DNA of 64,000 nucleotides from Gari tellinella (taxonomy: Eukaryota; Mollusca; Bivalvia; Cardiida; Psammobiidae). Within the stretch, counting starts at the first letter, position 1. Each line of letters opens with the position of its first letter. Shown piece after piece: positions 1 to 64,000 of the stretch. The translations under genes were made by a program, and so were the position numbers. The stretch lies in NCBI GenBank assembly GCA_922989275.2, contig OV277859.1, positions 87,478,198-87,542,197 on the forward strand, read 5' to 3'. The notes below the pieces were generated by a model. The model was given only the letters and a program-made list of their open reading frames with translations. It did not search any database and was not told where the DNA came from.

Positions 1-110
1 AAGTAAAGCAGAATGTGCCTTAAGGCACATTCTGCTTTACTTTCAGTCAGCTTTAAGCTACCATCTACTAGGATGTAGAAAATATTTCATTCGGTACATG
101 ATTATCACTG
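1..110 (+). mobile_element. TTAA-1 element, right part with h1 hairpin
   Basis: The window starts inside the left arm of an h1 palindrome (apex CCTTAAGG near 22). It continues with CTACCATCTACTAGGATGTAG and the start of a beta end, then degenerates. The complete left side is visible at the counterpart 12728-12881. Confidence 0.75.
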
Positions 111-316
111 TATAAAAGGGAACAAATCCAAGATTGTTGATGTAATAAAGTTCAAACAAAAACATAAACAAGATCTGTGCAATATCAAAATCATCTGTAC
201 ACCATTACTTTTCCCTCATATACACACATGTATGAATACAAATCTACAGCATGGCTAACACGTTCTAACAATTATTCAATGTCGAAAATATCAACCCTTT
301 CCTTCAGAATGGCATG

Positions 317-502
317 TTCAATAAAAACTCTCTATTAGTTGTTAGGTGTTTTTAATTACAGATGACAGCTTAAAGCAAGGGGACAGTAAAACAAAAAGCT
401 CCTTCAGGAGCTTTGTTTTACTGTCACCTTGCTTTAAGCTGTCACCAGTCTTTTATACAATTAATCATCTTTCTGGTCTTCATAGAGAAGTTTAAATGAA
501 TT
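317..502. mobile_element. Degenerate TA-1 element with h1 hairpin
   Basis: A palindrome at 363-443 (GACAGCTTAAAGCAAGG arm, apex GCTCCTTCAGGAGC) is flanked by decayed TA-1 ends, AAACTCTCTATTAG on the left and GTCTTCATAGAGAAG on the right. Confidence 0.65.
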
Positions 503-621
503 CATACCTCATGCTCACAGAAATTCTACTACCCTTTCCTGGTATAGAGCCAATGGGGATCTTTTCTTGCATGTTTGACAAGTGACTGCTTAAAGCAGGA
601 TGTAAGCAAAGTAGACACCTC

Positions 622-860
622 TTAACCCTTTACCCCAGAGCCTGTTTCTAGTATTAAAGATTGACCACTTAAACCAGGTTGAAAGTGAAGTAGAATGTGC
701 CCTAAGGCACATTCTGCTTTACTTTCAGCCTGTGTTAAGCTTCAATCTGCTATGATATAGAAAATATTTGTTATTGTACAAATTCATAACTGTGCAAAGT
801 GAAAGTATTTTCTTCAGTGGAGGAATAAATAAAAGGCATATTTATAGGGTAATGGGTTAA
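622..860 (+). mobile_element. TTAA-1 element (alpha to beta)
   Basis: 239 bp from TTAA to TTAA. The alpha end reads TTAACCCTTTACCCCAGAGC. The h1 palindrome is centred near 697 (GTGCCCTAAGGCAC). The beta end ends TATAGGGTAATGGGTTAA. The ends and TTAA flanks fit a non-autonomous piggyBac-like element; this assignment rests on end structure only. Confidence 0.85.
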
Positions 861-965
861 AGGAGTGTCTGCTGTACTTCCAGTCTGTTTAATGCAAACA
901 CAAGTTTCTTCCTGTTTAAGCAAACATCTGTCTTCAATATTGAACACAAGCTATGGGGACACAAG

Positions 966-1217
966 TTAACCCTTTCCCCAATAGAAGCGACTTTTAGCGT
1001 ATTTAATTTACTCCTCCGCTGAAAAAAATAGTTCCAGTTCATACCCTTATGAACAATTACGATAACAAATATTTTCTATATCCTAGCAGATGGTTGTTTA
1101 AAGCAGGCTGAAAGTAAAGCATACTGTGCCTTAAGGCACATTCTGCTTTACTTTCAACCTGCTTTAAGTGATCACCTGTATTTAATATTATAAACGGGTT
1201 ATTGGGTAAAGGGTTAA
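966..1217 (-). mobile_element. TTAA-1 element (beta to alpha), empty site known
   Basis: 252 bp between TTAA 966-969 and TTAA 1214-1217, with an h1 palindrome centred near 1134. The diverged paralogue carries one TTAA at 26756-26759 in the same context (AAGGTTAAAGCAGGCTG). This shows precise insertion with TTAA duplication. Confidence 0.9.
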
Positions 1218-1286
1218 AGCAGGCTGAAAGTAAAACAGAAGGCTCCTCATGGAGTTTTCTGATTTACTTTCAGTCTGCTTTATGTA
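1214..1286. repeat. Solitary h1 hairpin
   Basis: TTAAAGCAGGCTGAAAGTAA pairs with TTACTTTCAGTCTGCTTTA around the apex GGCTCCTCATGGAG. No terminal inverted repeats are visible around it, so it is either a decayed element or a free palindrome. The paralogue at 26756-26826 has it too. Confidence 0.7.
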
Positions 1287-1437
1287 TACATATGTTTTAA
1301 ACCTTTAAAGCACAAGGTAATTATAAAGGATAGAGTTACCTGAGATGTCTGACCTGTCAGATACAGTATAAATCACCGGAGAGTAGCTGAACAACGAAAT
1401 CTCTAATTGTTCAAAGTCCAACTCTATTATAATGAAT

Positions 1438-1669
1438 TTAACCCTTTACCCAATAGCCTGTTTCTAGTTGTGTAGACAAACAACCACATAAAGCGAGTTA
1501 AAAGTAAATCAGAATGCCCCTTAAGATGCATGCTGCTTTACTTTCAACCTACATGAAGCTAAGCATCTGCTAGGATATAGAAAATATTTCCTTTGGTGCA
1601 TATTTATGACTGAATAAAGTGGAACTATTTTCAATAGTATAGGTATAAATTGTGGGGTAAAATGATTAA
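1438..1669 (+). mobile_element. TTAA-1 element, decayed
   Basis: The alpha end TTAACCCTTTACCCAATAGC is followed by an imperfect h1 palindrome centred near 1533 and a shortened beta end, GTGGGGTAAAATGATTAA. Confidence 0.75.
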
Positions 1670-1758
1670 ATGAAACAAATGTCATCATGCATAGGGAAAA
1701 TGACCTTAATACTTGACAAAAGTGTCATCACCATTGTTCAAAGATAAAACAAAGCAGT

Positions 1759-2007
1759 TTAACCTATTACCCCAAAAATATGCCTTTAATTTATTTCTCC
1801 ACTGAAGAAATTAGTTCAACTTTCTCAAGTTATGATTGTGTACTACATGTATAAGAAAATATTTCTTTATCCTGGCAGATGATAGCTTAAAGCAGGCTGA
1901 AAGTAAAGCAGATTGCACCTTCAGGTGCATTCTGCTTTACTTTCAACCTACTTTAAGTGGTCATGTGCTTTCAAAAATAGAAACAGGCTATGGGGGTAAT
2001 GGGTTAA
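1759..2007 (-). mobile_element. TTAA-1 element (beta to alpha), empty site known
   Basis: 249 bp between TTAA 1759-1762 and 2004-2007, with an h1 palindrome around TTGCACCTTCAGGTGCA. The paralogue has a single TTAA at 27364-27367 (GCAGTTTAACTGACC). The 62-residue open frame crossing it is palindrome sequence, not a gene. Confidence 0.9.
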
Positions 2008-2105
2008 TTGACCTTGATAAATGATAAACAGTGTGTATCCTAATCAGCTAAAACACTGTCAAAACAGCTGATCAGTACACTGTTTAAGATCTGAAGTTTA
2101 TAAAT

Positions 2106-2326
2106 GAGCCATGCCATGACAAAACCTGCCTTATTGCATTGCAACATTTTACAGACCAAGCACTGTTGTCATCCCAGGCTCTGTATCTGAGTTTGGACTA
2201 CACGGCCAAATACCTTATATAATACAGCTACATTAAATGCTTAAGAAAAACAGTGTTGACCAAGACGTAACGGCTGGTCTTGATCTACACTGTTTGCAAT
2301 GCAATAAGGCTGGTCATGGCATGGCT
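2106..2326. mobile_element. Inverted-repeat element with GCCATGCCATGAC ends
   Basis: AGCCATGCCATGAC at the left matches GTCATGGCATGGCT at the right. A further inner pair (TTATTGCATTGCAA and TTGCAATGCAATAA) lengthens the inverted repeat. TAAAT flanks both sides, and the paralogue near 27460-27470 lacks the whole block. A partial copy lies at 44684-44870. Superfamily unknown. Confidence 0.75.
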
Positions 2327-2466
2327 TAAATCTCTTTTTGTAAATCGGATTCTTAATATAGCCAACTACTTTCAAAAGATATTGTTTATCAATTATAGGT
2401 AAATCAGTTTTTAAAATTACAAAATGTACATTACATAGGAATATGGTAAAATATAGTAAATATAAA

Positions 2467-2680
2467 TTAACCCTTAGCCTGCCACTCACGACTATAGCTC
2501 CATATGGAAACAGCTTGGATCCGGATGAGACGCCGAGTAACTCGGCGTCTCATCCGGATCCAAGCTGTTTGACACTCGGACAACATTTTCAGCAATTTTG
2601 AGCAACTTTGAAGCACTTTGAAACTTGAAGCAGACGAGAAATATAGCAGACGACAATTTATTTGGCGGGCTAAGGGTTAA
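2467..2680. mobile_element. TTAA-2 element with perfect h2 palindrome
   Basis: 214 bp from TTAA to TTAA with ends CCCTTAGCCTGCC and GGCGGGCTAAGGG. The centre 2508-2570 is a perfect palindrome of two 31-nt arms separated by one base. A copy of the same length at 54739-54952 differs at only a few positions, so the family moved recently. The CCCTTAGCC end recalls piggyBac-type termini. Confidence 0.9.
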
Positions 2681-2689
2681 CAATGGTTT

Positions 2690-3516
2690 ATGTCTTGTAC
2701 ATTAAAACATTGTCAAGACTAAGACAAATTACACACTAGAGCAGTATAATTTATGCTTGAAATTAACTATGCTATCAAAAAAGACATATTTCCTACACAT
2801 ACCCATTTAACTACCCTGGAAACTAAACACTACATTTTAAAAACTAGTGGCAAGATTCTTCGGGTATTGAACATGGTCAACTGAACAGAAAACCAATTTG
2901 GAAGAACATTAAACATACTGGTCAAGAGGTATTGTCATAATTGTCATCTAGGATTCAATAGGTCAATCGTACAGAAAACATAGGTCAACTGATGAATGGA
3001 AAAAAATATGACAGTGCCATGGAGATAAAAATGATGAAAATCATGAGAAAAAAAAATCAAAGGAACACACAGGGAGTATTTACCCTTTCACTGCCAAATT
3101 ATCATCGGCTTGATACTTCTCAGCATTTTTTGTTAGAAATGTTGATTGTAAGCTTTAACGACAAGCTACCAGAGGGCACCTGCTGTATGTAACCGGGTGC
3201 GATGTCCTACTCTTATTATCGACAGAGCTCTCTGGTTCTTTCGGATGCCCAATGTAAAGCACCGACACATTGGACCTCAGTTTCTAAAGTCTCATTGGAA
3301 GGATTTGGGATCTAATGTACCGCCTGATGTTTGCCGATGTGATTGGAAATGAAAAGGCTACAAGGAATGTAAAGTAGGTAAAACAGCTAACATATTAACA
3401 ATGGTTAAAACATCACTAAAGACAGTAAAGAGCTGATAAAACGTTTCAAATCTACATAGTCTGCAGGGCTGCCATTTTTCTGGATTTTTCCAATTTTTTT
3501 GTATATTTATCCAAGC
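2690..3516. other. Spacer with no recognised gene
   Basis: AT-rich sequence. TTACCCTTTCACTGCC near 3081 looks like one end of a TTAA-4-type element without its partner. CAGGGCTGCCATTTTTCTGG near 3465 is a left CAGG-3 end without a right end. The ATAAT at 2937-2941 is the empty target of the 4.25-kb transposon found in the paralogue. Confidence 0.6.
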
Positions 3517-3520
3517 AGGT

Positions 3521-3712
3521 GGTAGCTTAAAGCAGGTTGAAAGTAAAGCAAAATGCACCTTAAGGTGGGTGGTAGCTTAAAGCAGGTTGAAAGTAAAGCA
3601 GAATGCGCCTTAAGGTGGGTGGTAGCTTAAAGCAGGTTGAAAGTAACGCAAAATGCACCTTAAGGTGGGTGGTAGCTTAAAGCAGGTTGAAAGTAAAGCA
3701 GAATGCGCCTAA
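3521..3712 (+). repeat. Four-unit 50-bp tandem array of h1 left arms
   Basis: Units start at 3521, 3571, 3621 and 3671, each beginning GGTAGCTTAAAGCAGGTTGA and ending CCTTAAGGTGGGT. Only the left half of the h1 palindrome is repeated; no right arm is present. The last unit breaks off at GCGCCTAAAAAAG. Confidence 0.9.
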
Positions 3713-3724
3713 AAAAGAAGGTTT

Positions 3725-3833
3725 TGCAGCTATATAAAGGTTAGACATAAATGTCATGTTTGGGGAACAGCGGCAAGACTCGTTGTAAGGAGGGAGTCAT
3801 TGTTGGGAGGGCCATTGTAGGGAGGGAACACTG
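3725..3833. mobile_element. TA-2 element, one end only
   Basis: GTTGTAAGGAGGGAGTCATT and TGTAGGGAGGGAACACTG followed by TA form a typical TA-2 end. No matching opposite end is found to the left. Confidence 0.65.
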
Positions 3834-3880
3834 TATAAGCAAACATTGCTGACCAAGAAGAGAGATCACTAAATGCTGTG

Positions 3881-4162
3881 GCAACCGTGGCCTAGTGGTT
3901 AGGGCATCCGCCTCGGAAGCGGGAGGTCGAAGGTTCGAATCCCGGAGCCGGATACGGGGTTGGAACAGATGTGGCCGGTTGGTGAGCCGCCAGCTAGTTA
4001 AACGAATGGTTACCGTAGGCCTGTCTCTGCCAGATGCCCGGCAATAAGAGAAAGGATTCGGGAGGTACTGTGCGCGCAAAAAGGATAGGTGTCTCATAAG
4101 CCAAACTGGCTGGCCCTTTCAATAGGGGTGACACTATAATAAACAAAGCCTTTACCTTTTTT
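3881..4162 (+). mobile_element. tRNA-derived SINE with 7-bp target duplication
   Basis: The head carries a pol III A box (TGGCCTAGTGG, 3889-3899) and a B box (GGTTCGAATCC, 3932-3942). The 3' end is AATAAACAAAGCCTTTACC followed by T-rich sequence. TGCTGTG flanks the insert at 3874-3880 and 4163-4169. The paralogue has the uninterrupted site TGCTGTG at 33808-33814. The cloverleaf T and acceptor stems do not pair well, so this is a SINE head and not a working tRNA gene. Confidence 0.9.
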
Positions 4163-4200
4163 TGCTGTGTCTCATGAGGGGCCTACACTGTATAACTATA

Positions 4201-4405
4201 CAGTAAAACCTCGCTATTACGACCACTAAAACGAAGACTAATTGAGTGTTTAATAGACAGGTGACAGCTTAAAGCAAGGTGACAGTGAAACAGAAAGCTC
4301 CTAAAGGAGCTTTCTGTTTCACTGTCACCTTGCTTTAAGCGGTCACCTTTCGTAAACACCCTAATAATAACATAATTTAGTGGTCGTAATAGAGAGGTTT
4401 TACTG
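4201..4405. mobile_element. TA-1 element with h1 palindrome
   Basis: 205 bp flanked by TA. The ends are CAGTAAAACCTCGCTATTAC and GTAATAGAGAGGTTTTACTG with the extension CGACCACT/AGTGGTCG. The palindrome at 4260-4347 has arms GGTGACAGCTTAAAGCAAGG and apex GCTCCTAAAGGAGC. TA target and CAGTNAAACCTC ends suggest a Tc1/mariner-pogo (Tigger-like) non-autonomous element. Confidence 0.85.
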
Positions 4406-4409
4406 TATA

Positions 4410-4659
4410 TAGTTTTAACTATATTAAGTGAGAAGGTTATTGCATATAATATAACATCCTAACATATATTTTACCATGTACAATGTACAATCAGACATCC
4501 ATGAATTTGTAAACAAATAAACACAAACAAAAACCATGCAGAAACCATTAAACCATAAAATTCGTAAATATTCTAAAGATGGACAAAAATATCTTAATTA
4601 AAAATCTATTTTCAACGAATAAAACATTATGTTAAGATAGCTCAATTATGTTGGTAACT
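4410..4659. other. AT-rich spacer
   Basis: Spacer shared with the paralogue at about 34330-34530. I see no coding or structural feature. Confidence 0.5.
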
Positions 4660-4912
4660 TTTACCCATTACCCCATAAATACGCCTTTTTACGCCTTTAA
4701 ATTATTCCTTCAGTGAAGAAACAAGTTCAACTTTATACTGTTATGTATATACCATAAGATATATTTTCTATTCCCTAGCAGATTATAGCTTAAAGCACTA
4801 GGCTGCATGTAAAGCAGAATGCACCTTAAGGTGCATTCTGCTTTACTTTCAACCTGCTTTAAGTAGTCACATATTTTCAATACTAGAAACAGGCTACGGG
4901 GTAATGGGTTAA
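4660..4912 (-). mobile_element. TTAA-1 element (beta to alpha), absent from paralogue
   Basis: Starts TTTACCCATTACCCCATAAA and ends GGGGTAATGGGTTAA, with an h1 palindrome around TGCACCTTAAGGTGCA. The paralogue reads through the site with one TTAA at 34540-34543. Confidence 0.85.
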
Positions 4913-5198
4913 GATATGTGAACATCGGCCACTTAATAAACAAACATAACAATCTCTAAAAACTACTTAACCCATTGCTCTACAGGTTTGAGTGTGTTTG
5001 AGAAAACCCCATTAGTTTGATAATGTGTACTAGCCATGCATTAAAGATATCAAATTTGCTTTTAGAAATGCATAATTATAAACTTTATTGCACATGTTTT
5101 AGAAAAGAAACAAAAATGTACACATTATTTATATACAGACAAATTGATAGGTTCTAATGTTCCTCAGAGCCCTAAACTACCAGATAATAATAACAGTA

Positions 5199-5577
5199 CA
5201 CTGTTCCCTCTCTACAATGACACCCAATGAGAGACAAAAATGTGTGTTGTTCGAAGTGAGTTTCTTACAGGGAGGGAAAATTAATACCCTTAGAGTGCTT
5301 ACATTTGCAAATAGTTTATGCCTAGATCAGACGCCGCGTAAAGCGGCATCTGATCTAGGTTCAAACTAGTTGTAATTAGTCTTGATGTTTCTTCTGTCAA
5401 AATGTCCAATAACGTAACTTTCAGAAAAAACAGCAAACGACAATTTTAAGTAGATGACATTGCAGCAGTGAAAAGGTTAGACATACACATGTAATTGTGT
5501 TATTTGGGGAAAAGCTGCAAGGATTGTTGTAAGGAGGGAATCATTGTTCTAGGGACTGTTGTAGGGAGGGAGCACTG
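5199..5577. mobile_element. TA-2 element with h2 palindrome
   Basis: 379 bp flanked by TA (5197-5198, 5578-5579). Ends CACTGTTCCCTCTCTACAAT and GTAGGGAGGGAGCACTG. A central h2 palindrome, TAGATCAGACGCCGCG with CGGCATCTGATCTA, lies near 5322-5357. It also contains the internal TA-2 motif TTGTAAGGAGGGAATCATTG. Confidence 0.8.
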
Positions 5578-5611
5578 TACCATGTGATAATTCAACAATA
5601 ACCCTTCTCCT

Positions 5612-5854
5612 GGGGCCCATTTCATAAAACTTCGTACGACAAAAACGATCGTAAGTCAAAACTTTAAAATACATTTAATTTCTGATTTCTCTATCTAATC
5701 CTTTCTTGTAACATCTTTTTGGAATCGTCTTTTCAAGACGATTCCAAAAAGATGTGACAAGACAGGATTAGATAGAGAAATTAATAATTATTGAGACTTT
5801 TATAATCTGACTTACGATTGTTTTTGTCGTACAAAGTTTTATGAAACGGGCCCC
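5612..5854. mobile_element. GGCC-1 palindromic element
   Basis: 243 bp. GGGGCCCATTTCATAAAACT pairs with AGTTTTATGAAACGGGCCCC, and most of the interior is self-complementary up to the core GGAATCGTCTTTTCAAGACG. The paralogue near 35500-35510 lacks it. Superfamily unassigned. Confidence 0.85.
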
Positions 5855-5881
5855 AGCTGAGCAAGTTGCTGTTCTTAAAAC

Positions 5882-6366
5882 AGTAACTCATTACACCATA
5901 GATATGCCTATTTATGTATTTAATTCATTCCGCCACTGAACAAAATAGTTCCATTTTATACAGTTATAAATGTGCAACATAAGAAACTATGATATAATTA
6001 TAAAACATTGCTTATGATACAAAGTTCATGAATGTATAAATTGGAACTACAGTGTTCCCTCCCTACAACGACTCCCTCCTTACAACGACCCTTGCCACAG
6101 TTCCCTAAACAGGATAATTATGTCTAAGGCTTTTACTGCTGTAATACCGTTTGCTTAAAGCTGTCTCTGCTGTTTGCTGTAATATCGTTTGCTTAAAGTT
6201 GTCGTCTGCTGTTTTCTTAAAGTTACATAATGGACATTTTGACAGAAAAAACTTAATGTTGAGTGACACACGGCTTGAATCGTTGTATAGAGGGAGCGCT
6301 GTATTTGCTTCAGTGGAGGAAAAAACTGAATAGGCTAAAAGACGCTTCTACCAGGGAAAGGGTTAA
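5882..6366. mobile_element. TTAA-1 element with two beta ends, hairpin lost, TA-2 nested inside
   Basis: The left end is ATTACACCATAGATATGCC and the right end is GGGAAAGGGTTAA. The paralogous copy at 35533-35872 retains a full h1 palindrome where this one has only CTATGATATAATTATAAAAC (about 5985-6006). A TA-2 element occupies 6050-6301. Confidence 0.75.
6050..6301. mobile_element. TA-2 element nested in TTAA-1, empty site known
   Basis: 252 bp, CAGTGTTCCCTCCCTACAAC to GTTGTATAGAGGGAGCGCTG, with TA at 6048-6049 and 6302-6303. The paralogue reads GGAACTATTTTCTTC with one TA (35810-35811). It contains repeated TTTGCTTAAAG blocks but no clear palindrome. Confidence 0.9.
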
Positions 6367-6633
6367 AAATAATTACAGCCATGGGAATATTCATAATTAC
6401 ACAATATGGTAATGCTTTCATAATAAACTTATTGCTGTACATAGATTTGTTTAAATAAAAACACAACTTACCAAAACAATAATTAATGTTTCCATCCAGT
6501 TATTATACTTCTAGTGACCGTTATCTAAATTACAGGGTAAGTAACTCCTACAATCATCTTCATACATTTTGTACAACATTATCTGTATTTCTATCATATT
6601 ATATCCATGGTAAATATTTCATTGAATACATAC
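6367..6633. other. AT-rich spacer
   Basis: Shared with the paralogue 35873-36139. I see no gene or element. Confidence 0.5.
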
Positions 6634-6824
6634 CAGAGCTCCAGATAAGGTGAGTATTTCAACAAAAAATCTTTATTTCTGCATTAAACACTATGGTGTC
6701 ACTACTCATTAGACTTGTCCTTTCAAGACGATTCTAAAGAGTAGTAACACCATAGGATTTGGTGCTGAATGAGCAAAACAAATGTAAGATTTGTTCAATT
6801 TACTCCCTCTTACCTTAAGCCCTG
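6634..6824. mobile_element. CAGG-1 element
   Basis: 191 bp, CAGAGCTCCAGATAAG to CTTACCTTAAGCCCTG. The imperfect central palindrome is ACTATGGTGTCACTACTCAT with GAGTAGTAACACCATAGG. The end sequence CAGRG is hAT/P-like, but target duplication here is unclear; other copies show 5-7 bp. Confidence 0.8.
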
Positions 6825-6990
6825 AAAACTTACTGTTACAATATCAACAAGCACCTTAGAGCTGATATCCCCTGCCGCAGCGATTGTCGAGAAGAAAGTG
6901 GCAAACTTTACTGTGGGAGGAAGGGGCAAATGGTGTTCACCTTTCTTTAAAGACCAACATTGATAAACTTTTTACTAAGTTTTATAAAAA

Positions 6991-7115
6991 TCTGTTCAAT
7001 TTTCTACACAATAAAAGCCTAAACAATACTAAAATAATGCCTTTTCTAGCATATCTGAGTGGGCAGGTATATGTAACATTGTGAGCAAGTATTATTGTGT
7101 AGAAAATTGAACAGA
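6991..7115. repeat. 24-bp perfect inverted repeat
   Basis: TCTGTTCAATTTTCTACACA plus ATAA (6991-7014) is the exact reverse complement of 7092-7115, with a 77-bp spacer. Nothing coding is seen in between. It directly abuts a broken h3 arm (GAGGGCTCC). Confidence 0.75.
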
Positions 7116-7169
7116 GGGCTCCTATTGGATTTTTCATTGTTTTTTCTGTAGAGATTTCGGATTACATAT

Positions 7170-7208
7170 GCAAACAGTGTAGACCCTGATCAGAGGGCTC
7201 CTATAGGA
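7170..7208 (+). repeat. Half h3 hairpin
   Basis: CAAACAGTGTAGACCCTGAT CAGAGGGCTCC is a complete left arm; the right arm is missing and the sequence continues as TATAGGATATTTTC. A shorter piece (CAGAGGGCTCCTATTGG) precedes it near 7111. Confidence 0.65.
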
Positions 7209-7300
7209 TATTTTCATTGTTTTTTTATTGTCATACCAAAAATGCAACAACAGACTGGTTCAAAATACCTGTACTAGAAGAGTAATTTATCGTGAGGTTT

Positions 7301-8404
7301 TTAACCCCTTTACCGCCAAATTGTCGTCTGCTTCAATATTACTTTCTACAATGTCGTTTCAAAGTAAGAGATAAGGCAGTATATCTGACGTTATTTCAAA
7401 CAAGTGGCAACCAGTTTTGGTCCTGATCAAACGCCGCGTCAGACGGCGTCTGATCAGGATCAAAACTGTTTGCAATTGTGCTTTATGACTTTTTTGAGAG
7501 CGGAAGGGCTATTCTCAGAATCACGGTATCTGAGCAGTATCCACACTATTTCTCCTTTTCATGATCAAATTTATCGTGAGGTTTTTAACCCCTTTACCGC
7601 CAAATTGTCGTCTGCTTCAATATTACTTTCTTCAATGTCGTTTCAAAGTTAGAGATAAGGCAGTATATCTGACGTTATTTCAAACAAGTGGCAACCAGTT
7701 TTGATCCTGATCAAACGCCGCGTCAGGCGGCGTCTGATCAAGATCAAAACTGTTTGCAATTGTGCTTTATGACTTTTTTGAGAGCGGAAGAGCTATTCTC
7801 AGAATCACGGTATCTGAGCAGTATCCACACTATTTCTCTTTTTCATGATCAAATTTATCGTGAGGATTTTAACCCCTTTACCGCCAAATTGTCGTCTGCT
7901 TCAATATTACTTTCTACAATGTCGTTTCAAAGTAAGAGATAAGGCAGTATATCTGACGTTATTTCAAACAAGTGGCAACCAGTTTTGATCCTGATCAAAC
8001 GCCGCGTCAGGCGGCGTCTGATCATGATCAAAACTGTTTGCAATTGTGCTTTATGACTTTTTTGAGAGCGGAAGGGCTATTCTCAGAATCACGGTATCTG
8101 AGCAGTATCCACACTATTTCTCCTTTTCATGATCAAATTTATCGTGAGGTTTTTAACCCCTTTACCGCCAAATTGTCGTCTGCTTCAATATTACTTTCTA
8201 CAATGTCGTTTCAAAGTTAGAATTAAGGCTGTATATCTGACGTTATTTCAAAGCAAGTGGCAGGCAGTTTTGATCTGGATCAAAACTATTTGCAATTGTA
8301 CTTTATGACTTTTTTGAGAGTGGAAGGGCTATTCTCAGAATCACGGTGTCTGATCAGTTTCCACACTATTTCTCCCTTTCATGATAAATTTATCGTGAGG
8401 TTTT
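7301..8404 (+). repeat. 284-bp tandem array of TTAA-4 with h2 palindromes
   Basis: TTAACCCCTTTACCGCCAAA recurs at 7301, 7585, 7869 and 8153 (exact 284-bp steps), with a decayed start near 8403. Units 1-3 each hold an h2 palindrome (CAGTTTTGATCCTGATCAAA arm, apex CGCGTCAGRCGGCG). In unit 4 the palindrome has collapsed to TTTTGATCTGGATCAAAA. The similar 82-84-residue open frames (7404, 7688, 7972) are repeat-derived and have no protein-like constraint that I can see. Confidence 0.9.
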
Positions 8405-9165
8405 TACTCCCCCCCCCCCTTTTTCTGCCAAATTGTCGTCTGCATCAATATAACTGTCTGCAATGCCGTTTCAAAACAAGTGGCAAACAGCGTCAAACAG
8501 CTTGTCCTTAAATACAGTGTAATCATAAGGAGTGCAATTGTCCTACTCGGTATACGCGCTTCGCGGAGTCTGATCAGGATCCAAACTATATACAAATTAC
8601 TAGTGTATTCGGAGTAATGCAGAGAATGTAGTTAACACGTTGAATCGCCGATTATATCCGTCCTCCAAATACAGAGTGCATGTCGTATTAAGTGTCATTA
8701 GGGATGAACGGTTAAACAGGCCATTATTATAAGCGGCATTCAACTGGAAACATTAGATTTTGAATTTTTCTCATACAGCCACGTTAGTATTCAATGCGCA
8801 AAAGCAACTGCGATATACATTGCTAATTTTAGATATGTCTGTGGAGACGATTTCAATCCTTTGTCTGCTGTATCGCGACTTTGCTGGTTTTTGCAAAAAG
8901 TTTGGTTCCAGATCAGACGTCACGTAACTCGGCGTCTTCTTTGGATCCAAGCTGCTTGATACTCGTCTTTTGATTTGTTTAATTCAAAAATGTATAAATC
9001 TACATTCAACACATTTTACAGACGATAATTTCAAAGCACACGATTTTACAGCAAAATAACTTAAGGGTCAAGTTGCAGGTGCTTACAGGGGTGTAGTGTC
9101 ATATATATTTGCCACCTACTCTTATCTCCTTAGAAAAGCAGAACGGATACCACATATGTCAATTA
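8405..9165. other. Element debris and spacer
   Basis: Continues with TTAA-4-like pieces, a C11 tract near 8408-8418 and half h2 arms (GTCTGATCAGGATCCAAACT near 8568). An imperfect h2 palindrome sits near 8905-8962 (GTTCCAGATCAGACG with CGTCTTCTTTGGATCC). No gene seen. Confidence 0.55.
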
Positions 9166-9169
9166 CATA

Positions 9170-9355
9170 CAGTAAACCCCCTATATTACGACCAATGAAT
9201 TATGTCATGCATAACAGCTGGCTACTTAACGCAGGGTGAAAGTAGGAACCTTTAGGAGCTTTCTCTTTTGATTTCGTATTGCGTTAAGCTGAAACATGTC
9301 ATTCATACAAGCCACTGACCTTCCTTTTAGTGGTCGTAATAGAGGAGTTATATGG
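9170..9355. mobile_element. TA-1 element, decayed
   Basis: CAGTAAACCCCCTATATTAC at the left and AGTGGTCGTAATAGAGGAG at the right, in TA flanks. The inner palindrome is reduced (TACTTAACGCAGGGTGAAAG with TTGCGTTAAGC, apex CCTTTAGGAGC). Confidence 0.75.
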
Positions 9356-9603
9356 TATTTATTTACACCAATCAAACAAAGTCTCCGTAGAAAATACAAC
9401 CCGGAGAGACCATGTACTTTTATAACCACTAAAAGCAAATACATAGACGTCAATTTGGTTAGAAATGAACAACAATTCATACGTTTCATAACTAGAAGAC
9501 GAAAACAGCCATTTTTTCAAACAGACGTATAGGTAAGGTATTCACTATTTCATTATAAATACTAAGGGAAGTTTTACAATGTTCACTGCTCCCTCTCCTT
9601 CCG

Positions 9604-9667
9604 AAATGGACTAGACTAAAATGGAAACTGGAATTGTTTATTTAAAGTTTCAGGGAGGAAAGAGTTA
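9604..9667. mobile_element. TTAA-3 end fragment
   Basis: AATGGACTAGACTAAAATGG followed by AAAGTTTCAGGGAGGAAAGAGTTAA is a single TTAA-3 end without hairpin or partner. Confidence 0.6.
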
Positions 9668-9829
9668 AGGACTGGTGGGCAAGTAGAATAAGTGTTTAGG
9701 GCTGAACATTCCTCCAGTTTTCAGAAACCCCAGCTTATCTGAGACCCGGGCTTTCGTTTCATCTAAACGGGAAAGAATAATCGTTTCTACTACATCCCCA
9801 ATATACCTAGCAAAACTGTTCCAAATGCG

Positions 9830-10100
9830 TTTGTACATTGGAGAATGCGTTATTCTTCCCCAGTAAACGCATCAAGTTATGTTATTTAAAACCCTATTCA
9901 TTGCATACAATTTGGATCCAGATGAGACGCCGGGTAAAATTGTTTGCCACTCAAATTAAGATAAGTCGCCAGAGTTTTCCAAAAGCTGCCTCTATTTCCA
10001 TTTTTGCATTGCTATTTATTACGTTTTATTTCAAAATTTGCAATATAAATAGACAATGCAGCAAAATTAAAGTTTATGATAGATCAATAACGGGAAACTA
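9830..10100. mobile_element. Remnant of an h2-bearing element with one arm deleted
   Basis: Similar to 60545-60800: AGTAAACGCATCA, then TTTGGATCCAGATGAGACGC CGGGTAA, then directly TTGTTTGCCACTC. The right arm of the palindrome is gone, leaving the flanks intact. The open frame across it is not gene-like. Confidence 0.6.
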
Positions 10101-10126
10101 GTGCATTGTGGTCCTGATGAATTTAC

Positions 10127-10384
10127 TTAACATACAATGTATTCAACCCTAGCGACGAGTATACTCATCATTTACAAACAGTGTACGTGTGAGGATAATA
10201 CTTGTCACATGCAAACAGTGTAGACCCTGATCAGAGGGCTCCTCAAGGAGTCCTCTGATCAGGGTCTACACTGTTTGTCATTTTGAAATATATTGTTAAA
10301 ATCAACCCTAAATAGTCAAAAATGGACTATACTTATTTTGAAATTGGAACTGTCCTTTTAAAGTTTTAGGGGTGAATGAGTTAA
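10127..10384 (-). mobile_element. TTAA-3 element with h3 palindrome
   Basis: 258 bp from TTAA to TTAA. The palindrome 10211-10278 has arms GCAAACAGTGTAGACCCTGA and apex GGCTCCTCAAGGAGTC. Ends: TTAACATACAATGTATTCAA and GGGGTGAATGAGTTAA. Opposite orientation to 12481-12731. Confidence 0.85.
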
Positions 10385-10830
10385 ATGTAAATTCTACCTC
10401 CCTTGGGCATTTAGTGAGGGGTTCGTTTCCTACAGTGGTAAATGTTTTTCCTTTATTCAAGCAAATAGACGAGTGTGTCTACCTTATAAGTGTTGATGAT
10501 TTCAGTAACGATCTTGGAAAATAGATAAGGGGAAATAAACCAGAACTAATTATGTTTCCTATCGTCCACGGTTGTCTCCCTGACATTGTCATTTCATAAC
10601 AGTTTTTCTGATTGCGCCCAGTGGATTCTTCCATATTGTGTTAGTCCATTTTTATCGAAAGGGTGCCTGGTCTAAACTTTCCTTTTCGTTTTATATTGAA
10701 ATTCCTATCGGCAAACAGTGTAGACTATGATAATAGTCTTCATTGTTTGCCTCTGTCCTAAATGTATTTTGTTCCAGAATGTCGTTGAATGCATTTCTAC
10801 GACTATAATTATATGCGATTTTAGAAAATA
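10385..10830. other. Spacer with a small h3-like hairpin
   Basis: At 10711-10752, GGCAAACAGTGTAGACTATG pairs loosely with ATAGTCTTCATTGTTTGCC. It looks like an h3 palindrome that lost its apex. Otherwise nothing is recognised. Confidence 0.5.
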
Positions 10831-11430
10831 AACAAGGGCCATTATGGCCCTACATCGCTCACCTGGTACACCATGTAAAATTTGACCTATAGTGACCTTT
10901 ATTATGACTGGACATCACCCACAATCTACCTCTATAGTGTTAACAAGATTTTTCTATGATTTGACCTAGTGACCTAGTTTTTGACCCGACACAACCCACA
11001 TTTGATTTTGACCTAGATTTGATGTAGGCAAACATTGTGACAATATTTTATTCAGATCTAATGAGATTTGTAGCCTCTAGAGGGTTAACACATCCAGTTC
11101 AAACCTGAGCTAAATATCAATGAAGCAAACATGTTGAGCAAGATTCTTTAAAATCCATTGAGATTTGTAACCTCTAGAGAGTTAAAAATGTTTTTCTATG
11201 ATTTGACCTAGTGACCTAGTTTTTGACCGGACATGACCCACATTTTAACTTGACCTAGATTTCTTGAAGACAAACATTGTTATCAAGTTTCATGAAGATA
11301 TCCAATGAAATTTGTAGCCGCTAGAGTGTTAACAAACCAATTGTGAACACACAGACATACATACAGACAGACGACGGAAATCCAGAGATCCTAATAGCTC
11401 ACCTTGGCACTTCGTGCCAGGTGAGCTTAA
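10831..11430 (+). mobile_element. HEL-1 Helitron-like element, short form
   Basis: The 5' end is ACAAGGGCCATTATGGCCC; the 3' end is CTCACCTTGGCACTTCGTGC CAGGTGAGCTTAA with a strong terminal hairpin and no target duplication visible. Two or so internal repeats of about 145 bp carry TTTGACCTAGTGACCTAG. No Rep/helicase is encoded. From memory, such array-bearing elements (pearl/Helitron type) are common in bivalves; not verified. Confidence 0.75.
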
Positions 11431-11433
11431 AAG

Positions 11434-11659
11434 TTAACCCCCTGAAGGCCTTCACTGCCATAACGTCATCTATTGCAACAATTTTTATCTGCTTTTCTTT
11501 CTCAAATTTAAATTTGAGGTATTTTGACTCAATAAATTTTGAATTGAGTGTCAAATAGATGGGTCTTGATCAGATGCTATGTTACGCGGTGTCTGATCAT
11601 GATCCAGCAAACTATTTGCAAATAACTATTGTACTCGGGTAAGGCAGTGAAGGGGTTAA
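11434..11659. mobile_element. TTAA-5 element with decayed h2 palindrome
   Basis: TTAACCCCCTGAAGGCCTTC (continuing ACTGCC) pairs with GGCAGTGAAGGGGTTAA. The interior holds TCTTGATCAGATGC with GTGTCTGATCATGATCC. It shares the TTAA region immediately after HEL-1. Confidence 0.8.
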
Positions 11660-11815
11660 TCTTTTGTAAGGTGAGCAGATTCTGTAATCTACTAGCAAAG
11701 TTGTTGTTGACTGCATTTCTAAGAGTATATGCCATGCCCTTTAGAAAAGATTATCACTTACTTGACATTCAGAATATTATAATAATCCTATGTAATTCGG
11801 GCAGACAGGTCTGAT

Positions 11816-11882
11816 CAAACAGTGTAGACCCTGATCAGACTGCTCCTTCAGGAGCAGTCTGATCAGGGTCTCAACTGTTTGC
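11816..11882. repeat. Solitary h3 hairpin
   Basis: CAAACAGTGTAGACCCTGAT and its near-perfect complement flank the apex GACTGCTCCTTCAGGAGCAG. No element ends were identified around it. Confidence 0.8.
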
Positions 11883-11987
11883 TCTTTCAGTTTGCACCTT
11901 TTGGACAACTTACTGTGTGATAGTGATTTGTTCTATTTTTTCTGGGTAGAAACAAAATGTTGACTGATGTGGAACATATATTTCTTC

Positions 11988-12148
11988 ATGTAATCCATTT
12001 CCCCATAGTCTGAATTAAGGTTTGAAGACGGGTGTTCACTTAAAGTACATGTAGTGTGAAAGTAAAGCACCATGCATCTAAACATGCATTCTGCTTTACT
12101 TTCAGTCTGCTTTATAAAAGCAGACTATGTGGTAAACGTTGGGGTTAA
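11988..12148 (+). mobile_element. TTAA-1 element, shortened
   Basis: TAATCCATTTCCCCATAGTC is an alpha end; a rearranged h1 palindrome follows (GCACCATGCATC with GATGCATTCTGC-like pairing). It closes with GTGGTAAACGTTGGGGTTAA. Confidence 0.65.
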
Positions 12149-12480
12149 TACAATATTGACTGTATTTGTCTTACTAAGATACAGCTTGGTTGAAATATAA
12201 ACAATGAACCAATGAAAGTTGAATTTTTTTTAATCAATAAAAATATAGCAACTATTTCTAATACAGCTTTAGATAAAAAATAAAAATATTCATAATAAAT
12301 TCTAAATTTAAATAAAAATAAGAAAATTGGTTTAAGAACACAGGGAACTCTAAATTATCCAAACCCACATCAAAACATAGATACACATTATTAAAACATT
12401 TCAACATAACAGGAAAACAAACCATCAGTAATTTCATACAGTGTAGACCTGTGACCATTCAGGGCATTCTCTATGGCATA
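12149..12480. other. AT-rich spacer
   Basis: Very AT-rich (runs of AATAAAAATA). The minus-strand 66-residue open frame lacks protein features; I see nothing else. Confidence 0.5.
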
Positions 12481-12731
12481 TTAACTCATTCCCCCATGAA
12501 GTTTTTAATGGACAATTCCAATTTCAAAATACGTCTAGTTCATTTTTTACTATTTAGGGATGATTTTAACAATATATTTCAAAATGACAAACAGTGTATA
12601 CCCTGATCAGAGGGCTCCTTATGGAGCCCTCTGATCAGGGTCTAAACTGTTTGCATAGGACAAGTGCAATCCTCACAGGTAAACTGTTTGTAAATGATGA
12701 GTATACTCGTCACTAGGGTTGAATGTGTTAA
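12481..12731 (+). mobile_element. TTAA-3 element with h3 palindrome
   Basis: 251 bp, TTAACTCATTCCCCCATGAA to GGGTTGAATGTGTTAA. The palindrome 12587-12655 has arms ACAAACAGTGTATACCCTGA and apex GGCTCCTTATGGAGCC. Its right TTAA (12728-12731) is also the left TTAA of the next TTAA-1 element. Confidence 0.9.
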
Positions 12732-12881
12732 CCCATTACCCCAAGACAGGTGACCACTTACAGCAGGTTGAAAGTAAAGCAGAATGTGCCTTAAGGCACA
12801 TTCTGCTTTACTTTCAGTCAGCTTTAAGCTACCATCTACTAGGATGTAGAAAATATTTCATTCGGTACATGATTATCACTG
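12728..12881 (+). mobile_element. TTAA-1 element (junction of copies)
   Basis: TTAACCCATTACCCCAAGAC, then GGTGACCACTTACAGCAGG and a complete h1 palindrome around GTGCCTTAAGGCAC. The beta end is truncated after TGTATAAAAGGG. It spans the unit junction at 12771/12772. Confidence 0.8.
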
Positions 12882-13087
12882 TATAAAAGGGAACAAATCC
12901 AAGATTGTTGATGTAATAAAGTTCAAACAAAAACATAAACAAGATCTGTGCAATATCAAAATCATCTGTACACCATTACTTTTCCCTCATATACACACAT
13001 GTATGAATACAAATCTACAGCATGGCTAACACGTTCTAACAATTATTCAATGTCGAAAATATCAACCCTTTCCTTCAGAATGGCATG

Positions 13088-13273
13088 TTCAATAAAAACT
13101 CTCTATTAGTTGTTAGGTGTTTTTAATTACAGATGACAGCTTAAAGCAAGGGGACAGTAAAACAAAAAGCTCCTTCAGGAGCTTTGTTTTACTGTCACCT
13201 TGCTTTAAGCTGTCACCAGTCTTTTATACAATTAATCATCTTTCTGGTCTTCATAGAGAAGTTTAAATGAATT
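13088..13273. mobile_element. Degenerate TA-1 with h1 hairpin, copy 2
   Basis: Second-unit counterpart of 317-502. Confidence 0.65.
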
Positions 13274-13392
13274 CATACCTCATGCTCACAGAAATTCTAC
13301 TACCCTTTCCTGGTATAGAGCCAATGGGGATCTTTTCTTGCATGTTTGACAAGTGACTGCTTAAAGCAGGATGTAAGCAAAGTAGACACCTC

Positions 13393-13631
13393 TTAACCCT
13401 TTACCCCAGAGCCTGTTTCTAGTATTAAAGATTGACCACTTAAACCAGGTTGAAAGTGAAGTAGAATGTGCCCTAAGGCACATTCTGCTTTACTTTCAGC
13501 CTGTGTTAAGCTTCAATCTGCTATGATATAGAAAATATTTGTTATTGTACAAATTCATAACTGTGCAAAGTGAAAGTATTTTCTTCAGTGGAGGAATAAA
13601 TAAAAGGCATATTTATAGGGTAATGGGTTAA
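13393..13631 (+). mobile_element. TTAA-1 element, copy 2
   Basis: Second-unit counterpart of 622-860. Confidence 0.85.
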
Positions 13632-13736
13632 AGGAGTGTCTGCTGTACTTCCAGTCTGTTTAATGCAAACACAAGTTTCTTCCTGTTTAAGCAAACATCT
13701 GTCTTCAATATTGAACACAAGCTATGGGGACACAAG

Positions 13737-13988
13737 TTAACCCTTTCCCCAATAGAAGCGACTTTTAGCGTATTTAATTTACTCCTCCGCTGAAAAAAAT
13801 AGTTCCAGTTCATACCCTTATGAACAATTACGATAACAAATATTTTCTATATCCTAGCAGATGGTTGTTTAAAGCAGGCTGAAAGTAAAGCATACTGTGC
13901 CTTAAGGCACATTCTGCTTTACTTTCAACCTGCTTTAAGTGATCACCTGTATTTAATATTATAAACGGGTTATTGGGTAAAGGGTTAA
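13737..13988 (-). mobile_element. TTAA-1 element, copy 2
   Basis: Second-unit counterpart of 966-1217. Confidence 0.9.
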
Positions 13989-14057
13989 AGCAGGCTGAAA
14001 GTAAAACAGAAGGCTCCTCATGGAGTTTTCTGATTTACTTTCAGTCTGCTTTATGTA
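13985..14057. repeat. Solitary h1 hairpin, copy 2
   Basis: Second-unit counterpart of 1214-1286. Confidence 0.7.
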
Positions 14058-14208
14058 TACATATGTTTTAAACCTTTAAAGCACAAGGTAATTATAAAGG
14101 ATAGAGTTACCTGAGATGTCTGACCTGTCAGATACAGTATAAATCACCGGAGAGTAGCTGAACAACGAAATCTCTAATTGTTCAAAGTCCAACTCTATTA
14201 TAATGAAT

Positions 14209-14440
14209 TTAACCCTTTACCCAATAGCCTGTTTCTAGTTGTGTAGACAAACAACCACATAAAGCGAGTTAAAAGTAAATCAGAATGCCCCTTAAGATGC
14301 ATGCTGCTTTACTTTCAACCTACATGAAGCTAAGCATCTGCTAGGATATAGAAAATATTTCCTTTGGTGCATATTTATGACTGAATAAAGTGGAACTATT
14401 TTCAATAGTATAGGTATAAATTGTGGGGTAAAATGATTAA
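14209..14440 (+). mobile_element. TTAA-1 element, decayed, copy 2
   Basis: Second-unit counterpart of 1438-1669. Confidence 0.75.
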
Positions 14441-14529
14441 ATGAAACAAATGTCATCATGCATAGGGAAAATGACCTTAATACTTGACAAAAGTGTCATC
14501 ACCATTGTTCAAAGATAAAACAAAGCAGT

Positions 14530-14778
14530 TTAACCTATTACCCCAAAAATATGCCTTTAATTTATTTCTCCACTGAAGAAATTAGTTCAACTTTCTCAAG
14601 TTATGATTGTGTACTACATGTATAAGAAAATATTTCTTTATCCTGGCAGATGATAGCTTAAAGCAGGCTGAAAGTAAAGCAGATTGCACCTTCAGGTGCA
14701 TTCTGCTTTACTTTCAACCTACTTTAAGTGGTCATGTGCTTTCAAAAATAGAAACAGGCTATGGGGGTAATGGGTTAA
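14530..14778 (-). mobile_element. TTAA-1 element, copy 2
   Basis: Second-unit counterpart of 1759-2007. Confidence 0.9.
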
Positions 14779-14876
14779 TTGACCTTGATAAATGATAAAC
14801 AGTGTGTATCCTAATCAGCTAAAACACTGTCAAAACAGCTGATCAGTACACTGTTTAAGATCTGAAGTTTATAAAT

Positions 14877-15097
14877 GAGCCATGCCATGACAAAACCTGC
14901 CTTATTGCATTGCAACATTTTACAGACCAAGCACTGTTGTCATCCCAGGCTCTGTATCTGAGTTTGGACTACACGGCCAAATACCTTATATAATACAGCT
15001 ACATTAAATGCTTAAGAAAAACAGTGTTGACCAAGACGTAACGGCTGGTCTTGATCTACACTGTTTGCAATGCAATAAGGCTGGTCATGGCATGGCT
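14877..15097. mobile_element. GCCATGCCATGAC element, copy 2
   Basis: Second-unit counterpart of 2106-2326. Confidence 0.75.
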
Positions 15098-15237
15098 TAA
15101 ATCTCTTTTTGTAAATCGGATTCTTAATATAGCCAACTACTTTCAAAAGATATTGTTTATCAATTATAGGTAAATCAGTTTTTAAAATTACAAAATGTAC
15201 ATTACATAGGAATATGGTAAAATATAGTAAATATAAA

Positions 15238-15451
15238 TTAACCCTTAGCCTGCCACTCACGACTATAGCTCCATATGGAAACAGCTTGGATCCGGATGAG
15301 ACGCCGAGTAACTCGGCGTCTCATCCGGATCCAAGCTGTTTGACACTCGGACAACATTTTCAGCAATTTTGAGCAACTTTGAAGCACTTTGAAACTTGAA
15401 GCAGACGAGAAATATAGCAGACGACAATTTATTTGGCGGGCTAAGGGTTAA
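15238..15451. mobile_element. TTAA-2 element, copy 2
   Basis: Second-unit counterpart of 2467-2680, palindrome still perfect. Confidence 0.9.
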
Positions 15452-16291
15452 CAATGGTTTATGTCTTGTACATTAAAACATTGTCAAGACTAAGACAAAT
15501 TACACACTAGAGCAGTATAATTTATGCTTGAAATTAACTATGCTATCAAAAAAGACATATTTCCTACACATACCCATTTAACTACCCTGGAAACTAAACA
15601 CTACATTTTAAAAACTAGTGGCAAGATTCTTCGGGTATTGAACATGGTCAACTGAACAGAAAACCAATTTGGAAGAACATTAAACATACTGGTCAAGAGG
15701 TATTGTCATAATTGTCATCTAGGATTCAATAGGTCAATCGTACAGAAAACATAGGTCAACTGATGAATGGAAAAAAATATGACAGTGCCATGGAGATAAA
15801 AATGATGAAAATCATGAGAAAAAAAAATCAAAGGAACACACAGGGAGTATTTACCCTTTCACTGCCAAATTATCATCGGCTTGATACTTCTCAGCATTTT
15901 TTGTTAGAAATGTTGATTGTAAGCTTTAACGACAAGCTACCAGAGGGCACCTGCTGTATGTAACCGGGTGCGATGTCCTACTCTTATTATCGACAGAGCT
16001 CTCTGGTTCTTTCGGATGCCCAATGTAAAGCACCGACACATTGGACCTCAGTTTCTAAAGTCTCATTGGAAGGATTTGGGATCTAATGTACCGCCTGATG
16101 TTTGCCGATGTGATTGGAAATGAAAAGGCTACAAGGAATGTAAAGTAGGTAAAACAGCTAACATATTAACAATGGTTAAAACATCACTAAAGACAGTAAA
16201 GAGCTGATAAAACGTTTCAAATCTACATAGTCTGCAGGGCTGCCATTTTTCTGGATTTTTCCAATTTTTTTGTATATTTATCCAAGCAGGT

Positions 16292-16483
16292 GGTAGCTTA
16301 AAGCAGGTTGAAAGTAAAGCAAAATGCACCTTAAGGTGGGTGGTAGCTTAAAGCAGGTTGAAAGTAAAGCAGAATGCGCCTTAAGGTGGGTGGTAGCTTA
16401 AAGCAGGTTGAAAGTAACGCAAAATGCACCTTAAGGTGGGTGGTAGCTTAAAGCAGGTTGAAAGTAAAGCAGAATGCGCCTAA
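16292..16483 (+). repeat. 50-bp h1-arm array, copy 2
   Basis: Second-unit counterpart of 3521-3712; unit number unchanged. Confidence 0.9.
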
Positions 16484-16495
16484 AAAAGAAGGTTT

Positions 16496-16604
16496 TGCAG
16501 CTATATAAAGGTTAGACATAAATGTCATGTTTGGGGAACAGCGGCAAGACTCGTTGTAAGGAGGGAGTCATTGTTGGGAGGGCCATTGTAGGGAGGGAAC
16601 ACTG
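16496..16604. mobile_element. TA-2 end, copy 2
   Basis: Second-unit counterpart of 3725-3833. Confidence 0.65.
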
Positions 16605-16651
16605 TATAAGCAAACATTGCTGACCAAGAAGAGAGATCACTAAATGCTGTG

Positions 16652-16933
16652 GCAACCGTGGCCTAGTGGTTAGGGCATCCGCCTCGGAAGCGGGAGGTCG
16701 AAGGTTCGAATCCCGGAGCCGGATACGGGGTTGGAACAGATGTGGCCGGTTGGTGAGCCGCCAGCTAGTTAAACGAATGGTTACCGTAGGCCTGTCTCTG
16801 CCAGATGCCCGGCAATAAGAGAAAGGATTCGGGAGGTACTGTGCGCGCAAAAAGGATAGGTGTCTCATAAGCCAAACTGGCTGGCCCTTTCAATAGGGGT
16901 GACACTATAATAAACAAAGCCTTTACCTTTTTT
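16652..16933 (+). mobile_element. tRNA-derived SINE, copy 2
   Basis: Second-unit counterpart of 3881-4162 with the same TGCTGTG flanks. Confidence 0.9.
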
Positions 16934-16971
16934 TGCTGTGTCTCATGAGGGGCCTACACTGTATAACTATA

Positions 16972-17176
16972 CAGTAAAACCTCGCTATTACGACCACTAA
17001 AACGAAGACTAATTGAGTGTTTAATAGACAGGTGACAGCTTAAAGCAAGGTGACAGTGAAACAGAAAGCTCCTAAAGGAGCTTTCTGTTTCACTGTCACC
17101 TTGCTTTAAGCGGTCACCTTTCGTAAACACCCTAATAATAACATAATTTAGTGGTCGTAATAGAGAGGTTTTACTG
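16972..17176. mobile_element. TA-1 element, copy 2
   Basis: Second-unit counterpart of 4201-4405. Confidence 0.85.
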
Positions 17177-17430
17177 TATATAGTTTTAACTATATTAAGT
17201 GAGAAGGTTATTGCATATAATATAACATCCTAACATATATTTTACCATGTACAATGTACAATCAGACATCCATGAATTTGTAAACAAATAAACACAAACA
17301 AAAACCATGCAGAAACCATTAAACCATAAAATTCGTAAATATTCTAAAGATGGACAAAAATATCTTAATTAAAAATCTATTTTCAACGAATAAAACATTA
17401 TGTTAAGATAGCTCAATTATGTTGGTAACT

Positions 17431-17683
17431 TTTACCCATTACCCCATAAATACGCCTTTTTACGCCTTTAAATTATTCCTTCAGTGAAGAAACAAGTTCA
17501 ACTTTATACTGTTATGTATATACCATAAGATATATTTTCTATTCCCTAGCAGATTATAGCTTAAAGCACTAGGCTGCATGTAAAGCAGAATGCACCTTAA
17601 GGTGCATTCTGCTTTACTTTCAACCTGCTTTAAGTAGTCACATATTTTCAATACTAGAAACAGGCTACGGGGTAATGGGTTAA
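17431..17683 (-). mobile_element. TTAA-1 element, copy 2
   Basis: Second-unit counterpart of 4660-4912. Confidence 0.85.
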
Positions 17684-17969
17684 GATATGTGAACATCGGC
17701 CACTTAATAAACAAACATAACAATCTCTAAAAACTACTTAACCCATTGCTCTACAGGTTTGAGTGTGTTTGAGAAAACCCCATTAGTTTGATAATGTGTA
17801 CTAGCCATGCATTAAAGATATCAAATTTGCTTTTAGAAATGCATAATTATAAACTTTATTGCACATGTTTTAGAAAAGAAACAAAAATGTACACATTATT
17901 TATATACAGACAAATTGATAGGTTCTAATGTTCCTCAGAGCCCTAAACTACCAGATAATAATAACAGTA

Positions 17970-18348
17970 CACTGTTCCCTCTCTACAATGACACCCAATG
18001 AGAGACAAAAATGTGTGTTGTTCGAAGTGAGTTTCTTACAGGGAGGGAAAATTAATACCCTTAGAGTGCTTACATTTGCAAATAGTTTATGCCTAGATCA
18101 GACGCCGCGTAAAGCGGCATCTGATCTAGGTTCAAACTAGTTGTAATTAGTCTTGATGTTTCTTCTGTCAAAATGTCCAATAACGTAACTTTCAGAAAAA
18201 ACAGCAAACGACAATTTTAAGTAGATGACATTGCAGCAGTGAAAAGGTTAGACATACACATGTAATTGTGTTATTTGGGGAAAAGCTGCAAGGATTGTTG
18301 TAAGGAGGGAATCATTGTTCTAGGGACTGTTGTAGGGAGGGAGCACTG
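17970..18348. mobile_element. TA-2 element with h2, copy 2
   Basis: Second-unit counterpart of 5199-5577. Confidence 0.8.
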
Positions 18349-18382
18349 TACCATGTGATAATTCAACAATAACCCTTCTCCT

Positions 18383-18625
18383 GGGGCCCATTTCATAAAA
18401 CTTCGTACGACAAAAACGATCGTAAGTCAAAACTTTAAAATACATTTAATTTCTGATTTCTCTATCTAATCCTTTCTTGTAACATCTTTTTGGAATCGTC
18501 TTTTCAAGACGATTCCAAAAAGATGTGACAAGACAGGATTAGATAGAGAAATTAATAATTATTGAGACTTTTATAATCTGACTTACGATTGTTTTTGTCG
18601 TACAAAGTTTTATGAAACGGGCCCC
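18383..18625. mobile_element. GGCC-1 element, copy 2
   Basis: Second-unit counterpart of 5612-5854. Confidence 0.85.
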
Positions 18626-18652
18626 AGCTGAGCAAGTTGCTGTTCTTAAAAC

Positions 18653-19137
18653 AGTAACTCATTACACCATAGATATGCCTATTTATGTATTTAATTCATT
18701 CCGCCACTGAACAAAATAGTTCCATTTTATACAGTTATAAATGTGCAACATAAGAAACTATGATATAATTATAAAACATTGCTTATGATACAAAGTTCAT
18801 GAATGTATAAATTGGAACTACAGTGTTCCCTCCCTACAACGACTCCCTCCTTACAACGACCCTTGCCACAGTTCCCTAAACAGGATAATTATGTCTAAGG
18901 CTTTTACTGCTGTAATACCGTTTGCTTAAAGCTGTCTCTGCTGTTTGCTGTAATATCGTTTGCTTAAAGTTGTCGTCTGCTGTTTTCTTAAAGTTACATA
19001 ATGGACATTTTGACAGAAAAAACTTAATGTTGAGTGACACACGGCTTGAATCGTTGTATAGAGGGAGCGCTGTATTTGCTTCAGTGGAGGAAAAAACTGA
19101 ATAGGCTAAAAGACGCTTCTACCAGGGAAAGGGTTAA
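18653..19137. mobile_element. TTAA-1 without hairpin, TA-2 nested at 18821-19072, copy 2
   Basis: Second-unit counterpart of 5882-6366 including the nested TA-2 element. Confidence 0.75.
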
Positions 19138-19404
19138 AAATAATTACAGCCATGGGAATATTCATAATTACACAATATGGTAATGCTTTCATAATAAACT
19201 TATTGCTGTACATAGATTTGTTTAAATAAAAACACAACTTACCAAAACAATAATTAATGTTTCCATCCAGTTATTATACTTCTAGTGACCGTTATCTAAA
19301 TTACAGGGTAAGTAACTCCTACAATCATCTTCATACATTTTGTACAACATTATCTGTATTTCTATCATATTATATCCATGGTAAATATTTCATTGAATAC
19401 ATAC

Positions 19405-19595
19405 CAGAGCTCCAGATAAGGTGAGTATTTCAACAAAAAATCTTTATTTCTGCATTAAACACTATGGTGTCACTACTCATTAGACTTGTCCTTTCAAGAC
19501 GATTCTAAAGAGTAGTAACACCATAGGATTTGGTGCTGAATGAGCAAAACAAATGTAAGATTTGTTCAATTTACTCCCTCTTACCTTAAGCCCTG
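19405..19595. mobile_element. CAGG-1 element, copy 2
   Basis: Second-unit counterpart of 6634-6824. Confidence 0.8.
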
Positions 19596-19761
19596 AAAAC
19601 TTACTGTTACAATATCAACAAGCACCTTAGAGCTGATATCCCCTGCCGCAGCGATTGTCGAGAAGAAAGTGGCAAACTTTACTGTGGGAGGAAGGGGCAA
19701 ATGGTGTTCACCTTTCTTTAAAGACCAACATTGATAAACTTTTTACTAAGTTTTATAAAAA

Positions 19762-19886
19762 TCTGTTCAATTTTCTACACAATAAAAGCCTAAACAATAC
19801 TAAAATAATGCCTTTTCTAGCATATCTGAGTGGGCAGGTATATGTAACATTGTGAGCAAGTATTATTGTGTAGAAAATTGAACAGA
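19762..19886. repeat. 24-bp inverted repeat, copy 2
   Basis: Second-unit counterpart of 6991-7115. Confidence 0.75.
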
Positions 19887-20071
19887 GGGCTCCTATTGGA
19901 TTTTTCATTGTTTTTTCTGTAGAGATTTCGGATTACATATGCAAACAGTGTAGACCCTGATCAGAGGGCTCCTATAGGATATTTTCATTGTTTTTTTATT
20001 GTCATACCAAAAATGCAACAACAGACTGGTTCAAAATACCTGTACTAGAAGAGTAATTTATCGTGAGGTTT

Positions 20072-21175
20072 TTAACCCCTTTACCGCCAAATTGTCGTCT
20101 GCTTCAATATTACTTTCTACAATGTCGTTTCAAAGTAAGAGATAAGGCAGTATATCTGACGTTATTTCAAACAAGTGGCAACCAGTTTTGGTCCTGATCA
20201 AACGCCGCGTCAGACGGCGTCTGATCAGGATCAAAACTGTTTGCAATTGTGCTTTATGACTTTTTTGAGAGCGGAAGGGCTATTCTCAGAATCACGGTAT
20301 CTGAGCAGTATCCACACTATTTCTCCTTTTCATGATCAAATTTATCGTGAGGTTTTTAACCCCTTTACCGCCAAATTGTCGTCTGCTTCAATATTACTTT
20401 CTTCAATGTCGTTTCAAAGTTAGAGATAAGGCAGTATATCTGACGTTATTTCAAACAAGTGGCAACCAGTTTTGATCCTGATCAAACGCCGCGTCAGGCG
20501 GCGTCTGATCAAGATCAAAACTGTTTGCAATTGTGCTTTATGACTTTTTTGAGAGCGGAAGAGCTATTCTCAGAATCACGGTATCTGAGCAGTATCCACA
20601 CTATTTCTCTTTTTCATGATCAAATTTATCGTGAGGATTTTAACCCCTTTACCGCCAAATTGTCGTCTGCTTCAATATTACTTTCTACAATGTCGTTTCA
20701 AAGTAAGAGATAAGGCAGTATATCTGACGTTATTTCAAACAAGTGGCAACCAGTTTTGATCCTGATCAAACGCCGCGTCAGGCGGCGTCTGATCAGGATC
20801 AAAACTGTTTGCAATTGTGCTTTATGACTTTTTTGAGAGCGGAAGGGCTATTCTCAGAATCACGGTATCTGAGCAGTATCCACACTATTTCTCCTTTTCA
20901 TGATCAAATTTATCGTGAGGTTTTTAACCCCTTTACCGCCAAATTGTCGTCTGCTTCAATATTACTTTCTACAATGTCGTTTCAAAGTTAGAATTAAGGC
21001 TGTATATCTGACGTTATTTCAAAGCAAGTGGCAGGCAGTTTTGATCTGGATCAAAACTATTTGCAATTGTACTTTATGACTTTTTTGAGAGTGGAAGGGC
21101 TATTCTCAGAATCACGGTGTCTGATCAGTTTCCACACTATTTCTCCCTTTCATGATAAATTTATCGTGAGGTTTT
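20072..21175 (+). repeat. 284-bp TTAA-4 array, copy 2
   Basis: Second-unit counterpart of 7301-8404. G20796 replaces T8025 in the third palindrome; G restores perfect arm pairing there, so the first copy carries the derived base. Confidence 0.9.
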
Positions 21176-21936
21176 TACTCCCCCCCCCCCTTTTTCTGCC
21201 AAATTGTCGTCTGCATCAATATAACTGTCTGCAATGCCGTTTCAAAACAAGTGGCAAACAGCGTCAAACAGCTTGTCCTTAAATACAGTGTAATCATAAG
21301 GAGTGCAATTGTCCTACTCGGTATACGCGCTTCGCGGAGTCTGATCAGGATCCAAACTATATACAAATTACTAGTGTATTCGGAGTAATGCAGAGAATGT
21401 AGTTAACACGTTGAATCGCCGATTATATCCGTCCTCCAAATACAGAGTGCATGTCGTATTAAGTGTCATTAGGGATGAACGGTTAAACAGGCCATTATTA
21501 TAAGCGGCATTCAACTGGAAACATTAGATTTTGAATTTTTCTCATACAGCCACGTTAGTATTCAATGCGCAAAAGCAACTGCGATATACATTGCTAATTT
21601 TAGATATGTCTGTGGAGACGATTTCAATCCTTTGTCTGCTGTATCGCGACTTTGCTGGTTTTTGCAAAAAGTTTGGTTCCAGATCAGACGTCACGTAACT
21701 CGGCGTCTTCTTTGGATCCAAGCTGCTTGATACTCGTCTTTTGATTTGTTTAATTCAAAAATGTATAAATCTACATTCAACACATTTTACAGACGATAAT
21801 TTCAAAGCACACGATTTTACAGCAAAATAACTTAAGGGTCAAGTTGCAGGTGCTTACAGGGGTGTAGTGTCATATATATTTGCCACCTACTCTTATCTCC
21901 TTAGAAAAGCAGAACGGATACCACATATGTCAATTA
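21176..21936. other. Element debris and spacer, copy 2
   Basis: Second-unit counterpart of 8405-9165, with the imperfect h2 palindrome near 21676-21733. Confidence 0.55.
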
Positions 21937-21940
21937 CATA

Positions 21941-22126
21941 CAGTAAACCCCCTATATTACGACCAATGAATTATGTCATGCATAACAGCTGGCTACTTAA
22001 CGCAGGGTGAAAGTAGGAACCTTTAGGAGCTTTCTCTTTTGATTTCGTATTGCGTTAAGCTGAAACATGTCATTCATACAAGCCACTGACCTTCCTTTTA
22101 GTGGTCGTAATAGAGGAGTTATATGG
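21941..22126. mobile_element. TA-1 element, decayed, copy 2
   Basis: Second-unit counterpart of 9170-9355. Confidence 0.75.
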
Positions 22127-22600
22127 TATTTATTTACACCAATCAAACAAAGTCTCCGTAGAAAATACAACCCGGAGAGACCATGTACTTTTATAACCAC
22201 TAAAAGCAAATACATAGACGTCAATTTGGTTAGAAATGAACAACAATTCATACGTTTCATAACTAGAAGACGAAAACAGCCATTTTTTCAAACAGACGTA
22301 TAGGTAAGGTATTCACTATTTCATTATAAATACTAAGGGAAGTTTTACAATGTTCACTGCTCCCTCTCCTTCCGAAATGGACTAGACTAAAATGGAAACT
22401 GGAATTGTTTATTTAAAGTTTCAGGGAGGAAAGAGTTAAGGACTGGTGGGCAAGTAGAATAAGTGTTTAGGGCTGAACATTCCTCCAGTTTTCAGAAACC
22501 CCAGCTTATCTGAGACCCGGGCTTTCGTTTCATCTAAACGGGAAAGAATAATCGTTTCTACTACATCCCCAATATACCTAGCAAAACTGTTCCAAATGCG

Positions 22601-22871
22601 TTTGTACATTGGAGAATGCGTTATTCTTCCCCAGTAAACGCATCAAGTTATGTTATTTAAAACCCTATTCATTGCATACAATTTGGATCCAGATGAGACG
22701 CCGGGTAAAATTGTTTGCCACTCAAATTAAGATAAGTCGCCAGAGTTTTCCAAAAGCTGCCTCTATTTCCATTTTTGCATTGCTATTTATTACGTTTTAT
22801 TTCAAAATTTGCAATATAAATAGACAATGCAGCAAAATTAAAGTTTATGATAGATCAATAACGGGAAACTA
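22601..22871. mobile_element. h2 element remnant with one arm, copy 2
   Basis: Second-unit counterpart of 9830-10100. Confidence 0.6.
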
Positions 22872-22897
22872 GTGCATTGTGGTCCTGATGAATTTAC

Positions 22898-23155
22898 TTA
22901 ACATACAATGTATTCAACCCTAGCGACGAGTATACTCATCATTTACAAACAGTGTACGTGTGAGGATAATACTTGTCACATGCAAACAGTGTAGACCCTG
23001 ATCAGAGGGCTCCTCAAGGAGTCCTCTGATCAGGGTCTACACTGTTTGTCATTTTGAAATATATTGTTAAAATCAACCCTAAATAGTCAAAAATGGACTA
23101 TACTTATTTTGAAATTGGAACTGTCCTTTTAAAGTTTTAGGGGTGAATGAGTTAA
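22898..23155 (-). mobile_element. TTAA-3 element, copy 2
   Basis: Second-unit counterpart of 10127-10384. Confidence 0.85.
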
Positions 23156-23601
23156 ATGTAAATTCTACCTCCCTTGGGCATTTAGTGAGGGGTTCGTTTC
23201 CTACAGTGGTAAATGTTTTTCCTTTATTCAAGCAAATAGACGAGTGTGTCTACCTTATAAGTGTTGATGATTTCAGTAACGATCTTGGAAAATAGATAAG
23301 GGGAAATAAACCAGAACTAATTATGTTTCCTATCGTCCACGGTTGTCTCCCTGACATTGTCATTTCATAACAGTTTTTCTGATTGCGCCCAGTGGATTCT
23401 TCCATATTGTGTTAGTCCATTTTTATCGAAAGGGTGCCTGGTCTAAACTTTCCTTTTCGTTTTATATTGAAATTCCTATCGGCAAACAGTGTAGACTATG
23501 ATAATAGTCTTCATTGTTTGCCTCTGTCCTAAATGTATTTTGTTCCAGAATGTCGTTGAATGCATTTCTACGACTATAATTATATGCGATTTTAGAAAAT
23601 A

Positions 23602-24201
23602 AACAAGGGCCATTATGGCCCTACATCGCTCACCTGGTACACCATGTAAAATTTGACCTATAGTGACCTTTATTATGACTGGACATCACCCACAATCTAC
23701 CTCTATAGTGTTAACAAGATTTTTCTATGATTTGACCTAGTGACCTAGTTTTTGACCCGACACAACCCACATTTGATTTTGACCTAGATTTGATGTAGGC
23801 AAACATTGTGACAATATTTTATTCAGATCTAATGAGATTTGTAGCCTCTAGAGGGTTAACACATCCAGTTCAAACCTGAGCTAAATATCAATGAAGCAAA
23901 CATGTTGAGCAAGATTCTTTAAAATCCATTGAGATTTGTAACCTCTAGAGAGTTAAAAATGTTTTTCTATGATTTGACCTAGTGACCTAGTTTTTGACCG
24001 GACATGACCCACATTTTAACTTGACCTAGATTTCTTGAAGACAAACATTGTTATCAAGTTTCATGAAGATATCCAATGAAATTTGTAGCCGCTAGAGTGT
24101 TAACAAACCAATTGTGAACACACATACATACATACAGACAGACGACGGAAATCCAGAGATCCTAATAGCTCACCTTGGCACTTCGTGCCAGGTGAGCTTA
24201 A
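23602..24201 (+). mobile_element. HEL-1 short form, copy 2
   Basis: Second-unit counterpart of 10831-11430; T24125 replaces G11354 near the 3' end. Confidence 0.75.
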
Positions 24202-24204
24202 AAG

Positions 24205-24430
24205 TTAACCCCCTGAAGGCCTTCACTGCCATAACGTCATCTATTGCAACAATTTTTATCTGCTTTTCTTTCTCAAATTTAAATTTGAGGTATTTTGACT
24301 CAATAAATTTTGAATTGAGTGTCAAATAGATGGGTCTTGATCAGATGCTATGTTACGCGGTGTCTGATCATGATCCAGCAAACTATTTGCAAATAACTAT
24401 TGTACTCGGGTAAGGCAGTGAAGGGGTTAA
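24205..24430. mobile_element. TTAA-5 element, copy 2
   Basis: Second-unit counterpart of 11434-11659. Confidence 0.8.
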
Positions 24431-24586
24431 TCTTTTGTAAGGTGAGCAGATTCTGTAATCTACTAGCAAAGTTGTTGTTGACTGCATTTCTAAGAGTATA
24501 TGCCATGCCCTTTAGAAAAGATTATCACTTACTTGACATTCAGAATATTATAATAATCCTATGTAATTCGGGCAGACAGGTCTGAT

Positions 24587-24653
24587 CAAACAGTGTAGAC
24601 CCTGATCAGACTGCTCCTTCAGGAGCAGTCTGATCAGGGTCTCAACTGTTTGC
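24587..24653. repeat. Solitary h3 hairpin, copy 2
   Basis: Second-unit counterpart of 11816-11882. Confidence 0.8.
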
Positions 24654-24758
24654 TCTTTCAGTTTGCACCTTTTGGACAACTTACTGTGTGATAGTGATTT
24701 GTTCTATTTTTTCTGGGTAGAAACAAAATGTTGACTGATGTGGAACATATATTTCTTC

Positions 24759-24919
24759 ATGTAATCCATTTCCCCATAGTCTGAATTAAGGTTTGAAGAC
24801 GGGTGTTCACTTAAAGTACATGTAGTGTGAAAGTAAAGCACCATGCATCTAAACATGCATTCTGCTTTACTTTCAGTCTGCTTTATAAAAGCAGACTATG
24901 TGGTAAACGTTGGGGTTAA
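24759..24919 (+). mobile_element. TTAA-1 shortened, copy 2
   Basis: Second-unit counterpart of 11988-12148. Confidence 0.65.
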
Positions 24920-25251
24920 TACAATATTGACTGTATTTGTCTTACTAAGATACAGCTTGGTTGAAATATAAACAATGAACCAATGAAAGTTGAATTTTTT
25001 TTAATCAATAAAAATATAGCAACTATTTCTAATACAGCTTTAGATAAAAAATAAAAATATTCATAATAAATTCTAAATTTAAATAAAAATAAGAAAATTG
25101 GTTTAAGAACACAGGGAACTCTAAATTATCCAAACCCACATCAAAACATAGATACACATTATTAAAACATTTCAACATAACAGGAAAACAAACCATCAGT
25201 AATTTCATACAGTGTAGACCTGTGACCATTCAGGGCATTCTCTATGGCATA

Positions 25252-25502
25252 TTAACTCATTCCCCCCTGAAGTTTTTAATGGACAATTCCAATTTCAAAA
25301 TACGTCTAGTTCATTTTTTACTATTTAGGGATGATTTTAACAATATATTTCAAAATGACAAACAGTGTATACCCTGATCAGAGGGCTCCTTATGGAGCCC
25401 TCTGATCAGGGTCTAAACTGTTTGCATAGGACAAGTGCAATCCTCACAGGTAAACTGTTTGTAAATGATGAGTATACTCGTCACTAGGGTTGAATGTGTT
25501 AA
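25252..25502 (+). mobile_element. TTAA-3 element, copy 2
   Basis: Second-unit counterpart of 12481-12731; C25267 replaces A12496. Confidence 0.9.
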
Positions 25503-25652
25503 CCCATTACCCCAAGACAGGTGACCACTTACAGCAGGTTGAAAGTAAAGCAGAATGTGCCTTAAGGCACATTCTGCTTTACTTTCAGTCAGCTTTAAGC
25601 TACCATCTACTAGGATGTAGAAAATATTTCATTCGGTACATGATTATCACTG
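25499..25652 (+). mobile_element. TTAA-1 element, third occurrence
   Basis: Counterpart of 12728-12881 at the second unit junction. Confidence 0.8.
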
Positions 25653-26031
25653 TATAAAAGGGAACAAATCCAAGATTGTTGATGTAATAAAGTTCAAACA
25701 AAAACATAAACAAGATCTGTGCAATATCAAAATCATCTGTACACCATTACTTTTCCCTCATATACACACATGTATGAATACAAATCTACAGCATGGCTAA
25801 CACGTTCTAACAATTATTCAATGTCGAAAATATCAACCCTTTCCTTCAGAATGGCATGTTCAATAAAAACTCTCTATTAGTTGTTAGGTGTTTTTAATTA
25901 CAGATGACAGCTTAAAGCAAGGGGACAGTAAAACAAAAAGCTCCTTCAGGAGCTTTGTTTTACTGTCACCTTGCTTTAAGCTGTCACCAGTCTTTTATAC
26001 AATTAATCATCTTTCTGGTCTTCATAGAGAA
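25543..26031. repeat. Start of third copy, still near-identical
   Basis: Matches 1-489 and 12772-13260 with no difference that I noticed. Immediately after, at GAAGGTTAACTG versus GAAGTTTAAATG, divergence begins, marking the edge of the recently homogenised segment. Confidence 0.85.
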
Positions 26032-26044
26032 GGTTAACTGAATT
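25859..26044. mobile_element. Degenerate TA-1 with h1 hairpin, third occurrence
   Basis: Counterpart of 317-502. The switch from near-identity to divergence (about 26031) falls inside its right end. Confidence 0.65.
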
Positions 26045-26163
26045 CATACCTCAAGCTCACAGAAATTCTACTACCCTTTCCTGGTATAGAGCCAATGGGG
26101 ATCTTTTCTTGCATGTTTGACAAGTGACTGCTTAAAGCAGTATGTAAGCAAAGTAGACATCTC

Positions 26164-26402
26164 TTAACCCTTTACCCCAGAGCCTGTTTCTAGTATTAAA
26201 GATTGACCACTTAAACCAGGTTGAAAGTGAAGTAGAAGGTGCCCTAAGGCACATTCTGCTTTACTTTCAGCCTGTGTTAAGCTTCAATCTGCTATGATAT
26301 AGAAAATATTTGTTATTGTACAAATTCTTAACTGTGCAAAGTGGAAGTATTTTCTTCAGTGGAGGAATAAATAAAAGGCATATTTATAGGGTAATGGGTT
26401 AA
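26164..26402 (+). mobile_element. TTAA-1 element, diverged allele of 622-860
   Basis: Same insertion as 622-860, inherited before the older duplication: same length (239 bp) and ends, with scattered substitutions. Confidence 0.85.
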
Positions 26403-26456
26403 AGGAGTTCTGCTGTACTTCCAGTCTGTTTAATGCAAACACAAGTTTCTTCCTGT

Positions 26457-26708
26457 TTAACCCTTTCCCTTATAGAAGCGCCTTTTAGCGCATTCAGTTT
26501 ATTCCTATGCTGAAGAAAATAGTTCCAATTGAAACAGTCATGAATATGTATCATAAAGAATATTTTATTTATTCTATGAGACGGTAGCTTAAAACAGGCT
26601 GAAAGTAAAGCAGAATGTGCCATATGGCGCATTCTGCTTTACTTTCAACCTGCTTTAAGTAGTCACCTATTTTTAAAACTAGAAACAGGCTATGGGGTAA
26701 AGGGTTAA
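26457..26708 (-). mobile_element. TTAA-1 element specific to the paralogue
   Basis: 252 bp, TTAACCCTTTCCCTTATAGA to GGGGTAAAGGGTTAA, with h1 palindrome around GTGCCATATGGCGC. The young copies have the empty TTAA at 916-919 (CCTGTTTAAGCAAAC). A clean filled/empty pair. Confidence 0.9.
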
Positions 26709-26755
26709 GCAAACATCTGTCTTCAATATTGTAAACAAGCTATGGGAGAAAAAGG

Positions 26756-26826
26756 TTAAAGCAGGCTGAAAGTAAAGCAGAAGGCTCCTCATGGAGTTTT
26801 CTGATTTACTTTCAGTCTGCTTTATG
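26756..26826. repeat. Solitary h1 hairpin
   Basis: Counterpart of 1214-1286; its first TTAA is the empty target of the element at 966-1217. Confidence 0.7.
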
Positions 26827-26974
26827 TATACATATGTTTTAAACCTTTAAAGTACAAGGTAATTATAAAGGATAGAGTTACCTGAGATTTCTGACCTGTC
26901 AGATACAGTATAAATCACCGGTGAGTAGCTGATCAATGAAATCTCTAATTGTTCAAAGTCCAAATCTTTATATG

Positions 26975-27235
26975 TATAATATTTATTCAATAGCCTGTTT
27001 CTAGTTTTGTTTACAGGCAACCAAATAAAGCAGGTTAGAAGTAAAGAAGGATGCACCTTAATGTGCATTCTGCTTTACTTTCAGCCTTCTTGAAGCTACC
27101 ATCTGCTAGGATATAGAAAATACATGTATTTCCTTTGGTGCATATTTATGATTGTATAAAGTGGAACTATTTTCAATAGTAGAGGTATAAATTGAAGACC
27201 TAAATAGGTGTATTTGTGGGATAAAAGTATTAAAT
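26975..27235 (+). mobile_element. TTAA-1 element, decayed
   Basis: Diverged counterpart of 1438-1669. CAATAGCCTGTTTCTAG starts the alpha side, with an h1 palindrome around TGCACCTTAATGTGCA. Confidence 0.7.
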
Positions 27236-28283
27236 GAAACAAATGTCACCATGCATAAGGAAAATTACCTTAATACTTGGCTAACAGTGCAGATCTAGAT
27301 CAGAATCAGTAGAGAAGCTGATGTGTGTCATCAATGTTGTTCAAATATAAACAAATTTGCAGTTTAACTGACCTTGATGAATGATAAACAGTGTGTATCC
27401 TGATTAGCCACAATTCCAACACAGCTGATCAGGGTCTGTACAGTGTGTAAGATCTAAAGTTTATCAATCTCTTTTTGGAAATCAAGTTCTATATACAGCC
27501 CATAACACTCAAACAATATAGTAAATCACTAATTGTTAATTAACTCTCAAAATCAAATTACAAACAAGAATGGTAAAATATGGTAAATTATAAATAACAA
27601 TGGTTTATGTTATATGCATTAAAAAGTTGTCAAGACTAAAACAAATTACACACAAGAGCAGTATACTTTATGCTTGAAATTAACTATACTATCAAAATTG
27701 ATGGTAAAGAAAGTAACGGGTTAAACATATTTCCAACACATACCCATTTACCTACCCTGGAAACTAAACACTACCTATTATAAACTAGTGGCAAGATTCT
27801 TCGGGTATTGAACATGGTCAACTGAACGGAAAACCATTGGAAAACATTAAACATACTGGTCAAGAGGTATTGTCATAATCACCGTATAGCAACGACTCCG
27901 GAAATAGGTACCAGGCGAAGCGACAGAAGGCCTGTGAAGATACGACTACGGGTACGTAAAATGCATTTTTTGTGGTGGATAGGGAAAATCCAGCATTGTT
28001 ATGTTTTCAGTTTACTTATAGGATGATAAACCAACCATACGGTTCTCTCTGATTCTCCAAAAAATACACGTTGCTACTTTTTTAACACATAATTCTCGGG
28101 CTGGTACATCGAAAAAAGTAGTGTGGAACACTAAAATGTATTCGCAATCACTTTCCTTATCATATAATACACAATTTTAAGGATGTGTTGCCATCATGTA
28201 ACATATAAAATGTCTAGGCAAGTGATGGATCGAGTGTAAGAGTGAAAATGGCTTTGATATTGATAAAAGAAAACAGCTGTCAG

Positions 28284-28355
28284 TGTACGGGTAATAGGTT
28301 TATGTTTTCCGATAACTGTACGGAGTATAGCTTGAGATATGTACGGCTAATAGCT
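28284..28355 (+). promoter_or_regulatory. Left subterminal array of TGTACGG motifs
   Basis: Three copies of TGTACGGNNWATAG start at 28284, 28317 and 28340, 404-475 bp from the left end, all pointing inward. A mirror-image set sits at 31658-31728. Inferred to be transposase-binding sites. Confidence 0.7.
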
Positions 28356-28445
28356 CTTCAAAATTAAGTCAGAAATTTGACAAACTGAGTATGCTCAGTC
28401 TCAAAGCCTGGATTCCGCTGCTGCCATGTCCGACCTATAAACATA

Positions 28446-28555
28446 TATCAATGGCGGACCTGGTTAAGGATTTAAGCAACCCATTTCGATACCAGGAGTC
28501 GTAAGTTCAATACCCCGACGGACCAAGTCCTTTGGATGAGACTTTATAAACGTTT
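28446..28555 (+). mobile_element. tRNA-derived SINE fragment
   Basis: TGGCGGACCTGGTTAAGG resembles an A-box region and GTAAGTTCAATACCCC a B-box region, followed by CCTTTGGATGAGACTTTATA. From memory this resembles a conserved SINE core in marine invertebrates. No clear target duplication was found. Confidence 0.55.
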
Positions 28556-28999
28556 TCCTTCTCTGTTTGTCTGCTTATAGCAAAATTTATGATAAGCAAA
28601 ACACTCCTTTGCTAGTTTCTTGTTTACTGTGATTTAACTTACTTAAGGTGTAGTTAAGGTTCTTTTCCAACGCAGTCCCTATCGGATCCTCTATGTTGGA
28701 CTCTTTTTTTCTCTTTGATATATACTTTATTTCTAATATCTATTTGGGCAGTGTAATTGTAAACTATTTCTTGGTTTTGTCAGTATTTATCTATCCTAAT
28801 TTTGACTGTGTTTAGTGTTTAAGCGTTTACGATTTCTTCTGGTAGGCTATTTCAAAGGTTTGCCGTTCTAACTGTGAAACTGTATTTTCTGATATCTATG
28901 CGCGATGCTTGTGAATAAAGTTTTCTCGAGTTACCTCTACCACCTGGCCTTTAAGTGCAATGTGTCACCTGTCTTAAAGGTGGTTCGCGGGTCAGCTTA

Positions 29000-29580
29000 T
29001 TCCGTGCTATAATTCTTGAAAACCTTGATTAAATTGAAATATACCATATGGAGAGTGAAAAATCGTTAAAATAAAAAAGAAATACAGTGCCGGTTTTTTT
29101 CTCACAGGACCATTTGTCGAGAAAAGCTCCATTTTTAATGAACAGGAATATTTTCTTTATAAAATGATGTAACTCAATAATTTCTGTATATTCAAGTGAA
29201 CTGTAAAGGGACTATAAGATATTGTGCAAACAAAAATATTTCATGACATATTTTCTAGAAATATCAATTTTTTAAAAAAGTCAAATTCTGAAAAAGTCAC
29301 TAAATCTCAAATAACAAAAAATCTAGCTCTTTAACATACACTTATTTTACTCTTATTAGATAGATATAACTTAATTGTACTAGTCCCAACTATTTAATGA
29401 AAATCTACAGTAGAATTTACATTTTATACATGATTTCCAGACGTTCTTACAAAATGTTACACAAAACGAGTTACCTCCCTTGAGTTCACCTTTTGAATGC
29501 CGTCAGCTCTAAATAATACCAGAAGTCAAACCTGTAATAAGGGACCATTGAAAAAGTTAGCCTGTAGATTTTTCAAGATA
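29000..29580. other. Interior of the 4.25-kb transposon, nothing recognised
   Basis: AT-rich sequence with many stops in all frames. I see no gene, element end or structure here. Confidence 0.5.
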
Positions 29581-29581
29581 G

Positions 29582-29690
29582 GTGACTTCTTAATGCATAA
29601 CAAAAGTAATGCATAAAAGCTCCTTTAAGATCTATCTTTTAGCATTACTTTTGTCCTGTGTTAAGCTGCCATTTGTCATACAGGCTATAA
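29582..29690. repeat. h1-like hairpin (TTAATGCATAACAAAAGTAATGC type)
   Basis: GGTGACTTCTTAATGCATAA and AAAAGTAATGC pair with GCATTACTTTTGTCCTGTGTTAAGC. The layout matches h1 (GGTGAC, CTTAA, then AAAGTAA) with a different arm sequence. A left-half copy ending TCTATCTTTTAG recurs at 31099-31139. Confidence 0.65.
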
Positions 29691-29835
29691 ATCCTTACAA
29701 AATTTAGTTGTCATTTGACAATACTTGCATCTGATATTATTCATTATTACGTGACTAAACATAGCCTGTCCTTTGGTCAATGCGTTATGAATTGACTAGT
29801 CAATAAAAATCGGACAATTTATTTAAAAAAATATT

Positions 29836-29908
29836 GTAGCGAGTGGGAATCGAACCTGGAACCTTTGGTTTGCTAGTCAATCACTTTATCAACTGCGCTA
29901 ACAAAGAC
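29836..29908 (-). mobile_element. tRNA-like sequence, probably SINE head or tRNA pseudogene
   Basis: On the minus strand, TAGCGCAGTTGA (A box, 29889-29900) and GGTTCGATTCC (B box, 29846-29856) are well formed. The acceptor arms do not pair, so a functional tRNA is unlikely. Confidence 0.6.
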
Positions 29909-30629
29909 GACACTGAAGATTATCAAACTTTTCTTTATGTAAATGTTCTACTATAAGCACGTGCCGATAAGATTATGTGAAAGTCAGTGATTTGACCTTC
30001 AAATAATTGCAACAGAAGTGATGATTTTGTCAAATAACTACTAATATATGTGTATAACATAGTAAAAGTGTGAAATAATTACATTTGGACATTAGTGAAA
30101 AGAAAATGTTAACTAATTATTTCCCTTTAAATTTTATGGCCCACATTTTCCACCATAGCCTACCATGCCTAGTTATAACCGTCAAGGTCGTGTTCTATAG
30201 ACATATAATCATTAGGAAAATATAGGATAACTTCATGAAATTATGTAAGCTTTCTATTTACTTATAATATGAAAAGTGTTTGAAATATAAGCTGTAATCA
30301 TTATATATATGTTCACAAGTAGATGAGTGTTGTTATACTACAGTGTCAAGGGTTTCCGCGAAGGATAAACAACTCATCTTTGACTTTGCTAAAAAAAAAT
30401 TAACTACGGAAGGTTTTCAGGGTTTAACTTGACAGAATAAGAGCTCAATAATAGCATTATTCGGCGACTGTTCTAATGATTCTGTGGACTGGTTTTTTTT
30501 TAAAATAAAACATCATTAAAACTTAGTTTTAATCAATTTCTGTCTTTTAACAGTGTCAGGTGGATTGAACAACTAATTTTCTTTAACAAATTTCTTCAAA
30601 TTGGGCTGTATGTATTGAATTTGGAGTCA

Positions 30630-30887
30630 TTATCTCATGTTTCCACCATTTTGTCCAATGCATGTCGTGAATCGGAGGCGCATGCTGTTAACTTAACGCT
30701 GTAATAACGGCGCAGGCAAACTGTTCCATTTAATTTGTAACGCTGCTGCTAAGTCATTTACCGTGTTGATTCTGTGATTTGTTCAACCACGACGTCCTAG
30801 TTCGTCCCACATGTGTTCTATAGGATTTAAATCGTGAAAATTCGCAGGCCAGTCTAATATACGCAGCCAAAACGGAAGTTGCCCACT
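30630..30887 (-). pseudogene. Tc1-type transposase C-terminal fragment
   Basis: Reading the minus strand from 30857 gives LDWPANFHDLNPIEHMWDEL, the hallmark around the last catalytic acidic residue of Tc1/mariner DDE transposases. The same frame continues past an in-frame TGA (30783-30785) to VNDLAAALQIKWNSLP and past a TAA (30693-30695) to a short basic tail ending at 30630. No N-terminal half, start codon or matching terminal repeats are visible, so this is an old dead fragment lodged inside the 4.25-kb transposon. It cannot have mobilised that element. Confidence 0.88.
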
Positions 30888-31098
30888 TGTTACATTTACT
30901 TTACATTAAGTAATTTTCAACCTTCGTATCCTTTAAAGTACTTTATCAACTCCTGTTTTGTTTTAAGGTTTGAATACCCATATGATCACCAATGCATTCC
31001 AGTAAAAACAGTCAGGTTAAATGACACATGCAACGAAAATGAAACACTTAAAGTTTGTTCTTATTCAAAGGGAGGTAATTTGATATTGTAATTTTGTC

Positions 31099-31139
31099 AA
31101 AAGTAATGCATAAAAGCTGCTTTAAGATCTATCTTTTAG
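31099..31139 (+). repeat. Half h1-like hairpin at the break of the zinc-finger frame
   Basis: AAAAGTAATGCATAAAAGCT through TCTATCTTTTAG matches the left part of the hairpin at 29600-29640. It meets the zinc-finger open frame exactly where that frame stops, marking a rearrangement junction. Confidence 0.6.
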
Positions 31140-31393
31140 GCTTCCTTGCAATAGAAGTCTTTTGGCTGTATGTCTGCTTTTGAGACATGGATTTTGTGAT
31201 TGTTATTGTCGATGGTAATAATCCGGCCTTGCTCGCGACACGTATCTGGGATGATTTTGAAGCTGGTGGTTGTAATTGAGCTCCCCTTGCATTTTCTGAT
31301 TTTTAACTCTTCACTTCCGTGGTTTTCTAAGAGATGTGTGATGGTGTCGCCGAATTGGGTGAAGGCTTCCTTGCAAAAGAAGCAGGAATACAT
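31136..31393 (-). CDS. Truncated zinc-finger protein of the 4.25-kb transposon
   Basis: 85 codons starting at ATG 31391-31393, about 740 bp inside the right terminal repeat, so transcription would run from the right end inward. The N-terminus (MYSCFFCKEAFTQFGDTI, then HLLENH) has the spacing C-x2-C-x12-H-x4-H of a single C2H2 finger. A basic stretch (EELKIRKCKG) and a hydrophilic region follow. The frame stops at the junction with a half hairpin, and FYCKEA at the stop repeats the CKEA of the finger (both encoded by GCTTCCTTGCAA on the plus strand), which suggests a deletion between short repeats. Probably the first exon or N-terminus of the element's own transposase or accessory protein; I cannot name the family. 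A 67-codon plus-strand frame here is its shadow. Confidence 0.55.
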   Translation of the reverse strand: MYSCFFCKEAFTQFGDTITHLLENHGSEELKIRKCKGSSITTTSFKIIPDTCREQGRIITIDNNNHKIHVSKADIQPKDFYCKEA

Positions 31394-31657
31394 GTCTGTC
31401 TAAAATGATAAAAAAAAATAAACATGTAATTACGACTAGGGACATAAAAAACATTGTCAAGTTTGACCGCCTCCTGTGATAAAATTCGGGATCCGCGCAT
31501 ACTTTTAATTTGTATCATTATTTGATACCTAGTATTACAGACTAAAGCTATTGTCTTAAATATTTCAATTTTTCATAAAAGTTAATGAATAGGTCCACGG
31601 TCTGTTGTTTTGATGCAAAACTCTATATTAAAAAGGGGTTTTAATAATTATGGAACA

Positions 31658-31728
31658 GCTATTCTCCGTACATAAAAGTCCACCATAACTGCTATACTCC
31701 GTACACAAACACAACTATTCGCCGTACA
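31658..31728 (-). promoter_or_regulatory. Right subterminal array of TGTACGG motifs
   Basis: On the minus strand, TGTACGG starts at 31672, 31705 and 31728, 403-473 bp from the right end. Spacing 23 and 33 mirrors 33 and 23 at the left. Motif consensus TGTACGGMGWATAGC. Confidence 0.7.
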
Positions 31729-32189
31729 CATCCATAAATATTATTCTGAGGATAACTTCTCACACGATGTATGTAAAATTACAATTTTTTGTACATAAAA
31801 TGGTACAATCATACACTTGGATTCGGCATGAAATCCGTGAATGTATATATGCGTTTGTCCTTAAATAAGATCCTAACATGAAGCAATGTTGACTTTTGCT
31901 CGGTACCAGGGAGGCCTTTTACAGCTGTAGTACGACGATCTTACAACGTATACATCAGTTGAAACTATGAGTTATATCAATAAATATATGTGGACCCATT
32001 AGTGGTTCATTTGTGCTGGCTAACTAAATGGAAGTTCAAAATAACAGCGAATTTCATACCTGCTATGTTTGTTTATGTTGATTTTCCTCGCTTCGCCTGG
32101 TACCTATTTCCGGAGTCGTTGCTATACGGTGATAATTGTGTAAAACATTAACATAGTCCTTTCTAGAAGGTTGTAACATTTAACTTATA

Positions 32190-32404
32190 CAGTAAAACCT
32201 CTCTATTACAACCACTTTAAAGAAAGCTTATAGTAATTGATTGTATAAAAGATGGGTGACAGCTTATTAAAAGAAAGGTGGCAGTAAAACAGAAAGCTCC
32301 TAAAGGAGCTTTTTGTTTTACTGTCATCTTGCTTTAAGCAGTCACCTGTATAAAACACTTCGTAATTTACACAATTTAGAGCTCGTAACAGAGAGGTTTT
32401 ACTG
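32190..32404. mobile_element. TA-1 element with h1 palindrome
   Basis: 215 bp in TA flanks, CAGTAAAACCTCTCTATTAC to GTAACAGAGAGGTTTTACTG. Palindrome with apex GCTCCTAAAGGAGC. Absent from the young copies. Confidence 0.85.
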
Positions 32405-32449
32405 TACTTCATGAATACATAGCTACATGGTTTCAATCTGATGCTTCTA

Positions 32450-32665
32450 TGGGTAAATCACTGACGCCTGAAACTTTGAAAGGACAATTCCAGTTTGCCA
32501 TTTAAGTATTGCTCATTTTGACAATTTCATGTTGATTTAAAGATACATTGCAAAATGACAACAGTGCAGATCCTTCAGGAGACCTCTGATTGTGAGTCTA
32601 CACTGTCTGCATAGGACAAGTGTACTCTTCATAGGTACCCTGTTTGTAAATGATACCTAAACACA
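32450..32665 (+). mobile_element. TTAA-3 element, decayed
   Basis: CCTGAAACTTTGAAAGGAC and a damaged h3 palindrome (ACAACAGTGCAGATCC, AGTCTACACTGTCTGC); the right end is GTTTGTAAATGATACCTAA. Confidence 0.6.
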
Positions 32666-32897
32666 TCTCTATGATTCAATAGGTCAATAGTACAGAAAAC
32701 ATAGATCAACTGATGAATGGAAAAAATATGACAGGGCCATTGCGATAAAATAATGAAAATCATGAAAAAAAAAACATTCAAAGGAACACACAGGGAGTAT
32801 TTACCCTTTAACTGCCAAATTATCATCTGCTCAAAACTTCTCAGCATTTGATTTTAAAATATACTGATTGTAAACTTTGATGGCAAGCTTCCAGGCC

Positions 32898-32993
32898 AGA
32901 TAAGCTGAATATCTCAACTACTAACATCTTTATTTCTCAAGTAAATCCTTTAATATCACTATTCATTAGATTTGTCACCTTGAGGCAGTTCTA
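32898..32993. mobile_element. CAGG-1 left half
   Basis: CCAGATAAGCTGAATATCTC through ATATCACTATTCATTAGA matches CAGG-1. The right half is missing; the sequence passes directly to the TTAA of the next element. Confidence 0.55.
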
Positions 32994-33234
32994 TTAACTC
33001 ATTACCCAATTACCTGTTTCTAATTTTGAAGACAGGTGACCACTTAAAATGGGTTGTAAGTAAAGCAGAATGTGCTTTACTTTCAACCTGCTTTAAACTA
33101 CCATCTGCTAGGGTATAGAAAAAGATTATTATGGTACATATTCATGAAAGAATAAAGTAGAACATTTTTCTTCAATTAGAAAAGTAAATTACCAGTAAAG
33201 GCAAAATAAAGGTGTTATTATGGAGTAATGGATG
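32994..33234 (+). mobile_element. TTAA-1 element
   Basis: TTAACTCATTACCCAATTAC, a shortened h1 palindrome (AGTAAAGCAGAATGTGCTTTACT, lacking the apex block) and a beta end closing GGAGTAATGGATGA. Confidence 0.75.
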
Positions 33235-33310
33235 AAGTAGTGCCAATATAGACCTTGTGGAGACATAAGGGAGAAAACTCTGGAAAGATTCAGTTTACTC
33301 ACTTCTATCT

Positions 33311-33589
33311 GGAGTCCGTCTTACGAAACATCGTAAAACAAAAACGGTCCTTAGTAAAAAATATAAAATACATACTTTTCTCCATTTAATCCAGTCTTGT
33401 GAATTGCTTTTGGAATCAACTTGAAACATCTAATCCAGTCTTATGACATCTCTTTGGAATCGTCTTTTCAAGAGGCTTCCAGAAAGATGTCATAAGACAG
33501 GATAAGATGGAGAAACAAATAAAAATTGAGAATTTTAGCATCTGACTTACAACAATATTTGTTGTACAAAGCTTAGTAAGACACCCCCC
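33311..33589. mobile_element. GGCC-1 element, decayed
   Basis: The ends have lost GGGGCCC (GTCCGTCTTACGAAAC, TTAGTAAGACACCCCC). The palindromic core GACATCTCTTTGGAATCGTC with ATGTCATAAGACAGGA is clear, and part of the left side is duplicated (ATCCAGTCTTGTGAAT, ATCCAGTCTTATGACA). Confidence 0.7.
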
Positions 33590-33807
33590 TGGTGTTTGCC
33601 AATGCCATGCAGTGCAGTGGTGACTGGAAAAGAGAGGGTTACAAGGAATGTATAGGTTTAACAGAGTTGTATGCATAACAAAAATGATAACAAAAACAGA
33701 TAATTTTATCAATATTTGCTGACATTTGGTTTCAAACTTCTTTAACAGAGCTCAGCTACAAAAAGGGCATAAGTAAACATTGTTGACCAAGAAGAGAGAT
33801 CACTAAA

Positions 33808-33814
33808 TGCTGTG
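33808..33814 (+). other. Empty target site of the SINE at 3881
   Basis: AAATGCTGTGTCTCATC is uninterrupted here, whereas both young copies carry a 282-bp SINE between duplicated TGCTGTG. Confidence 0.9.
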
Positions 33815-34320
33815 TCTCATCTGGGTCTACAATTTATAGCATGACCAACGATGCAGGAGGGTAATTAACCCGTTGAGGATTTTCTTTATTCAATTACATG
33901 TAATGTGATAACGTCATGATCTGGCGCAAAACCTACACTAAATACTATCTTGTCACATTGATTTAGCAAATATTAAGATGATTAATAACTTTATCAAATT
34001 AAAAGTGAGGATAGTTTCCAGATGCCCCAAAACAAGTTAAATCTGTGTTATTTTCCCTCATGTATCCTCATAAACTTTATCACTGCTTAGAGGAAGTAGG
34101 CAAAGCAATTTGGGTTGTTATTGTGCCAGTTGGTAGTCATGTTATAAAAAAAATCTTTCATTCATGTTCATGTTGTAATGAATATATTAAACTCATCAAT
34201 CTAAAATTGATAAAAACTCAACGGAGCCTTGTTTTTATCGCTTTTGATGACTAATTTAATTAATTCCATACAACACAAATACTAATGGTAGATCCTTTAT
34301 GTATCAGCTATGTATGGTTT
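33815..34320. other. Paralogue-specific insert of unknown nature
   Basis: About 490 bp with no counterpart in the young copies (there, a TA-1 element occupies this interval). A 69-codon plus-strand frame at 34045-34254 starts with a hydrophobic stretch and has CSCC. No homology recognised and no terminal repeats found. Confidence 0.4.
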
Positions 34321-34809
34321 AACTCTATCAAGAAAGAAGGTTATTGCATATAAAACATCCTAACATATATTTGAGACTATATACAATAAGACATCCATGA
34401 ATTTGTAAACAAATAAAAACAAAAAAACATGAAGTAAACATTAAACCATAAAGATACAAATATCTTAATTAATAATCTATTTAACAAATAAAATATTATG
34501 TTAAGATGGCTCAATTATGTTTGTAACTCTTGAACTACATTAAAATATGTGAACAGCGGTCACTTAATAATTAAACAAAAATAACAATCTGTAAAAAATG
34601 CTTAACCTATTGCTCTACAGGTTTGAGCATGTTTGAGAAAACCCCATTAGATAGATAATTTGAAATAGCCGTGCATTAGAGATATCAAATTTGCTTTTAG
34701 AAAATTGAGTAAAAATGCATATAAACTTTATTGCACATGTTTTAGAAAAGAAACAAAAATGTACACATTATTTATATACAGACAAATTGATAGGTTCTAA
34801 TGTTCCTCT

Positions 34810-35052
34810 GGGGCCCGTTTCATAAAACATCTTACGACAAAAACGATCGTAAGTCTAATCTTAAAAATACATTCAATTTCTGATTTCTCTATCTTATCCT
34901 GTCTTGTGACATCTCTTTGGAATCGTCTTTTCAAGACGATTCCAAAAAGATGTCACAAAACAGGATTAGATGGAGAAATAAATAATAATTTAGACTTTTA
35001 TAATCTGACTTACGACAACATTTGTCGTAAGAAGTTTTATGAAACGGGCCCC
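34810..35052. mobile_element. GGCC-1 element, empty site known
   Basis: 243 bp, GGGGCCCGTTTCATAAAACA to GTTTTATGAAACGGGCCCC, self-complementary throughout. The young copies read TTCCTCAGAGCCC at 5159-5171 without it. A 91-codon frame crossing it is not a gene. Confidence 0.9.
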
Positions 35053-35085
35053 AGAGCCCTAAACTACCAGATAATAATAACAGTA

Positions 35086-35473
35086 CACTGTTCCCTCTCT
35101 ACAATGACACCCAATGGGAGACAAACAATATGTGTTGTTCGAAGTGAGTTTCTTATAGGGAGGGAAAATTTATACCCTTAGAGTGCTAACATTTGCAAAT
35201 AGTTTGAACCTAGATCAGACACCGCATAAAATGCAGCGTCAGATCTGGGTTCAAACTATTTGTCATTCGTCTTGATGTTTCTTCTGTCTAAATGTCCAAT
35301 ACCTAACATTGAGAAATAAAAACAGCAAACAACAGTTTTAAGTAGACAATATTGCAGCAGTGAAAAGGTTAATTAGACATACACATGTAATTGTTTTGTT
35401 TGGGGAACAGCTGAAAGGGTTGTAGTAAGGAAGGAATTGTTGTTCAGAGGACTGTTGTAGGGAGGGAGCACTG
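35086..35473. mobile_element. TA-2 element with h2 palindrome
   Basis: 388 bp in TA flanks; counterpart of 5199-5577. Palindrome AACCTAGATCAGACACCGC with GCAGCGTCAGATCTGGGTT. Confidence 0.8.
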
Positions 35474-35532
35474 TATTGTGTGATAAATGCAACAAGAACC
35501 CTTCTTGAGCTGAACAAGTTGCTGTTAAAAAT

Positions 35533-35872
35533 AGTAACCCATTACACATTAAATATGCATTTTTATGTATTTAATTCATTCCGCCACTGAACAAAATAGT
35601 TCTATTTTATACCATTACTGTTATTAATGTGCAACATAAGAAATATGTTCTATATCCTAGCAGATCGTAGCTTAAAGCAGGCTTAAAGTCAAGCAGAAGG
35701 CGCCTTAAGGCACATTCTGTTTTACTTTCAGCCTGCTTTAAGCTACCATTGGCTAGGATGTATTAAACATTTCTTATGATACATGTTTCATGAATGTATA
35801 AATTGGAACTATTTTCTTCAGTAGAGGAAAACTGAATGTGCTAAAAGGAGCTTCTATCGGAGGAAGGGTTAA
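35533..35872. mobile_element. TTAA-1 with two beta ends and intact h1 palindrome
   Basis: Counterpart of 5882-6366 without the nested TA-2 and with the h1 palindrome present (35672-35745). It shows the ancestral state of that element. Confidence 0.8.
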
Positions 35873-36139
35873 AAACAATTACAGCCATGGGAATATTCAT
35901 AATTCCACAATATGGTAATGCTTTCATAATAAACTTATTGCTGTACATAAAGTTTAAATACAAACACAACTTACCAAAACAATAATTAATGATTCCATTT
36001 CCAACCAGTTATACTTCTAGTGACCATAATCTAAACTACAGGGTAAGTAACTCCTACAATCATGTTAATACATTTTGTATAACATTATCTGTATTTCTAT
36101 CATATTATATCCATGGTAAATATTTCATTGAATACATAC

Positions 36140-36316
36140 CAGAGCTCCAGATAAGGTGAGTATTTCAACAAAAAAATCTTTATTTCTGCATTAAACACTA
36201 TGGTGTCACTACTCATTAGAATCGTCTCTTCGAGTAGTAACACCATAGGATTTGGTGCTGAATGAGCAAACAAATGTAAGATTTGTTCAATTTACTCCCT
36301 CTTATCTTGAGCCCTA
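36140..36316. mobile_element. CAGG-1 element, palindrome shortened
   Basis: Counterpart of 6634-6824. One arm of the core was lost (ATTAGAATCGTCTCTTCGAG runs directly into TAGTAACACC). Confidence 0.75.
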
Positions 36317-36402
36317 AAAACTTACTGTTACAATATCAATAATACTTACTACAGTGAAGCACCAATATCCAACCACTAAAAAGAATATTTAATGATGGCA
36401 AC

Positions 36403-36651
36403 ATAACTCACTTACCACTGAAATTTCAAATGGTTAATTCCAGTTTCAAAATAGGTCTAGTTCATTTTGACTATTTAGGATTGTTTTTTACAATGGTTTG
36501 CAAAATTACAAACAGTGTAGGCCCAGATCAGATGGCTCCTGCTGGAGCCATCTGATCTGAGCCTACACTGTTTTCAAATGACCTATGTACTCTTCACAGG
36601 TACTCTGATTGTAAAGTATAAGTAAACCAATTGCTACGGTTCAATGTGTAA
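36403..36651 (+). mobile_element. TTAA-3 with a covarying h3 palindrome
   Basis: CATAACTCACTTACCACTGA to GGTTCAATGTGTAAAA. The palindrome 36508-36575 (GTAGGCCCAGATCAGATGGC arm) differs from the h3 consensus at several places, and most changes are matched in the other arm. Confidence 0.8.
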
Positions 36652-37050
36652 AAGAATGAAGAAAGAAGAGTAGGAAACTCCTGGAGAAGCTTTCTGCTTT
36701 ATTTTGTGTCTGCTTTAAATATCTTCCTTCCATCTTGAAATAATACTTCTTTTCAGTGATTAAAATAGTGGACGTTTACTGCACTTAATACTTCACCTCT
36801 AAATGATATGTCTATTAACAAAACATAATCTACACAACTGCTCTTTTCTAATAGTATGACCTCTAAGGGCCTTTTTCAAATTATAATTACCCATTTGGAA
36901 TATTTTTATATTTATTGCAAAACATAATCTACAAAACAACTGTTTTTACAATGTTTTTACAACTGTTTTTACACTGTTTGTACAAAATCATGTACAATAA
37001 GAATTGTGCTAGTTGGCAAATCATTAAAGAAGCATCATAACCCAAGGTCT
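36652..37050. other. Spacer with a remnant hairpin
   Basis: GGAAACTCCTGGAGAAGCTT TCTGCTTTATTTT near 36681 is a decayed h1. The rest is AT-rich with short ACTGTTTTTACA repeats near 36938-36985. Confidence 0.5.
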
Positions 37051-37395
37051 CTAAAGACAGGTGACTACTTAACCCATTACCCCATAGCTTGTTTCTAGTT
37101 TTGAAGACAGATGACTACTTAAAGCAGGTTGAAAGTAAAGCTGAATGCGCCTTAAGGCTCATTCTGCTTTACTTTCAGCCTGTTTTAAGCTATTATCTGC
37201 TAGAATGTAGAAAAAATTTGTTATGGTTCTTATCTATAACAGTATAAATTGGATCTATCTTCTTCAGTAAAGGAATAAATTAAAGGTGTAAAAACGTATT
37301 TATGGGGTAATGGGTTAAGGCAGAGCAAAAATTGTAGAAAGGTCCTTTAGGAGCTTTCTGTATTTCTTTACCTTTGCATTAAGCAGGCATCTGTT
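37051..37395. repeat. h1-type hairpin interrupted by a TTAA-1 element
   Basis: AAGACAGGTGACTACTTAA (37054-37072) and TTAAGGCAGAGCAAAAATTG onward (37315-37390, apex GGTCCTTTAGGAGC, then TTGCATTAAGCAGGC) are two parts of one h1-like palindrome, split at its basal CTTAA. Confidence 0.7.
37069..37318 (+). mobile_element. TTAA-1 element inserted in an h1 base
   Basis: 250 bp, TTAACCCATTACCCCATAGC to GGGGTAATGGGTTAA, with its own h1 palindrome. The flanking hairpin shows that h1 basal TTAA is a used target. Confidence 0.88.
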
Positions 37396-37500
37396 TAAAA
37401 AAATACATATTTTCATAAGTCACAACTTAACAATCTACATCATTGTCCAAAACATGATAACTAGTTCATGAAACTGCTATAGGTATGACAAGGGACAATG

Positions 37501-37927
37501 CAGTTAAACCTCTCTATAACAACAACTTAAGTGTGTTAATTATCCTGGGCCCGTTTCATAAAACTTCGTACGACAAATCGGTCATAAGTAAAAACTTTAA
37601 AATACATTTAATTTCTTATTTCTCAATCTAATCTTGTCTTGTGACATCTCTTTGGAATCGTCTTTTCAAGACGATTCCAAAGAGATGTCACAAGACAGAA
37701 TTAGATGGAAACATAAATTATAATTGAAACTTTTATAATCTGACTTAGGACACCATTTGTTGTTCAAAGTTTTATGAAATGGGCTCCAGGTGTTTAAGGT
37801 AGGTGACTGCTTAAAGCAAGGAGCTTTCTGCTCTACATTCACCCTGGTTTAAGCTGCCATCTGTCCTTTATGCAGTCAATTAGCATTCTTTTATTTTAAG
37901 TGGTTGTCATAGTAGAGAGGTTTTATG
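37501..37927. mobile_element. TA-1 element split by GGCC-1
   Basis: CAGTTAAACCTCTCTATAAC at the left and AGTAGAGAGGTTTTATGTA at the right. A GGCC-1 element occupies 37544-37790. The h1 palindrome on the right side is reduced. Confidence 0.75.
37544..37790. mobile_element. GGCC-1 element nested in TA-1
   Basis: CCTGGGCCCGTTTCATAAAA to TTTTATGAAATGGGCTCCAGG; core GGAATCGTCTTTTCAAGACG. Confidence 0.85.
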
Positions 37928-38118
37928 TACACAACAATCTAATATAGTATCCCTGGTTATAATGACCAGATGGGAAATGAAGCCAGATGGTAAAGGTTAG
38001 CCTATGTTGACAGGCAGGCTAACTAGAATTGGCAATCACTATGCCAGAGAGTCTATAATTCCACCCATGATTATTGTTATTATTGCTCTACTAACCTGAG
38101 ATAGAATTGAGCCTACTA
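37928..38118. other. Spacer
   Basis: About 190 bp with a short inverted motif (GGTTAGCC, GGCTAACT); nothing recognised. Confidence 0.45.
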
Positions 38119-38323
38119 CAGTAAAACCTATCTACTACGACCACTAAAAACAAGGCTAATTGGTTGTTTAATAGAGAGGTGACAGCTTAAAGCAAGGTGG
38201 CAGTAAAACAGAATGCTCCTAAAGGAGATTTCTGTTTTACTGCCACCTTGTTTTAAGCAGTCACCTGTCTTCAACACTTAATAATAAACACAATATAGTG
38301 GTCTTAATTTAGAGGTTTTACTG
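38119..38323. mobile_element. TA-1 element with h1 palindrome
   Basis: 205 bp, TA on the left, CAGTAAAACCTATCTACTAC to GAGGTTTTACTG. Apex GCTCCTAAAGGAG. Confidence 0.85.
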
Positions 38324-38384
38324 TTCATAAAATTAACCCTTCACTAACAGAACAAGTTGTCTTCATTGAAAAATATAGATGACT

Positions 38385-39677
38385 TTAACCCCTTACCCCA
38401 TAGCCTGTTTCTAATTCGAAGATATGTGACCACTTAAAGCAGGTTGAAGGCACATTCTGCTTTACTTTCAGCCTGCTTTAAGCTATTATCTGCTAGGGTA
38501 AAGAAAATATTTCTTATGATTTTTATTTGTGACAGTATAAATTGAAACTACAGTAGAACTTCGATGTGTCGAGTTTGAAGGGACCATCAGAAAAAACTCG
38601 ACACATCGAAGCCTCGACTCATGTTTTACCTTAATAATATGCTCCCTCGATTTTTTTTTTCTCAAAAATACTCGATCTCCATATAGCCGACATGTCCGTA
38701 TGTTACTTGTTGATATCGATGATTTCAAATTAAAAACATTAAAATGCAATTATGTAACGCTCGTATCGCATCCAAACTGGATGCATATTTACTCATTTAA
38801 CAAAAACTTCAACTTGAAACGAATCGTCAGGCGAAAATACGTTTGCCGTAACTCGATCTTCAGAAAATAACAACACAGCGGTATGAACGGAAGTCGCTTT
38901 TTATCTGCGCACCGGTTCTTTTACCCATTCCAGCATATACATTCTCTCGAAACGCTGGAACCAAATTCAGGGGAAACCCTTTTCTTAAAATAGTAACAAT
39001 ATCTCCTTAGAGGGATAAGGATAATTGCATAACTATTGCTGCTACACATTTCGGGATGGGTTCCGCGTGAGTTGTTCTTTGTCTTTTACACACACATTTC
39101 TCTTCAGGCATAAAAAACATCGACCGATCTACGAATATGCTTTAACATTCGGTTTATATTTGACTTTACACGAAACTGAATAGGCGCTACGATAAAGTCT
39201 CTGTGACGAATAAAATATGGAAAAGAGTAGATGAATCAAGGAATACACAGGGCCGTTAACACAATGAGAAGGTGTTGGCCTGTTTGTCCTGGATAATTGG
39301 GCAGTCAGGTAATTTTTCATTGACGACAATCAATCGAGTAAAGATGGTCACGGAGGTGTGAAAAACTCGACACGCAAAATTCCGGTCCATCGTACAGTCG
39401 AACATCGACACATGGGTAGTGAATTTTGAGTGAAATAGTACGTACGGACTGAGAAAAAAAGTCGATATAGCGAAAAACTCGACTTATAAAAACTCGAGTC
39501 AAACGTAGATTTTAAATAAGGTTATATAGGGAGAAAAGTTGGGACTTTAAAAAAAGATCGACACATCAAGAAACTCGACTCTTCGAAGTTCGACACATCG
39601 AAGTTCTACTGTTTTTACTTCAGTGGAGGAATTAATTAAAGGCGTAAAAAGGCGTATTTATGGGAGTAATAGGTTAA
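38385..39677 (+). mobile_element. TTAA-1 element split by TA-3
   Basis: TTAACCCCTTACCCCATAGC to GGGAGTAATAGGTTAA. The h1 palindrome is asymmetric: the left arm jumps from GCAGGTTGAA to GGCACATTCTGC. TA-3 occupies 38551-39611. Confidence 0.8.
38551..39611. mobile_element. TA-3 element, pogo-like, 1,061 bp
   Basis: CAGTAGAACTTCGATGTGTC GA is inverted at the right end (ending GAAGTTCTACTG). CTCGACACATCGAAG motifs recur at both ends and inside. It sits in TTAA-1 at GGAACTA/TTTTC, a TA target with the right A apparently mutated. No transposase frame is seen, so non-autonomous. Family inferred from CAGTNNAAC ends and TA target. Confidence 0.8.
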
Positions 39678-39691
39678 ACAAGATGCTTTCT

Positions 39692-40195
39692 TTAAACAAG
39701 AGCCCCATAAATACACCTTTTAACTCCTTTAATTTATTTCTCCACTGAAGAAAATAGTTCTAATTTATACAGTTATGAATATATAATTATTATTAGAAAT
39801 AATTTCTATTTTCTAGAAGATGGTAGCTTAAAGCAGCTTGAAAGTAAAGTAGAATGTGCCTTAACCCTGTACCTGATAGCCTATTTCTAGTATTGAATAT
39901 AGGTGACCACTTAAAGCAGGTTGAAAGTAAAGCAGAATGCATCATAAGGCGCATTCTGCTTTACTTTCAGCCTGCTTTAAGCTTCCATGTGCTAGAATAT
40001 AGAAAATGTTCCCTATACTATATATTCATGACGGATTAAATTGGAACTATTTTCTTGAGCGGAGGAATAAACTGAATACGCTAAAAGGCGTTTCTATTGG
40101 GGAAAGGGTTAAGGCACATTCTGCTTTACTTTTAACCTGCTTTAAGTGGCCACCTATCTTCAATACTAGAAACAGGCTATGAGGTAATGGGTTAA
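39692..40195 (-). mobile_element. TTAA-1 outer element, split at its palindrome apex
   Basis: Beta end AGAGCCCCATAAATACACC, left h1 arm to AATGTGCC, then an inserted element, then right arm GGCACATTCTGCTTTAC and alpha end GAGGTAATGGGTTAA. Confidence 0.88.
39861..40112 (+). mobile_element. TTAA-1 inserted into the h1 apex of another TTAA-1
   Basis: 252 bp with TTAA at 39861-39864 and 40109-40112. The flanks GTGCC and GGCAC restore the apex GTGCCTTAAGGCAC. It carries its own complete h1 palindrome. Confidence 0.92.
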
Positions 40196-40535
40196 TATAA
40201 GATTGCATTTATGCAAAATAACTTTTGTGAGAGAACGGAAATGTCTTTTCTTCTGTATAAATTGCTTTTTGATGTTGTAAAAATGAAAAACTCACAATAC
40301 CGTAAGCTGTTATTATTTTAACAATGTCAGTTGTAACTAAAAACAAACATGGAAATAGAAAATGCAAATAAAACAATATTATGTTCACTAGTGAACAGTG
40401 TAAAATAATTTGTTTAGTCTATAAAAACAAGACTACAATTCAGTTCTATACTTAAAACAAACAGACAGTAAAACCCTTGAAAAAATGCCACTCAATAATG
40501 AAACATCCCAATCTCTAAAAACACTTTACAGATCA
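40196..40535. other. AT-rich spacer
   Basis: No gene, element end or structure recognised. Confidence 0.5.
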
Positions 40536-40539
40536 TTGC

Positions 40540-40612
40540 TTAATACAGGACAAAAGTAATGCAGAAAACATTAAGAGCTTTTGGCATTACTCTTGTGTTT
40601 TATTAAGCTGCA
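40540..40612. repeat. h1-like hairpin, CTTAATACAGGACAAAAGTAATGC type
   Basis: Arms CTTAATACAGGACAAAAGTA and ATTACTCTTGTGTTTTATTAAGC; same variant class as 29582, 54545 and 57588. Confidence 0.6.
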
Positions 40613-40744
40613 ACATTTTTAAAAGGCTGAAAGTTTGCAAAAATTAATTAAATTTTCTAAATAACTAAGACATTGTCATATTTAACCATTATCCCCTGTA
40701 CAATCCTTCAATACATTACAAAAAAAAAAACGTTTCCCAGAAAA

Positions 40745-40971
40745 GTAACCCCTTCTTTACCATGACCTAATCTGCTCTAATCAGTTGTCATATTCTGCTT
40801 TTATTTCTGAAATTCAAATTTGAGAGAAATGTAGATTTTTAGACTAAATATTATTGTAATGAGTGTCAAAAAGATTGGATTCTGATCAGAGGCTGTGTTA
40901 TGCTGCGTCTGATCAGTATTAAAACTGTTTGAAAATTATAAGTGTACTTGGTGAAAGACAGAAAAGGGGAT
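40745..40971. mobile_element. TTAA-5-like element with decayed h2
   Basis: AACCCCTTCTTTACCATGAC to GGTGAAAGACAGAAAAGGGG; the interior resembles 11434-11659 (AATTCAAATTTGAG, GATTCTGATCAGAGGC with GCGTCTGATCAG). Confidence 0.65.
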
Positions 40972-41009
40972 GACGGCTATCTCCCTTGGCAAAACTTGAT
41001 TGGTATGAT

Positions 41010-41257
41010 GGGGCCCGTTTCATAAAACTTCGTACGTACGACAAATGTTGTCGTAAGTCAGATTATAAAAGCCTCAATTTATATTTATTTCTCTATCTAA
41101 TCCTGTCTTGTAGCATCTCTTTGGAATCATCTTGAAAAGATGATTCCAAAGAGATGTCACGAGACAGGAATAGATGGAGAAATAAGAAATTCAATGTATT
41201 TTAAAGTTTTGACTTAACAACAACATTTGTTGTACAAAGTTTTATGAAAAGGGCCCC
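41010..41257. mobile_element. GGCC-1 element
   Basis: GGGGCCCGTTTCATAAAACT to TTTTATGAAAAGGGCCCC; core GGAATCATCTTGAAAAGATG. Confidence 0.88.
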
Positions 41258-41376
41258 TGGCAAACAGTAGGAATCTTGATCAAATACCAAATCACCCGAT
41301 AATCTCAATCAGTCTGGATCAAGTTCACACACATGGTTATTTAACATGTAATCTTGATGCAAACTTTCTGTAAATA

Positions 41377-41808
41377 CAGTAAAACCTTTCCATTACGACC
41401 ACTAAAACCAAGGTCAATTGATTGTATAAAGCAAGGTCAGAGTTCCAGATAAGGGGGGTAATTCAAAAATTAAAATCTTTATTTCTGCTTTAAACCCTAT
41501 GGTGTCACTACTCATTAGAATCGTCTCAAAGTGACGATTCTAATGAGTAGTAACAACATAGGATTTAGTGCTGAAATAAGTGAGAAAATGATGGATTTGT
41601 TCTGTTTACTCCCCCTTATCTGGAACCCTGCAAAGTGACAGTAAAACAGAAAGCTCCTTTAGGAGCTTTCTGTTTTACTGTCACCTTGCTTTAAGCAGTC
41701 ACCTGCCGTAAACACCTGATATTAACAATTAAGTAACGTAAGCAGTCACCTGTCATAAACACCTACTAGTTCACATAATTCAGTGGTGGTAGTAGACAGG
41801 TATTACTG
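41377..41808. mobile_element. TA-1 element split by CAGG-1
   Basis: TA-flanked, CAGTAAAACCTTTCCATTAC to GTAGTAGACAGGTATTACTG. The h1 left arm is interrupted at GCAAGGT/CAAAGTGACAG. A part of the right flank (GCAGTCACCTGYCRTAAACACCT) is duplicated. Confidence 0.8.
41438..41630. mobile_element. CAGG-1 nested in the TA-1 hairpin arm
   Basis: 193 bp, CAGAGTTCCAGATAAGGGGG to CCCCCTTATCTGGAACCCTG. The core palindrome CATTAGAATCGTC/GACGATTCTAATG is nearly perfect. CAAGGT and CAAAGT at the edges look like a 6-bp target duplication with one change. Confidence 0.85.
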
Positions 41809-42159
41809 TACCAGTCAAGTCAGTAATAGCATGATAAAGGTTAATACAAGATTAAAGTAGCTGAGAACGGCAGCTGTTTGTACTAAATTTACTGATTAAA
41901 CTTGGAAAATGTCATTAGATTTGTCCCAATCACCATTATACATTCCATCGTTTGTTTAACAGCCAATGAATAGGTGAATTAGCAGTATTAAGACAGATGG
42001 CAGCTTAAAACAGGAAAAAATTAAAAGCAGAAAACTACAGTAAGAGCATTCTGCTTCACTTTTCTTCTGCATTGTCTTACAAGATATCTAAACTTCTTAA
42101 AAGAATGGTCTGAGCTCTCTTATCACAAAGTAATAAGTTAATAGAAACTGTGCCATGTG
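41809..42159. other. Spacer with a decayed hairpin
   Basis: ATGGCAGCTTAAAACAGGA with GCATTCTGCTTCACTTTTC (41994-42075) is an eroded h1. Otherwise nothing. Confidence 0.5.
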
Positions 42160-42410
42160 TTAACCCATTACTCCTTATTTTGACTTTTTATGCCTTTAAT
42201 TTATTCCTCCACTGAAGAAAATGATTCCACTTTATTCAGCCATAAATTTGAAGCATCAGAAATTTTCTTTTTATCCTAGTCGATGGTAGCTTAAAGCAGG
42301 ATGAAAGTAAATCAGAATGCACCTTAAGGTGCATTCTGCTTTACTTTCAACTTGCTTTAAGTTGTCACCTGTCTTAAAAACTAGAGACAGGCTATGGGGT
42401 AACGGGTTAA
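42160..42410 (-). mobile_element. TTAA-1 element
   Basis: 251 bp, TTAACCCATTACTCCTTATT to GGGGTAACGGGTTAA, h1 apex GCACCTTAAGGTGC. Confidence 0.88.
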
Positions 42411-42496
42411 CTAACCAGGGTGACAAAATTTAAGTTTTTTTCATAACTTTCTTTCTATCCCTAATCCTTACAGTGCTGCAAACAAATATTATACAA

Positions 42497-42752
42497 CAGG
42501 GCTGCCATTTCTCCGGATTTTTCCTAAATCTTCGGATTTTTTTCTAGTACATAGTAACTTAAAGCAGGCTGAAAGTAAAGCAGAATGCGCCTTAAGGCGC
42601 ATTCTGCTTTACTTCCAGCCTGCTATAAGTAGTCACATGCCAACAAAACTAGAAATAGGCTATGGGTTAAAGGTACGATTCGTAAAATCACACTTGAAAA
42701 AATGCAAATTTGGAAATCTTAGGATTTTTCATGTCAACTTATGGCAGCCCTG
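42497..42752. mobile_element. CAGG-3 element carrying an h1 palindrome
   Basis: CAGGGCTGCCATTTCTCCGG at the left and ATGGCAGCCCTG at the right; ATACAA is repeated on both flanks. The interior is an h1 palindrome plus a TTAA-1 alpha side (CTAGAAATAGGCTATGGGTTAA), but no TTAA-1 beta end. A third terminal type with h1 in the middle. Confidence 0.75.
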
Positions 42753-42759
42753 ATACAAC

Positions 42760-43026
42760 TTTTGCAAACAGTGTAGACCCATTTCAGAGGGCTGGCTCTG
42801 CACTATTTTAGATACATATAAACAATTTTGGAACACATCCCTTGAGAGAGTCCATATAAATAAAAGGACATGTCCAATTGAGAATATAGCATGGGTTAAA
42901 CACAAACTATCATCAGATTCTATACCCTTAGAGTAAATGCCATTTTCTAAAGTTATATTGTCACTGGGAACATGCAATAGACACATTCTTCTTTGTCATT
43001 GAATACATACATTCAAGGTCACAAAC
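42760..43026. other. Spacer with a broken h3 arm
   Basis: GCAAACAGTGTAGACCC followed by AGAGGGCTGGCTCTGCACTA; no other structure. Confidence 0.5.
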
Positions 43027-44310
43027 CAGAGCTCGAGATAAGGGCAACTTTTCCAAAACTTAAATCTTTATTTCTGCATTAAATTCTATGTTGTCACTAC
43101 TCATTAAAATTGTCTCTTCGAAACGATTCTAATGAATAGTGACACCATAAGATTTGGTGCTGAAATAAGAGAGAAAATGTTGGATTTGTTAAGTTAACTC
43201 CCTCTTATCTCAGTGCCCCAGATAAGCTGCGTATCGGCGTATTTTACGCATTAAAGATAGCCAAATACGCTTTGAAAATCAATTCAGTGCGTATCAATTA
43301 CGCAAGCTTTTTATGAAATACGCTACCGTATTACCGTAGATGCGTACAAAAAAACCCAATCTAAGCTGATTTCGCTAACGGCTTCCAGTTTCATTTTCTT
43401 CGAAAATCGTTACTGATTGCAACATCTTTTTTGCTAGGCGCAATGCGGAAATAGATGAGGCATTCCGAATGTTTGTTTTTCTGCTCTTTATCTCCATAAG
43501 CGCCTCGATAACTTGTTCAACTAGTCTAATTGACACTAGTTTTCGCGGTTTCTGTTTCTGTTAAAATGTCGCGCTGCGACCGAAAGTGTTAGTAAAACGT
43601 CCATTTGGGCTTTTAAAACCAACATTTTTATGTTATTTTCAATCGGAATCGAAGATTTCCTAAGCCAGTATAGTAAAGCTACTATTATAGATCGATCGGC
43701 GGTGGATAAATCAGAATCACGAGCAGAGTAAAACAATTTACGCACAGTGTTCGTGTGCAAGAAGAGGCATTTTAGCAGTGAAAAAAAACTCCCCCCCTGG
43801 TAAGATATACACGGAAATCAGCGAAAACGTGTATACTGCACTAAATTTAAGTATAACAATGTGTAGGCAGGAGACTAAATGCAGAGGCAAGGACTGATGA
43901 ATGCTGAAAATTGAAAAGTTAATTGTTAGATAATTGCCTGTATTAAACTGTTAGACTAGCTACAGATTTAAATATCTGAACATCACTTACAAACAACAGT
44001 GAGTGTTATGTCTGCAGTTGAATTTTACAAGACCAGCATTACATGAAGTTCCATTTACAATATTCCAGTATAGTTTTTTCTTTTCTATATATAAACGGCA
44101 TACCTTTATATAATAAGATTAATGGATGCTTATTAATACTTAAGAATACCACAATTTTCACTTTGTAAGAGCTTTTTTCAGCGACAAGAGTTACGAAAAT
44201 CAGCCGGTACTCTATTAATTTTCATTTCACTCTATTAATTTGAAAGAGAGGAGTGAAGTACCCTATTTACCAATTTCTTATCTGGGGCACTGTATCTATA
44301 AAGAGCTCTG
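43027..44310. mobile_element. CAGG-1 element split by CAGG-2
   Basis: CAGAGCTCGAGATAAGGGCA to CCCTCTTATCT, then the insert, then TATCTATAAAGAGCTCTG. Core palindrome around GTCTCTTCGAAACGATTC. Confidence 0.75.
43211..44292. mobile_element. CAGG-2 element, 1,082 bp, 5-bp TSD
   Basis: CAGTGCCCCAGATAAGCTGC and its inverse CTTATCTGGGGCACTG lie between TATCT duplications (43206-43210, 44293-44297). GCGTATCGGCGTATTTTACG repeats mark the left interior. A 74-codon minus-strand frame (43536-43760) shows no domain I know. Its ends resemble CAGG-1, so the two may share a transposase. Confidence 0.8.
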
Positions 44311-44413
44311 ACAATAGTTTCCATCTTGAGCAGGCTCTACTAGGTGAGAGACTTAGTGAGGTCTGATCTTGATCCAAACTTTCCATTAAAACATGTCTTC
44401 TGCACTCCAAGGG

Positions 44414-44419
44414 TTTAAT
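44414..44419 (-). terminator. TMEM65: Possible polyadenylation signal of TMEM65
   Basis: ATTAAA on the minus strand, about 110 bp after the stop codon. No AATAAA is nearer. Weak evidence. Confidence 0.3.
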
Positions 44420-44528
44420 CAATCCAAAACAAACTGAGTAACAGCACACAACTTTCCTCCTACTGTTGGGGGGGCTTTCGCTGGTTGCTATGGGCACTAC
44501 TATGGCAACAGATACATTGACAGTTTCA

Positions 44529-44645
44529 TCAAGATGGTTCGTCCTTTTCGTTCTTTTTCTCATCCTTTTTAGGGGGCTTTTTCTTGGACCACAGAAGAGG
44601 AACCATGCCAAGAATACACCCTATAGAAACACCAATAGCTTTACC
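44529..44645 (-). CDS. TMEM65: TMEM65, last coding exon
   Basis: Minus-strand exon after the acceptor TTATCTTATTTTCAG, encoding GKAIGVSIGCILGMVPLLW then a lysine/glutamate-rich tail and stop TGA (44529-44531). The hydrophobic segment matches the last membrane span of TMEM65 (GKAVGVTIGCILGMFPL in vertebrates, from memory). TMEM65 is an inner mitochondrial membrane protein linked to Na+-dependent Ca2+ efflux. The preceding exon ends on a codon boundary (AAC CTT), and this one starts with GGT, so phases agree. Two long overlapping open frames in other phases are shadows. Confidence 0.9.
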   Translation of the reverse strand, partial: GKAIGVSIGCILGMVPLLWSKKKPPKKDEKKNEKDEPS

Positions 44646-44683
44646 CTGAAAATAAGATAATAAAGATAGAAACAAGGAAAACA

Positions 44684-44870
44684 TATGAGCTGTGCCATGA
44701 CATAGGTTAACCTGTCTTATTGCATTGCAACATTATACAGACCAAGCACCGTTGTCCTCCCTGAGGCTCTGTATCTGAGTTTGGTCTATATCCCCAAATA
44801 CCGTATATAATACAACTACATAAAATGCTTTAGATGCATGTGGGTGTCTAACAGTGTAGATCCAGACAAG
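44684..44870. mobile_element. Partial GCCATGCCATGAC-type element
   Basis: Matches 2100-2300 (GTGCCATGACATAGG, CTTATTGCATTGCAACATT, GGCTCTGTATCTGAGTTTGG); the right arm is lost. It begins 38 bp upstream of the TMEM65 acceptor. Confidence 0.7.
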
Positions 44871-44929
44871 CTGTCGCATCTTTGACTCGGTGGCTTGAAC
44901 ATGCAACATGAGAAATATTTCCTGTAGCC

Positions 44930-45432
44930 AATCAGATAGTAGCTTAAAGCAGGAGGCTGAAAGTAAAGTAGAATGCACCTCAAGGCGCATTCTGCTTCAC
45001 TTTCTAAAGCAGGCTGAAAGTAAAGCAGAATGTACCTCAAGGCGCATTCTGCTTCACTTTTTAAAGCAGGCTGAAAGTAAAGCAGAATGCACCTTAAGGC
45101 GCATTCTGCTTCATTTTCTAAAGCAGGCTGAAAGTAAAGCAGAATGCACCTCAAGGCGCATTCTGCTTCACTTTCTAAAGCAGGCTGAAAGTAAAGCAGA
45201 ATGCACCTCAAGGCGCATTCTGCTTCACTTTTTAAAGCAGGCTGAAAGTAAAGCAGAATGCACCTTAAGGCGCATTCTGCTTTACTTTCAACCTGCTTTA
45301 AACTACTATCTTCTGGATATAGAACATTTTACATATAGGATATATTTAAAACTGAGTAAATTGGAACTATTTTACTCAGTGGAGGAATAAATGAATGGCG
45401 TAAAAAGGCGTATTTATGCGGTAATGGGTTAA
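44930..45432 (-). mobile_element. TTAA-1 element with expanded palindrome array
   Basis: GAAATATTTCCTGTAGCC starts a truncated side; the right end GAATGGCGTAAAAAGGCG to GCGGTAATGGGTTAA is a normal beta end. The h1 centre has been amplified into a six-unit array. Confidence 0.8.
44947..45300 (+). repeat. 57-bp tandem array of h1 palindromes
   Basis: Units begin AAAGCAGGCTGAAAGTAAAG; five repeats step by exactly 57 bp from about 45004 to 45232, preceded by one longer first unit. Each is a palindrome (apex CCTYAAGG). Units 1-5 share GCTTCACTTT or GCTTCATTTT in the right arm; the last keeps GCTTTACTTTCAACC. Because 57 is a multiple of three, open frames of 160 (+) and 131 (-) codons result, with a 19-residue repeat (LKQAESKAECTSRRILLHF). 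I judge these not to be proteins. Confidence 0.92.
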
Positions 45433-45865
45433 AGAACTTCTGTTGAAGTCAGGGGAAAAACATTTTTTATGTTCCTCACTGTGCTATTATCTCACAATAT
45501 GGCAAGTTGACATTAAAGCGTGCTACAACGGTGTCTTGTCTAGTAAAATGTACAATTTCAACATATCTGTCTGAAACTGATTGCAGAAACAACATTTATG
45601 TAAATTTCAAACGCTTTGTATCATGAACAAATCTTCAATTTATTTGATGTCTGACCTGGAATCAGTAACCAGACTTATAATTTGCAAATGCAAGTCAAGT
45701 TGGGCTTAGCATGATAAGGGCAAACGAGATGTTGCTAAGCAACACTTTAAATTTTCGATACATTTACTGCAGAAATGTTCTCTTTTTCAGGAGGATTGGT
45801 TCCCTTGCTGTTAGTGAACTAAAATGACATCTAAGGTGGCGAATACATGCAAAAACCTGGGATTA
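45433..45865. other. TMEM65 intron spacer
   Basis: No element or exon recognised. Confidence 0.5.
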
Positions 45866-46217
45866 CAGTGCTCCCTCCCTACAACCACTTTCCAAACAAC
45901 GATTCCCCCCTTACAACAACGCTTGCAGCTGTTCCCCAAACAAGAAAATAAATAATGTCCAACCTTTTCTATCGCCTACATAAAATGGTCCTCTGCCGTT
46001 TTTCTCAGTCACATATTGGACATTTTGACAGATAAAAATATATTAACAAGTGACAAACAACTTGAATCCAGATCAGACGCCCCATTACCAGGCATCTGAT
46101 CTTCATTCTAGCTGTTTGCAAAAGTAAGCCAATATGTTCCTCCCTATAACGACTCCCTCCCAACAACACATACAATCTTTTTCTCCCAATGGGTGCTGCT
46201 GTACAGAGGGAGCACTG
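45866..46217. mobile_element. TA-2 element with h2 palindrome
   Basis: 352 bp in TA flanks, CAGTGCTCCCTCCCTACAAC to GTACAGAGGGAGCACTG. Palindrome AATCCAGATCAGACGCCCC with GGCATCTGATCTTCATT near 46073-46112. Confidence 0.82.
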
Positions 46218-46277
46218 TATTTCAAAGACACATCTCAGCAATGAGAGAACATGTGCACAGTAAAACCTGACCCCAAG

Positions 46278-46432
46278 GTTATGTATAAAGCTAATTTGAG
46301 TTAAGTCTGAAATCATTCTCAAGCATTTGATCGGTCAGATTTGAGTTTTTGCTACTTAGAGCAAAAACTCAAATCTGACCAATCAAATTCTTAAGAACAA
46401 TTTCAGACTCAACTCAAAAGTTTTATAACCTG
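46278..46432. repeat. Long palindrome, TTGATTGGTCAGATTTGAG family
   Basis: About 70-nt arms: GGTTATGTATAAAGCTAATT... to ...AAGTTTTATAACC, apex TTTTTGCTACTTAGAGCAAAAA. A related copy lies at 52086-52257. Ends and target duplication not resolved. Confidence 0.8.
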
Positions 46433-46458
46433 GGACAACGGAGCATTACAAACCGAAT

Positions 46459-46667
46459 ATCACCACAGTGTGTGATCCGGGGTCTTGTATCAGTTCGAGT
46501 TGGTTGTGCAATCCAGATCTCATGAGAGGCGCAGCCTCGAGTGTGATCTGGATTACACAACCAACTCGAACTGATACAAGACCCCGGATCACTACGCCTC
46601 TCGTGAGATCTGGATTACACAACCAACTCGAACTGATACAAGACCCCGGATCACACACTGTGGTGAT
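46459..46667. repeat. Three-arm inverted repeat
   Basis: 72-nt arms at 46459-46530 and 46596-46667 are near-perfect reverse complements (ATCACCACAGTGTGTGATCC at the outer edge). The 65-bp spacer contains a third, direct copy of most of the right arm (46541-46592). Overlapping open frames of 70-73 codons on both strands are artefacts. Confidence 0.9.
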
Positions 46668-46669
46668 GT

Positions 46670-47260
46670 TCCTTTTATTATATACCTAAACTGTTTGGGA
46701 CCAGATCTAGATCTATATATTGTTCAACCGAATAATCACATATACGCATACATGTAGGCCCCTGTATGTTAAATATCCTGAGTTCTATGCAAAACTATTT
46801 ATGGAAGTCATGTGACCACCAATAAATTACGTCATTATTTTTTAAAACGTATCACTTTGTTCTCAATTGAATCCGTTATTTAAGAAGTGGCGTTTTGCAA
46901 ATAACGGTCATTTAAGCGTTTCAGAACACGAGTTGAACTGTTTTAAGCTTTATCCTTTGGAGGAAAACATTAGTAAAAGTGGGTGATGTGGGTTATTCAC
47001 GCTTAAAATGGAAATTAACTATTCAAAGTTGACCAATTCTTAGTTTCAACTTTTTTTAAAAATAGCATCGGACCTGGAATTCCGAAACGTCACGCGCAAC
47101 GCTTCTTTATATTAATAGATCGTGCACAACTTGTGTTGCATAAAAGCAGTGACGTCAACATTGTGTAGCATATATGCCATCTGATACGGACCATCTGATA
47201 CGGAAAAAGATTGTATGGCCTGTATTCGCTTGTTTTTAGAATAGGTATATAATAAAGCCA
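46670..47260. other. TMEM65 intron spacer
   Basis: Contains a 13-bp direct repeat CCATCTGATACGG twice near 47180-47205 and little else. Less AT-rich than its surroundings in part. Confidence 0.45.
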
Positions 47261-47267
47261 CTTACAG

Positions 47268-47398
47268 TGTGATCAGGGTCTACATTAGTGGTCATTTTTC
47301 CATATATTGTAAAGAACTAACATAAAATGGTCAATAAGGGACTGGACCTAAATTAGAAACTGGAATTTTTCATTTGAGATTTCTGGAGTTAATGTAAA
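47268..47398. mobile_element. TTAA-3 half element
   Basis: GTGATCAGGGTCTACATTAG is the right h3 arm, followed by ACTGGAATTTTTCATTTGAG and GGAGTTAATG. The left half is absent. Confidence 0.6.
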
Positions 47399-47637
47399 GT
47401 AACAGTAAAGCAGAAAGCTCCTTTATCGTACATTAAGATGTCATCTTTATTTATCACTATCCATGAATCTTTCTTAGAGTGGCTGTTATAGTGGGGGTTC
47501 ACTACATGTATCGCAAGACATTGAAATTTTGTCATTTGGTGGTGTCTGAAACAGGCCCCATGTACTATATTGATAGTGTAATAGACCAATGGTGAATGGG
47601 GCATTGGGGAGAACTCATTGGCAGCTACAGTCAAAAC

Positions 47638-47868
47638 TCTCTAAACCAGACATTTGCGACACAATTTATTTTATGTCTTAACCAGTTATATAGTTACAGG
47701 TGGCAGATCAACAGGTGAAAGCTTAATGCAGGATGAAAGTAAGACAGAAAGCTCCCACAGGGAGCTTTCTGTCTTACTTTTATCCAGCATTAAGCAGTCA
47801 CCTGTACATTGGATTTTGTGGTTTATCATCCCTTCTTCAAGAGTGTCTGACTTAGAGAAGTTTTACTG
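47638..47868. mobile_element. TA-1-related element with variant h1
   Basis: CAGTCAAAACTCTCTAAACC to TTAGAGAAGTTTTACTG in TA flanks. The palindrome AGCTTAATGCAGGATGAAAG with TATCCAGCATTAAGC has apex GCTCCCACAGGGAGC. Confidence 0.8.
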
Positions 47869-48606
47869 TACATAATTATGGTTTTTGTGAAAGCTTTTTT
47901 TTCTGTGTATCAGACATTCTGTGTATTTTATGAGTAAGGAAACACAATATTGAAGAAGCCTACGAAGCCTCATAAATTTCAGGGCCAAAAAACCCAAAAT
48001 ATCACTGAAATTATTAGCTGATTCACAGCTCTGAGTATCTGCATGGAGGTGTTTTATGCAATGTTTCACCATTATGCTTTACGACAGGAGGCAGTTTTTG
48101 TCAGCAAAATCTGTCATCCACAGCAATACTCAAGTTGAATTATCCAGAACTGCTTTACCTCACTAAAGCAAGACTTGAATGAAATATGCAAACAGTTCGG
48201 ATCCAGATAATTATACCCAAAATATGAAAATACTTTCAAAATAACGATGTAAAAATAAAATTTTGTCTTAACCTCAGGTTTAGATTACCACACATCAAAT
48301 TACACTATCATTTCTGTATTTTAGGCCTGCTTAAATCACTCTGTAAAAATGCACTGTCTCATAGAAAACTGGGTCAAGGGCACAATTTTAATGTCACACG
48401 ATCGACCGTTTTCTAAACAGTTGATGCTAAATTTACTATAGGTCTAGGAAAAGGACATTTTCCACGATCTCTCGTTATTCAAAGACTGAATAAATCTGAA
48501 ACTTTGTGCATGTGAATTCTTAAGAAACAATCTGGTACATCATCTCGTGTAGGTAAAAAGCACAGGACCTGGTATATTGTTTGAAAAAAAATAATCTCAA
48601 TACAAA
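47869..48606. other. TMEM65 intron spacer
   Basis: A lone h2 half arm (GCAAACAGTTCGGATCCAGA near 48188) is the only recognisable piece. Confidence 0.5.
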
Positions 48607-48859
48607 TTAACCCTTTACCTGATAGCATTGTTTCTAGTATTGAAGATATGTGACTACTTAAAGCAGGTTGAAAGTAAAGCAGAATGCGCCGTAAGGCGCA
48701 TTCTGCTTTACTTTCAGCCTGCTTTAAGCTATTAACTGCTAGAATAAGGAAAATATTAGATATGACACATATTCATTACGGTATAATTTGGAACTATTTT
48801 CTTCAGCGGATGAATAAAATGAATGTGCTAAAAGTCGCTTCTATAAGGGAAAGGGTTAA
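48607..48859 (+). mobile_element. TTAA-1 element 57 bp from a TMEM65 exon
   Basis: 253 bp, TTAACCCTTTACCTGATAGC to GGGAAAGGGTTAA; h1 apex GCGCCGTAAGGCGC with strong arms. Confidence 0.88.
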
Positions 48860-48916
48860 ACAGAACTGAGTGAAAAGGACTGTGTGTAATTGTGTGACTT
48901 TACTGTGAATACGTAC

Positions 48917-49022
48917 AAGGTTAGAAGACCATCGTGTGGAAGACATATCTACTTGCTGAGGGGAGAGGGCTGGAGCTCGCACACCAAACTTGCTGGTCAC
49001 AACCTCTACATAGTGAGCCGTT
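48917..49022 (-). CDS. TMEM65: TMEM65, penultimate exon
   Basis: 106-bp exon between acceptor GATTTGTTTGTTTCAG and donor GTACGT. It begins with the last base of a split codon, then reads TAHYVEVVTSKFGVRAPAL and SPQQVDMSSTRWSSNL. The motif PxLxPxQVDMxxTRxSxxL matches the loop before the last membrane span of TMEM65. It joins in phase to 53841-53883 upstream and 44529-44645 downstream. Confidence 0.9.
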
Positions 49023-49044
49023 CTGAAACAAACAAATCACAATA

Positions 49045-49241
49045 CAGTGCTCCAGATAAGAGGGAGTAAATTAAACAACTCCCAATAGTTTCTCTTTCTT
49101 GTCAGCACCAAATCCTATAGTGTAACTTATACTCATTTAAAGAATGATAAAAGATACAATTTTAATGAGTAGTCATACCATATGATTTAATGCAGACATA
49201 AAGATTTTAATTTTTGATTCCCTTATCATTCTGAAGTCCTG
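49045..49241. mobile_element. CAGG-1 element abutting a splice acceptor
   Basis: CAGTGCTCCAGATAAGAGGG to CTTATCATTCTGAAGTCCTG; decayed core ATTTAAAGAATGA/AATTTTAATGAGTAG. It starts 22 bp upstream of the TMEM65 acceptor, so the branch point is probably inside it. Confidence 0.8.
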
Positions 49242-49492
49242 GTAATACATATTTTATGTTGTTCAATAAAACAACAACATGCACCAATTATTGAGATAAT
49301 AAAATATTGAACTTAAGTTAATATTTCTGAAACACTATGACTTCTGCTTGCCAACGTTAAATTCTACCTATTTTATTGACCTCTAAATGACCTTGATCTT
49401 TGTCTGACACGACTCAAGTTGCACTCACTGAGGTTAAGGTGATCTTCAGAGGATAACAGAATTATAAAGCATTCTAAAGTATAATGGCCAAG
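49242..49492. other. TMEM65 intron spacer
   Basis: Nothing recognised. Confidence 0.5.
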
Positions 49493-49728
49493 CCTAACCC
49501 AATATCCCATATAGATTTTATGGCTTTTTATGCCTCTTAGAGGCCCCCCCGACTGAAGAAAATAGTTCCAATTTTAATACAGTAATGAATAGTGCACCAT
49601 AAAAATACTTTCTACATCAAAGCAGACGGTTAAAGTAGGTTGAATGTAAAGCAGAATGTGCCTTATTCTGCTTTATTTTCAACCTGCTTTAAGTGCATGG
49701 TCTCCTGTCTTTGAAACTAGAAACAAAC
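49493..49728 (-). mobile_element. TTAA-1 element, decayed
   Basis: CTAACCCAATATCCCATATAG (beta), h1 remnant GAATGTAAAGCAGAATGTGCC then TTATTCTGCTTTATTTTC, alpha side GAAACTAGAAACAAAC. Confidence 0.65.
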
Positions 49729-50085
49729 GGTCAAGATTGTAATCAGACAGAAAAACCATCAAAGCATTAAGACAGACAGACATGCAGTCAGACCAAAAAT
49801 AAAATGCCTGATAATTGGATGATCAGGTCAATAGAACTAAATTATGGTACCTATAATAGTCAGATCACAACATTGGATTGGGTCAAACTCTGGGATGATA
49901 ACCGATTTACATAAAATATGTTGCCTAAATTGTTTATGTCCTTACTTAAAAGTTGAAGTCACAAACCCTCATTATAAACCCAACCTGTCTTTTTATACTA
50001 TACATGTAAAGCTTATAATGCAACTCTAAGACTTGAAGACCATAAGCTAATTTTCGGTTACTCTTTAAACAAATATTATATTTAT
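49729..50085. other. TMEM65 intron spacer
   Basis: AGACAGACAGACATGCAGTC short repeat; otherwise featureless. Confidence 0.45.
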
Positions 50086-50352
50086 TAGCCTATTACTCAA
50101 TAAATACATATTTTTACCCCTTTAATATATTCTTCCTCTGAAGAACATAGTTCCACTTTATAGTTATAATAGTTATATGAATATGCTCCATATAGGCAAT
50201 ATTCTATATACCCTAGCAGATGGTTACGAGCTTAAAGCAGGTTAAAAGTAAAGCAGAATGTGCACATTCTGCTTTTCTTTCAACTTGCTTCAAGTCACAG
50301 GTCACCTGTCTTCAAAACTAGAAGCAGGCTATGGATCAGTATTATAAAGGGT
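50086..50352 (-). mobile_element. TTAA-1 element, apex deleted
   Basis: Beta end CTATTACTCAATAAATAC; the palindrome reads AGCAGAATGTGCACATTCTGC, that is, the apical CCTTAAGG is missing; alpha side CTAGAAGCAGGCTATGG. Confidence 0.7.
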
Positions 50353-50610
50353 TTTAAGTCTATGCCATGGTTATGAATCTTTAACCCTATATGATCAATA
50401 TGAGTCTATCAAATTTGGAGTAAAATTGATATTTAATTGCATTAAGCCTGATAATATTTCACCATGAACTTGAAAATTCCATGAAATATTTATTAGCAAT
50501 GAAATATATTGGTCCATTGGGTGTTTGTTATTTTCCTAGGAAGAGCCTCGAATACCAGGTTGAAAATTAATGTTTATTATAAGTGCGAGCTTTATATAGC
50601 TATCGTTACC
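50353..50610. other. TMEM65 intron spacer
   Basis: Nothing recognised. Confidence 0.5.
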
Positions 50611-50862
50611 GTAACCCATTACCCCATAAATACATCTTTTTAAGCCTCTAATATATCTCTTCACCGAAGAAAATAGTTCCAATTTATACAGTTGTGAATA
50701 TTTAACATTAGAAATGATGTCTATATTCTAGCAGCTGGCAGCTTAAAACAGGTTGAAAGTAAAGCAGAATGTGCCTTAAGGCACATTCTGCTTTACTTTC
50801 AACCTGCTTTAAGTGGTCACCTGTCTTCAAAACTAGAAATAGGTTATGGGGTATTGGGTTAA
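50611..50862 (-). mobile_element. TTAA-1 element
   Basis: 252 bp, GTAACCCATTACCCCATAAA to GGGGTATTGGGTTAA, h1 apex GTGCCTTAAGGCAC. The 109-codon minus-strand frame here runs through palindrome sequence and is not a gene. Confidence 0.88.
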
Positions 50863-51085
50863 ATAGTATCTTGGTAAAAGAACTTTTGAGGCAACATAAA
50901 TTTATAAAATTCCTGACACACCAATTTTCCCAGGCGAATTTAAAAAAATCCTCTTGATTTCTCCTTGACCTAGAGAAATTTTCAATTTTTCCTTGTTTTT
51001 CCCAGAACTTTCGAACCCTGTGTGAGTCAATTGGCAACCATAGGTAACCCTTTGTGGCATGGTATCCAACAAGTCGGCAAACACT

Positions 51086-51316
51086 TTAACCCTTTACTCC
51101 ATAGTCTGTTTCTGGTTTTGAAGATAGCTAGGTGATCATTTAAAGCAAGTTGATAGTAAAGCAGAATGTGCCATAAGGTTCATTCTGCTTTTCTTTCAAC
51201 CTGTTTTATTAGCTACAATCTGCTGGAATTTAGAAAGCATTTCTTATGATAGTCATAATCATGACTATATAAATTGGAACTAGTTTCTTCAATGGAGGAA
51301 TAAAGTAAATGAGCAA
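51086..51316 (+). mobile_element. TTAA-1 element, right end lost
   Basis: TTAACCCTTTACTCCATAGT, h1 with apex GTGCCATAAGGTTC, beta side stops after GGAGGAATAAAGTAAATG. Confidence 0.75.
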
Positions 51317-51776
51317 TGCAACTATTTTAATAAGAAAATCAGTTATTACAACAAATCCTGACTGTAATATTTTCTAATTTTGTCTGACCAACTACTTCAT
51401 CAACCATATATTTGAATAAAATGAAGTATACATTGAATGATTCAGTTTTTTGTAATTCAATTTTTTAGCATTTTGCAAAATTTAGATAGCTGATAACATC
51501 TTTCTGAACACCTTTATTCAAAATGTTTTCAGCTTTTCTTGTAATGAATGTTGTGGACTACTTATTGGGCGAGATTTATATTCATTAGCTTTATTTATTT
51601 TTGAGAAAAATAAAATAATCAAAATTCCAGGTTTTTGTAAGAAAAAGAGACCTTAAAGACAAACCACATGATAAATTTTGCCTATATTTTCACACATTGT
51701 TTCTCAGGCTATTATCATTCTTCATGAAAAGTTTCATAACACCTTGTATGGAAACTAAGCGCACCTGCGAAGTACC
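51317..51776. other. TMEM65 intron spacer
   Basis: AT-rich; nothing recognised. Confidence 0.5.
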
Positions 51777-51928
51777 TTAAGGAGCCCTCTGATCAGGGTC
51801 TACACTGTTTATCATTTTGAAATATATTTTCAAATTAACCCTAACCTAAATAGTCAAAAATGGACTAGACTTACATGTACTTTGAATTTGGAATTGTCCA
51901 TTAAAAGTTTCAGGGGTGAATGAGTTAA
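51777..51928 (+). mobile_element. Half TTAA-3 element bounded by TTAA on both sides
   Basis: Starts exactly at an apical TTAA (CCTTAAGGAGCCCTCTGATC), runs through the right h3 arm and the normal TTAA-3 end (CAGGGGTGAATGAGTTAA). The left half of the element is absent. Confidence 0.75.
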
Positions 51929-52020
51929 ATGATATTGCTGAAGCATTTTGCATGTAAGAGAATAATTTGATTTAACTTTTGTATCTTATGCAGCAAACTT
52001 GGATATAAATATATTTACTC

Positions 52021-52078
52021 TAGTTTTGGATCCTGATCAGATGCCGAGTTACTCAGCATCTGATCAGGGTCCAAAATT
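52021..52078. repeat. h2 palindrome
   Basis: TTTTGGATCCTGATCAGATG and its complement around CCGAGTTACTCAGC; the paired change ATGCC/AGCAT relative to TTAA-2 (ACGCC/GGCGT) is compensated. Confidence 0.8.
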
Positions 52079-52085
52079 AAAAAAC

Positions 52086-52257
52086 GTTTGAGTTTAGTCT
52101 GAGATCATTCTCAAGCATTTGATTGGTCAGATTTGAGCAAAAGCTCCTAAGTTGAGTCTGAGATCATTGAGTTGAGTCTGAGATCATAATCAAGCATTTG
52201 ATTGGTCAGATAATACTTGAGAATGATCTCAGACTCATTTCAAATGCTTTATAACCT
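52086..52257. repeat. Long palindrome, second member of the 46278 family
   Basis: GTTTAGTCTGAGATCATTCT to ...GAATGATCTCAGACTCATTT; AAGCATTTGATTGGTCAGAT occurs twice in the same direction, showing an internal duplication of one arm. Confidence 0.75.
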
Positions 52258-52555
52258 TGTAGCCAGGATTTCAACGCAGCTGCTTGCAACTTAGGTAAAG
52301 GCAACTCTCAGTTCCATCTAAAATAGTGGGTTGTTTTTTTCAAAAAATAATTATTGGTTTTCACACATTTCAAGGACGTATGTATCAGTTAAATTACTGT
52401 GATGTGAGACTAAGAGGTGTTGGTTTGGCAACAAGCAATTTTCTAATTAATACTTCGGTCCACACTTCGGTGAAATCGTGAGTAACTATGCAAACAGTTT
52501 GGATCTAAGCAGATGACTCACTGATGTCATGTTACTTTAGGATTCAAACTGTTTA
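52258..52555. other. Spacer with a decayed h2 hairpin
   Basis: GCAAACAGTTTGGATCTAAG and TTAGGATTCAAACTGTTTAC (52490-52555) pair at their outer parts only. Confidence 0.55.
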
Positions 52556-52747
52556 CAGGGCTCCAGATAAGAGGTAGTTTTTTCAACAAATCCTACATTT
52601 TCTCACTCTTTTTAGCCCCAAATCCTATGGTGTTACTACTCATTAGAATCGTCTCTTCGAGACGATTCTAATGAGTAGTGACACCATAGGGTTTAATTCA
52701 GAAATAAAGATTTTAGGTTTTGAAAAATAAGCTTATCTGCTGCTCTG
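52556..52747. mobile_element. CAGG-1 element with perfect core
   Basis: 192 bp, CAGGGCTCCAGATAAGAGGT to GCTTATCTGCTGCTCTG. The core CATTAGAATCGTCTCTTCGAGACGATTCTAATG and its flanks (52619-52693) are almost perfectly palindromic. Confidence 0.85.
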
Positions 52748-52936
52748 TAGTTTAACACTCTGTCACTGTATGGAAAAGAAATAGCAGACGACAATTGTTA
52801 CAGACAAAAATCTTACCCAGCATGCAAAGAGTTTAAAAATTGTGGATCTCTGATGTTGTTGAGAGTTCTTTAATACTTCCATGTTAGTGTCAAATACGAC
52901 TGACATTCACATGTTTTAAACATTTATGTACTGTTA
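52748..52936. other. TTAA-2/S-type end fragment
   Basis: GCAGACGACAATTGTTACAG and ACCCAGCATGCAAAGAGTTTAA form one end of the type seen complete at 63599-63797. Confidence 0.5.
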
Positions 52937-53031
52937 GCTATTCTGCTTTACCTCCATCCTGCTTTAATCTACCATCTGCTAGGATAAAAATCCGAAGATT
53001 TCAGAAAAATCCGTAGAAATGACAGCCCTGC
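52937..53031. mobile_element. CAGG-3 right half with h1 right arm
   Basis: ATTCTGCTTTACCTCCATCC, CATCTGCTAGGATA, then AAATCCGAAGATTTCAG and AATGACAGCCCTG. Parallels 42497-42752. Confidence 0.65.
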
Positions 53032-53520
53032 ATTTGCCAAAACATAAATGCAGATTTTGAAACCTAGACATTGCCCTCTTTTAAGTCAAGGTCACTGGGT
53101 CCAACATTGTGTGCGCATGCAAAGATCTTTTCTATATCATAAGTTACATAATTTATTATTATGTATATACCAAATATGAAAGCAATTGTCTCAAGGAACA
53201 CAAAAGTTACAAGCATAAGGATTTTCTTCAAATTGTTTATGCCATTCAGTGATGACATCGAGTTTTTTGATGTTTGTTATAATTCAATGTCACTTTAAAC
53301 AGTATTTCAGTCATATTATCACAACGTCCAGCTAATTACAGGTGGAGGAAGATCCCAGAAGCCATTTATGCACCATTTCAGGCTCAAATCGGCACTAGGG
53401 TTGAACCATTGACCTTCCCTAAGCAGCGATTATTGAGGACGGCTTCTCCACATGAAAAATCTAAAGTACCCAGATAGGGAAGTTTCAAACTCACAGCGGT
53501 CAGTATGTTTACAATGTAGT
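53032..53520. other. TMEM65 intron spacer
   Basis: A 64-codon minus-strand frame (53064-53258) has one hydrophobic stretch but no splice or family support. Nothing else. Confidence 0.45.
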
Positions 53521-53764
53521 ATAACCCTTTCCCCCCTTAGACGTGCCTTTTAGCGCATTTAATTTATTCCACTGAAGAAAATAGTTCAAATTTATGTCAT
53601 GATGTTGTACAATAAGAAATATTTTCTATATTTTAACAGATGGTAGCTTAAAGCAGGCTGGAAGTGAAGCAGAATTCTGCTTTACTTTCAACCTGCTTTA
53701 AGCAGTTAAGGCCAGTAATCTGTCTTCAAAATTAGAAAAAAACCTATGGGGTATTATAGATTAA
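53521..53764 (-). mobile_element. TTAA-1 element 76 bp from the small TMEM65 exon
   Basis: ATAACCCTTTCCCCCCTTAG, h1 palindrome with shortened apex (AGCAGAATTCTGC), alpha side CCTATGGGGTATTATAGATTAA. Confidence 0.8.
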
Positions 53765-53840
53765 GTGTTGCTAAAGACAGGTGTTTAACTGTCGGTGTAT
53801 TGTTAGTAAACATTGGATCAGGAATATTGTTTTTACTTAC

Positions 53841-53883
53841 TGTACACCTGCCAAGTCTGACATCCAATTACCCAGGGCTGCAG
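53841..53883 (-). CDS. TMEM65: TMEM65, 43-bp internal exon
   Basis: Acceptor GTTTTTCAG, exon of 43 bases, donor GTAAGT. Phase 2-3n-2: CT, then AALGNWMSDLAGV (first A from GCA), then CA completed by the A of the next exon to CAA. The core ALGNxxSDLAG is the TMEM65 signature between two membrane segments (vertebrate ALGNLVSDLAG, from memory); the tryptophan is unusual to me. Upstream exons (the FLDN membrane region and mitochondrial presequence) were not found to the right. Confidence 0.88.
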
Positions 53884-53933
53884 CTGAAAAACAGGAAAAA
53901 AGTAACTTGTTACAATAGTATCAATTTCCTGCA

Positions 53934-54192
53934 TTAACTCATTACCACATAGCCTGTTTCTAATTTTAAAGAAAGATGATCACTTATAAAGCAGATTGAA
54001 AGTAAAGTAGAATATGCATTAAGACACATTCTGTGTTACTTTCAGCCTGCTTTAAGCTATTATAATTATCTGCTAGGATATAGAACATATTTCTTATTAT
54101 AATTATTTATTACTGTATAAATTGGAACTATTTTCTTCAGTGGAGGAATACATTATAGACATGCATAAAAAGCATATTTATGGGGTAATGGC
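53934..54192 (+). mobile_element. TTAA-1 element 50 bp upstream of the small TMEM65 exon
   Basis: TTAACTCATTACCACATAGC; h1 with decayed apex (TATGCATTAAGACACA); right end GGGGTAATGGCTTTA has lost TTAA. Together with 53521-53764 it encloses the exon in opposite orientation. Confidence 0.78.
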
Positions 54193-54484
54193 TTTATTCC
54201 ACCTTAATGCAGACATCAGCTTCTTTACTAAGGTCTCCTAACAAGTATTGTTTTTCTGTACAGGTTTTTCATGACCTGGTGATCGACTGAAGCCATTTTT
54301 TATATCCAGAAGACTGAAGTGCTAATGGCCATTTCTAACAATCAGTCAACGATCCTCAAAGGAAGGAGACAGGGGGTACAATTATCTATAACACCAGCGG
54401 GCATAATAATTTCCCTCAATGATAGGCCTGCCCTTCCTCTCTGAAAAGAGAGTGCGAGAATGCAAAAAATGAGGCACCTGTATA
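54193..54484. other. TMEM65 intron or upstream spacer
   Basis: Nothing recognised. Confidence 0.45.
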
Positions 54485-54702
54485 CAGTAAAGCTTGTGTT
54501 TTAGCCATCAATCAAAATATGAACATGCTTTTAAAAAGAGGGCAGCTTTAAAATGCAAAATCAAAGTAATGCAGAATGCTCCTAATGGAGCATTCTGCAT
54601 CACTTTGAATTTGCATTAAAGACAAATGGTACATGTGTTAATAAGATCAGGATTTCTTTCATCCTTTCATTATAAAATGTCAGTGAATGGCAGTTTTTAC
54701 TG
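54485..54702. mobile_element. TA-1-related element with variant h1
   Basis: CAGTAAAGCTTGTGTTTTAG to GGCAGTTTTTACTG in TA flanks. Palindrome AATGCAAAATCAAAGTAATG with apex GCTCCTAATGGAGC. Confidence 0.7.
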
Positions 54703-54738
54703 TAAGTCTTTAGATAGGTGATTCAGTGTCTGACAGAA

Positions 54739-54952
54739 TTAACCCTTAGCCTGCCAATCACGACTATAGCTCCATATGCAAACAGCTTGGATCCGGATGA
54801 GACGCCGAGTAACTCGGCGTCTCATCTGGATCCAAGCTGTTTGACACTCAGACAACATTTTCAGCAATTTTGAGCAACTTTGAAGCACTTTGAAACTTGA
54901 AGCAGACAAGAAATATAGCAGACGACAATTTATTTGGCGGGCTAAGGGTTAA
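54739..54952. mobile_element. TTAA-2 element with h2 palindrome
   Basis: 214 bp, same length as 2467-2680 and differing at only a few sites. One arm base changed (CATCTGG versus CATCCGG), giving a G-T pair in the stem. Confidence 0.92.
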
Positions 54953-55002
54953 GTGTTTGTTTTCCTCTTTACTTTCCCTTTCACTTAATATCTGTATGAT
55001 AG

Positions 55003-55187
55003 CTTAATTCATTCATCTCTTAATAGACATGCAATTTCTTGTTTCCAATCAGGTCAAGTTCTCTTTGACTATTTAGAGTTGCTTTAACATGTATTTAAAT
55101 TGACTGACAATGCAGACCCTCAGATCATTATAGGCTGTTAGTAAATGATGAGTATAATAGTCTCATCACTACGGTTAACAGTCACTT
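55003..55187 (+). mobile_element. TTAA-3 element, eroded
   Basis: CTTAATTCATTCATCTCTTA to CATCACTACGGTTAACAG; h3 left arm GACAATGCAGACCCTCAGATC without its partner. Confidence 0.6.
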
Positions 55188-55789
55188 GACTGTTTTAATT
55201 TAAGGAAAGACAGAGTAACCAGATGTTCTATCATAGCCATGATGATTCCTGACATTCCAATCAACATATTGTAAACATGAGACCACAGTTATTTTCCTAC
55301 TGTTGTGAGGATTTTGAAGCTAATATTATTATTCCTGCCATATGCATTGGGTTCTAATAATAGCATTCTAAGTGATGTTCCCTGTAAAGTAAACTTTCTT
55401 TCCATAAAATAGCATTATAATTTGACATTTAATTGATTAATTTTAATTTTTAAACAATTTATTTTTAATTCTATTAATTTTAGTGTCTGTTCTAAATTAC
55501 AACTACAGTATTGAAAACAAGGATGATTATTCTTATTTATATTACAATTAAAATTTCACATTTTGATCATTTTCGCATACAGAACCTTAACAAGTGCAAA
55601 AGTATTATAATATCAGGATCTGTAAAATAAACCCTTGGCAAAATCTAATACATTTTCACGTATGAAAGAAAGTGAACAAAAATGTTGGAAGTGAGAAAGT
55701 GATAGGGTCAATGCAGGTGCCCTTTGAAGGTGTATACCCTTGCATGGTGCATAGCAAATTTTGAGTTAGTATAAGTTTGACTGTAAACT
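55188..55789. other. AT-rich spacer
   Basis: AT-rich block near 55400-55560. A minus-strand frame reading NMLIGMSGIIMAMIEH near 55225-55275 is hydrophobic but has no convincing splice sites or family. Confidence 0.45.
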
Positions 55790-56052
55790 TTAACCCATTA
55801 CCCCATAGCCTGTGTATAGTTTTGAAAACAAGTTACTACTTAAAGCAGGTTGAAAGTAAAGCAGAATGCGCCTTAGGGCGCATTCTGCTTTACTTTCAGC
55901 CTGCTTTAAGTTTAAGCTACCATCTGCTAGAATATGGAATTTAATTTTTTTTCTTATAATACATAATCATGTATGTATAAATTGGAACTATTTTCTTCAA
56001 TGGATGAATAAGTTAAAGGTGTAAAAGGTGTATTTATGGGGTAATGGGTTAA
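55790..56052 (+). mobile_element. TTAA-1 element
   Basis: 263 bp, TTAACCCATTACCCCATAGC to GGGGTAATGGGTTAA, h1 apex GCGCCTTAGGGCGC. Confidence 0.9.
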
Positions 56053-56105
56053 AGGTACTGGTAGAGGAAGCTTACCAAACAACTCTGGTGGCTCATGTTG
56101 GAAAC

Positions 56106-56298
56106 CAGGGCTCCAGATAAGAGGTAGTTATTTCAACAAATCCAACATTTTTTCACTCATTTCAGCACCAAATCCTATGGTGTTACTACTCATTAGATTC
56201 GTCTCTTTGAGACGATTCTAATGAGTAGTGACACCATAGGGTTTAATTCAGAAATAAAGATTTTAAGTTTTGAAAAACTACCTTTATCTGGTGCTCTG
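56106..56298. mobile_element. CAGG-1 element with 5-bp GAAAC target duplication
   Basis: CAGGGCTCCAGATAAGAGGT to CTTTATCTGGTGCTCTG, flanked by GAAAC at 56101-56105 and 56299-56303. The core palindrome matches 52556-52747. Confidence 0.87.
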
Positions 56299-56555
56299 GA
56301 AACAACCTTATTCTTTACAGCACTCATCACTTTGTAATTAATTTGTTTTGACAGAAGCTACTCCTTGGTGAATATTTAAATGGTTTGATGCAGTTTCAAA
56401 CAATATTGACTTAATTCAAATTGTCAGTTTTCGCTAATCTTGGAAAGGATTGAAACTTTATTGGCAAAAAGATTATAACCGCTGTATGAAAGTAGCAAAA
56501 TGTGTGATATGCCTGAAAGTTGGCAGGCTTGAAAGTCATCACTGTAGCTTGCATA

Positions 56556-56763
56556 CAGTAAAACCTCCCTATTGTGACCACACTTTTTTTAATTATTTGG
56601 TGATTACAACAGGAGACTGCTTAAAGCAAAGTGACAGTAAAACAGAAAGCTCCTTTAGGAGCTTTCTGTTTTAGTATCACCTTGTATAAGCTGTCACAAG
56701 TCTTTTATACATTTAACTAGCCTTCGTTTAATTAAAAGGTGGTAATAGAGGTTTTAATTACTG
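56556..56763. mobile_element. TA-1 element with h1 palindrome
   Basis: CAGTAAAACCTCCCTATTGT to GGTAATAGAGGTTTTAATTACTG, TA flanks; apex GCTCCTTTAGGAGC. Confidence 0.82.
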
Positions 56764-56854
56764 TATATTAATCCTATTTCTTGAGATATGCTAGATACAC
56801 TGTCCTGTCATGTATGCTAGAAAAGCTCATTATGTTATAGTTAGAACATAATTA

Positions 56855-57112
56855 TTAAACCATATTACCCCCATAGTCTGTTTCCAGTATTGGAGATAGG
56901 TTACCACTTAAAGCAGTTGAAAGTAATTAAGTCAAATGCCCATTTGGCTTTACTTTCAACCTGCTTTAATTATTGGGCTTACATCTGCTAGAATATAGAA
57001 AGTATAAATTTTATGAAACATAATCATGGCTGTATAAATTGGAACTATTTTCATCAGTGGAGGAATATGTAGAGGCATAAAAAGAGGTAATTTTTATGGA
57101 GTAATGGTTTAA
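56855..57112 (+). mobile_element. TTAA-1 element
   Basis: TTAAACCATATTACCCCCAT to GGAGTAATGGTTTAA; h1 with altered apex (AATGCCCATTTGG). Confidence 0.75.
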
Positions 57113-57197
57113 GTGAAATCTTAGTGATTAAGAAGGGGCGGATCGAGCGAGTCCGTGACTTCTTATATTATAATTAGACACTAAGATTTCACTTTAA
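57109..57197. repeat. 89-bp TTAA-bounded palindrome
   Basis: TTAAGTGAAATCTTAGTG pairs with CACTAAGATTTCACTTTAA; the centre GCGGATCGAGCGAGTCCG is GC-rich. It shares its left TTAA with the preceding TTAA-1. Confidence 0.7.
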
Positions 57198-57245
57198 ATA
57201 TGTTCTAACTAACTTAGAATAAATATAACCTTTATTTTGTTTGCG

Positions 57246-57350
57246 AAGATACAAATCTTATGAGTAGTAACACAATAGGGTTTAATAGTGTTTATGCAGA
57301 AATAAAGATATATGTTTTGGAATACTGTCCCCATATCTGGAGCTCTAATA
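57246..57350. mobile_element. CAGG-1 right half
   Basis: GAGTAGTAACACAATAGGGT to CCATATCTGGAGCTCT; left half missing. Confidence 0.65.
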
Positions 57351-57352
57351 GC

Positions 57353-57584
57353 TGTATGCCTTTTTATGCCTTTAATTTATTCCTCCTCTGAATTGAGAAA
57401 ATAGTGCCATTTATATACAGTGATGAATATGCACCATAAGAAATATTTTCTATACCCTTAAAGATGGTAGCTTAAAGCAGGCTCAAAGTAAAGCAGAATG
57501 CACCAGTAGGCACATTCTGCTTTATTTCTAGCCTGTTATAAGCTGTCATCTATCTTCAAAACTAGAAACAGGCTATGGGGTAAT
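57353..57584 (-). mobile_element. TTAA-1 element, beta end truncated
   Basis: Starts inside the beta end (TATGCCTTTTTATGCC), h1 apex CACCAGTAGGCAC, alpha side CTATGGGGTAATGCATGA. Confidence 0.75.
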
Positions 57585-57587
57585 GCA

Positions 57588-57745
57588 TGACAAAAGTATC
57601 TTAATGCATGATGAACAAAAGTATTTTAGAAAGCTCCTTTGGCCTGACTGTCTGCATTACTTTTCTCAAGTGTTAAGAGCATTCACTTTCTAAAGTTTAC
57701 AAATATATCTCCTTTACACTCCTATTCCCTGTCGCAGTGCCTTAA
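57588..57745. other. Decayed h1-like hairpin and spacer
   Basis: TTAATGCATGATGAACAAAAG with CTGCATTACTTTTCTCAAG, apex GCTCCTTTGGCC. Confidence 0.5.
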
Positions 57746-58006
57746 TTAACCCTTTACCCCATAAATACGTGTTTTTATGCATCTAATTAATTTACCTGTA
57801 ATCCTCCACTGAAGAAATAGTTCTAATTAATACAGTTATGGATATGTACCAGAAGAAATATATTCTATATCCTTGTAGATAGTAGCTTAAAGCAGGCTGA
57901 AAGTAAAGCAGAATGGGCCTTAAGGCGCATTCTTTTTTCCTTTCAATCTGCTTTAAGTAGTCAATTTTCTTCAAAACATGAAACAGGCTATGGGGTAATG
58001 GGTTAA
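57746..58006 (-). mobile_element. TTAA-1 element
   Basis: 261 bp, TTAACCCTTTACCCCATAAA to GGGGTAATGGGTTAA, h1 apex GGGCCTTAAGGCGC. Confidence 0.88.
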
Positions 58007-58295
58007 TTAATTAAAACCCACCAAACTCATAACTTTAAACTTTGACTATACAGTCATGTATAAAAGTACATGTAATACAGTCACACATGTATATCTGAAA
58101 ATATGAGGGAAATAAGTGTTGAGCCATGGCCCTGGTATGGCTCAAAAGTTTTGCATTTCAAACTGTCTCATCTTCACCTATAAATATTCCATGTAATGTC
58201 CCTTTTGGGATGCTTAGCATTAGATTATAAGTCATTGAAAGCTACCAATGAATACTAATAGCCCCACTAGCAGATCGCTGGTATCAGGGCTTGTT
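58007..58295. other. Spacer
   Basis: Nothing recognised. Confidence 0.45.
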
Positions 58296-58664
58296 CTTAT
58301 GTGCTATATTATCCTAGCAGATGGTACCATAAAGTAGGTTAAAAGTAAACCAGAATGCACCTTAACCCATTACCCCATAGCTGGTTTCTAGTATGGAAGA
58401 AAGCTGACCATTTAAGCAGAATGTGCCAAAGGGCTCATTCTGCTTTACTTTCAACATGCTTTAAGCTACCATCTGCTAGAATATAAAAACAATTCTGATG
58501 ATGCATATTCATAAATGTATAAATTGGAGCTATTTTGTCAGTGGAAGAATAAATAGGTGCATTTATGGAGAAACAGGTTAAGGCTCATTCTGCTTTACTT
58601 TCATCCTGCCTTAAGTGATCACCTATTTTCAAAACTAGAATCAGACTATGATGTAATGGGTTAA
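58296..58664 (-). mobile_element. TTAA-1 outer element, split at its apex
   Basis: ATTATCCTAGCAGATGG, arm to AATGCACC, then an inserted element, then GGCTCATTCTGCTTTAC and ATGTAATGGGTTAA. The left end is truncated. Confidence 0.82.
58362..58581 (+). mobile_element. TTAA-1 inserted into the h1 apex of another TTAA-1
   Basis: 220 bp, TTAACCCATTACCCCATAGC to GGAGAAACAGGTTAA, flanked by GCACC and GGCTC of the host palindrome. Second independent case, after 39861-40112. Confidence 0.88.
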
Positions 58665-58860
58665 GCCTTTACTCAATAGACTGTTTCTTAGTTTTGAAGA
58701 CAGATAAACACTTAAAGCAAGTTGAAAGTAAAGCAGAATATTCCTTAAAGGAGATTCTGCTTTACTTTCAGCCTGCTTTAAGTTACCATCTGCTAGAATA
58801 TAGAAAAGTTTTCGTTTGATACATATTCATGATTGAATACATTGGAACAATTTTCTTCAG
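58661..58860 (+). mobile_element. TTAA-1 element, right end replaced
   Basis: TTAAGCCTTTACTCAATAGA, h1 with apex TTCCTTAAAGGA, then GGAACAATTTTCTTCAG directly joined to the next TTAA. Confidence 0.8.
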
Positions 58861-59124
58861 TTAACCCATTACCCCATAAATACGCCTTTTTACACCTCTA
58901 ATTTATTCCTCCACTAAAGAAAATATTTCCAATTTATACAGTCATGAACATGAATTATAAGAAATAATTTCTATATTCTAGCAGATGGTAGCTTAAAGGC
59001 TAAAGCAGGCTGAAAGTAAATTAAGCAGAACGTGCCTTATGGCACATTCTGCTTTACTTTCAACCTGATTTTAGTGGTCACATATCTTATATAATAGATA
59101 AAGGCTATGGGGGTAAAGAGTTAA
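58861..59124 (-). mobile_element. TTAA-1 element
   Basis: 264 bp, TTAACCCATTACCCCATAAA to GGGGGTAAAGAGTTAA; apex GTGCCTTATGGCAC. Confidence 0.85.
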
Positions 59125-59362
59125 AGTAGGCTGAAAGGTTGAACAACTCCTATATCTTCAATACTAGAAACATTCTGTATGGGGTAAAGGTTGAGGTGCA
59201 TTCTGATTTTCTTTCAGCCTACTGTAAGCTACAATATGCAAAGAAAAAGAAAATAATTCTTGTGGAGTATAATCATGACTGTATAAACTGGAACTATTTT
59301 CTTCTATGGAGGAAACAATTAAAGGCATAAAGAGGTATTTTGGGGGGTAATGGCCAGGTTAA
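59121..59362 (+). mobile_element. TTAA-1 element, rearranged centre
   Basis: Shares TTAA 59121-59124 with its left neighbour. Left arm AAAGTAGGCTGAAAGG breaks off; right arm AGGTGCATTCTGATTTTC; beta end GGGGGGTAATGGCCAGGTTAA. Confidence 0.7.
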
Positions 59363-59594
59363 CCCATTACCCTATAAATATGCCTTTTTACGTCTTTTAT
59401 TTATTCCTTAACCCAAGAATATACTCCCAATTTATGCAGTCATGAATACATTTATATTATAAGAATATTTTCTATATTCTAACAGATGGTAGCTTAAAGC
59501 AGGCTGAAAGTAAATCAGAATGCGCCTTAAGGGTTCTGCTTTAAGTGGTCAACTGTCTTCAAAACTAGAAATTGGCTTTGGAGTAAAGGGTTAA
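59359..59594 (-). mobile_element. TTAA-1 element, right arm deleted
   Basis: TTAACCCATTACCCTATAAA; AGAATGCGCCTTAAGGGTTCTGCTTTAAG shows the right arm cut short; ends GGAGTAAAGGGTTAA. Confidence 0.8.
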
Positions 59595-59840
59595 CCCATT
59601 ACCCCATAAATACACCTTTTTACGCCTTTAATTAATTCTTCCATTGCAGAAAAAAAATCCATTTTACAGTACAGTAATAGATTATGCACAATAAGAAATA
59701 TAGTCTATATTCTAGCAGATGATAGCTTAAAGTAGGCTGAAAGTAAATCAGAATGCGCCTTATATATAAGGCGCATTCTGCCTTACTTTCAACCAGCTTT
59801 AAGTGGTCAACTGTCTTCAAAACTAGAAATATATATAATA
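59591..59840 (-). mobile_element. TTAA-1 element, right end lost
   Basis: TTAACCCATTACCCCATAAA, h1 with apex GCGCCTTATATATAAGGCGC, stops at CTAGAAATATATATAATAT. Confidence 0.8.
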
Positions 59841-59859
59841 TATAGAGGATATTGTATGA

Positions 59860-59978
59860 GTGTTCATTATTTATCATTTTTAATAAACGAGTTGACTAAA
59901 ATAATATGACGCGAGCCTTGGCGAGCGTCATATTCATTTTAGTCAACTCGTTTATTAAAAATGATAAATAATGAACAC
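59860..59978. repeat. 119-nt palindrome with perfect 43-nt arms
   Basis: 59860-59902 (GTGTTCATTATTTATCATTT...) is the exact reverse complement of 59936-59978. An inner pair AATATGACGC/GCGTCATATT encloses GAGCCTTGGCGA. No recognised family. Confidence 0.92.
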
Positions 59979-59979
59979 G

Positions 59980-60544
59980 AATGTGATATTCTATTTATCA
60001 CATTACAAGTCTAAGCACCTATTAAATTGATATGAAGCTGTACGTAGTTTGTAGACCCTACGCTATATAGATTTTCCGCCAAACGTTATGTTGTTTACGT
60101 TAGCGTCATAGTAAATGATGTCATTTTGAACCCGGCTACATGCAGCGCTTATGGAAGAACAAGTTAGGCCGGAGCCCAAAAAACGATATTCCACTAGTGG
60201 ATTACGATATTTATACAATCGCTTTATGCAACTCCCAGACCGCAAATTATGAGATAAATATGCTTTGGAGTAATGAGTTAAGAGAGGCGGTACTGTACGT
60301 ACTGTATACATCATTTTTTCTGAGCTGTACAGCAGTCACAGATGACATGTATATTGTTCCAATTTTCAGTGAAGTAATAATTTAAGACAAAATCTCTCAC
60401 CAATGCTTATTGATTCACTGTGACAGCTTTCAAGCTCATATCTTCTTCATTAGGCAGGCAAAGGAAAATAGATATCCATATAAGTGGCTTTCCTTCTATG
60501 TAATTAGAAACCCCAGGTTGACATAAGTACCAACTAACATGTAA
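59980..60544. other. Spacer after the palindrome
   Basis: Overlapping 81-83-codon frames on both strands (60063-60385) show no known domain. The region is less repetitive than its neighbours and may belong to the element whose end is the palindrome at 59860. Confidence 0.35.
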
Positions 60545-60800
60545 GAAGAGAGAATTAACGGAGAAAAACGTTATTCTTTCCCAATAAACGCATTAATGCG
60601 CTAAAACTGTTATTTCCATTGCAAACAGTTTGGAGCCAGACCAGATGCCGGGTAACCCGGCATCTGATCAGGCTCCAAACTGTTAGCCACTCAGATTAAA
60701 ATAAATTGTTAGAATTTTCAAAAAGCTATTCTTATTGCATTGCGTTTGAGTTTCATATGCGTTTAAATTTTGTTACAGGAAAGAAAAACGTTTCTCCACT
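60545..60800. mobile_element. Element with h2 palindrome (type of 9830)
   Basis: Palindrome 60624-60684: AACAGTTTGGAGCCAGACCA with its complement, apex GCCGGGTAACCCGGC. Flanks CAATAAACGCATTAATGCGC and GCCACTCAGATTAAAATAA match 9830-10100. Ends not defined. Confidence 0.65.
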
Positions 60801-61022
60801 GTACCATCTTATAATAGCCTGTAAGAAGACATATTGAACCCTTAGATTCAGCACTCAGAGCACTGAAACACCAGTATCTATAGGGTTTGCACAGTTTGGA
60901 TCCAGAATAGATCCAATGCACTATTTGTGGACATCTTATTTAATATTACATTTACATGTAATCTCTATGAACTAAACCTGAACTGTTTGACACATTGATA
61001 ATATTTCTTCAAGATACAATTT
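60801..61022. other. Spacer
   Basis: A lone CACAGTTTGGATCCAG half arm near 60890; nothing else. Confidence 0.4.
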
Positions 61023-61260
61023 AAGAAATACTTCTTTTTACACCTTCGATTTGTTCCTACAATAAATAGAGTAGTTCCACTTTATGCAGTCATAAATATG
61101 TAACATAAGAAATATTTTTTATATCCTAGCAAATGGTCGCTTAAAGCAAGCTAAAGTACTATTAGCAGAATGTGCCTTTATGCACATTCTGTTTACCTTT
61201 CAACTTGCTTCAAGTGATCACCAACTTAATAATTAGAATCAAGCTTTGGAGTAGGGTTAA
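61023..61260 (-). mobile_element. TTAA-1 element, decayed
   Basis: GAAATACTTCTTTTTACACC (beta), h1 apex GTGCCTTTATGCAC, alpha side GGAGTAGGGTTAA. Confidence 0.75.
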
Positions 61261-61287
61261 ATAACTCTCAGGAGAAGATTGTTTCAG

Positions 61288-62360
61288 AACAAGGGCCACC
61301 ATGGCCCATGGCCCTAAATCGCTCACCTGGTACACCATGTAAAACATGACCTAAAGTGACCTAGATTACGACTGGACATGACCCACAATCAACCTTTAGA
61401 ATGTTAACAAGATTTTTCTATGATTTGACCTAGTTTCTGACCAGACACAATCCACATTTGATTTTGACCTAGATTTGATGTTTAGGCAAACATTCTGGCA
61501 ATATTTCATTCAGATCTAATGAGATTTGTAGCCTCTAGAGGGTTAACAATGTTTTTCTTTGATTTGACCTAGTGACCTAAATTTTGATCCGGCATGACCC
61601 ATATTCGAACTTGACCTAGATATCAATTAGGCAAACATTCTGACCATGTTTCATTAAAATCCAATGAGATTTTAAGCCTCTAGAGTGTTAACAAGGTTTT
61701 TCTATGATTTGACCTAGTGACCTAGTTTTTGACCGGACATGACCCATATTCGAACATGACCTAGATATGAATGAGGCAAACATTTTGACCAAGTTTCATG
61801 AAGATAAGGTGAGATTTGTAGCCTATAGAGTGTAAAACAAGGTTTTCCTATGATTTGACCTAGTGACCTAGTTTTTGACCCGACATGACCCATATTCGAA
61901 CTTGACCTAGATATCAATTAGACAGACATTCGGACTACGATGCATTAGATTCCAATGAAATTTGTAGCCTCTAGCGTGTTAACAAGGTTTTTCTATGATT
62001 TGACCTAGTGACTTAGTTTTTGACCGAGCATATGACCTATATTCCAACTTGACCTAGATATCAATGTGGCAAACATTTTGACTTAGTTAATTAAGCTCCA
62101 ATAAGATTTGTAGCCTCTAGAGTGTTAACAAGATTTTTCTATGATTTGACCTAGTGACCTAGTTTTTGACCCAAAATGACCTACATTCGAACTTGACCTA
62201 GATTTCATCAAGGCAAACATTGTCATTAAGTTTCATGAAGATCTGATGAAATTTGTAGCCGCTAGAGTGTTAACGAACCAATTGTGAACAGACAGACAGA
62301 CGACGGACATCCAGCGATCCTAAAAGCTCACCTTGGCACTTCGTGCCAGGTGAGCTAAAA
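61288..62360 (+). mobile_element. HEL-1 element with six-unit 145-bp array
   Basis: 5' ACAAGGGCCACCATGGCCC, 3' GCACTTCGTGCCAGGTGAGC then TAAAA. GATTTGACCTAG recurs at 61422, 61561, 61706, 61852, 61997 and 62142 (steps 139-146). No coding capacity. Confidence 0.82.
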
Positions 62361-62629
62361 ATGTAACAATGCAGTCAGCCAGTCACAATACCAAAATTTT
62401 TAGCATGATGACGGTTAGGACATTAGCATCCAACCTTAATATTTGTCATTGGAAATTTACTGCATGTTTCTCCGTTATTAGTCTTTTTGTTTTCATCTCC
62501 ACCCTATCAGTGTGGGCAGTCCATTTAATGATTTTGACCAACAGATTACCAGGTGATCGAATTAGCAGGTCACCAGATCAGGAACTAAAACTATTTGTTT
62601 TGCAGATTGATTTTCAACAAATATGTACA
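62361..62629. other. Spacer between HEL-1 elements
   Basis: A 102-codon plus-strand frame (62369-62677) contains a hydrophobic stretch but runs into HEL-1 and matches no family I know. Confidence 0.4.
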
Positions 62630-63563
62630 AACAAGGGCCACTATGGCCCTAAATCGCTCACTGGTACACCATGTTAACTTAACCTATAGTGACCTAGATT
62701 ATGACTGGACATGACCCACAATAAACCTTTAGAGTGTTAACAAGATTTTTCTACGATTTAATTGACCTAGTGACTTAGTTTTTGACCAGACACAATCAAC
62801 ATTTGATTTTGACCTAGATTTGATGTAGGCAAATATTCTGACAATATTTCATTCAGATCTAATGAGATTTGTAGTCTAACGAGAGTTAACACTGTTTTTC
62901 TATGATTTGACCTAGTGACCTCGTTTTTAACCGGACATGACCCACATTCAAACTGGACCTAGATATGAATAAGGCAAACATTTTGACTAAGTTTCATTAT
63001 GATCCAATGAGATTTGTAGCCTCTAGAGTGTTAACAAGGTTTTTCGATGATTTGACCTAGTGACCTAGTTTTTGACCGGACATGACCCACATTCGAACTT
63101 GACCTAGATATCAATAAGGCAAACATTTTGACTAAGTTTCATTAAGATCCAATCAGATATGTAGGCTCTAGACTGTTAACAAGGTTTTTTGATGATTTGA
63201 CCTAGTGACCTATTTTTTTATCGGACATGACCCACATTCAAACTTGATCTAGATATCAATAAGGCAAACATTCTGACGTTTCATTACGATCCAATGAGAT
63301 TTGTAGCCTCTAGAGTGTTAACAAGGTTTTTCGATGATTTGACCTAGTCACCTAGTTTTTGACCGGATATGACCCACGTTCAAACTTGACCTAGATTTCA
63401 TTGAGGCAAACATTGTGACTAAGTTTCATTATGATCCAATGAGATTTGCAGCCGCTAGAGTGTTAACGAACCAATTGTGAACGGACAGACGACGGACGAC
63501 AGACGACGGACATCCAATGATCCTAAAAGCTCACCTTGGCACTTCGTGCCAGGTGAGCTAAAA
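62630..63563 (+). mobile_element. HEL-1 element with five-unit array
   Basis: Same ends as 61288-62360, same orientation; TTTGACCTAGTGACC repeats near 62903, 63048, 63193 and 63336 (143-145 bp apart) after a first variant unit near 62755. Confidence 0.82.
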
Positions 63564-63598
63564 AAGGTCAATGGAAATTTTTTAACCCCACTGACATT

Positions 63599-63797
63599 CT
63601 AACTCTCTAAGCATGCTATGAAAAAAACCTCTGCAAACAGTTTGGATCCTGATGAGACTGCGCAATGAAGCATCACATGAATAAGAATTCAAACTGTTTG
63701 ACACTCTCACCCAGAAAATTTGGAAATTTTATTTTTAGAACAGAAGCAGAAGACAATTGATGCAGACCAAAATATTACCCAGCATGCAAAGAGTTAA
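63599..63797. mobile_element. TTAA-bounded element with decayed h2
   Basis: CTAACTCTCTAAGCATGCT pairs with AGCATGCAAAGAGTTAA. The centre has GCAAACAGTTTGGATCCTGA and TTCAAACTGTTTGACAC with an eroded apex. Confidence 0.65.
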
Positions 63798-63929
63798 GCA
63801 GATAGCATTTATTAGCAAGTTCCAAAGGTTAATCCATTTAAAACTAATTATTGTCTTGTACTTAAAATATCTTCTTCCAAAATTTCTTCTTTTATTGATA
63901 CTTTTTCTGTAGTTTAATTAGTTAAGAAT

Positions 63930-63998
63930 GACAAACAATTTTGATCCTGATCGGGCCCCACATTTTGTGGGGCCTGATCTGGATCAAAACTGATTGCA
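63930..63998. repeat. h2 palindrome at the window edge
   Basis: AAACAATTTTGATCCTGATC and GATCTGGATCAAAACTGATT enclose a new apex, GGGCCCCACATTTTGTGGGGCC. Its element, if any, continues outside. Confidence 0.75.
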
Positions 63999-64000
63999 AA

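Follow-up and report, generated by a model that had tools for sequence, protein, structure and literature searches.

Among the closest systems described so far, the CMITEs of corals are TTAA-target MITEs in which an internal region of ~75 bases is more conserved across families than the TIRs; they also form tandem arrays, one new element arose by CMITE insertion, and their authors suggested that the core is involved in transposition (PMC2872659). The repeat consensus 1 of Lucina pectinata is 210 bp long, with imperfect 30-bp inverted ends and a central 77-bp palindrome, and fragments similar to it were reported in other molluscs, while consensus 2 is a 92-bp repeat that contains a 68-bp self-complementary segment and a short piece in common with consensus 1 (PMC4732748). 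Modular MITEs of the Pearl family in bivalves have internal modules and tandem repeats, and in DTC84 a palindrome close to the repeat junction is conserved (PMC5139131), and 6 of 32 novel MITE-like clusters in Anopheles gambiae were palindromic repeats (PMC3212995). According to the respective abstracts, highly conserved domains of SINEs are common to different mobile elements, such as the SINE V domain that moved into the Mariner-derived MITE MER6 (PMC6887750), and internal sequence of mPing and mPong raises or lowers transposition, as assayed in yeast (PMC9921582).

In general, MITEs are assigned to families on the basis of their ends, with the core mostly regarded as filler. Here, we analyzed a stretch of 64,000 nt of the Gari tellinella genome (the window), in which a core is common to several target types. 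Because the first 12,771 bases of the window repeat the next 12,771 with 3 differences, palindromes were counted in the non-redundant part (12772-64000) only, where 53 had a score of at least 20, compared with none in any of 10 simulations under a first-order Markov model. The palindromes named h1 and h2 are very common in this genome, with 114 and 151 matches, respectively, in a random sample of 200 kb (twenty 10-kb stretches). Consensus elements (Table 1) are roughly 190-390 bp long and show the inverted ends and target duplications of MITEs (no clear duplication for the GGGCCC element). The window contained only two closed ORFs of at least 120 aa, which lie in one tandem array and overlap each other on opposite strands.

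Table 1. Palindrome-bearing elements and arrays in the window. The labels TA-2, TA-3, TTAA-4, TTAA-5, CAGG-3 and CAGG-4 were set in this analysis and may differ from those of the preliminary description.
Feature	Position	Strand	Remarks
TTAA-1 MITE, TTAA target, ends CCCWTTACCCCATA	55790..56052	+	in an alignment of 17 copies; distance of h1 from one end 49 bp
h1 palindrome, 72 bp, in TTAA-1	55839..55910	.	
Chimeric TTAA-1 (R-P-R), two right halves joined at one h1 palindrome	35535..35872	.	palindrome 35671-35742
TA-1 MITE, TACAGTAAAACCTC ends, 209 bp	16970..17178	+	h1b palindrome 17030-17119, central
TA-1 copy with h1b	32188..32406	+	
TA-1 copy with h1b	38117..38325	+	
TA-1 copy with h1b	56554..56766	+	
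TA-1 copy, palindrome region split by CAGG-4 element	41375..41810	+	CAGG-4 at 41438-41630
TA-1b, diverged TA element, h1-type core	47626..47870	+	features of both TTAA-1 and TA-1 types
TA-1c, more diverged TA element, h1-type core	54483..54704	+	
Tandem array of h1 palindromes, 57-bp	44954..45289	.	
Tandem array of h1 half-palindromes, 50-bp	16289..16481	.	duplicate at 3518-3710
TTAA-2 MITE	15238..15451	+	h2 15279-15342
TTAA-2, second copy	54739..54952	+	h2 54779-54843
TTAA-4 MITE	24205..24432	+	h2-type core 24325-24389
Tandem array, 284-bp TTAA-ended unit, h2 cores	20055..21246	+	
TTAA-5 MITE	25252..25502	+	h2b core 25359-25424; further copies about 22912-23155, 36404-36652
TA-2 element, consensus ends TACAGTGGAGAA / TTCTCCACTGTA	60554..60803	+	h2 60622-60684; left end degenerate here
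TA-2, partial second copy	about 22608-22760		
TA-3 element, consensus ends TACAGTGCTCCCTCCCTACAA, nested TTAA-4-like element	17968..18350	+	h2 18079-18143
TA-3, other copies	35084-35475, 45864-46219		h2 35196-35262, 46054-46118
CAGG-3, ends CAGGGCTGCCAT / ATGGCAGCCCTG, TTAA-1 fragment	42497..42752	-	h1 42558-42629; strand relative to CAGG-3 consensus; position = 29726-29981 + 12771
GGGGCCCGTTTCATAAA element with h3 core, foldback over nearly the full length	34806..35056	+	others about 18381-18627, 37544-37790, 41009-41260
CAGG-4 element, CAGRGCTCCAGATAAG ends, h4 core	41438..41630	+	
CAGG-4, other copies	about 19405-19595, 36140-36316, 43027-43210, 49045-49217, 52556-52747, 56106-56298		

The preliminary description of this DNA had suggested that MITEs differing in ends and targets contain the same palindromes. 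This was confirmed, as h1 and h2 occur in elements with TTAA (4 bp) and TA (2 bp) targets as well as in CAGG-ended elements (mostly 6-bp duplications). At least three different transposition systems appear to be used by these vehicles. Exact TTAA duplications of the piggyBac-like type were observed in 19/24 TTAA-1 and 3/4 TTAA-5 rows found by ends, and exact TA duplications of the Tc1/mariner/pogo-like type in 13/15 TA-2, 2/4 TA-1 and 2/3 TA-3; we take the CAGTNNNNCCTC ends to resemble those of pogo/Tigger. An exact 6-bp duplication, read from the flanks, was found in nine of 12 distinct CAGG-3 copies and four of seven CAGG-4 copies. Assignment of these two families to hAT MITEs was rejected, with an exact 8-bp target duplication in 0/13 CAGG-3 and 0/7 CAGG-4 rows. 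The palindromes had also been described as central, which holds for TA-1 (flanks of 56/55 bp) and GGGCCC (73/75) but not for TTAA-1 (49/131), TTAA-2 (41/109) and TTAA-4 (120/40).

For h1, the consensus sequences of TTAA-1 and TA-1 align without gaps over a block of ~105 bp, including the flank AGACAGGTGAC, and are unrelated outside this block. Their one-arm identity was 37/46, compared with a maximum of 27 in 50,000 shuffles. When the 98-bp TA-1 palindrome was used as the core, the core z was ~10 and the flank z did not exceed 0; with only the inner 72 bp as the core, flank z reached 4.0-5.4 because AGACAGGTGAC is common to both families. The occurrence of h2 in TTAA-2, TTAA-4, TTAA-5 and TA-2 was also borne out, and it was additionally found in the 284-bp TTAA unit and in a second TA family. 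However, TTAA-2, TTAA-284 and TTAA-4 are not clearly independent cases because their flanks are related too (flank z 8.9 for TTAA-2 and TTAA-284; 149/237 columns for TTAA-2 and TTAA-4 in one unshuffled full-length alignment, a pair below the z-score listing threshold). A third relationship was detected between h3 of the GGGGCCC-ended vehicle and h4 of the CAGRGCTCCAGATAAG vehicle (core z 6.7, flank z at most 1.6), with a one-arm identity of 27/40 and a shuffle maximum of 25 (50,000 shuffles). The earlier placement of h3 in a TTAA-target element (TTAA-3) was not confirmed, as TTAA duplication was absent from all eight copies of its vehicle.

Where the route of palindrome transfer is visible, a TTAA-MITE entered another MITE, was trimmed, and the composite was amplified; this is seen directly in TA-3 and in trimmed form in CAGG-3. 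The TTAA-4-like element within TA-3 is identical to TTAA-4 in 136/201 aligned columns (flank z 7.4), and the clustered set contained nine copies. The previously noted h1 in a CAGG element was verified in a copy flanked by the 6-bp duplication ATACAA. The CAGG-3 consensus contains positions 6-135 of TTAA-1 as one ungapped 130-bp block, i.e. a truncated nest and not an intact nested insertion. Among 14 CAGG-3 end pairs, five were plausible h1 copies (6-bp duplication exact in four, one mismatch in one) and two enclose h2, one of them with an exact duplication; in these h2 copies the insert starts at about the same vehicle position as the h1 insert and has TTAA at both borders by eye. TA-1 and TA-2 hold the core only, and a search for recognisable inner TTAA ends in TA-1, TA-2 and GGGCCC/CAGG-4 found none. 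Presumably, these core-only TA-1 and TA-2 elements passed through the same stages of nesting and trimming. The counter-explanation raised earlier, that every shared case is a simple nest with its own ends, applies to TA-3 only.

To compare the palindrome with the rest of each element, we used copies picked without regard to it. Among copies sampled by ends only, the core was retained in 9/9 GGGCCC (h3), 13/13 CAGG-4 (h4), 48/50 TTAA-1 (h1), 19/22 TA-2 and 6/7 TA-3 (both h2) and 10/17 of the loosely defined TA-1 copies (h1). Substitutions were 1.5 to 4 times less frequent in the palindrome than in the spacers of four families, namely TTAA-1 (4.6% vs 16.7%, n=55), TA-2 (2.8% vs 6.1%, n=18), TA-1 (8.5% vs 13.1%, n=10) and TTAA-5 (6.9% vs 14.1%, n=15), and a genome-wide TTAA-1 set chosen by the last 68 bp gave 3.7% vs 13.8% and 15.0% (n=32). 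A CMITE-like pattern, in which the interior varies less than the ends, was observed for TTAA-1 (ends 9.8% and 13.3%), TA-2 (7.5% and 4.2%) and TTAA-5 (8.0%). Three of the four families rated therefore have a core that is less variable than spacers and ends alike; in TA-1 the ends vary least (5.4% and 4.6%). The palindrome/spacer ratio was 0.30-0.41 in TTAA-1 and 0.52-0.63 in TA-2 down to the closest pairs. Such a near-constant ratio may reflect a slower rate or homogenisation, whereas selection on source copies only predicts a rise towards 1 in the closest pairs. TA-1 showed the opposite trend, with a ratio of about 0.6 that reached 1.0 in distant pairs, based on few pairs.

Differences among palindromes were often compensated on both arms, with 276 compensated vs 333 one-arm cells for h2 (shuffled mean 89.9, maximum 108) and 123 vs 241 for h1 (shuffled mean 32.2, maximum 42). 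Within families, changes were mostly one-sided (129 vs 8 in TTAA-1, 60 vs 7 in TA-1 and 26 vs 0 in TA-2). In TTAA-1, the few palindrome variants that are common showed linkage to variants of the spacer (mean r2 0.037, compared with 0.020 when shuffled), implying that inherited change does occur in the palindrome. Two options had been proposed, movement of the palindrome between vehicles or selection for it in each vehicle. This proposal is partly supported: the TA-3 nest and the trimmed CAGG-3 nest speak for movement, and the reduced variation relative to spacers in four families, together with the two-arm changes, for constraint. The palindrome is more likely to play a part of its own than to be carried along passively.

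The explanation that we favor, with somewhat better than even confidence, is that the palindromes are core domains of TTAA-target (piggyBac-like) MITEs, spread by nesting and trimming and kept because intact copies amplify better. A TTAA-MITE would insert at a TTAA site within another MITE, the composite would be mobilised through the outer ends, and deletions would cut the inner element back to the palindrome. Amplification of the trimmed composite would then give a new family, by which the core could end up in TA-target and CAGG-ended vehicles. The core may outlast trimming and stay symmetric since copies with an intact palindrome would amplify better. Its cis role would most likely be exerted via a host factor or a DNA hairpin and not via one transposase, because several different transposition systems share the core. 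In this scheme, TTAA-MITEs are presumed to be the original carriers, and the constraint on the palindrome would reflect a cis function. Several of the observations above count against it, namely the lack of recognisable inner TTAA ends in TA-1, TA-2 and GGGCCC/CAGG-4, the course of the palindrome/spacer ratios, the low variation of the TA-1 ends, the mostly one-sided changes within families and the linkage of palindrome variants to those of the spacer. Moreover, the TTAA beside the TA-1 core is not conserved among copies, and TTAA-1 has a persistent asymmetry (T on the left arm in 11/11 readable copies, C on the right arm in 13/16). In addition, the R-P-R chimera, whose two right halves belong to different TTAA-1 subfamilies as judged by ends, shows that recombination at palindromes happens too.

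This chimera also speaks for an alternative that we consider unlikely, namely direct exchange of cores and halves between vehicles by recombination or gene conversion at palindromes, with another copy serving to repair forks stalled by hairpins or breaks from hairpin cleavage, so that the core is moved and homogenised. Such conversion would be consistent with palindrome divergence that stays below that of spacers over the whole range of distances in TTAA-1 and TA-2 and with the changes on both arms between families, and the two different CAGG-3 inserts at about one place could be a replacement. On the other hand, none of the 71 h1 matches in the window combined a recognised TTAA-1 flank with a TA-1 flank on the opposite side, core variants stay distinct in TTAA-1 and TA-1, and TA-3 and CAGG-3/h1 resemble inserts with remnants of the inner element. 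It is also possible, albeit doubtful, that nesting simply carries roleless palindromes, whose symmetry is maintained by hairpin-mediated arm correction and whose low divergence comes from a lower substitution rate in the hairpin. The ratio that is about constant over distances in TTAA-1 and TA-2 fits this idea, as do the similar singleton rates of palindrome and spacer in both families, a measure confounded by homoplasy. However, arm correction alone predicts many compensated changes within families, where few were seen. Furthermore, the h2 blocks CAAACAG and GATCAGA have few compensated changes and many lie between them (local alignment favours the outermost columns), and all GGGCCC and CAGG-4 copies found by ends have kept the core.

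A palindrome that is itself mobile through its own ends (e.g. TTAA-AGCAGG...CCTGCT-TTAA) and inserts into MITEs is very improbable. Many h1 palindromes do have TTAA at the centre and at both arm ends, and the TA-1 core consensus is bordered by TTAA-like motifs, but the TTAA-1/TA-1 homology extends beyond those sites into AGACAGGTGAC. Moreover, both flanks were of a repeated half-vehicle type in 99/140 h1 and 61/115 h2 cores, and neither flank in 11 and 17, respectively. Least credible of all is a chance or low-complexity likeness of independent palindromes. All of them are AT-rich hairpins, and the inner motif CAGANNGCTCC common to h1 and h2b is a weak link (TA-1 vs 24587, 645 of 50,000 shuffles as good), but for h1 and h2 chance similarity is refuted by the arm shuffles and the core z, with unrelated flanks.

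Should amplification require the core, the spread of MITEs would be limited by a host process common to several transposition systems. The favored explanation of nesting, trimming and better amplification of intact copies also suggests an origin of new MITE families, in which a TTAA-MITE inserts into a different MITE and the composite expands after trimming.

Compared with known systems, the anatomy of Lucina consensus 1 equals that of TA-1 (209 bp, 32-bp ends), a likeness seen at the level of description; three short strings from Gari cores and ends are absent from the text of that paper, whose sequences appear in figures only, and its repeat section describes no core common to several target types (PMC4732748). 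The account of the Pearl family concerns satellite-like internal repeats and describes no core common to target types (PMC5139131), and that of the Anopheles gambiae clusters no core common to vehicles with different ends (PMC3212995). The mPing/mPong work deals with one transposase system, and its abstract does not mention a palindrome (PMC9921582). CMITEs are compared by description only: their main text contains neither "palindrom" nor "hairpin", and their targets are TTAA as described, whereas the Gari cores are also found in elements with TA and 6-bp targets (PMC2872659). The SINE case involves domains of SINEs, with no palindrome in the abstract, while the Gari cores are palindromic and reside in several kinds of DNA elements (PMC6887750). 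We tentatively raise the possibility that MITEs of at least three systems depend on a common palindromic core. It might be a cis module that can be transferred and that either is recognised by a host factor or acts as a DNA hairpin during copying, spread by nesting into TTAA sites and with arms co-evolving around fixed motifs, which would make it the counterpart of SINE central domains among DNA transposons.

The preliminary description had proposed that the same palindromes lie at the centre of transposons with different ends, and for h1, one of four palindromic core types (h1 to h4), the sharing was borne out by comparison of TTAA-1, a TTAA-target MITE (17 copies aligned), with TA-1, a TA-target MITE (7 copies, two diverged). 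The two consensus sequences could be aligned over about 105 bp, including AGACAGGTGAC outside the palindrome, and one arm was identical at 37 of 46 bases, above every one of 50,000 shuffles (maximum 27). Because the two arms of a palindrome match simultaneously, profile scores count the same evidence twice, and single-arm tests are free of this effect. When the 98-bp TA-1 palindrome was cut out, no alignment was found between the flanks of TTAA-1 and TA-1 (z at most 0); when just the inner 72 bp were cut out, the flanks were alignable (z 4.0-5.4) because AGACAGGTGAC is common to both.

Other cores were also shared between vehicles, that is, the MITEs holding them. The h2 core of the 60624 element, a TA-target MITE of the TA-2 type, was common to TTAA-2 (z 8.3) and to TTAA-284, a tandemly arrayed 284-bp unit (z 8.5), but its flanks were not. 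The h2 variant of TTAA-5 (h2b) showed weaker likeness to TTAA-284 (z 5.2) and the 60624 element (z 6.4) without alike flanks, and the h3 and h4 vehicles were related in the core (z 6.7) but not in the flanks. For TTAA-2 and TTAA-284 the flanks were related as well (z 8.9), while TTAA-2 and TTAA-4 agreed in 149 of 237 columns of an alignment that had no shuffle control and fell below the listing threshold of the flank and core z comparison. An inner motif, CAGANNGCTCC, may be common to h1 and h2b, with weak support.

The window is rich in repeats, with a G+C content of 33-38% in 4-kb steps, and contained no closed open reading frames of at least 120 aa except within one tandem array. Its first 12,771 bases are duplicated with 3 differing positions, followed by a partial third copy just about 87% alike, and window counts were therefore taken over positions 12772-64000. 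There, 53 palindromes scored at least 20 versus none in ten Markov simulations, which rules out an origin by chance. At E <= 0.01, the profiles gave 71 (h1), 30 (h2), 11 (h3) and 14 (h4) matches, counts that take in partial matches and, for h3 and h4, matches of each profile to copies of the other. From the sampled genome (1.6 Gb in 80 contigs, at least 18 of them above 50 Mb), 20 random 10-kb stretches contained 114 h1, 151 h2, 14 h3 and 19 h4 matches. ARAGORN found no tRNA in the window and Rfam returned just two tRNA-model matches at gathering scores, which are possibly a SINE head. The GACCTAGTTTTTGACC satellite is presumably of a kind present in bivalves.

Coordinates of features in the window and in randomly sampled genome stretches (L-numbers)
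Sequence	Positions	Feature
Window	1-12771; 12772-25542; 25543-27289	Tandem segmental duplication, period 12,771 bp, third copy partial
Window	3881-3950; 16652-16721	tRNA covariance-model matches, 35.4 bits (gathering 29), close to a TA-1 copy
Window	16289-16481	Tandem array, 50-bp unit, single h1 arms
Window	25499-25528	TTAA-1 copy without the stretch between end and AGACAGGTGAC
Window	35535-35872	Two TTAA-1 right halves joined at one palindrome
Window	44954-45289	Tandem array, 57-bp unit, whole h1 palindromes
Window	46295-46418; 46472-46592	Two further long palindromes, adjacent, arms 59 bp, no h1-h4 profile match
Window	61426-63467	Satellite-like array, ~145/291 bp, containing GACCTAGTTTTTGACC
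L024	1560-2394	Further palindromic repeats, apparently unrelated to h1-h4
L025	8175-8244	Palindrome with outer and inner arm of different subtypes, arranged symmetrically (by eye)
L026	582-778	TA-ended element, TA-1-like ends (loose pattern), different palindrome without any h1-h4 profile match
L032	5796-5862	As L025 8175-8244 (by eye)
L032	8746-8814	h2 with very different middle

To survey the vehicles, we clustered the outward flanks of 290 cores of at least 35 bits from the random stretches, the window and eight loci fetched via palindrome similarity. Eight main vehicles took 167 of them: TTAA-1 (67), TA-2 (29), the h4 vehicle CAGG-4 (17, one half-type being mixed), TTAA-5 (14), CAGG-3, a CAGG-ended vehicle of h1 or h2 (11, a query-inflated count with one locus in duplicate), the h3 vehicle GGGCCC (10), TA-1 (10) and the TA-target MITE TA-3 (9). 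The remaining 123 cores were in minor vehicle types or had one flank unclassified. Exact TTAA duplications bordered 19 of 24 TTAA-1 copies, and exact TA duplications 13 of 15 copies of TA-2, the consensus of which has sharp edges (TACAGTGGAGAA...TTCTCCACTGTA). Both CAGG-3 and CAGG-4 failed an 8-bp duplication test; 6-bp duplications, read by eye off the flanks, were present in 9 of 12 copies of the former and 4 of 7 of the latter. Eight GGGCCC copies had no clear target duplication.

Divergence was rated in copies picked via flanks or ends, never via the core, after removal of CpG-prone columns; CAGG-4 and GGGCCC were left out, as their element bounds were not found. Substitutions from the TTAA-1 consensus (n=55) affected 163 of 3581 core positions (4.6%) versus 1206 of 7204 spacer positions (16.7%), and 9.8% and 13.3% at the ends. 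Core and spacer values were 2.8% versus 6.1% in TA-2 (n=18), 6.9% versus 14.1% in TTAA-5 (n=15), 8.5% versus 13.1% in TA-1 (n=10, ends below core) and 3.7% versus 13.8% and 15.0% in a genome-wide TTAA-1 set picked on the last 68 bases (32 full-length among 40 fetched). The difference was present for every consensus base in TTAA-1, TA-2 and TA-1.

Regarding whether selection on source copies or a slow rate underlies this difference, two tests point different ways. In a half-split pair test, in which regression bias is removed, the core-to-spacer ratio was constant for both TTAA-1 and TA-2, with no rise for close pairs, but in the genome-wide set the core distance stayed flat at about 0.07 while the spacer distance doubled. 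Variants occurring in at least four TTAA-1 copies were found in 7 of 68 core and 78 of 134 spacer columns. Spacer variants were mutually linked (r2 0.041 vs 0.020), the few palindrome variants equally so (0.041 vs 0.019, 21 pairs), and the linkage of core variants to spacer variants was the same as that of other variants. Singleton counts were discarded as proof of source selection because, by a hand estimate, homoplasy in 55 copies predicts like numbers under a plain rate difference.

Compensation between arms was scored against the commonest pair across the random genome sample. In h2 (96 sequences), we counted 276 compensated changes (shuffled mean 89.9, maximum 108), 333 one-arm changes and 31 with both arms altered but unpaired; the corresponding numbers were 123 (32.2, 42), 241 and 13 in h1 (74 sequences) and 46 (25.3, 41), 103 and 15 in h4 (15 sequences). 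These values support symmetry in the source lineages, although kinship alone can beat shuffles and compensation is thus short of proof of selection. Within single families, changes were mostly one-sided (129 vs 8 compensated in TTAA-1, 60 vs 7 in TA-1 and 26 vs 0 in TA-2), as expected for decay after insertion. A small within-family excess of arm pairing was seen (13 compensated, shuffled mean 8.8, 200 of 5000 shuffles as high), with 8 vs 2.7 in TTAA-1 (3/1000), 7 vs 2.4 in TA-1 (1/1000) and 0 vs 0.3 in TA-2. The h2 blocks CAAACAG and GATCAGA had few compensated changes and several positions between or after them had 20-49, the outermost columns being favoured by local alignment. This pattern would fit a hairpin with fixed recognition motifs. 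In stretches L015-L034, h2 arms mostly retain both blocks around a variable middle.

Nesting of TTAA-MITEs explains the core in TA-3 and CAGG-3. TA-3 holds a TTAA-4-like element alignable over nearly all of its length (identity in 136 of 201 columns, z 7.4). In CAGG-3, a single 130-bp block corresponds to positions 6-135 of the TTAA-1 consensus (252 bp), so that the inner element lacks its TTAA end and the right 117 bases. An end search gave 14 CAGG-3 pairs (9 h1, 2 h2 and 3 coreless); on individual inspection 4 of the 9 h1 rows were over-long or overlapping window pairs, and the 5 plausible copies had a 6-bp duplication that was exact in 4 and had a single mismatch in 1. The duplication was exact in one of the two h2 copies. 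Both match the h1 consensus over roughly the opening 80 bases of the vehicle and its final 35-50, and their insert starts at about the same vehicle position as the h1 insert, with TTAA at both borders (by eye). We read this as one vehicle TTAA used by two different TTAA-MITEs; alternatively, the h1/h2 difference could reflect replacement through recombination. Recombination at palindromes occurs as well, as indicated by the window element built of two TTAA-1 right halves: these belong to different subfamilies (96 of 141 columns identical to each other, 111 of 136 and 105 of 133 to the consensus), and the ends are of two types. The loss next to AGACAGGTGAC in one window TTAA-1 copy may be read as a step toward a TA-1-like core.

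Steady core exchange between TTAA-1 and TA-1 was unsupported, with no hybrid-flank case among the 71 h1 matches in the window. A snap-back origin of whole vehicles was rejected: with terminal repeats removed, flanks align inverted in some families (GGGCCC z 4.3, 60624/TA-2 z 3.6 and, weakly, TTAA-1 z 2.6) but not in most (TA-1 0.4, CAGG-4 0.6, TTAA-2 -1.7, TTAA-4 -0.1, TTAA-5 0.7). Nor were palindromes evident hot spots of TTAA-1 insertion, since about 5 of 18 elements (by eye) lie in an h1 TTAA, no clear excess over the 20.4% of all TTAA sites that fall within h1 matches.

The common core is real, abundant and slowly changing. Its vehicles span three or more kinds of target duplication, which makes it unlikely that it is conserved as a transposase-specific enhancer; we infer that it more probably serves a structural function or one on the side of the host. 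Viral contigs gave 6 single 17-base matches, regarded as chance, and no matches were found in further viral comparisons or in GTDB contigs. In the open-licence literature, we recognised no description of a single palindromic core shared by MITEs with TTAA, TA and 6-bp targets. The nearest precedents, as far as the available portions of these sources go, are coral CMITEs, with an internal region conserved across TTAA families (PMC2872659), and the conserved domains of SINEs (PMC6887750). The 210-bp repeat of Lucina, as described in part of PMC4732748, has the same anatomy as TA-1.
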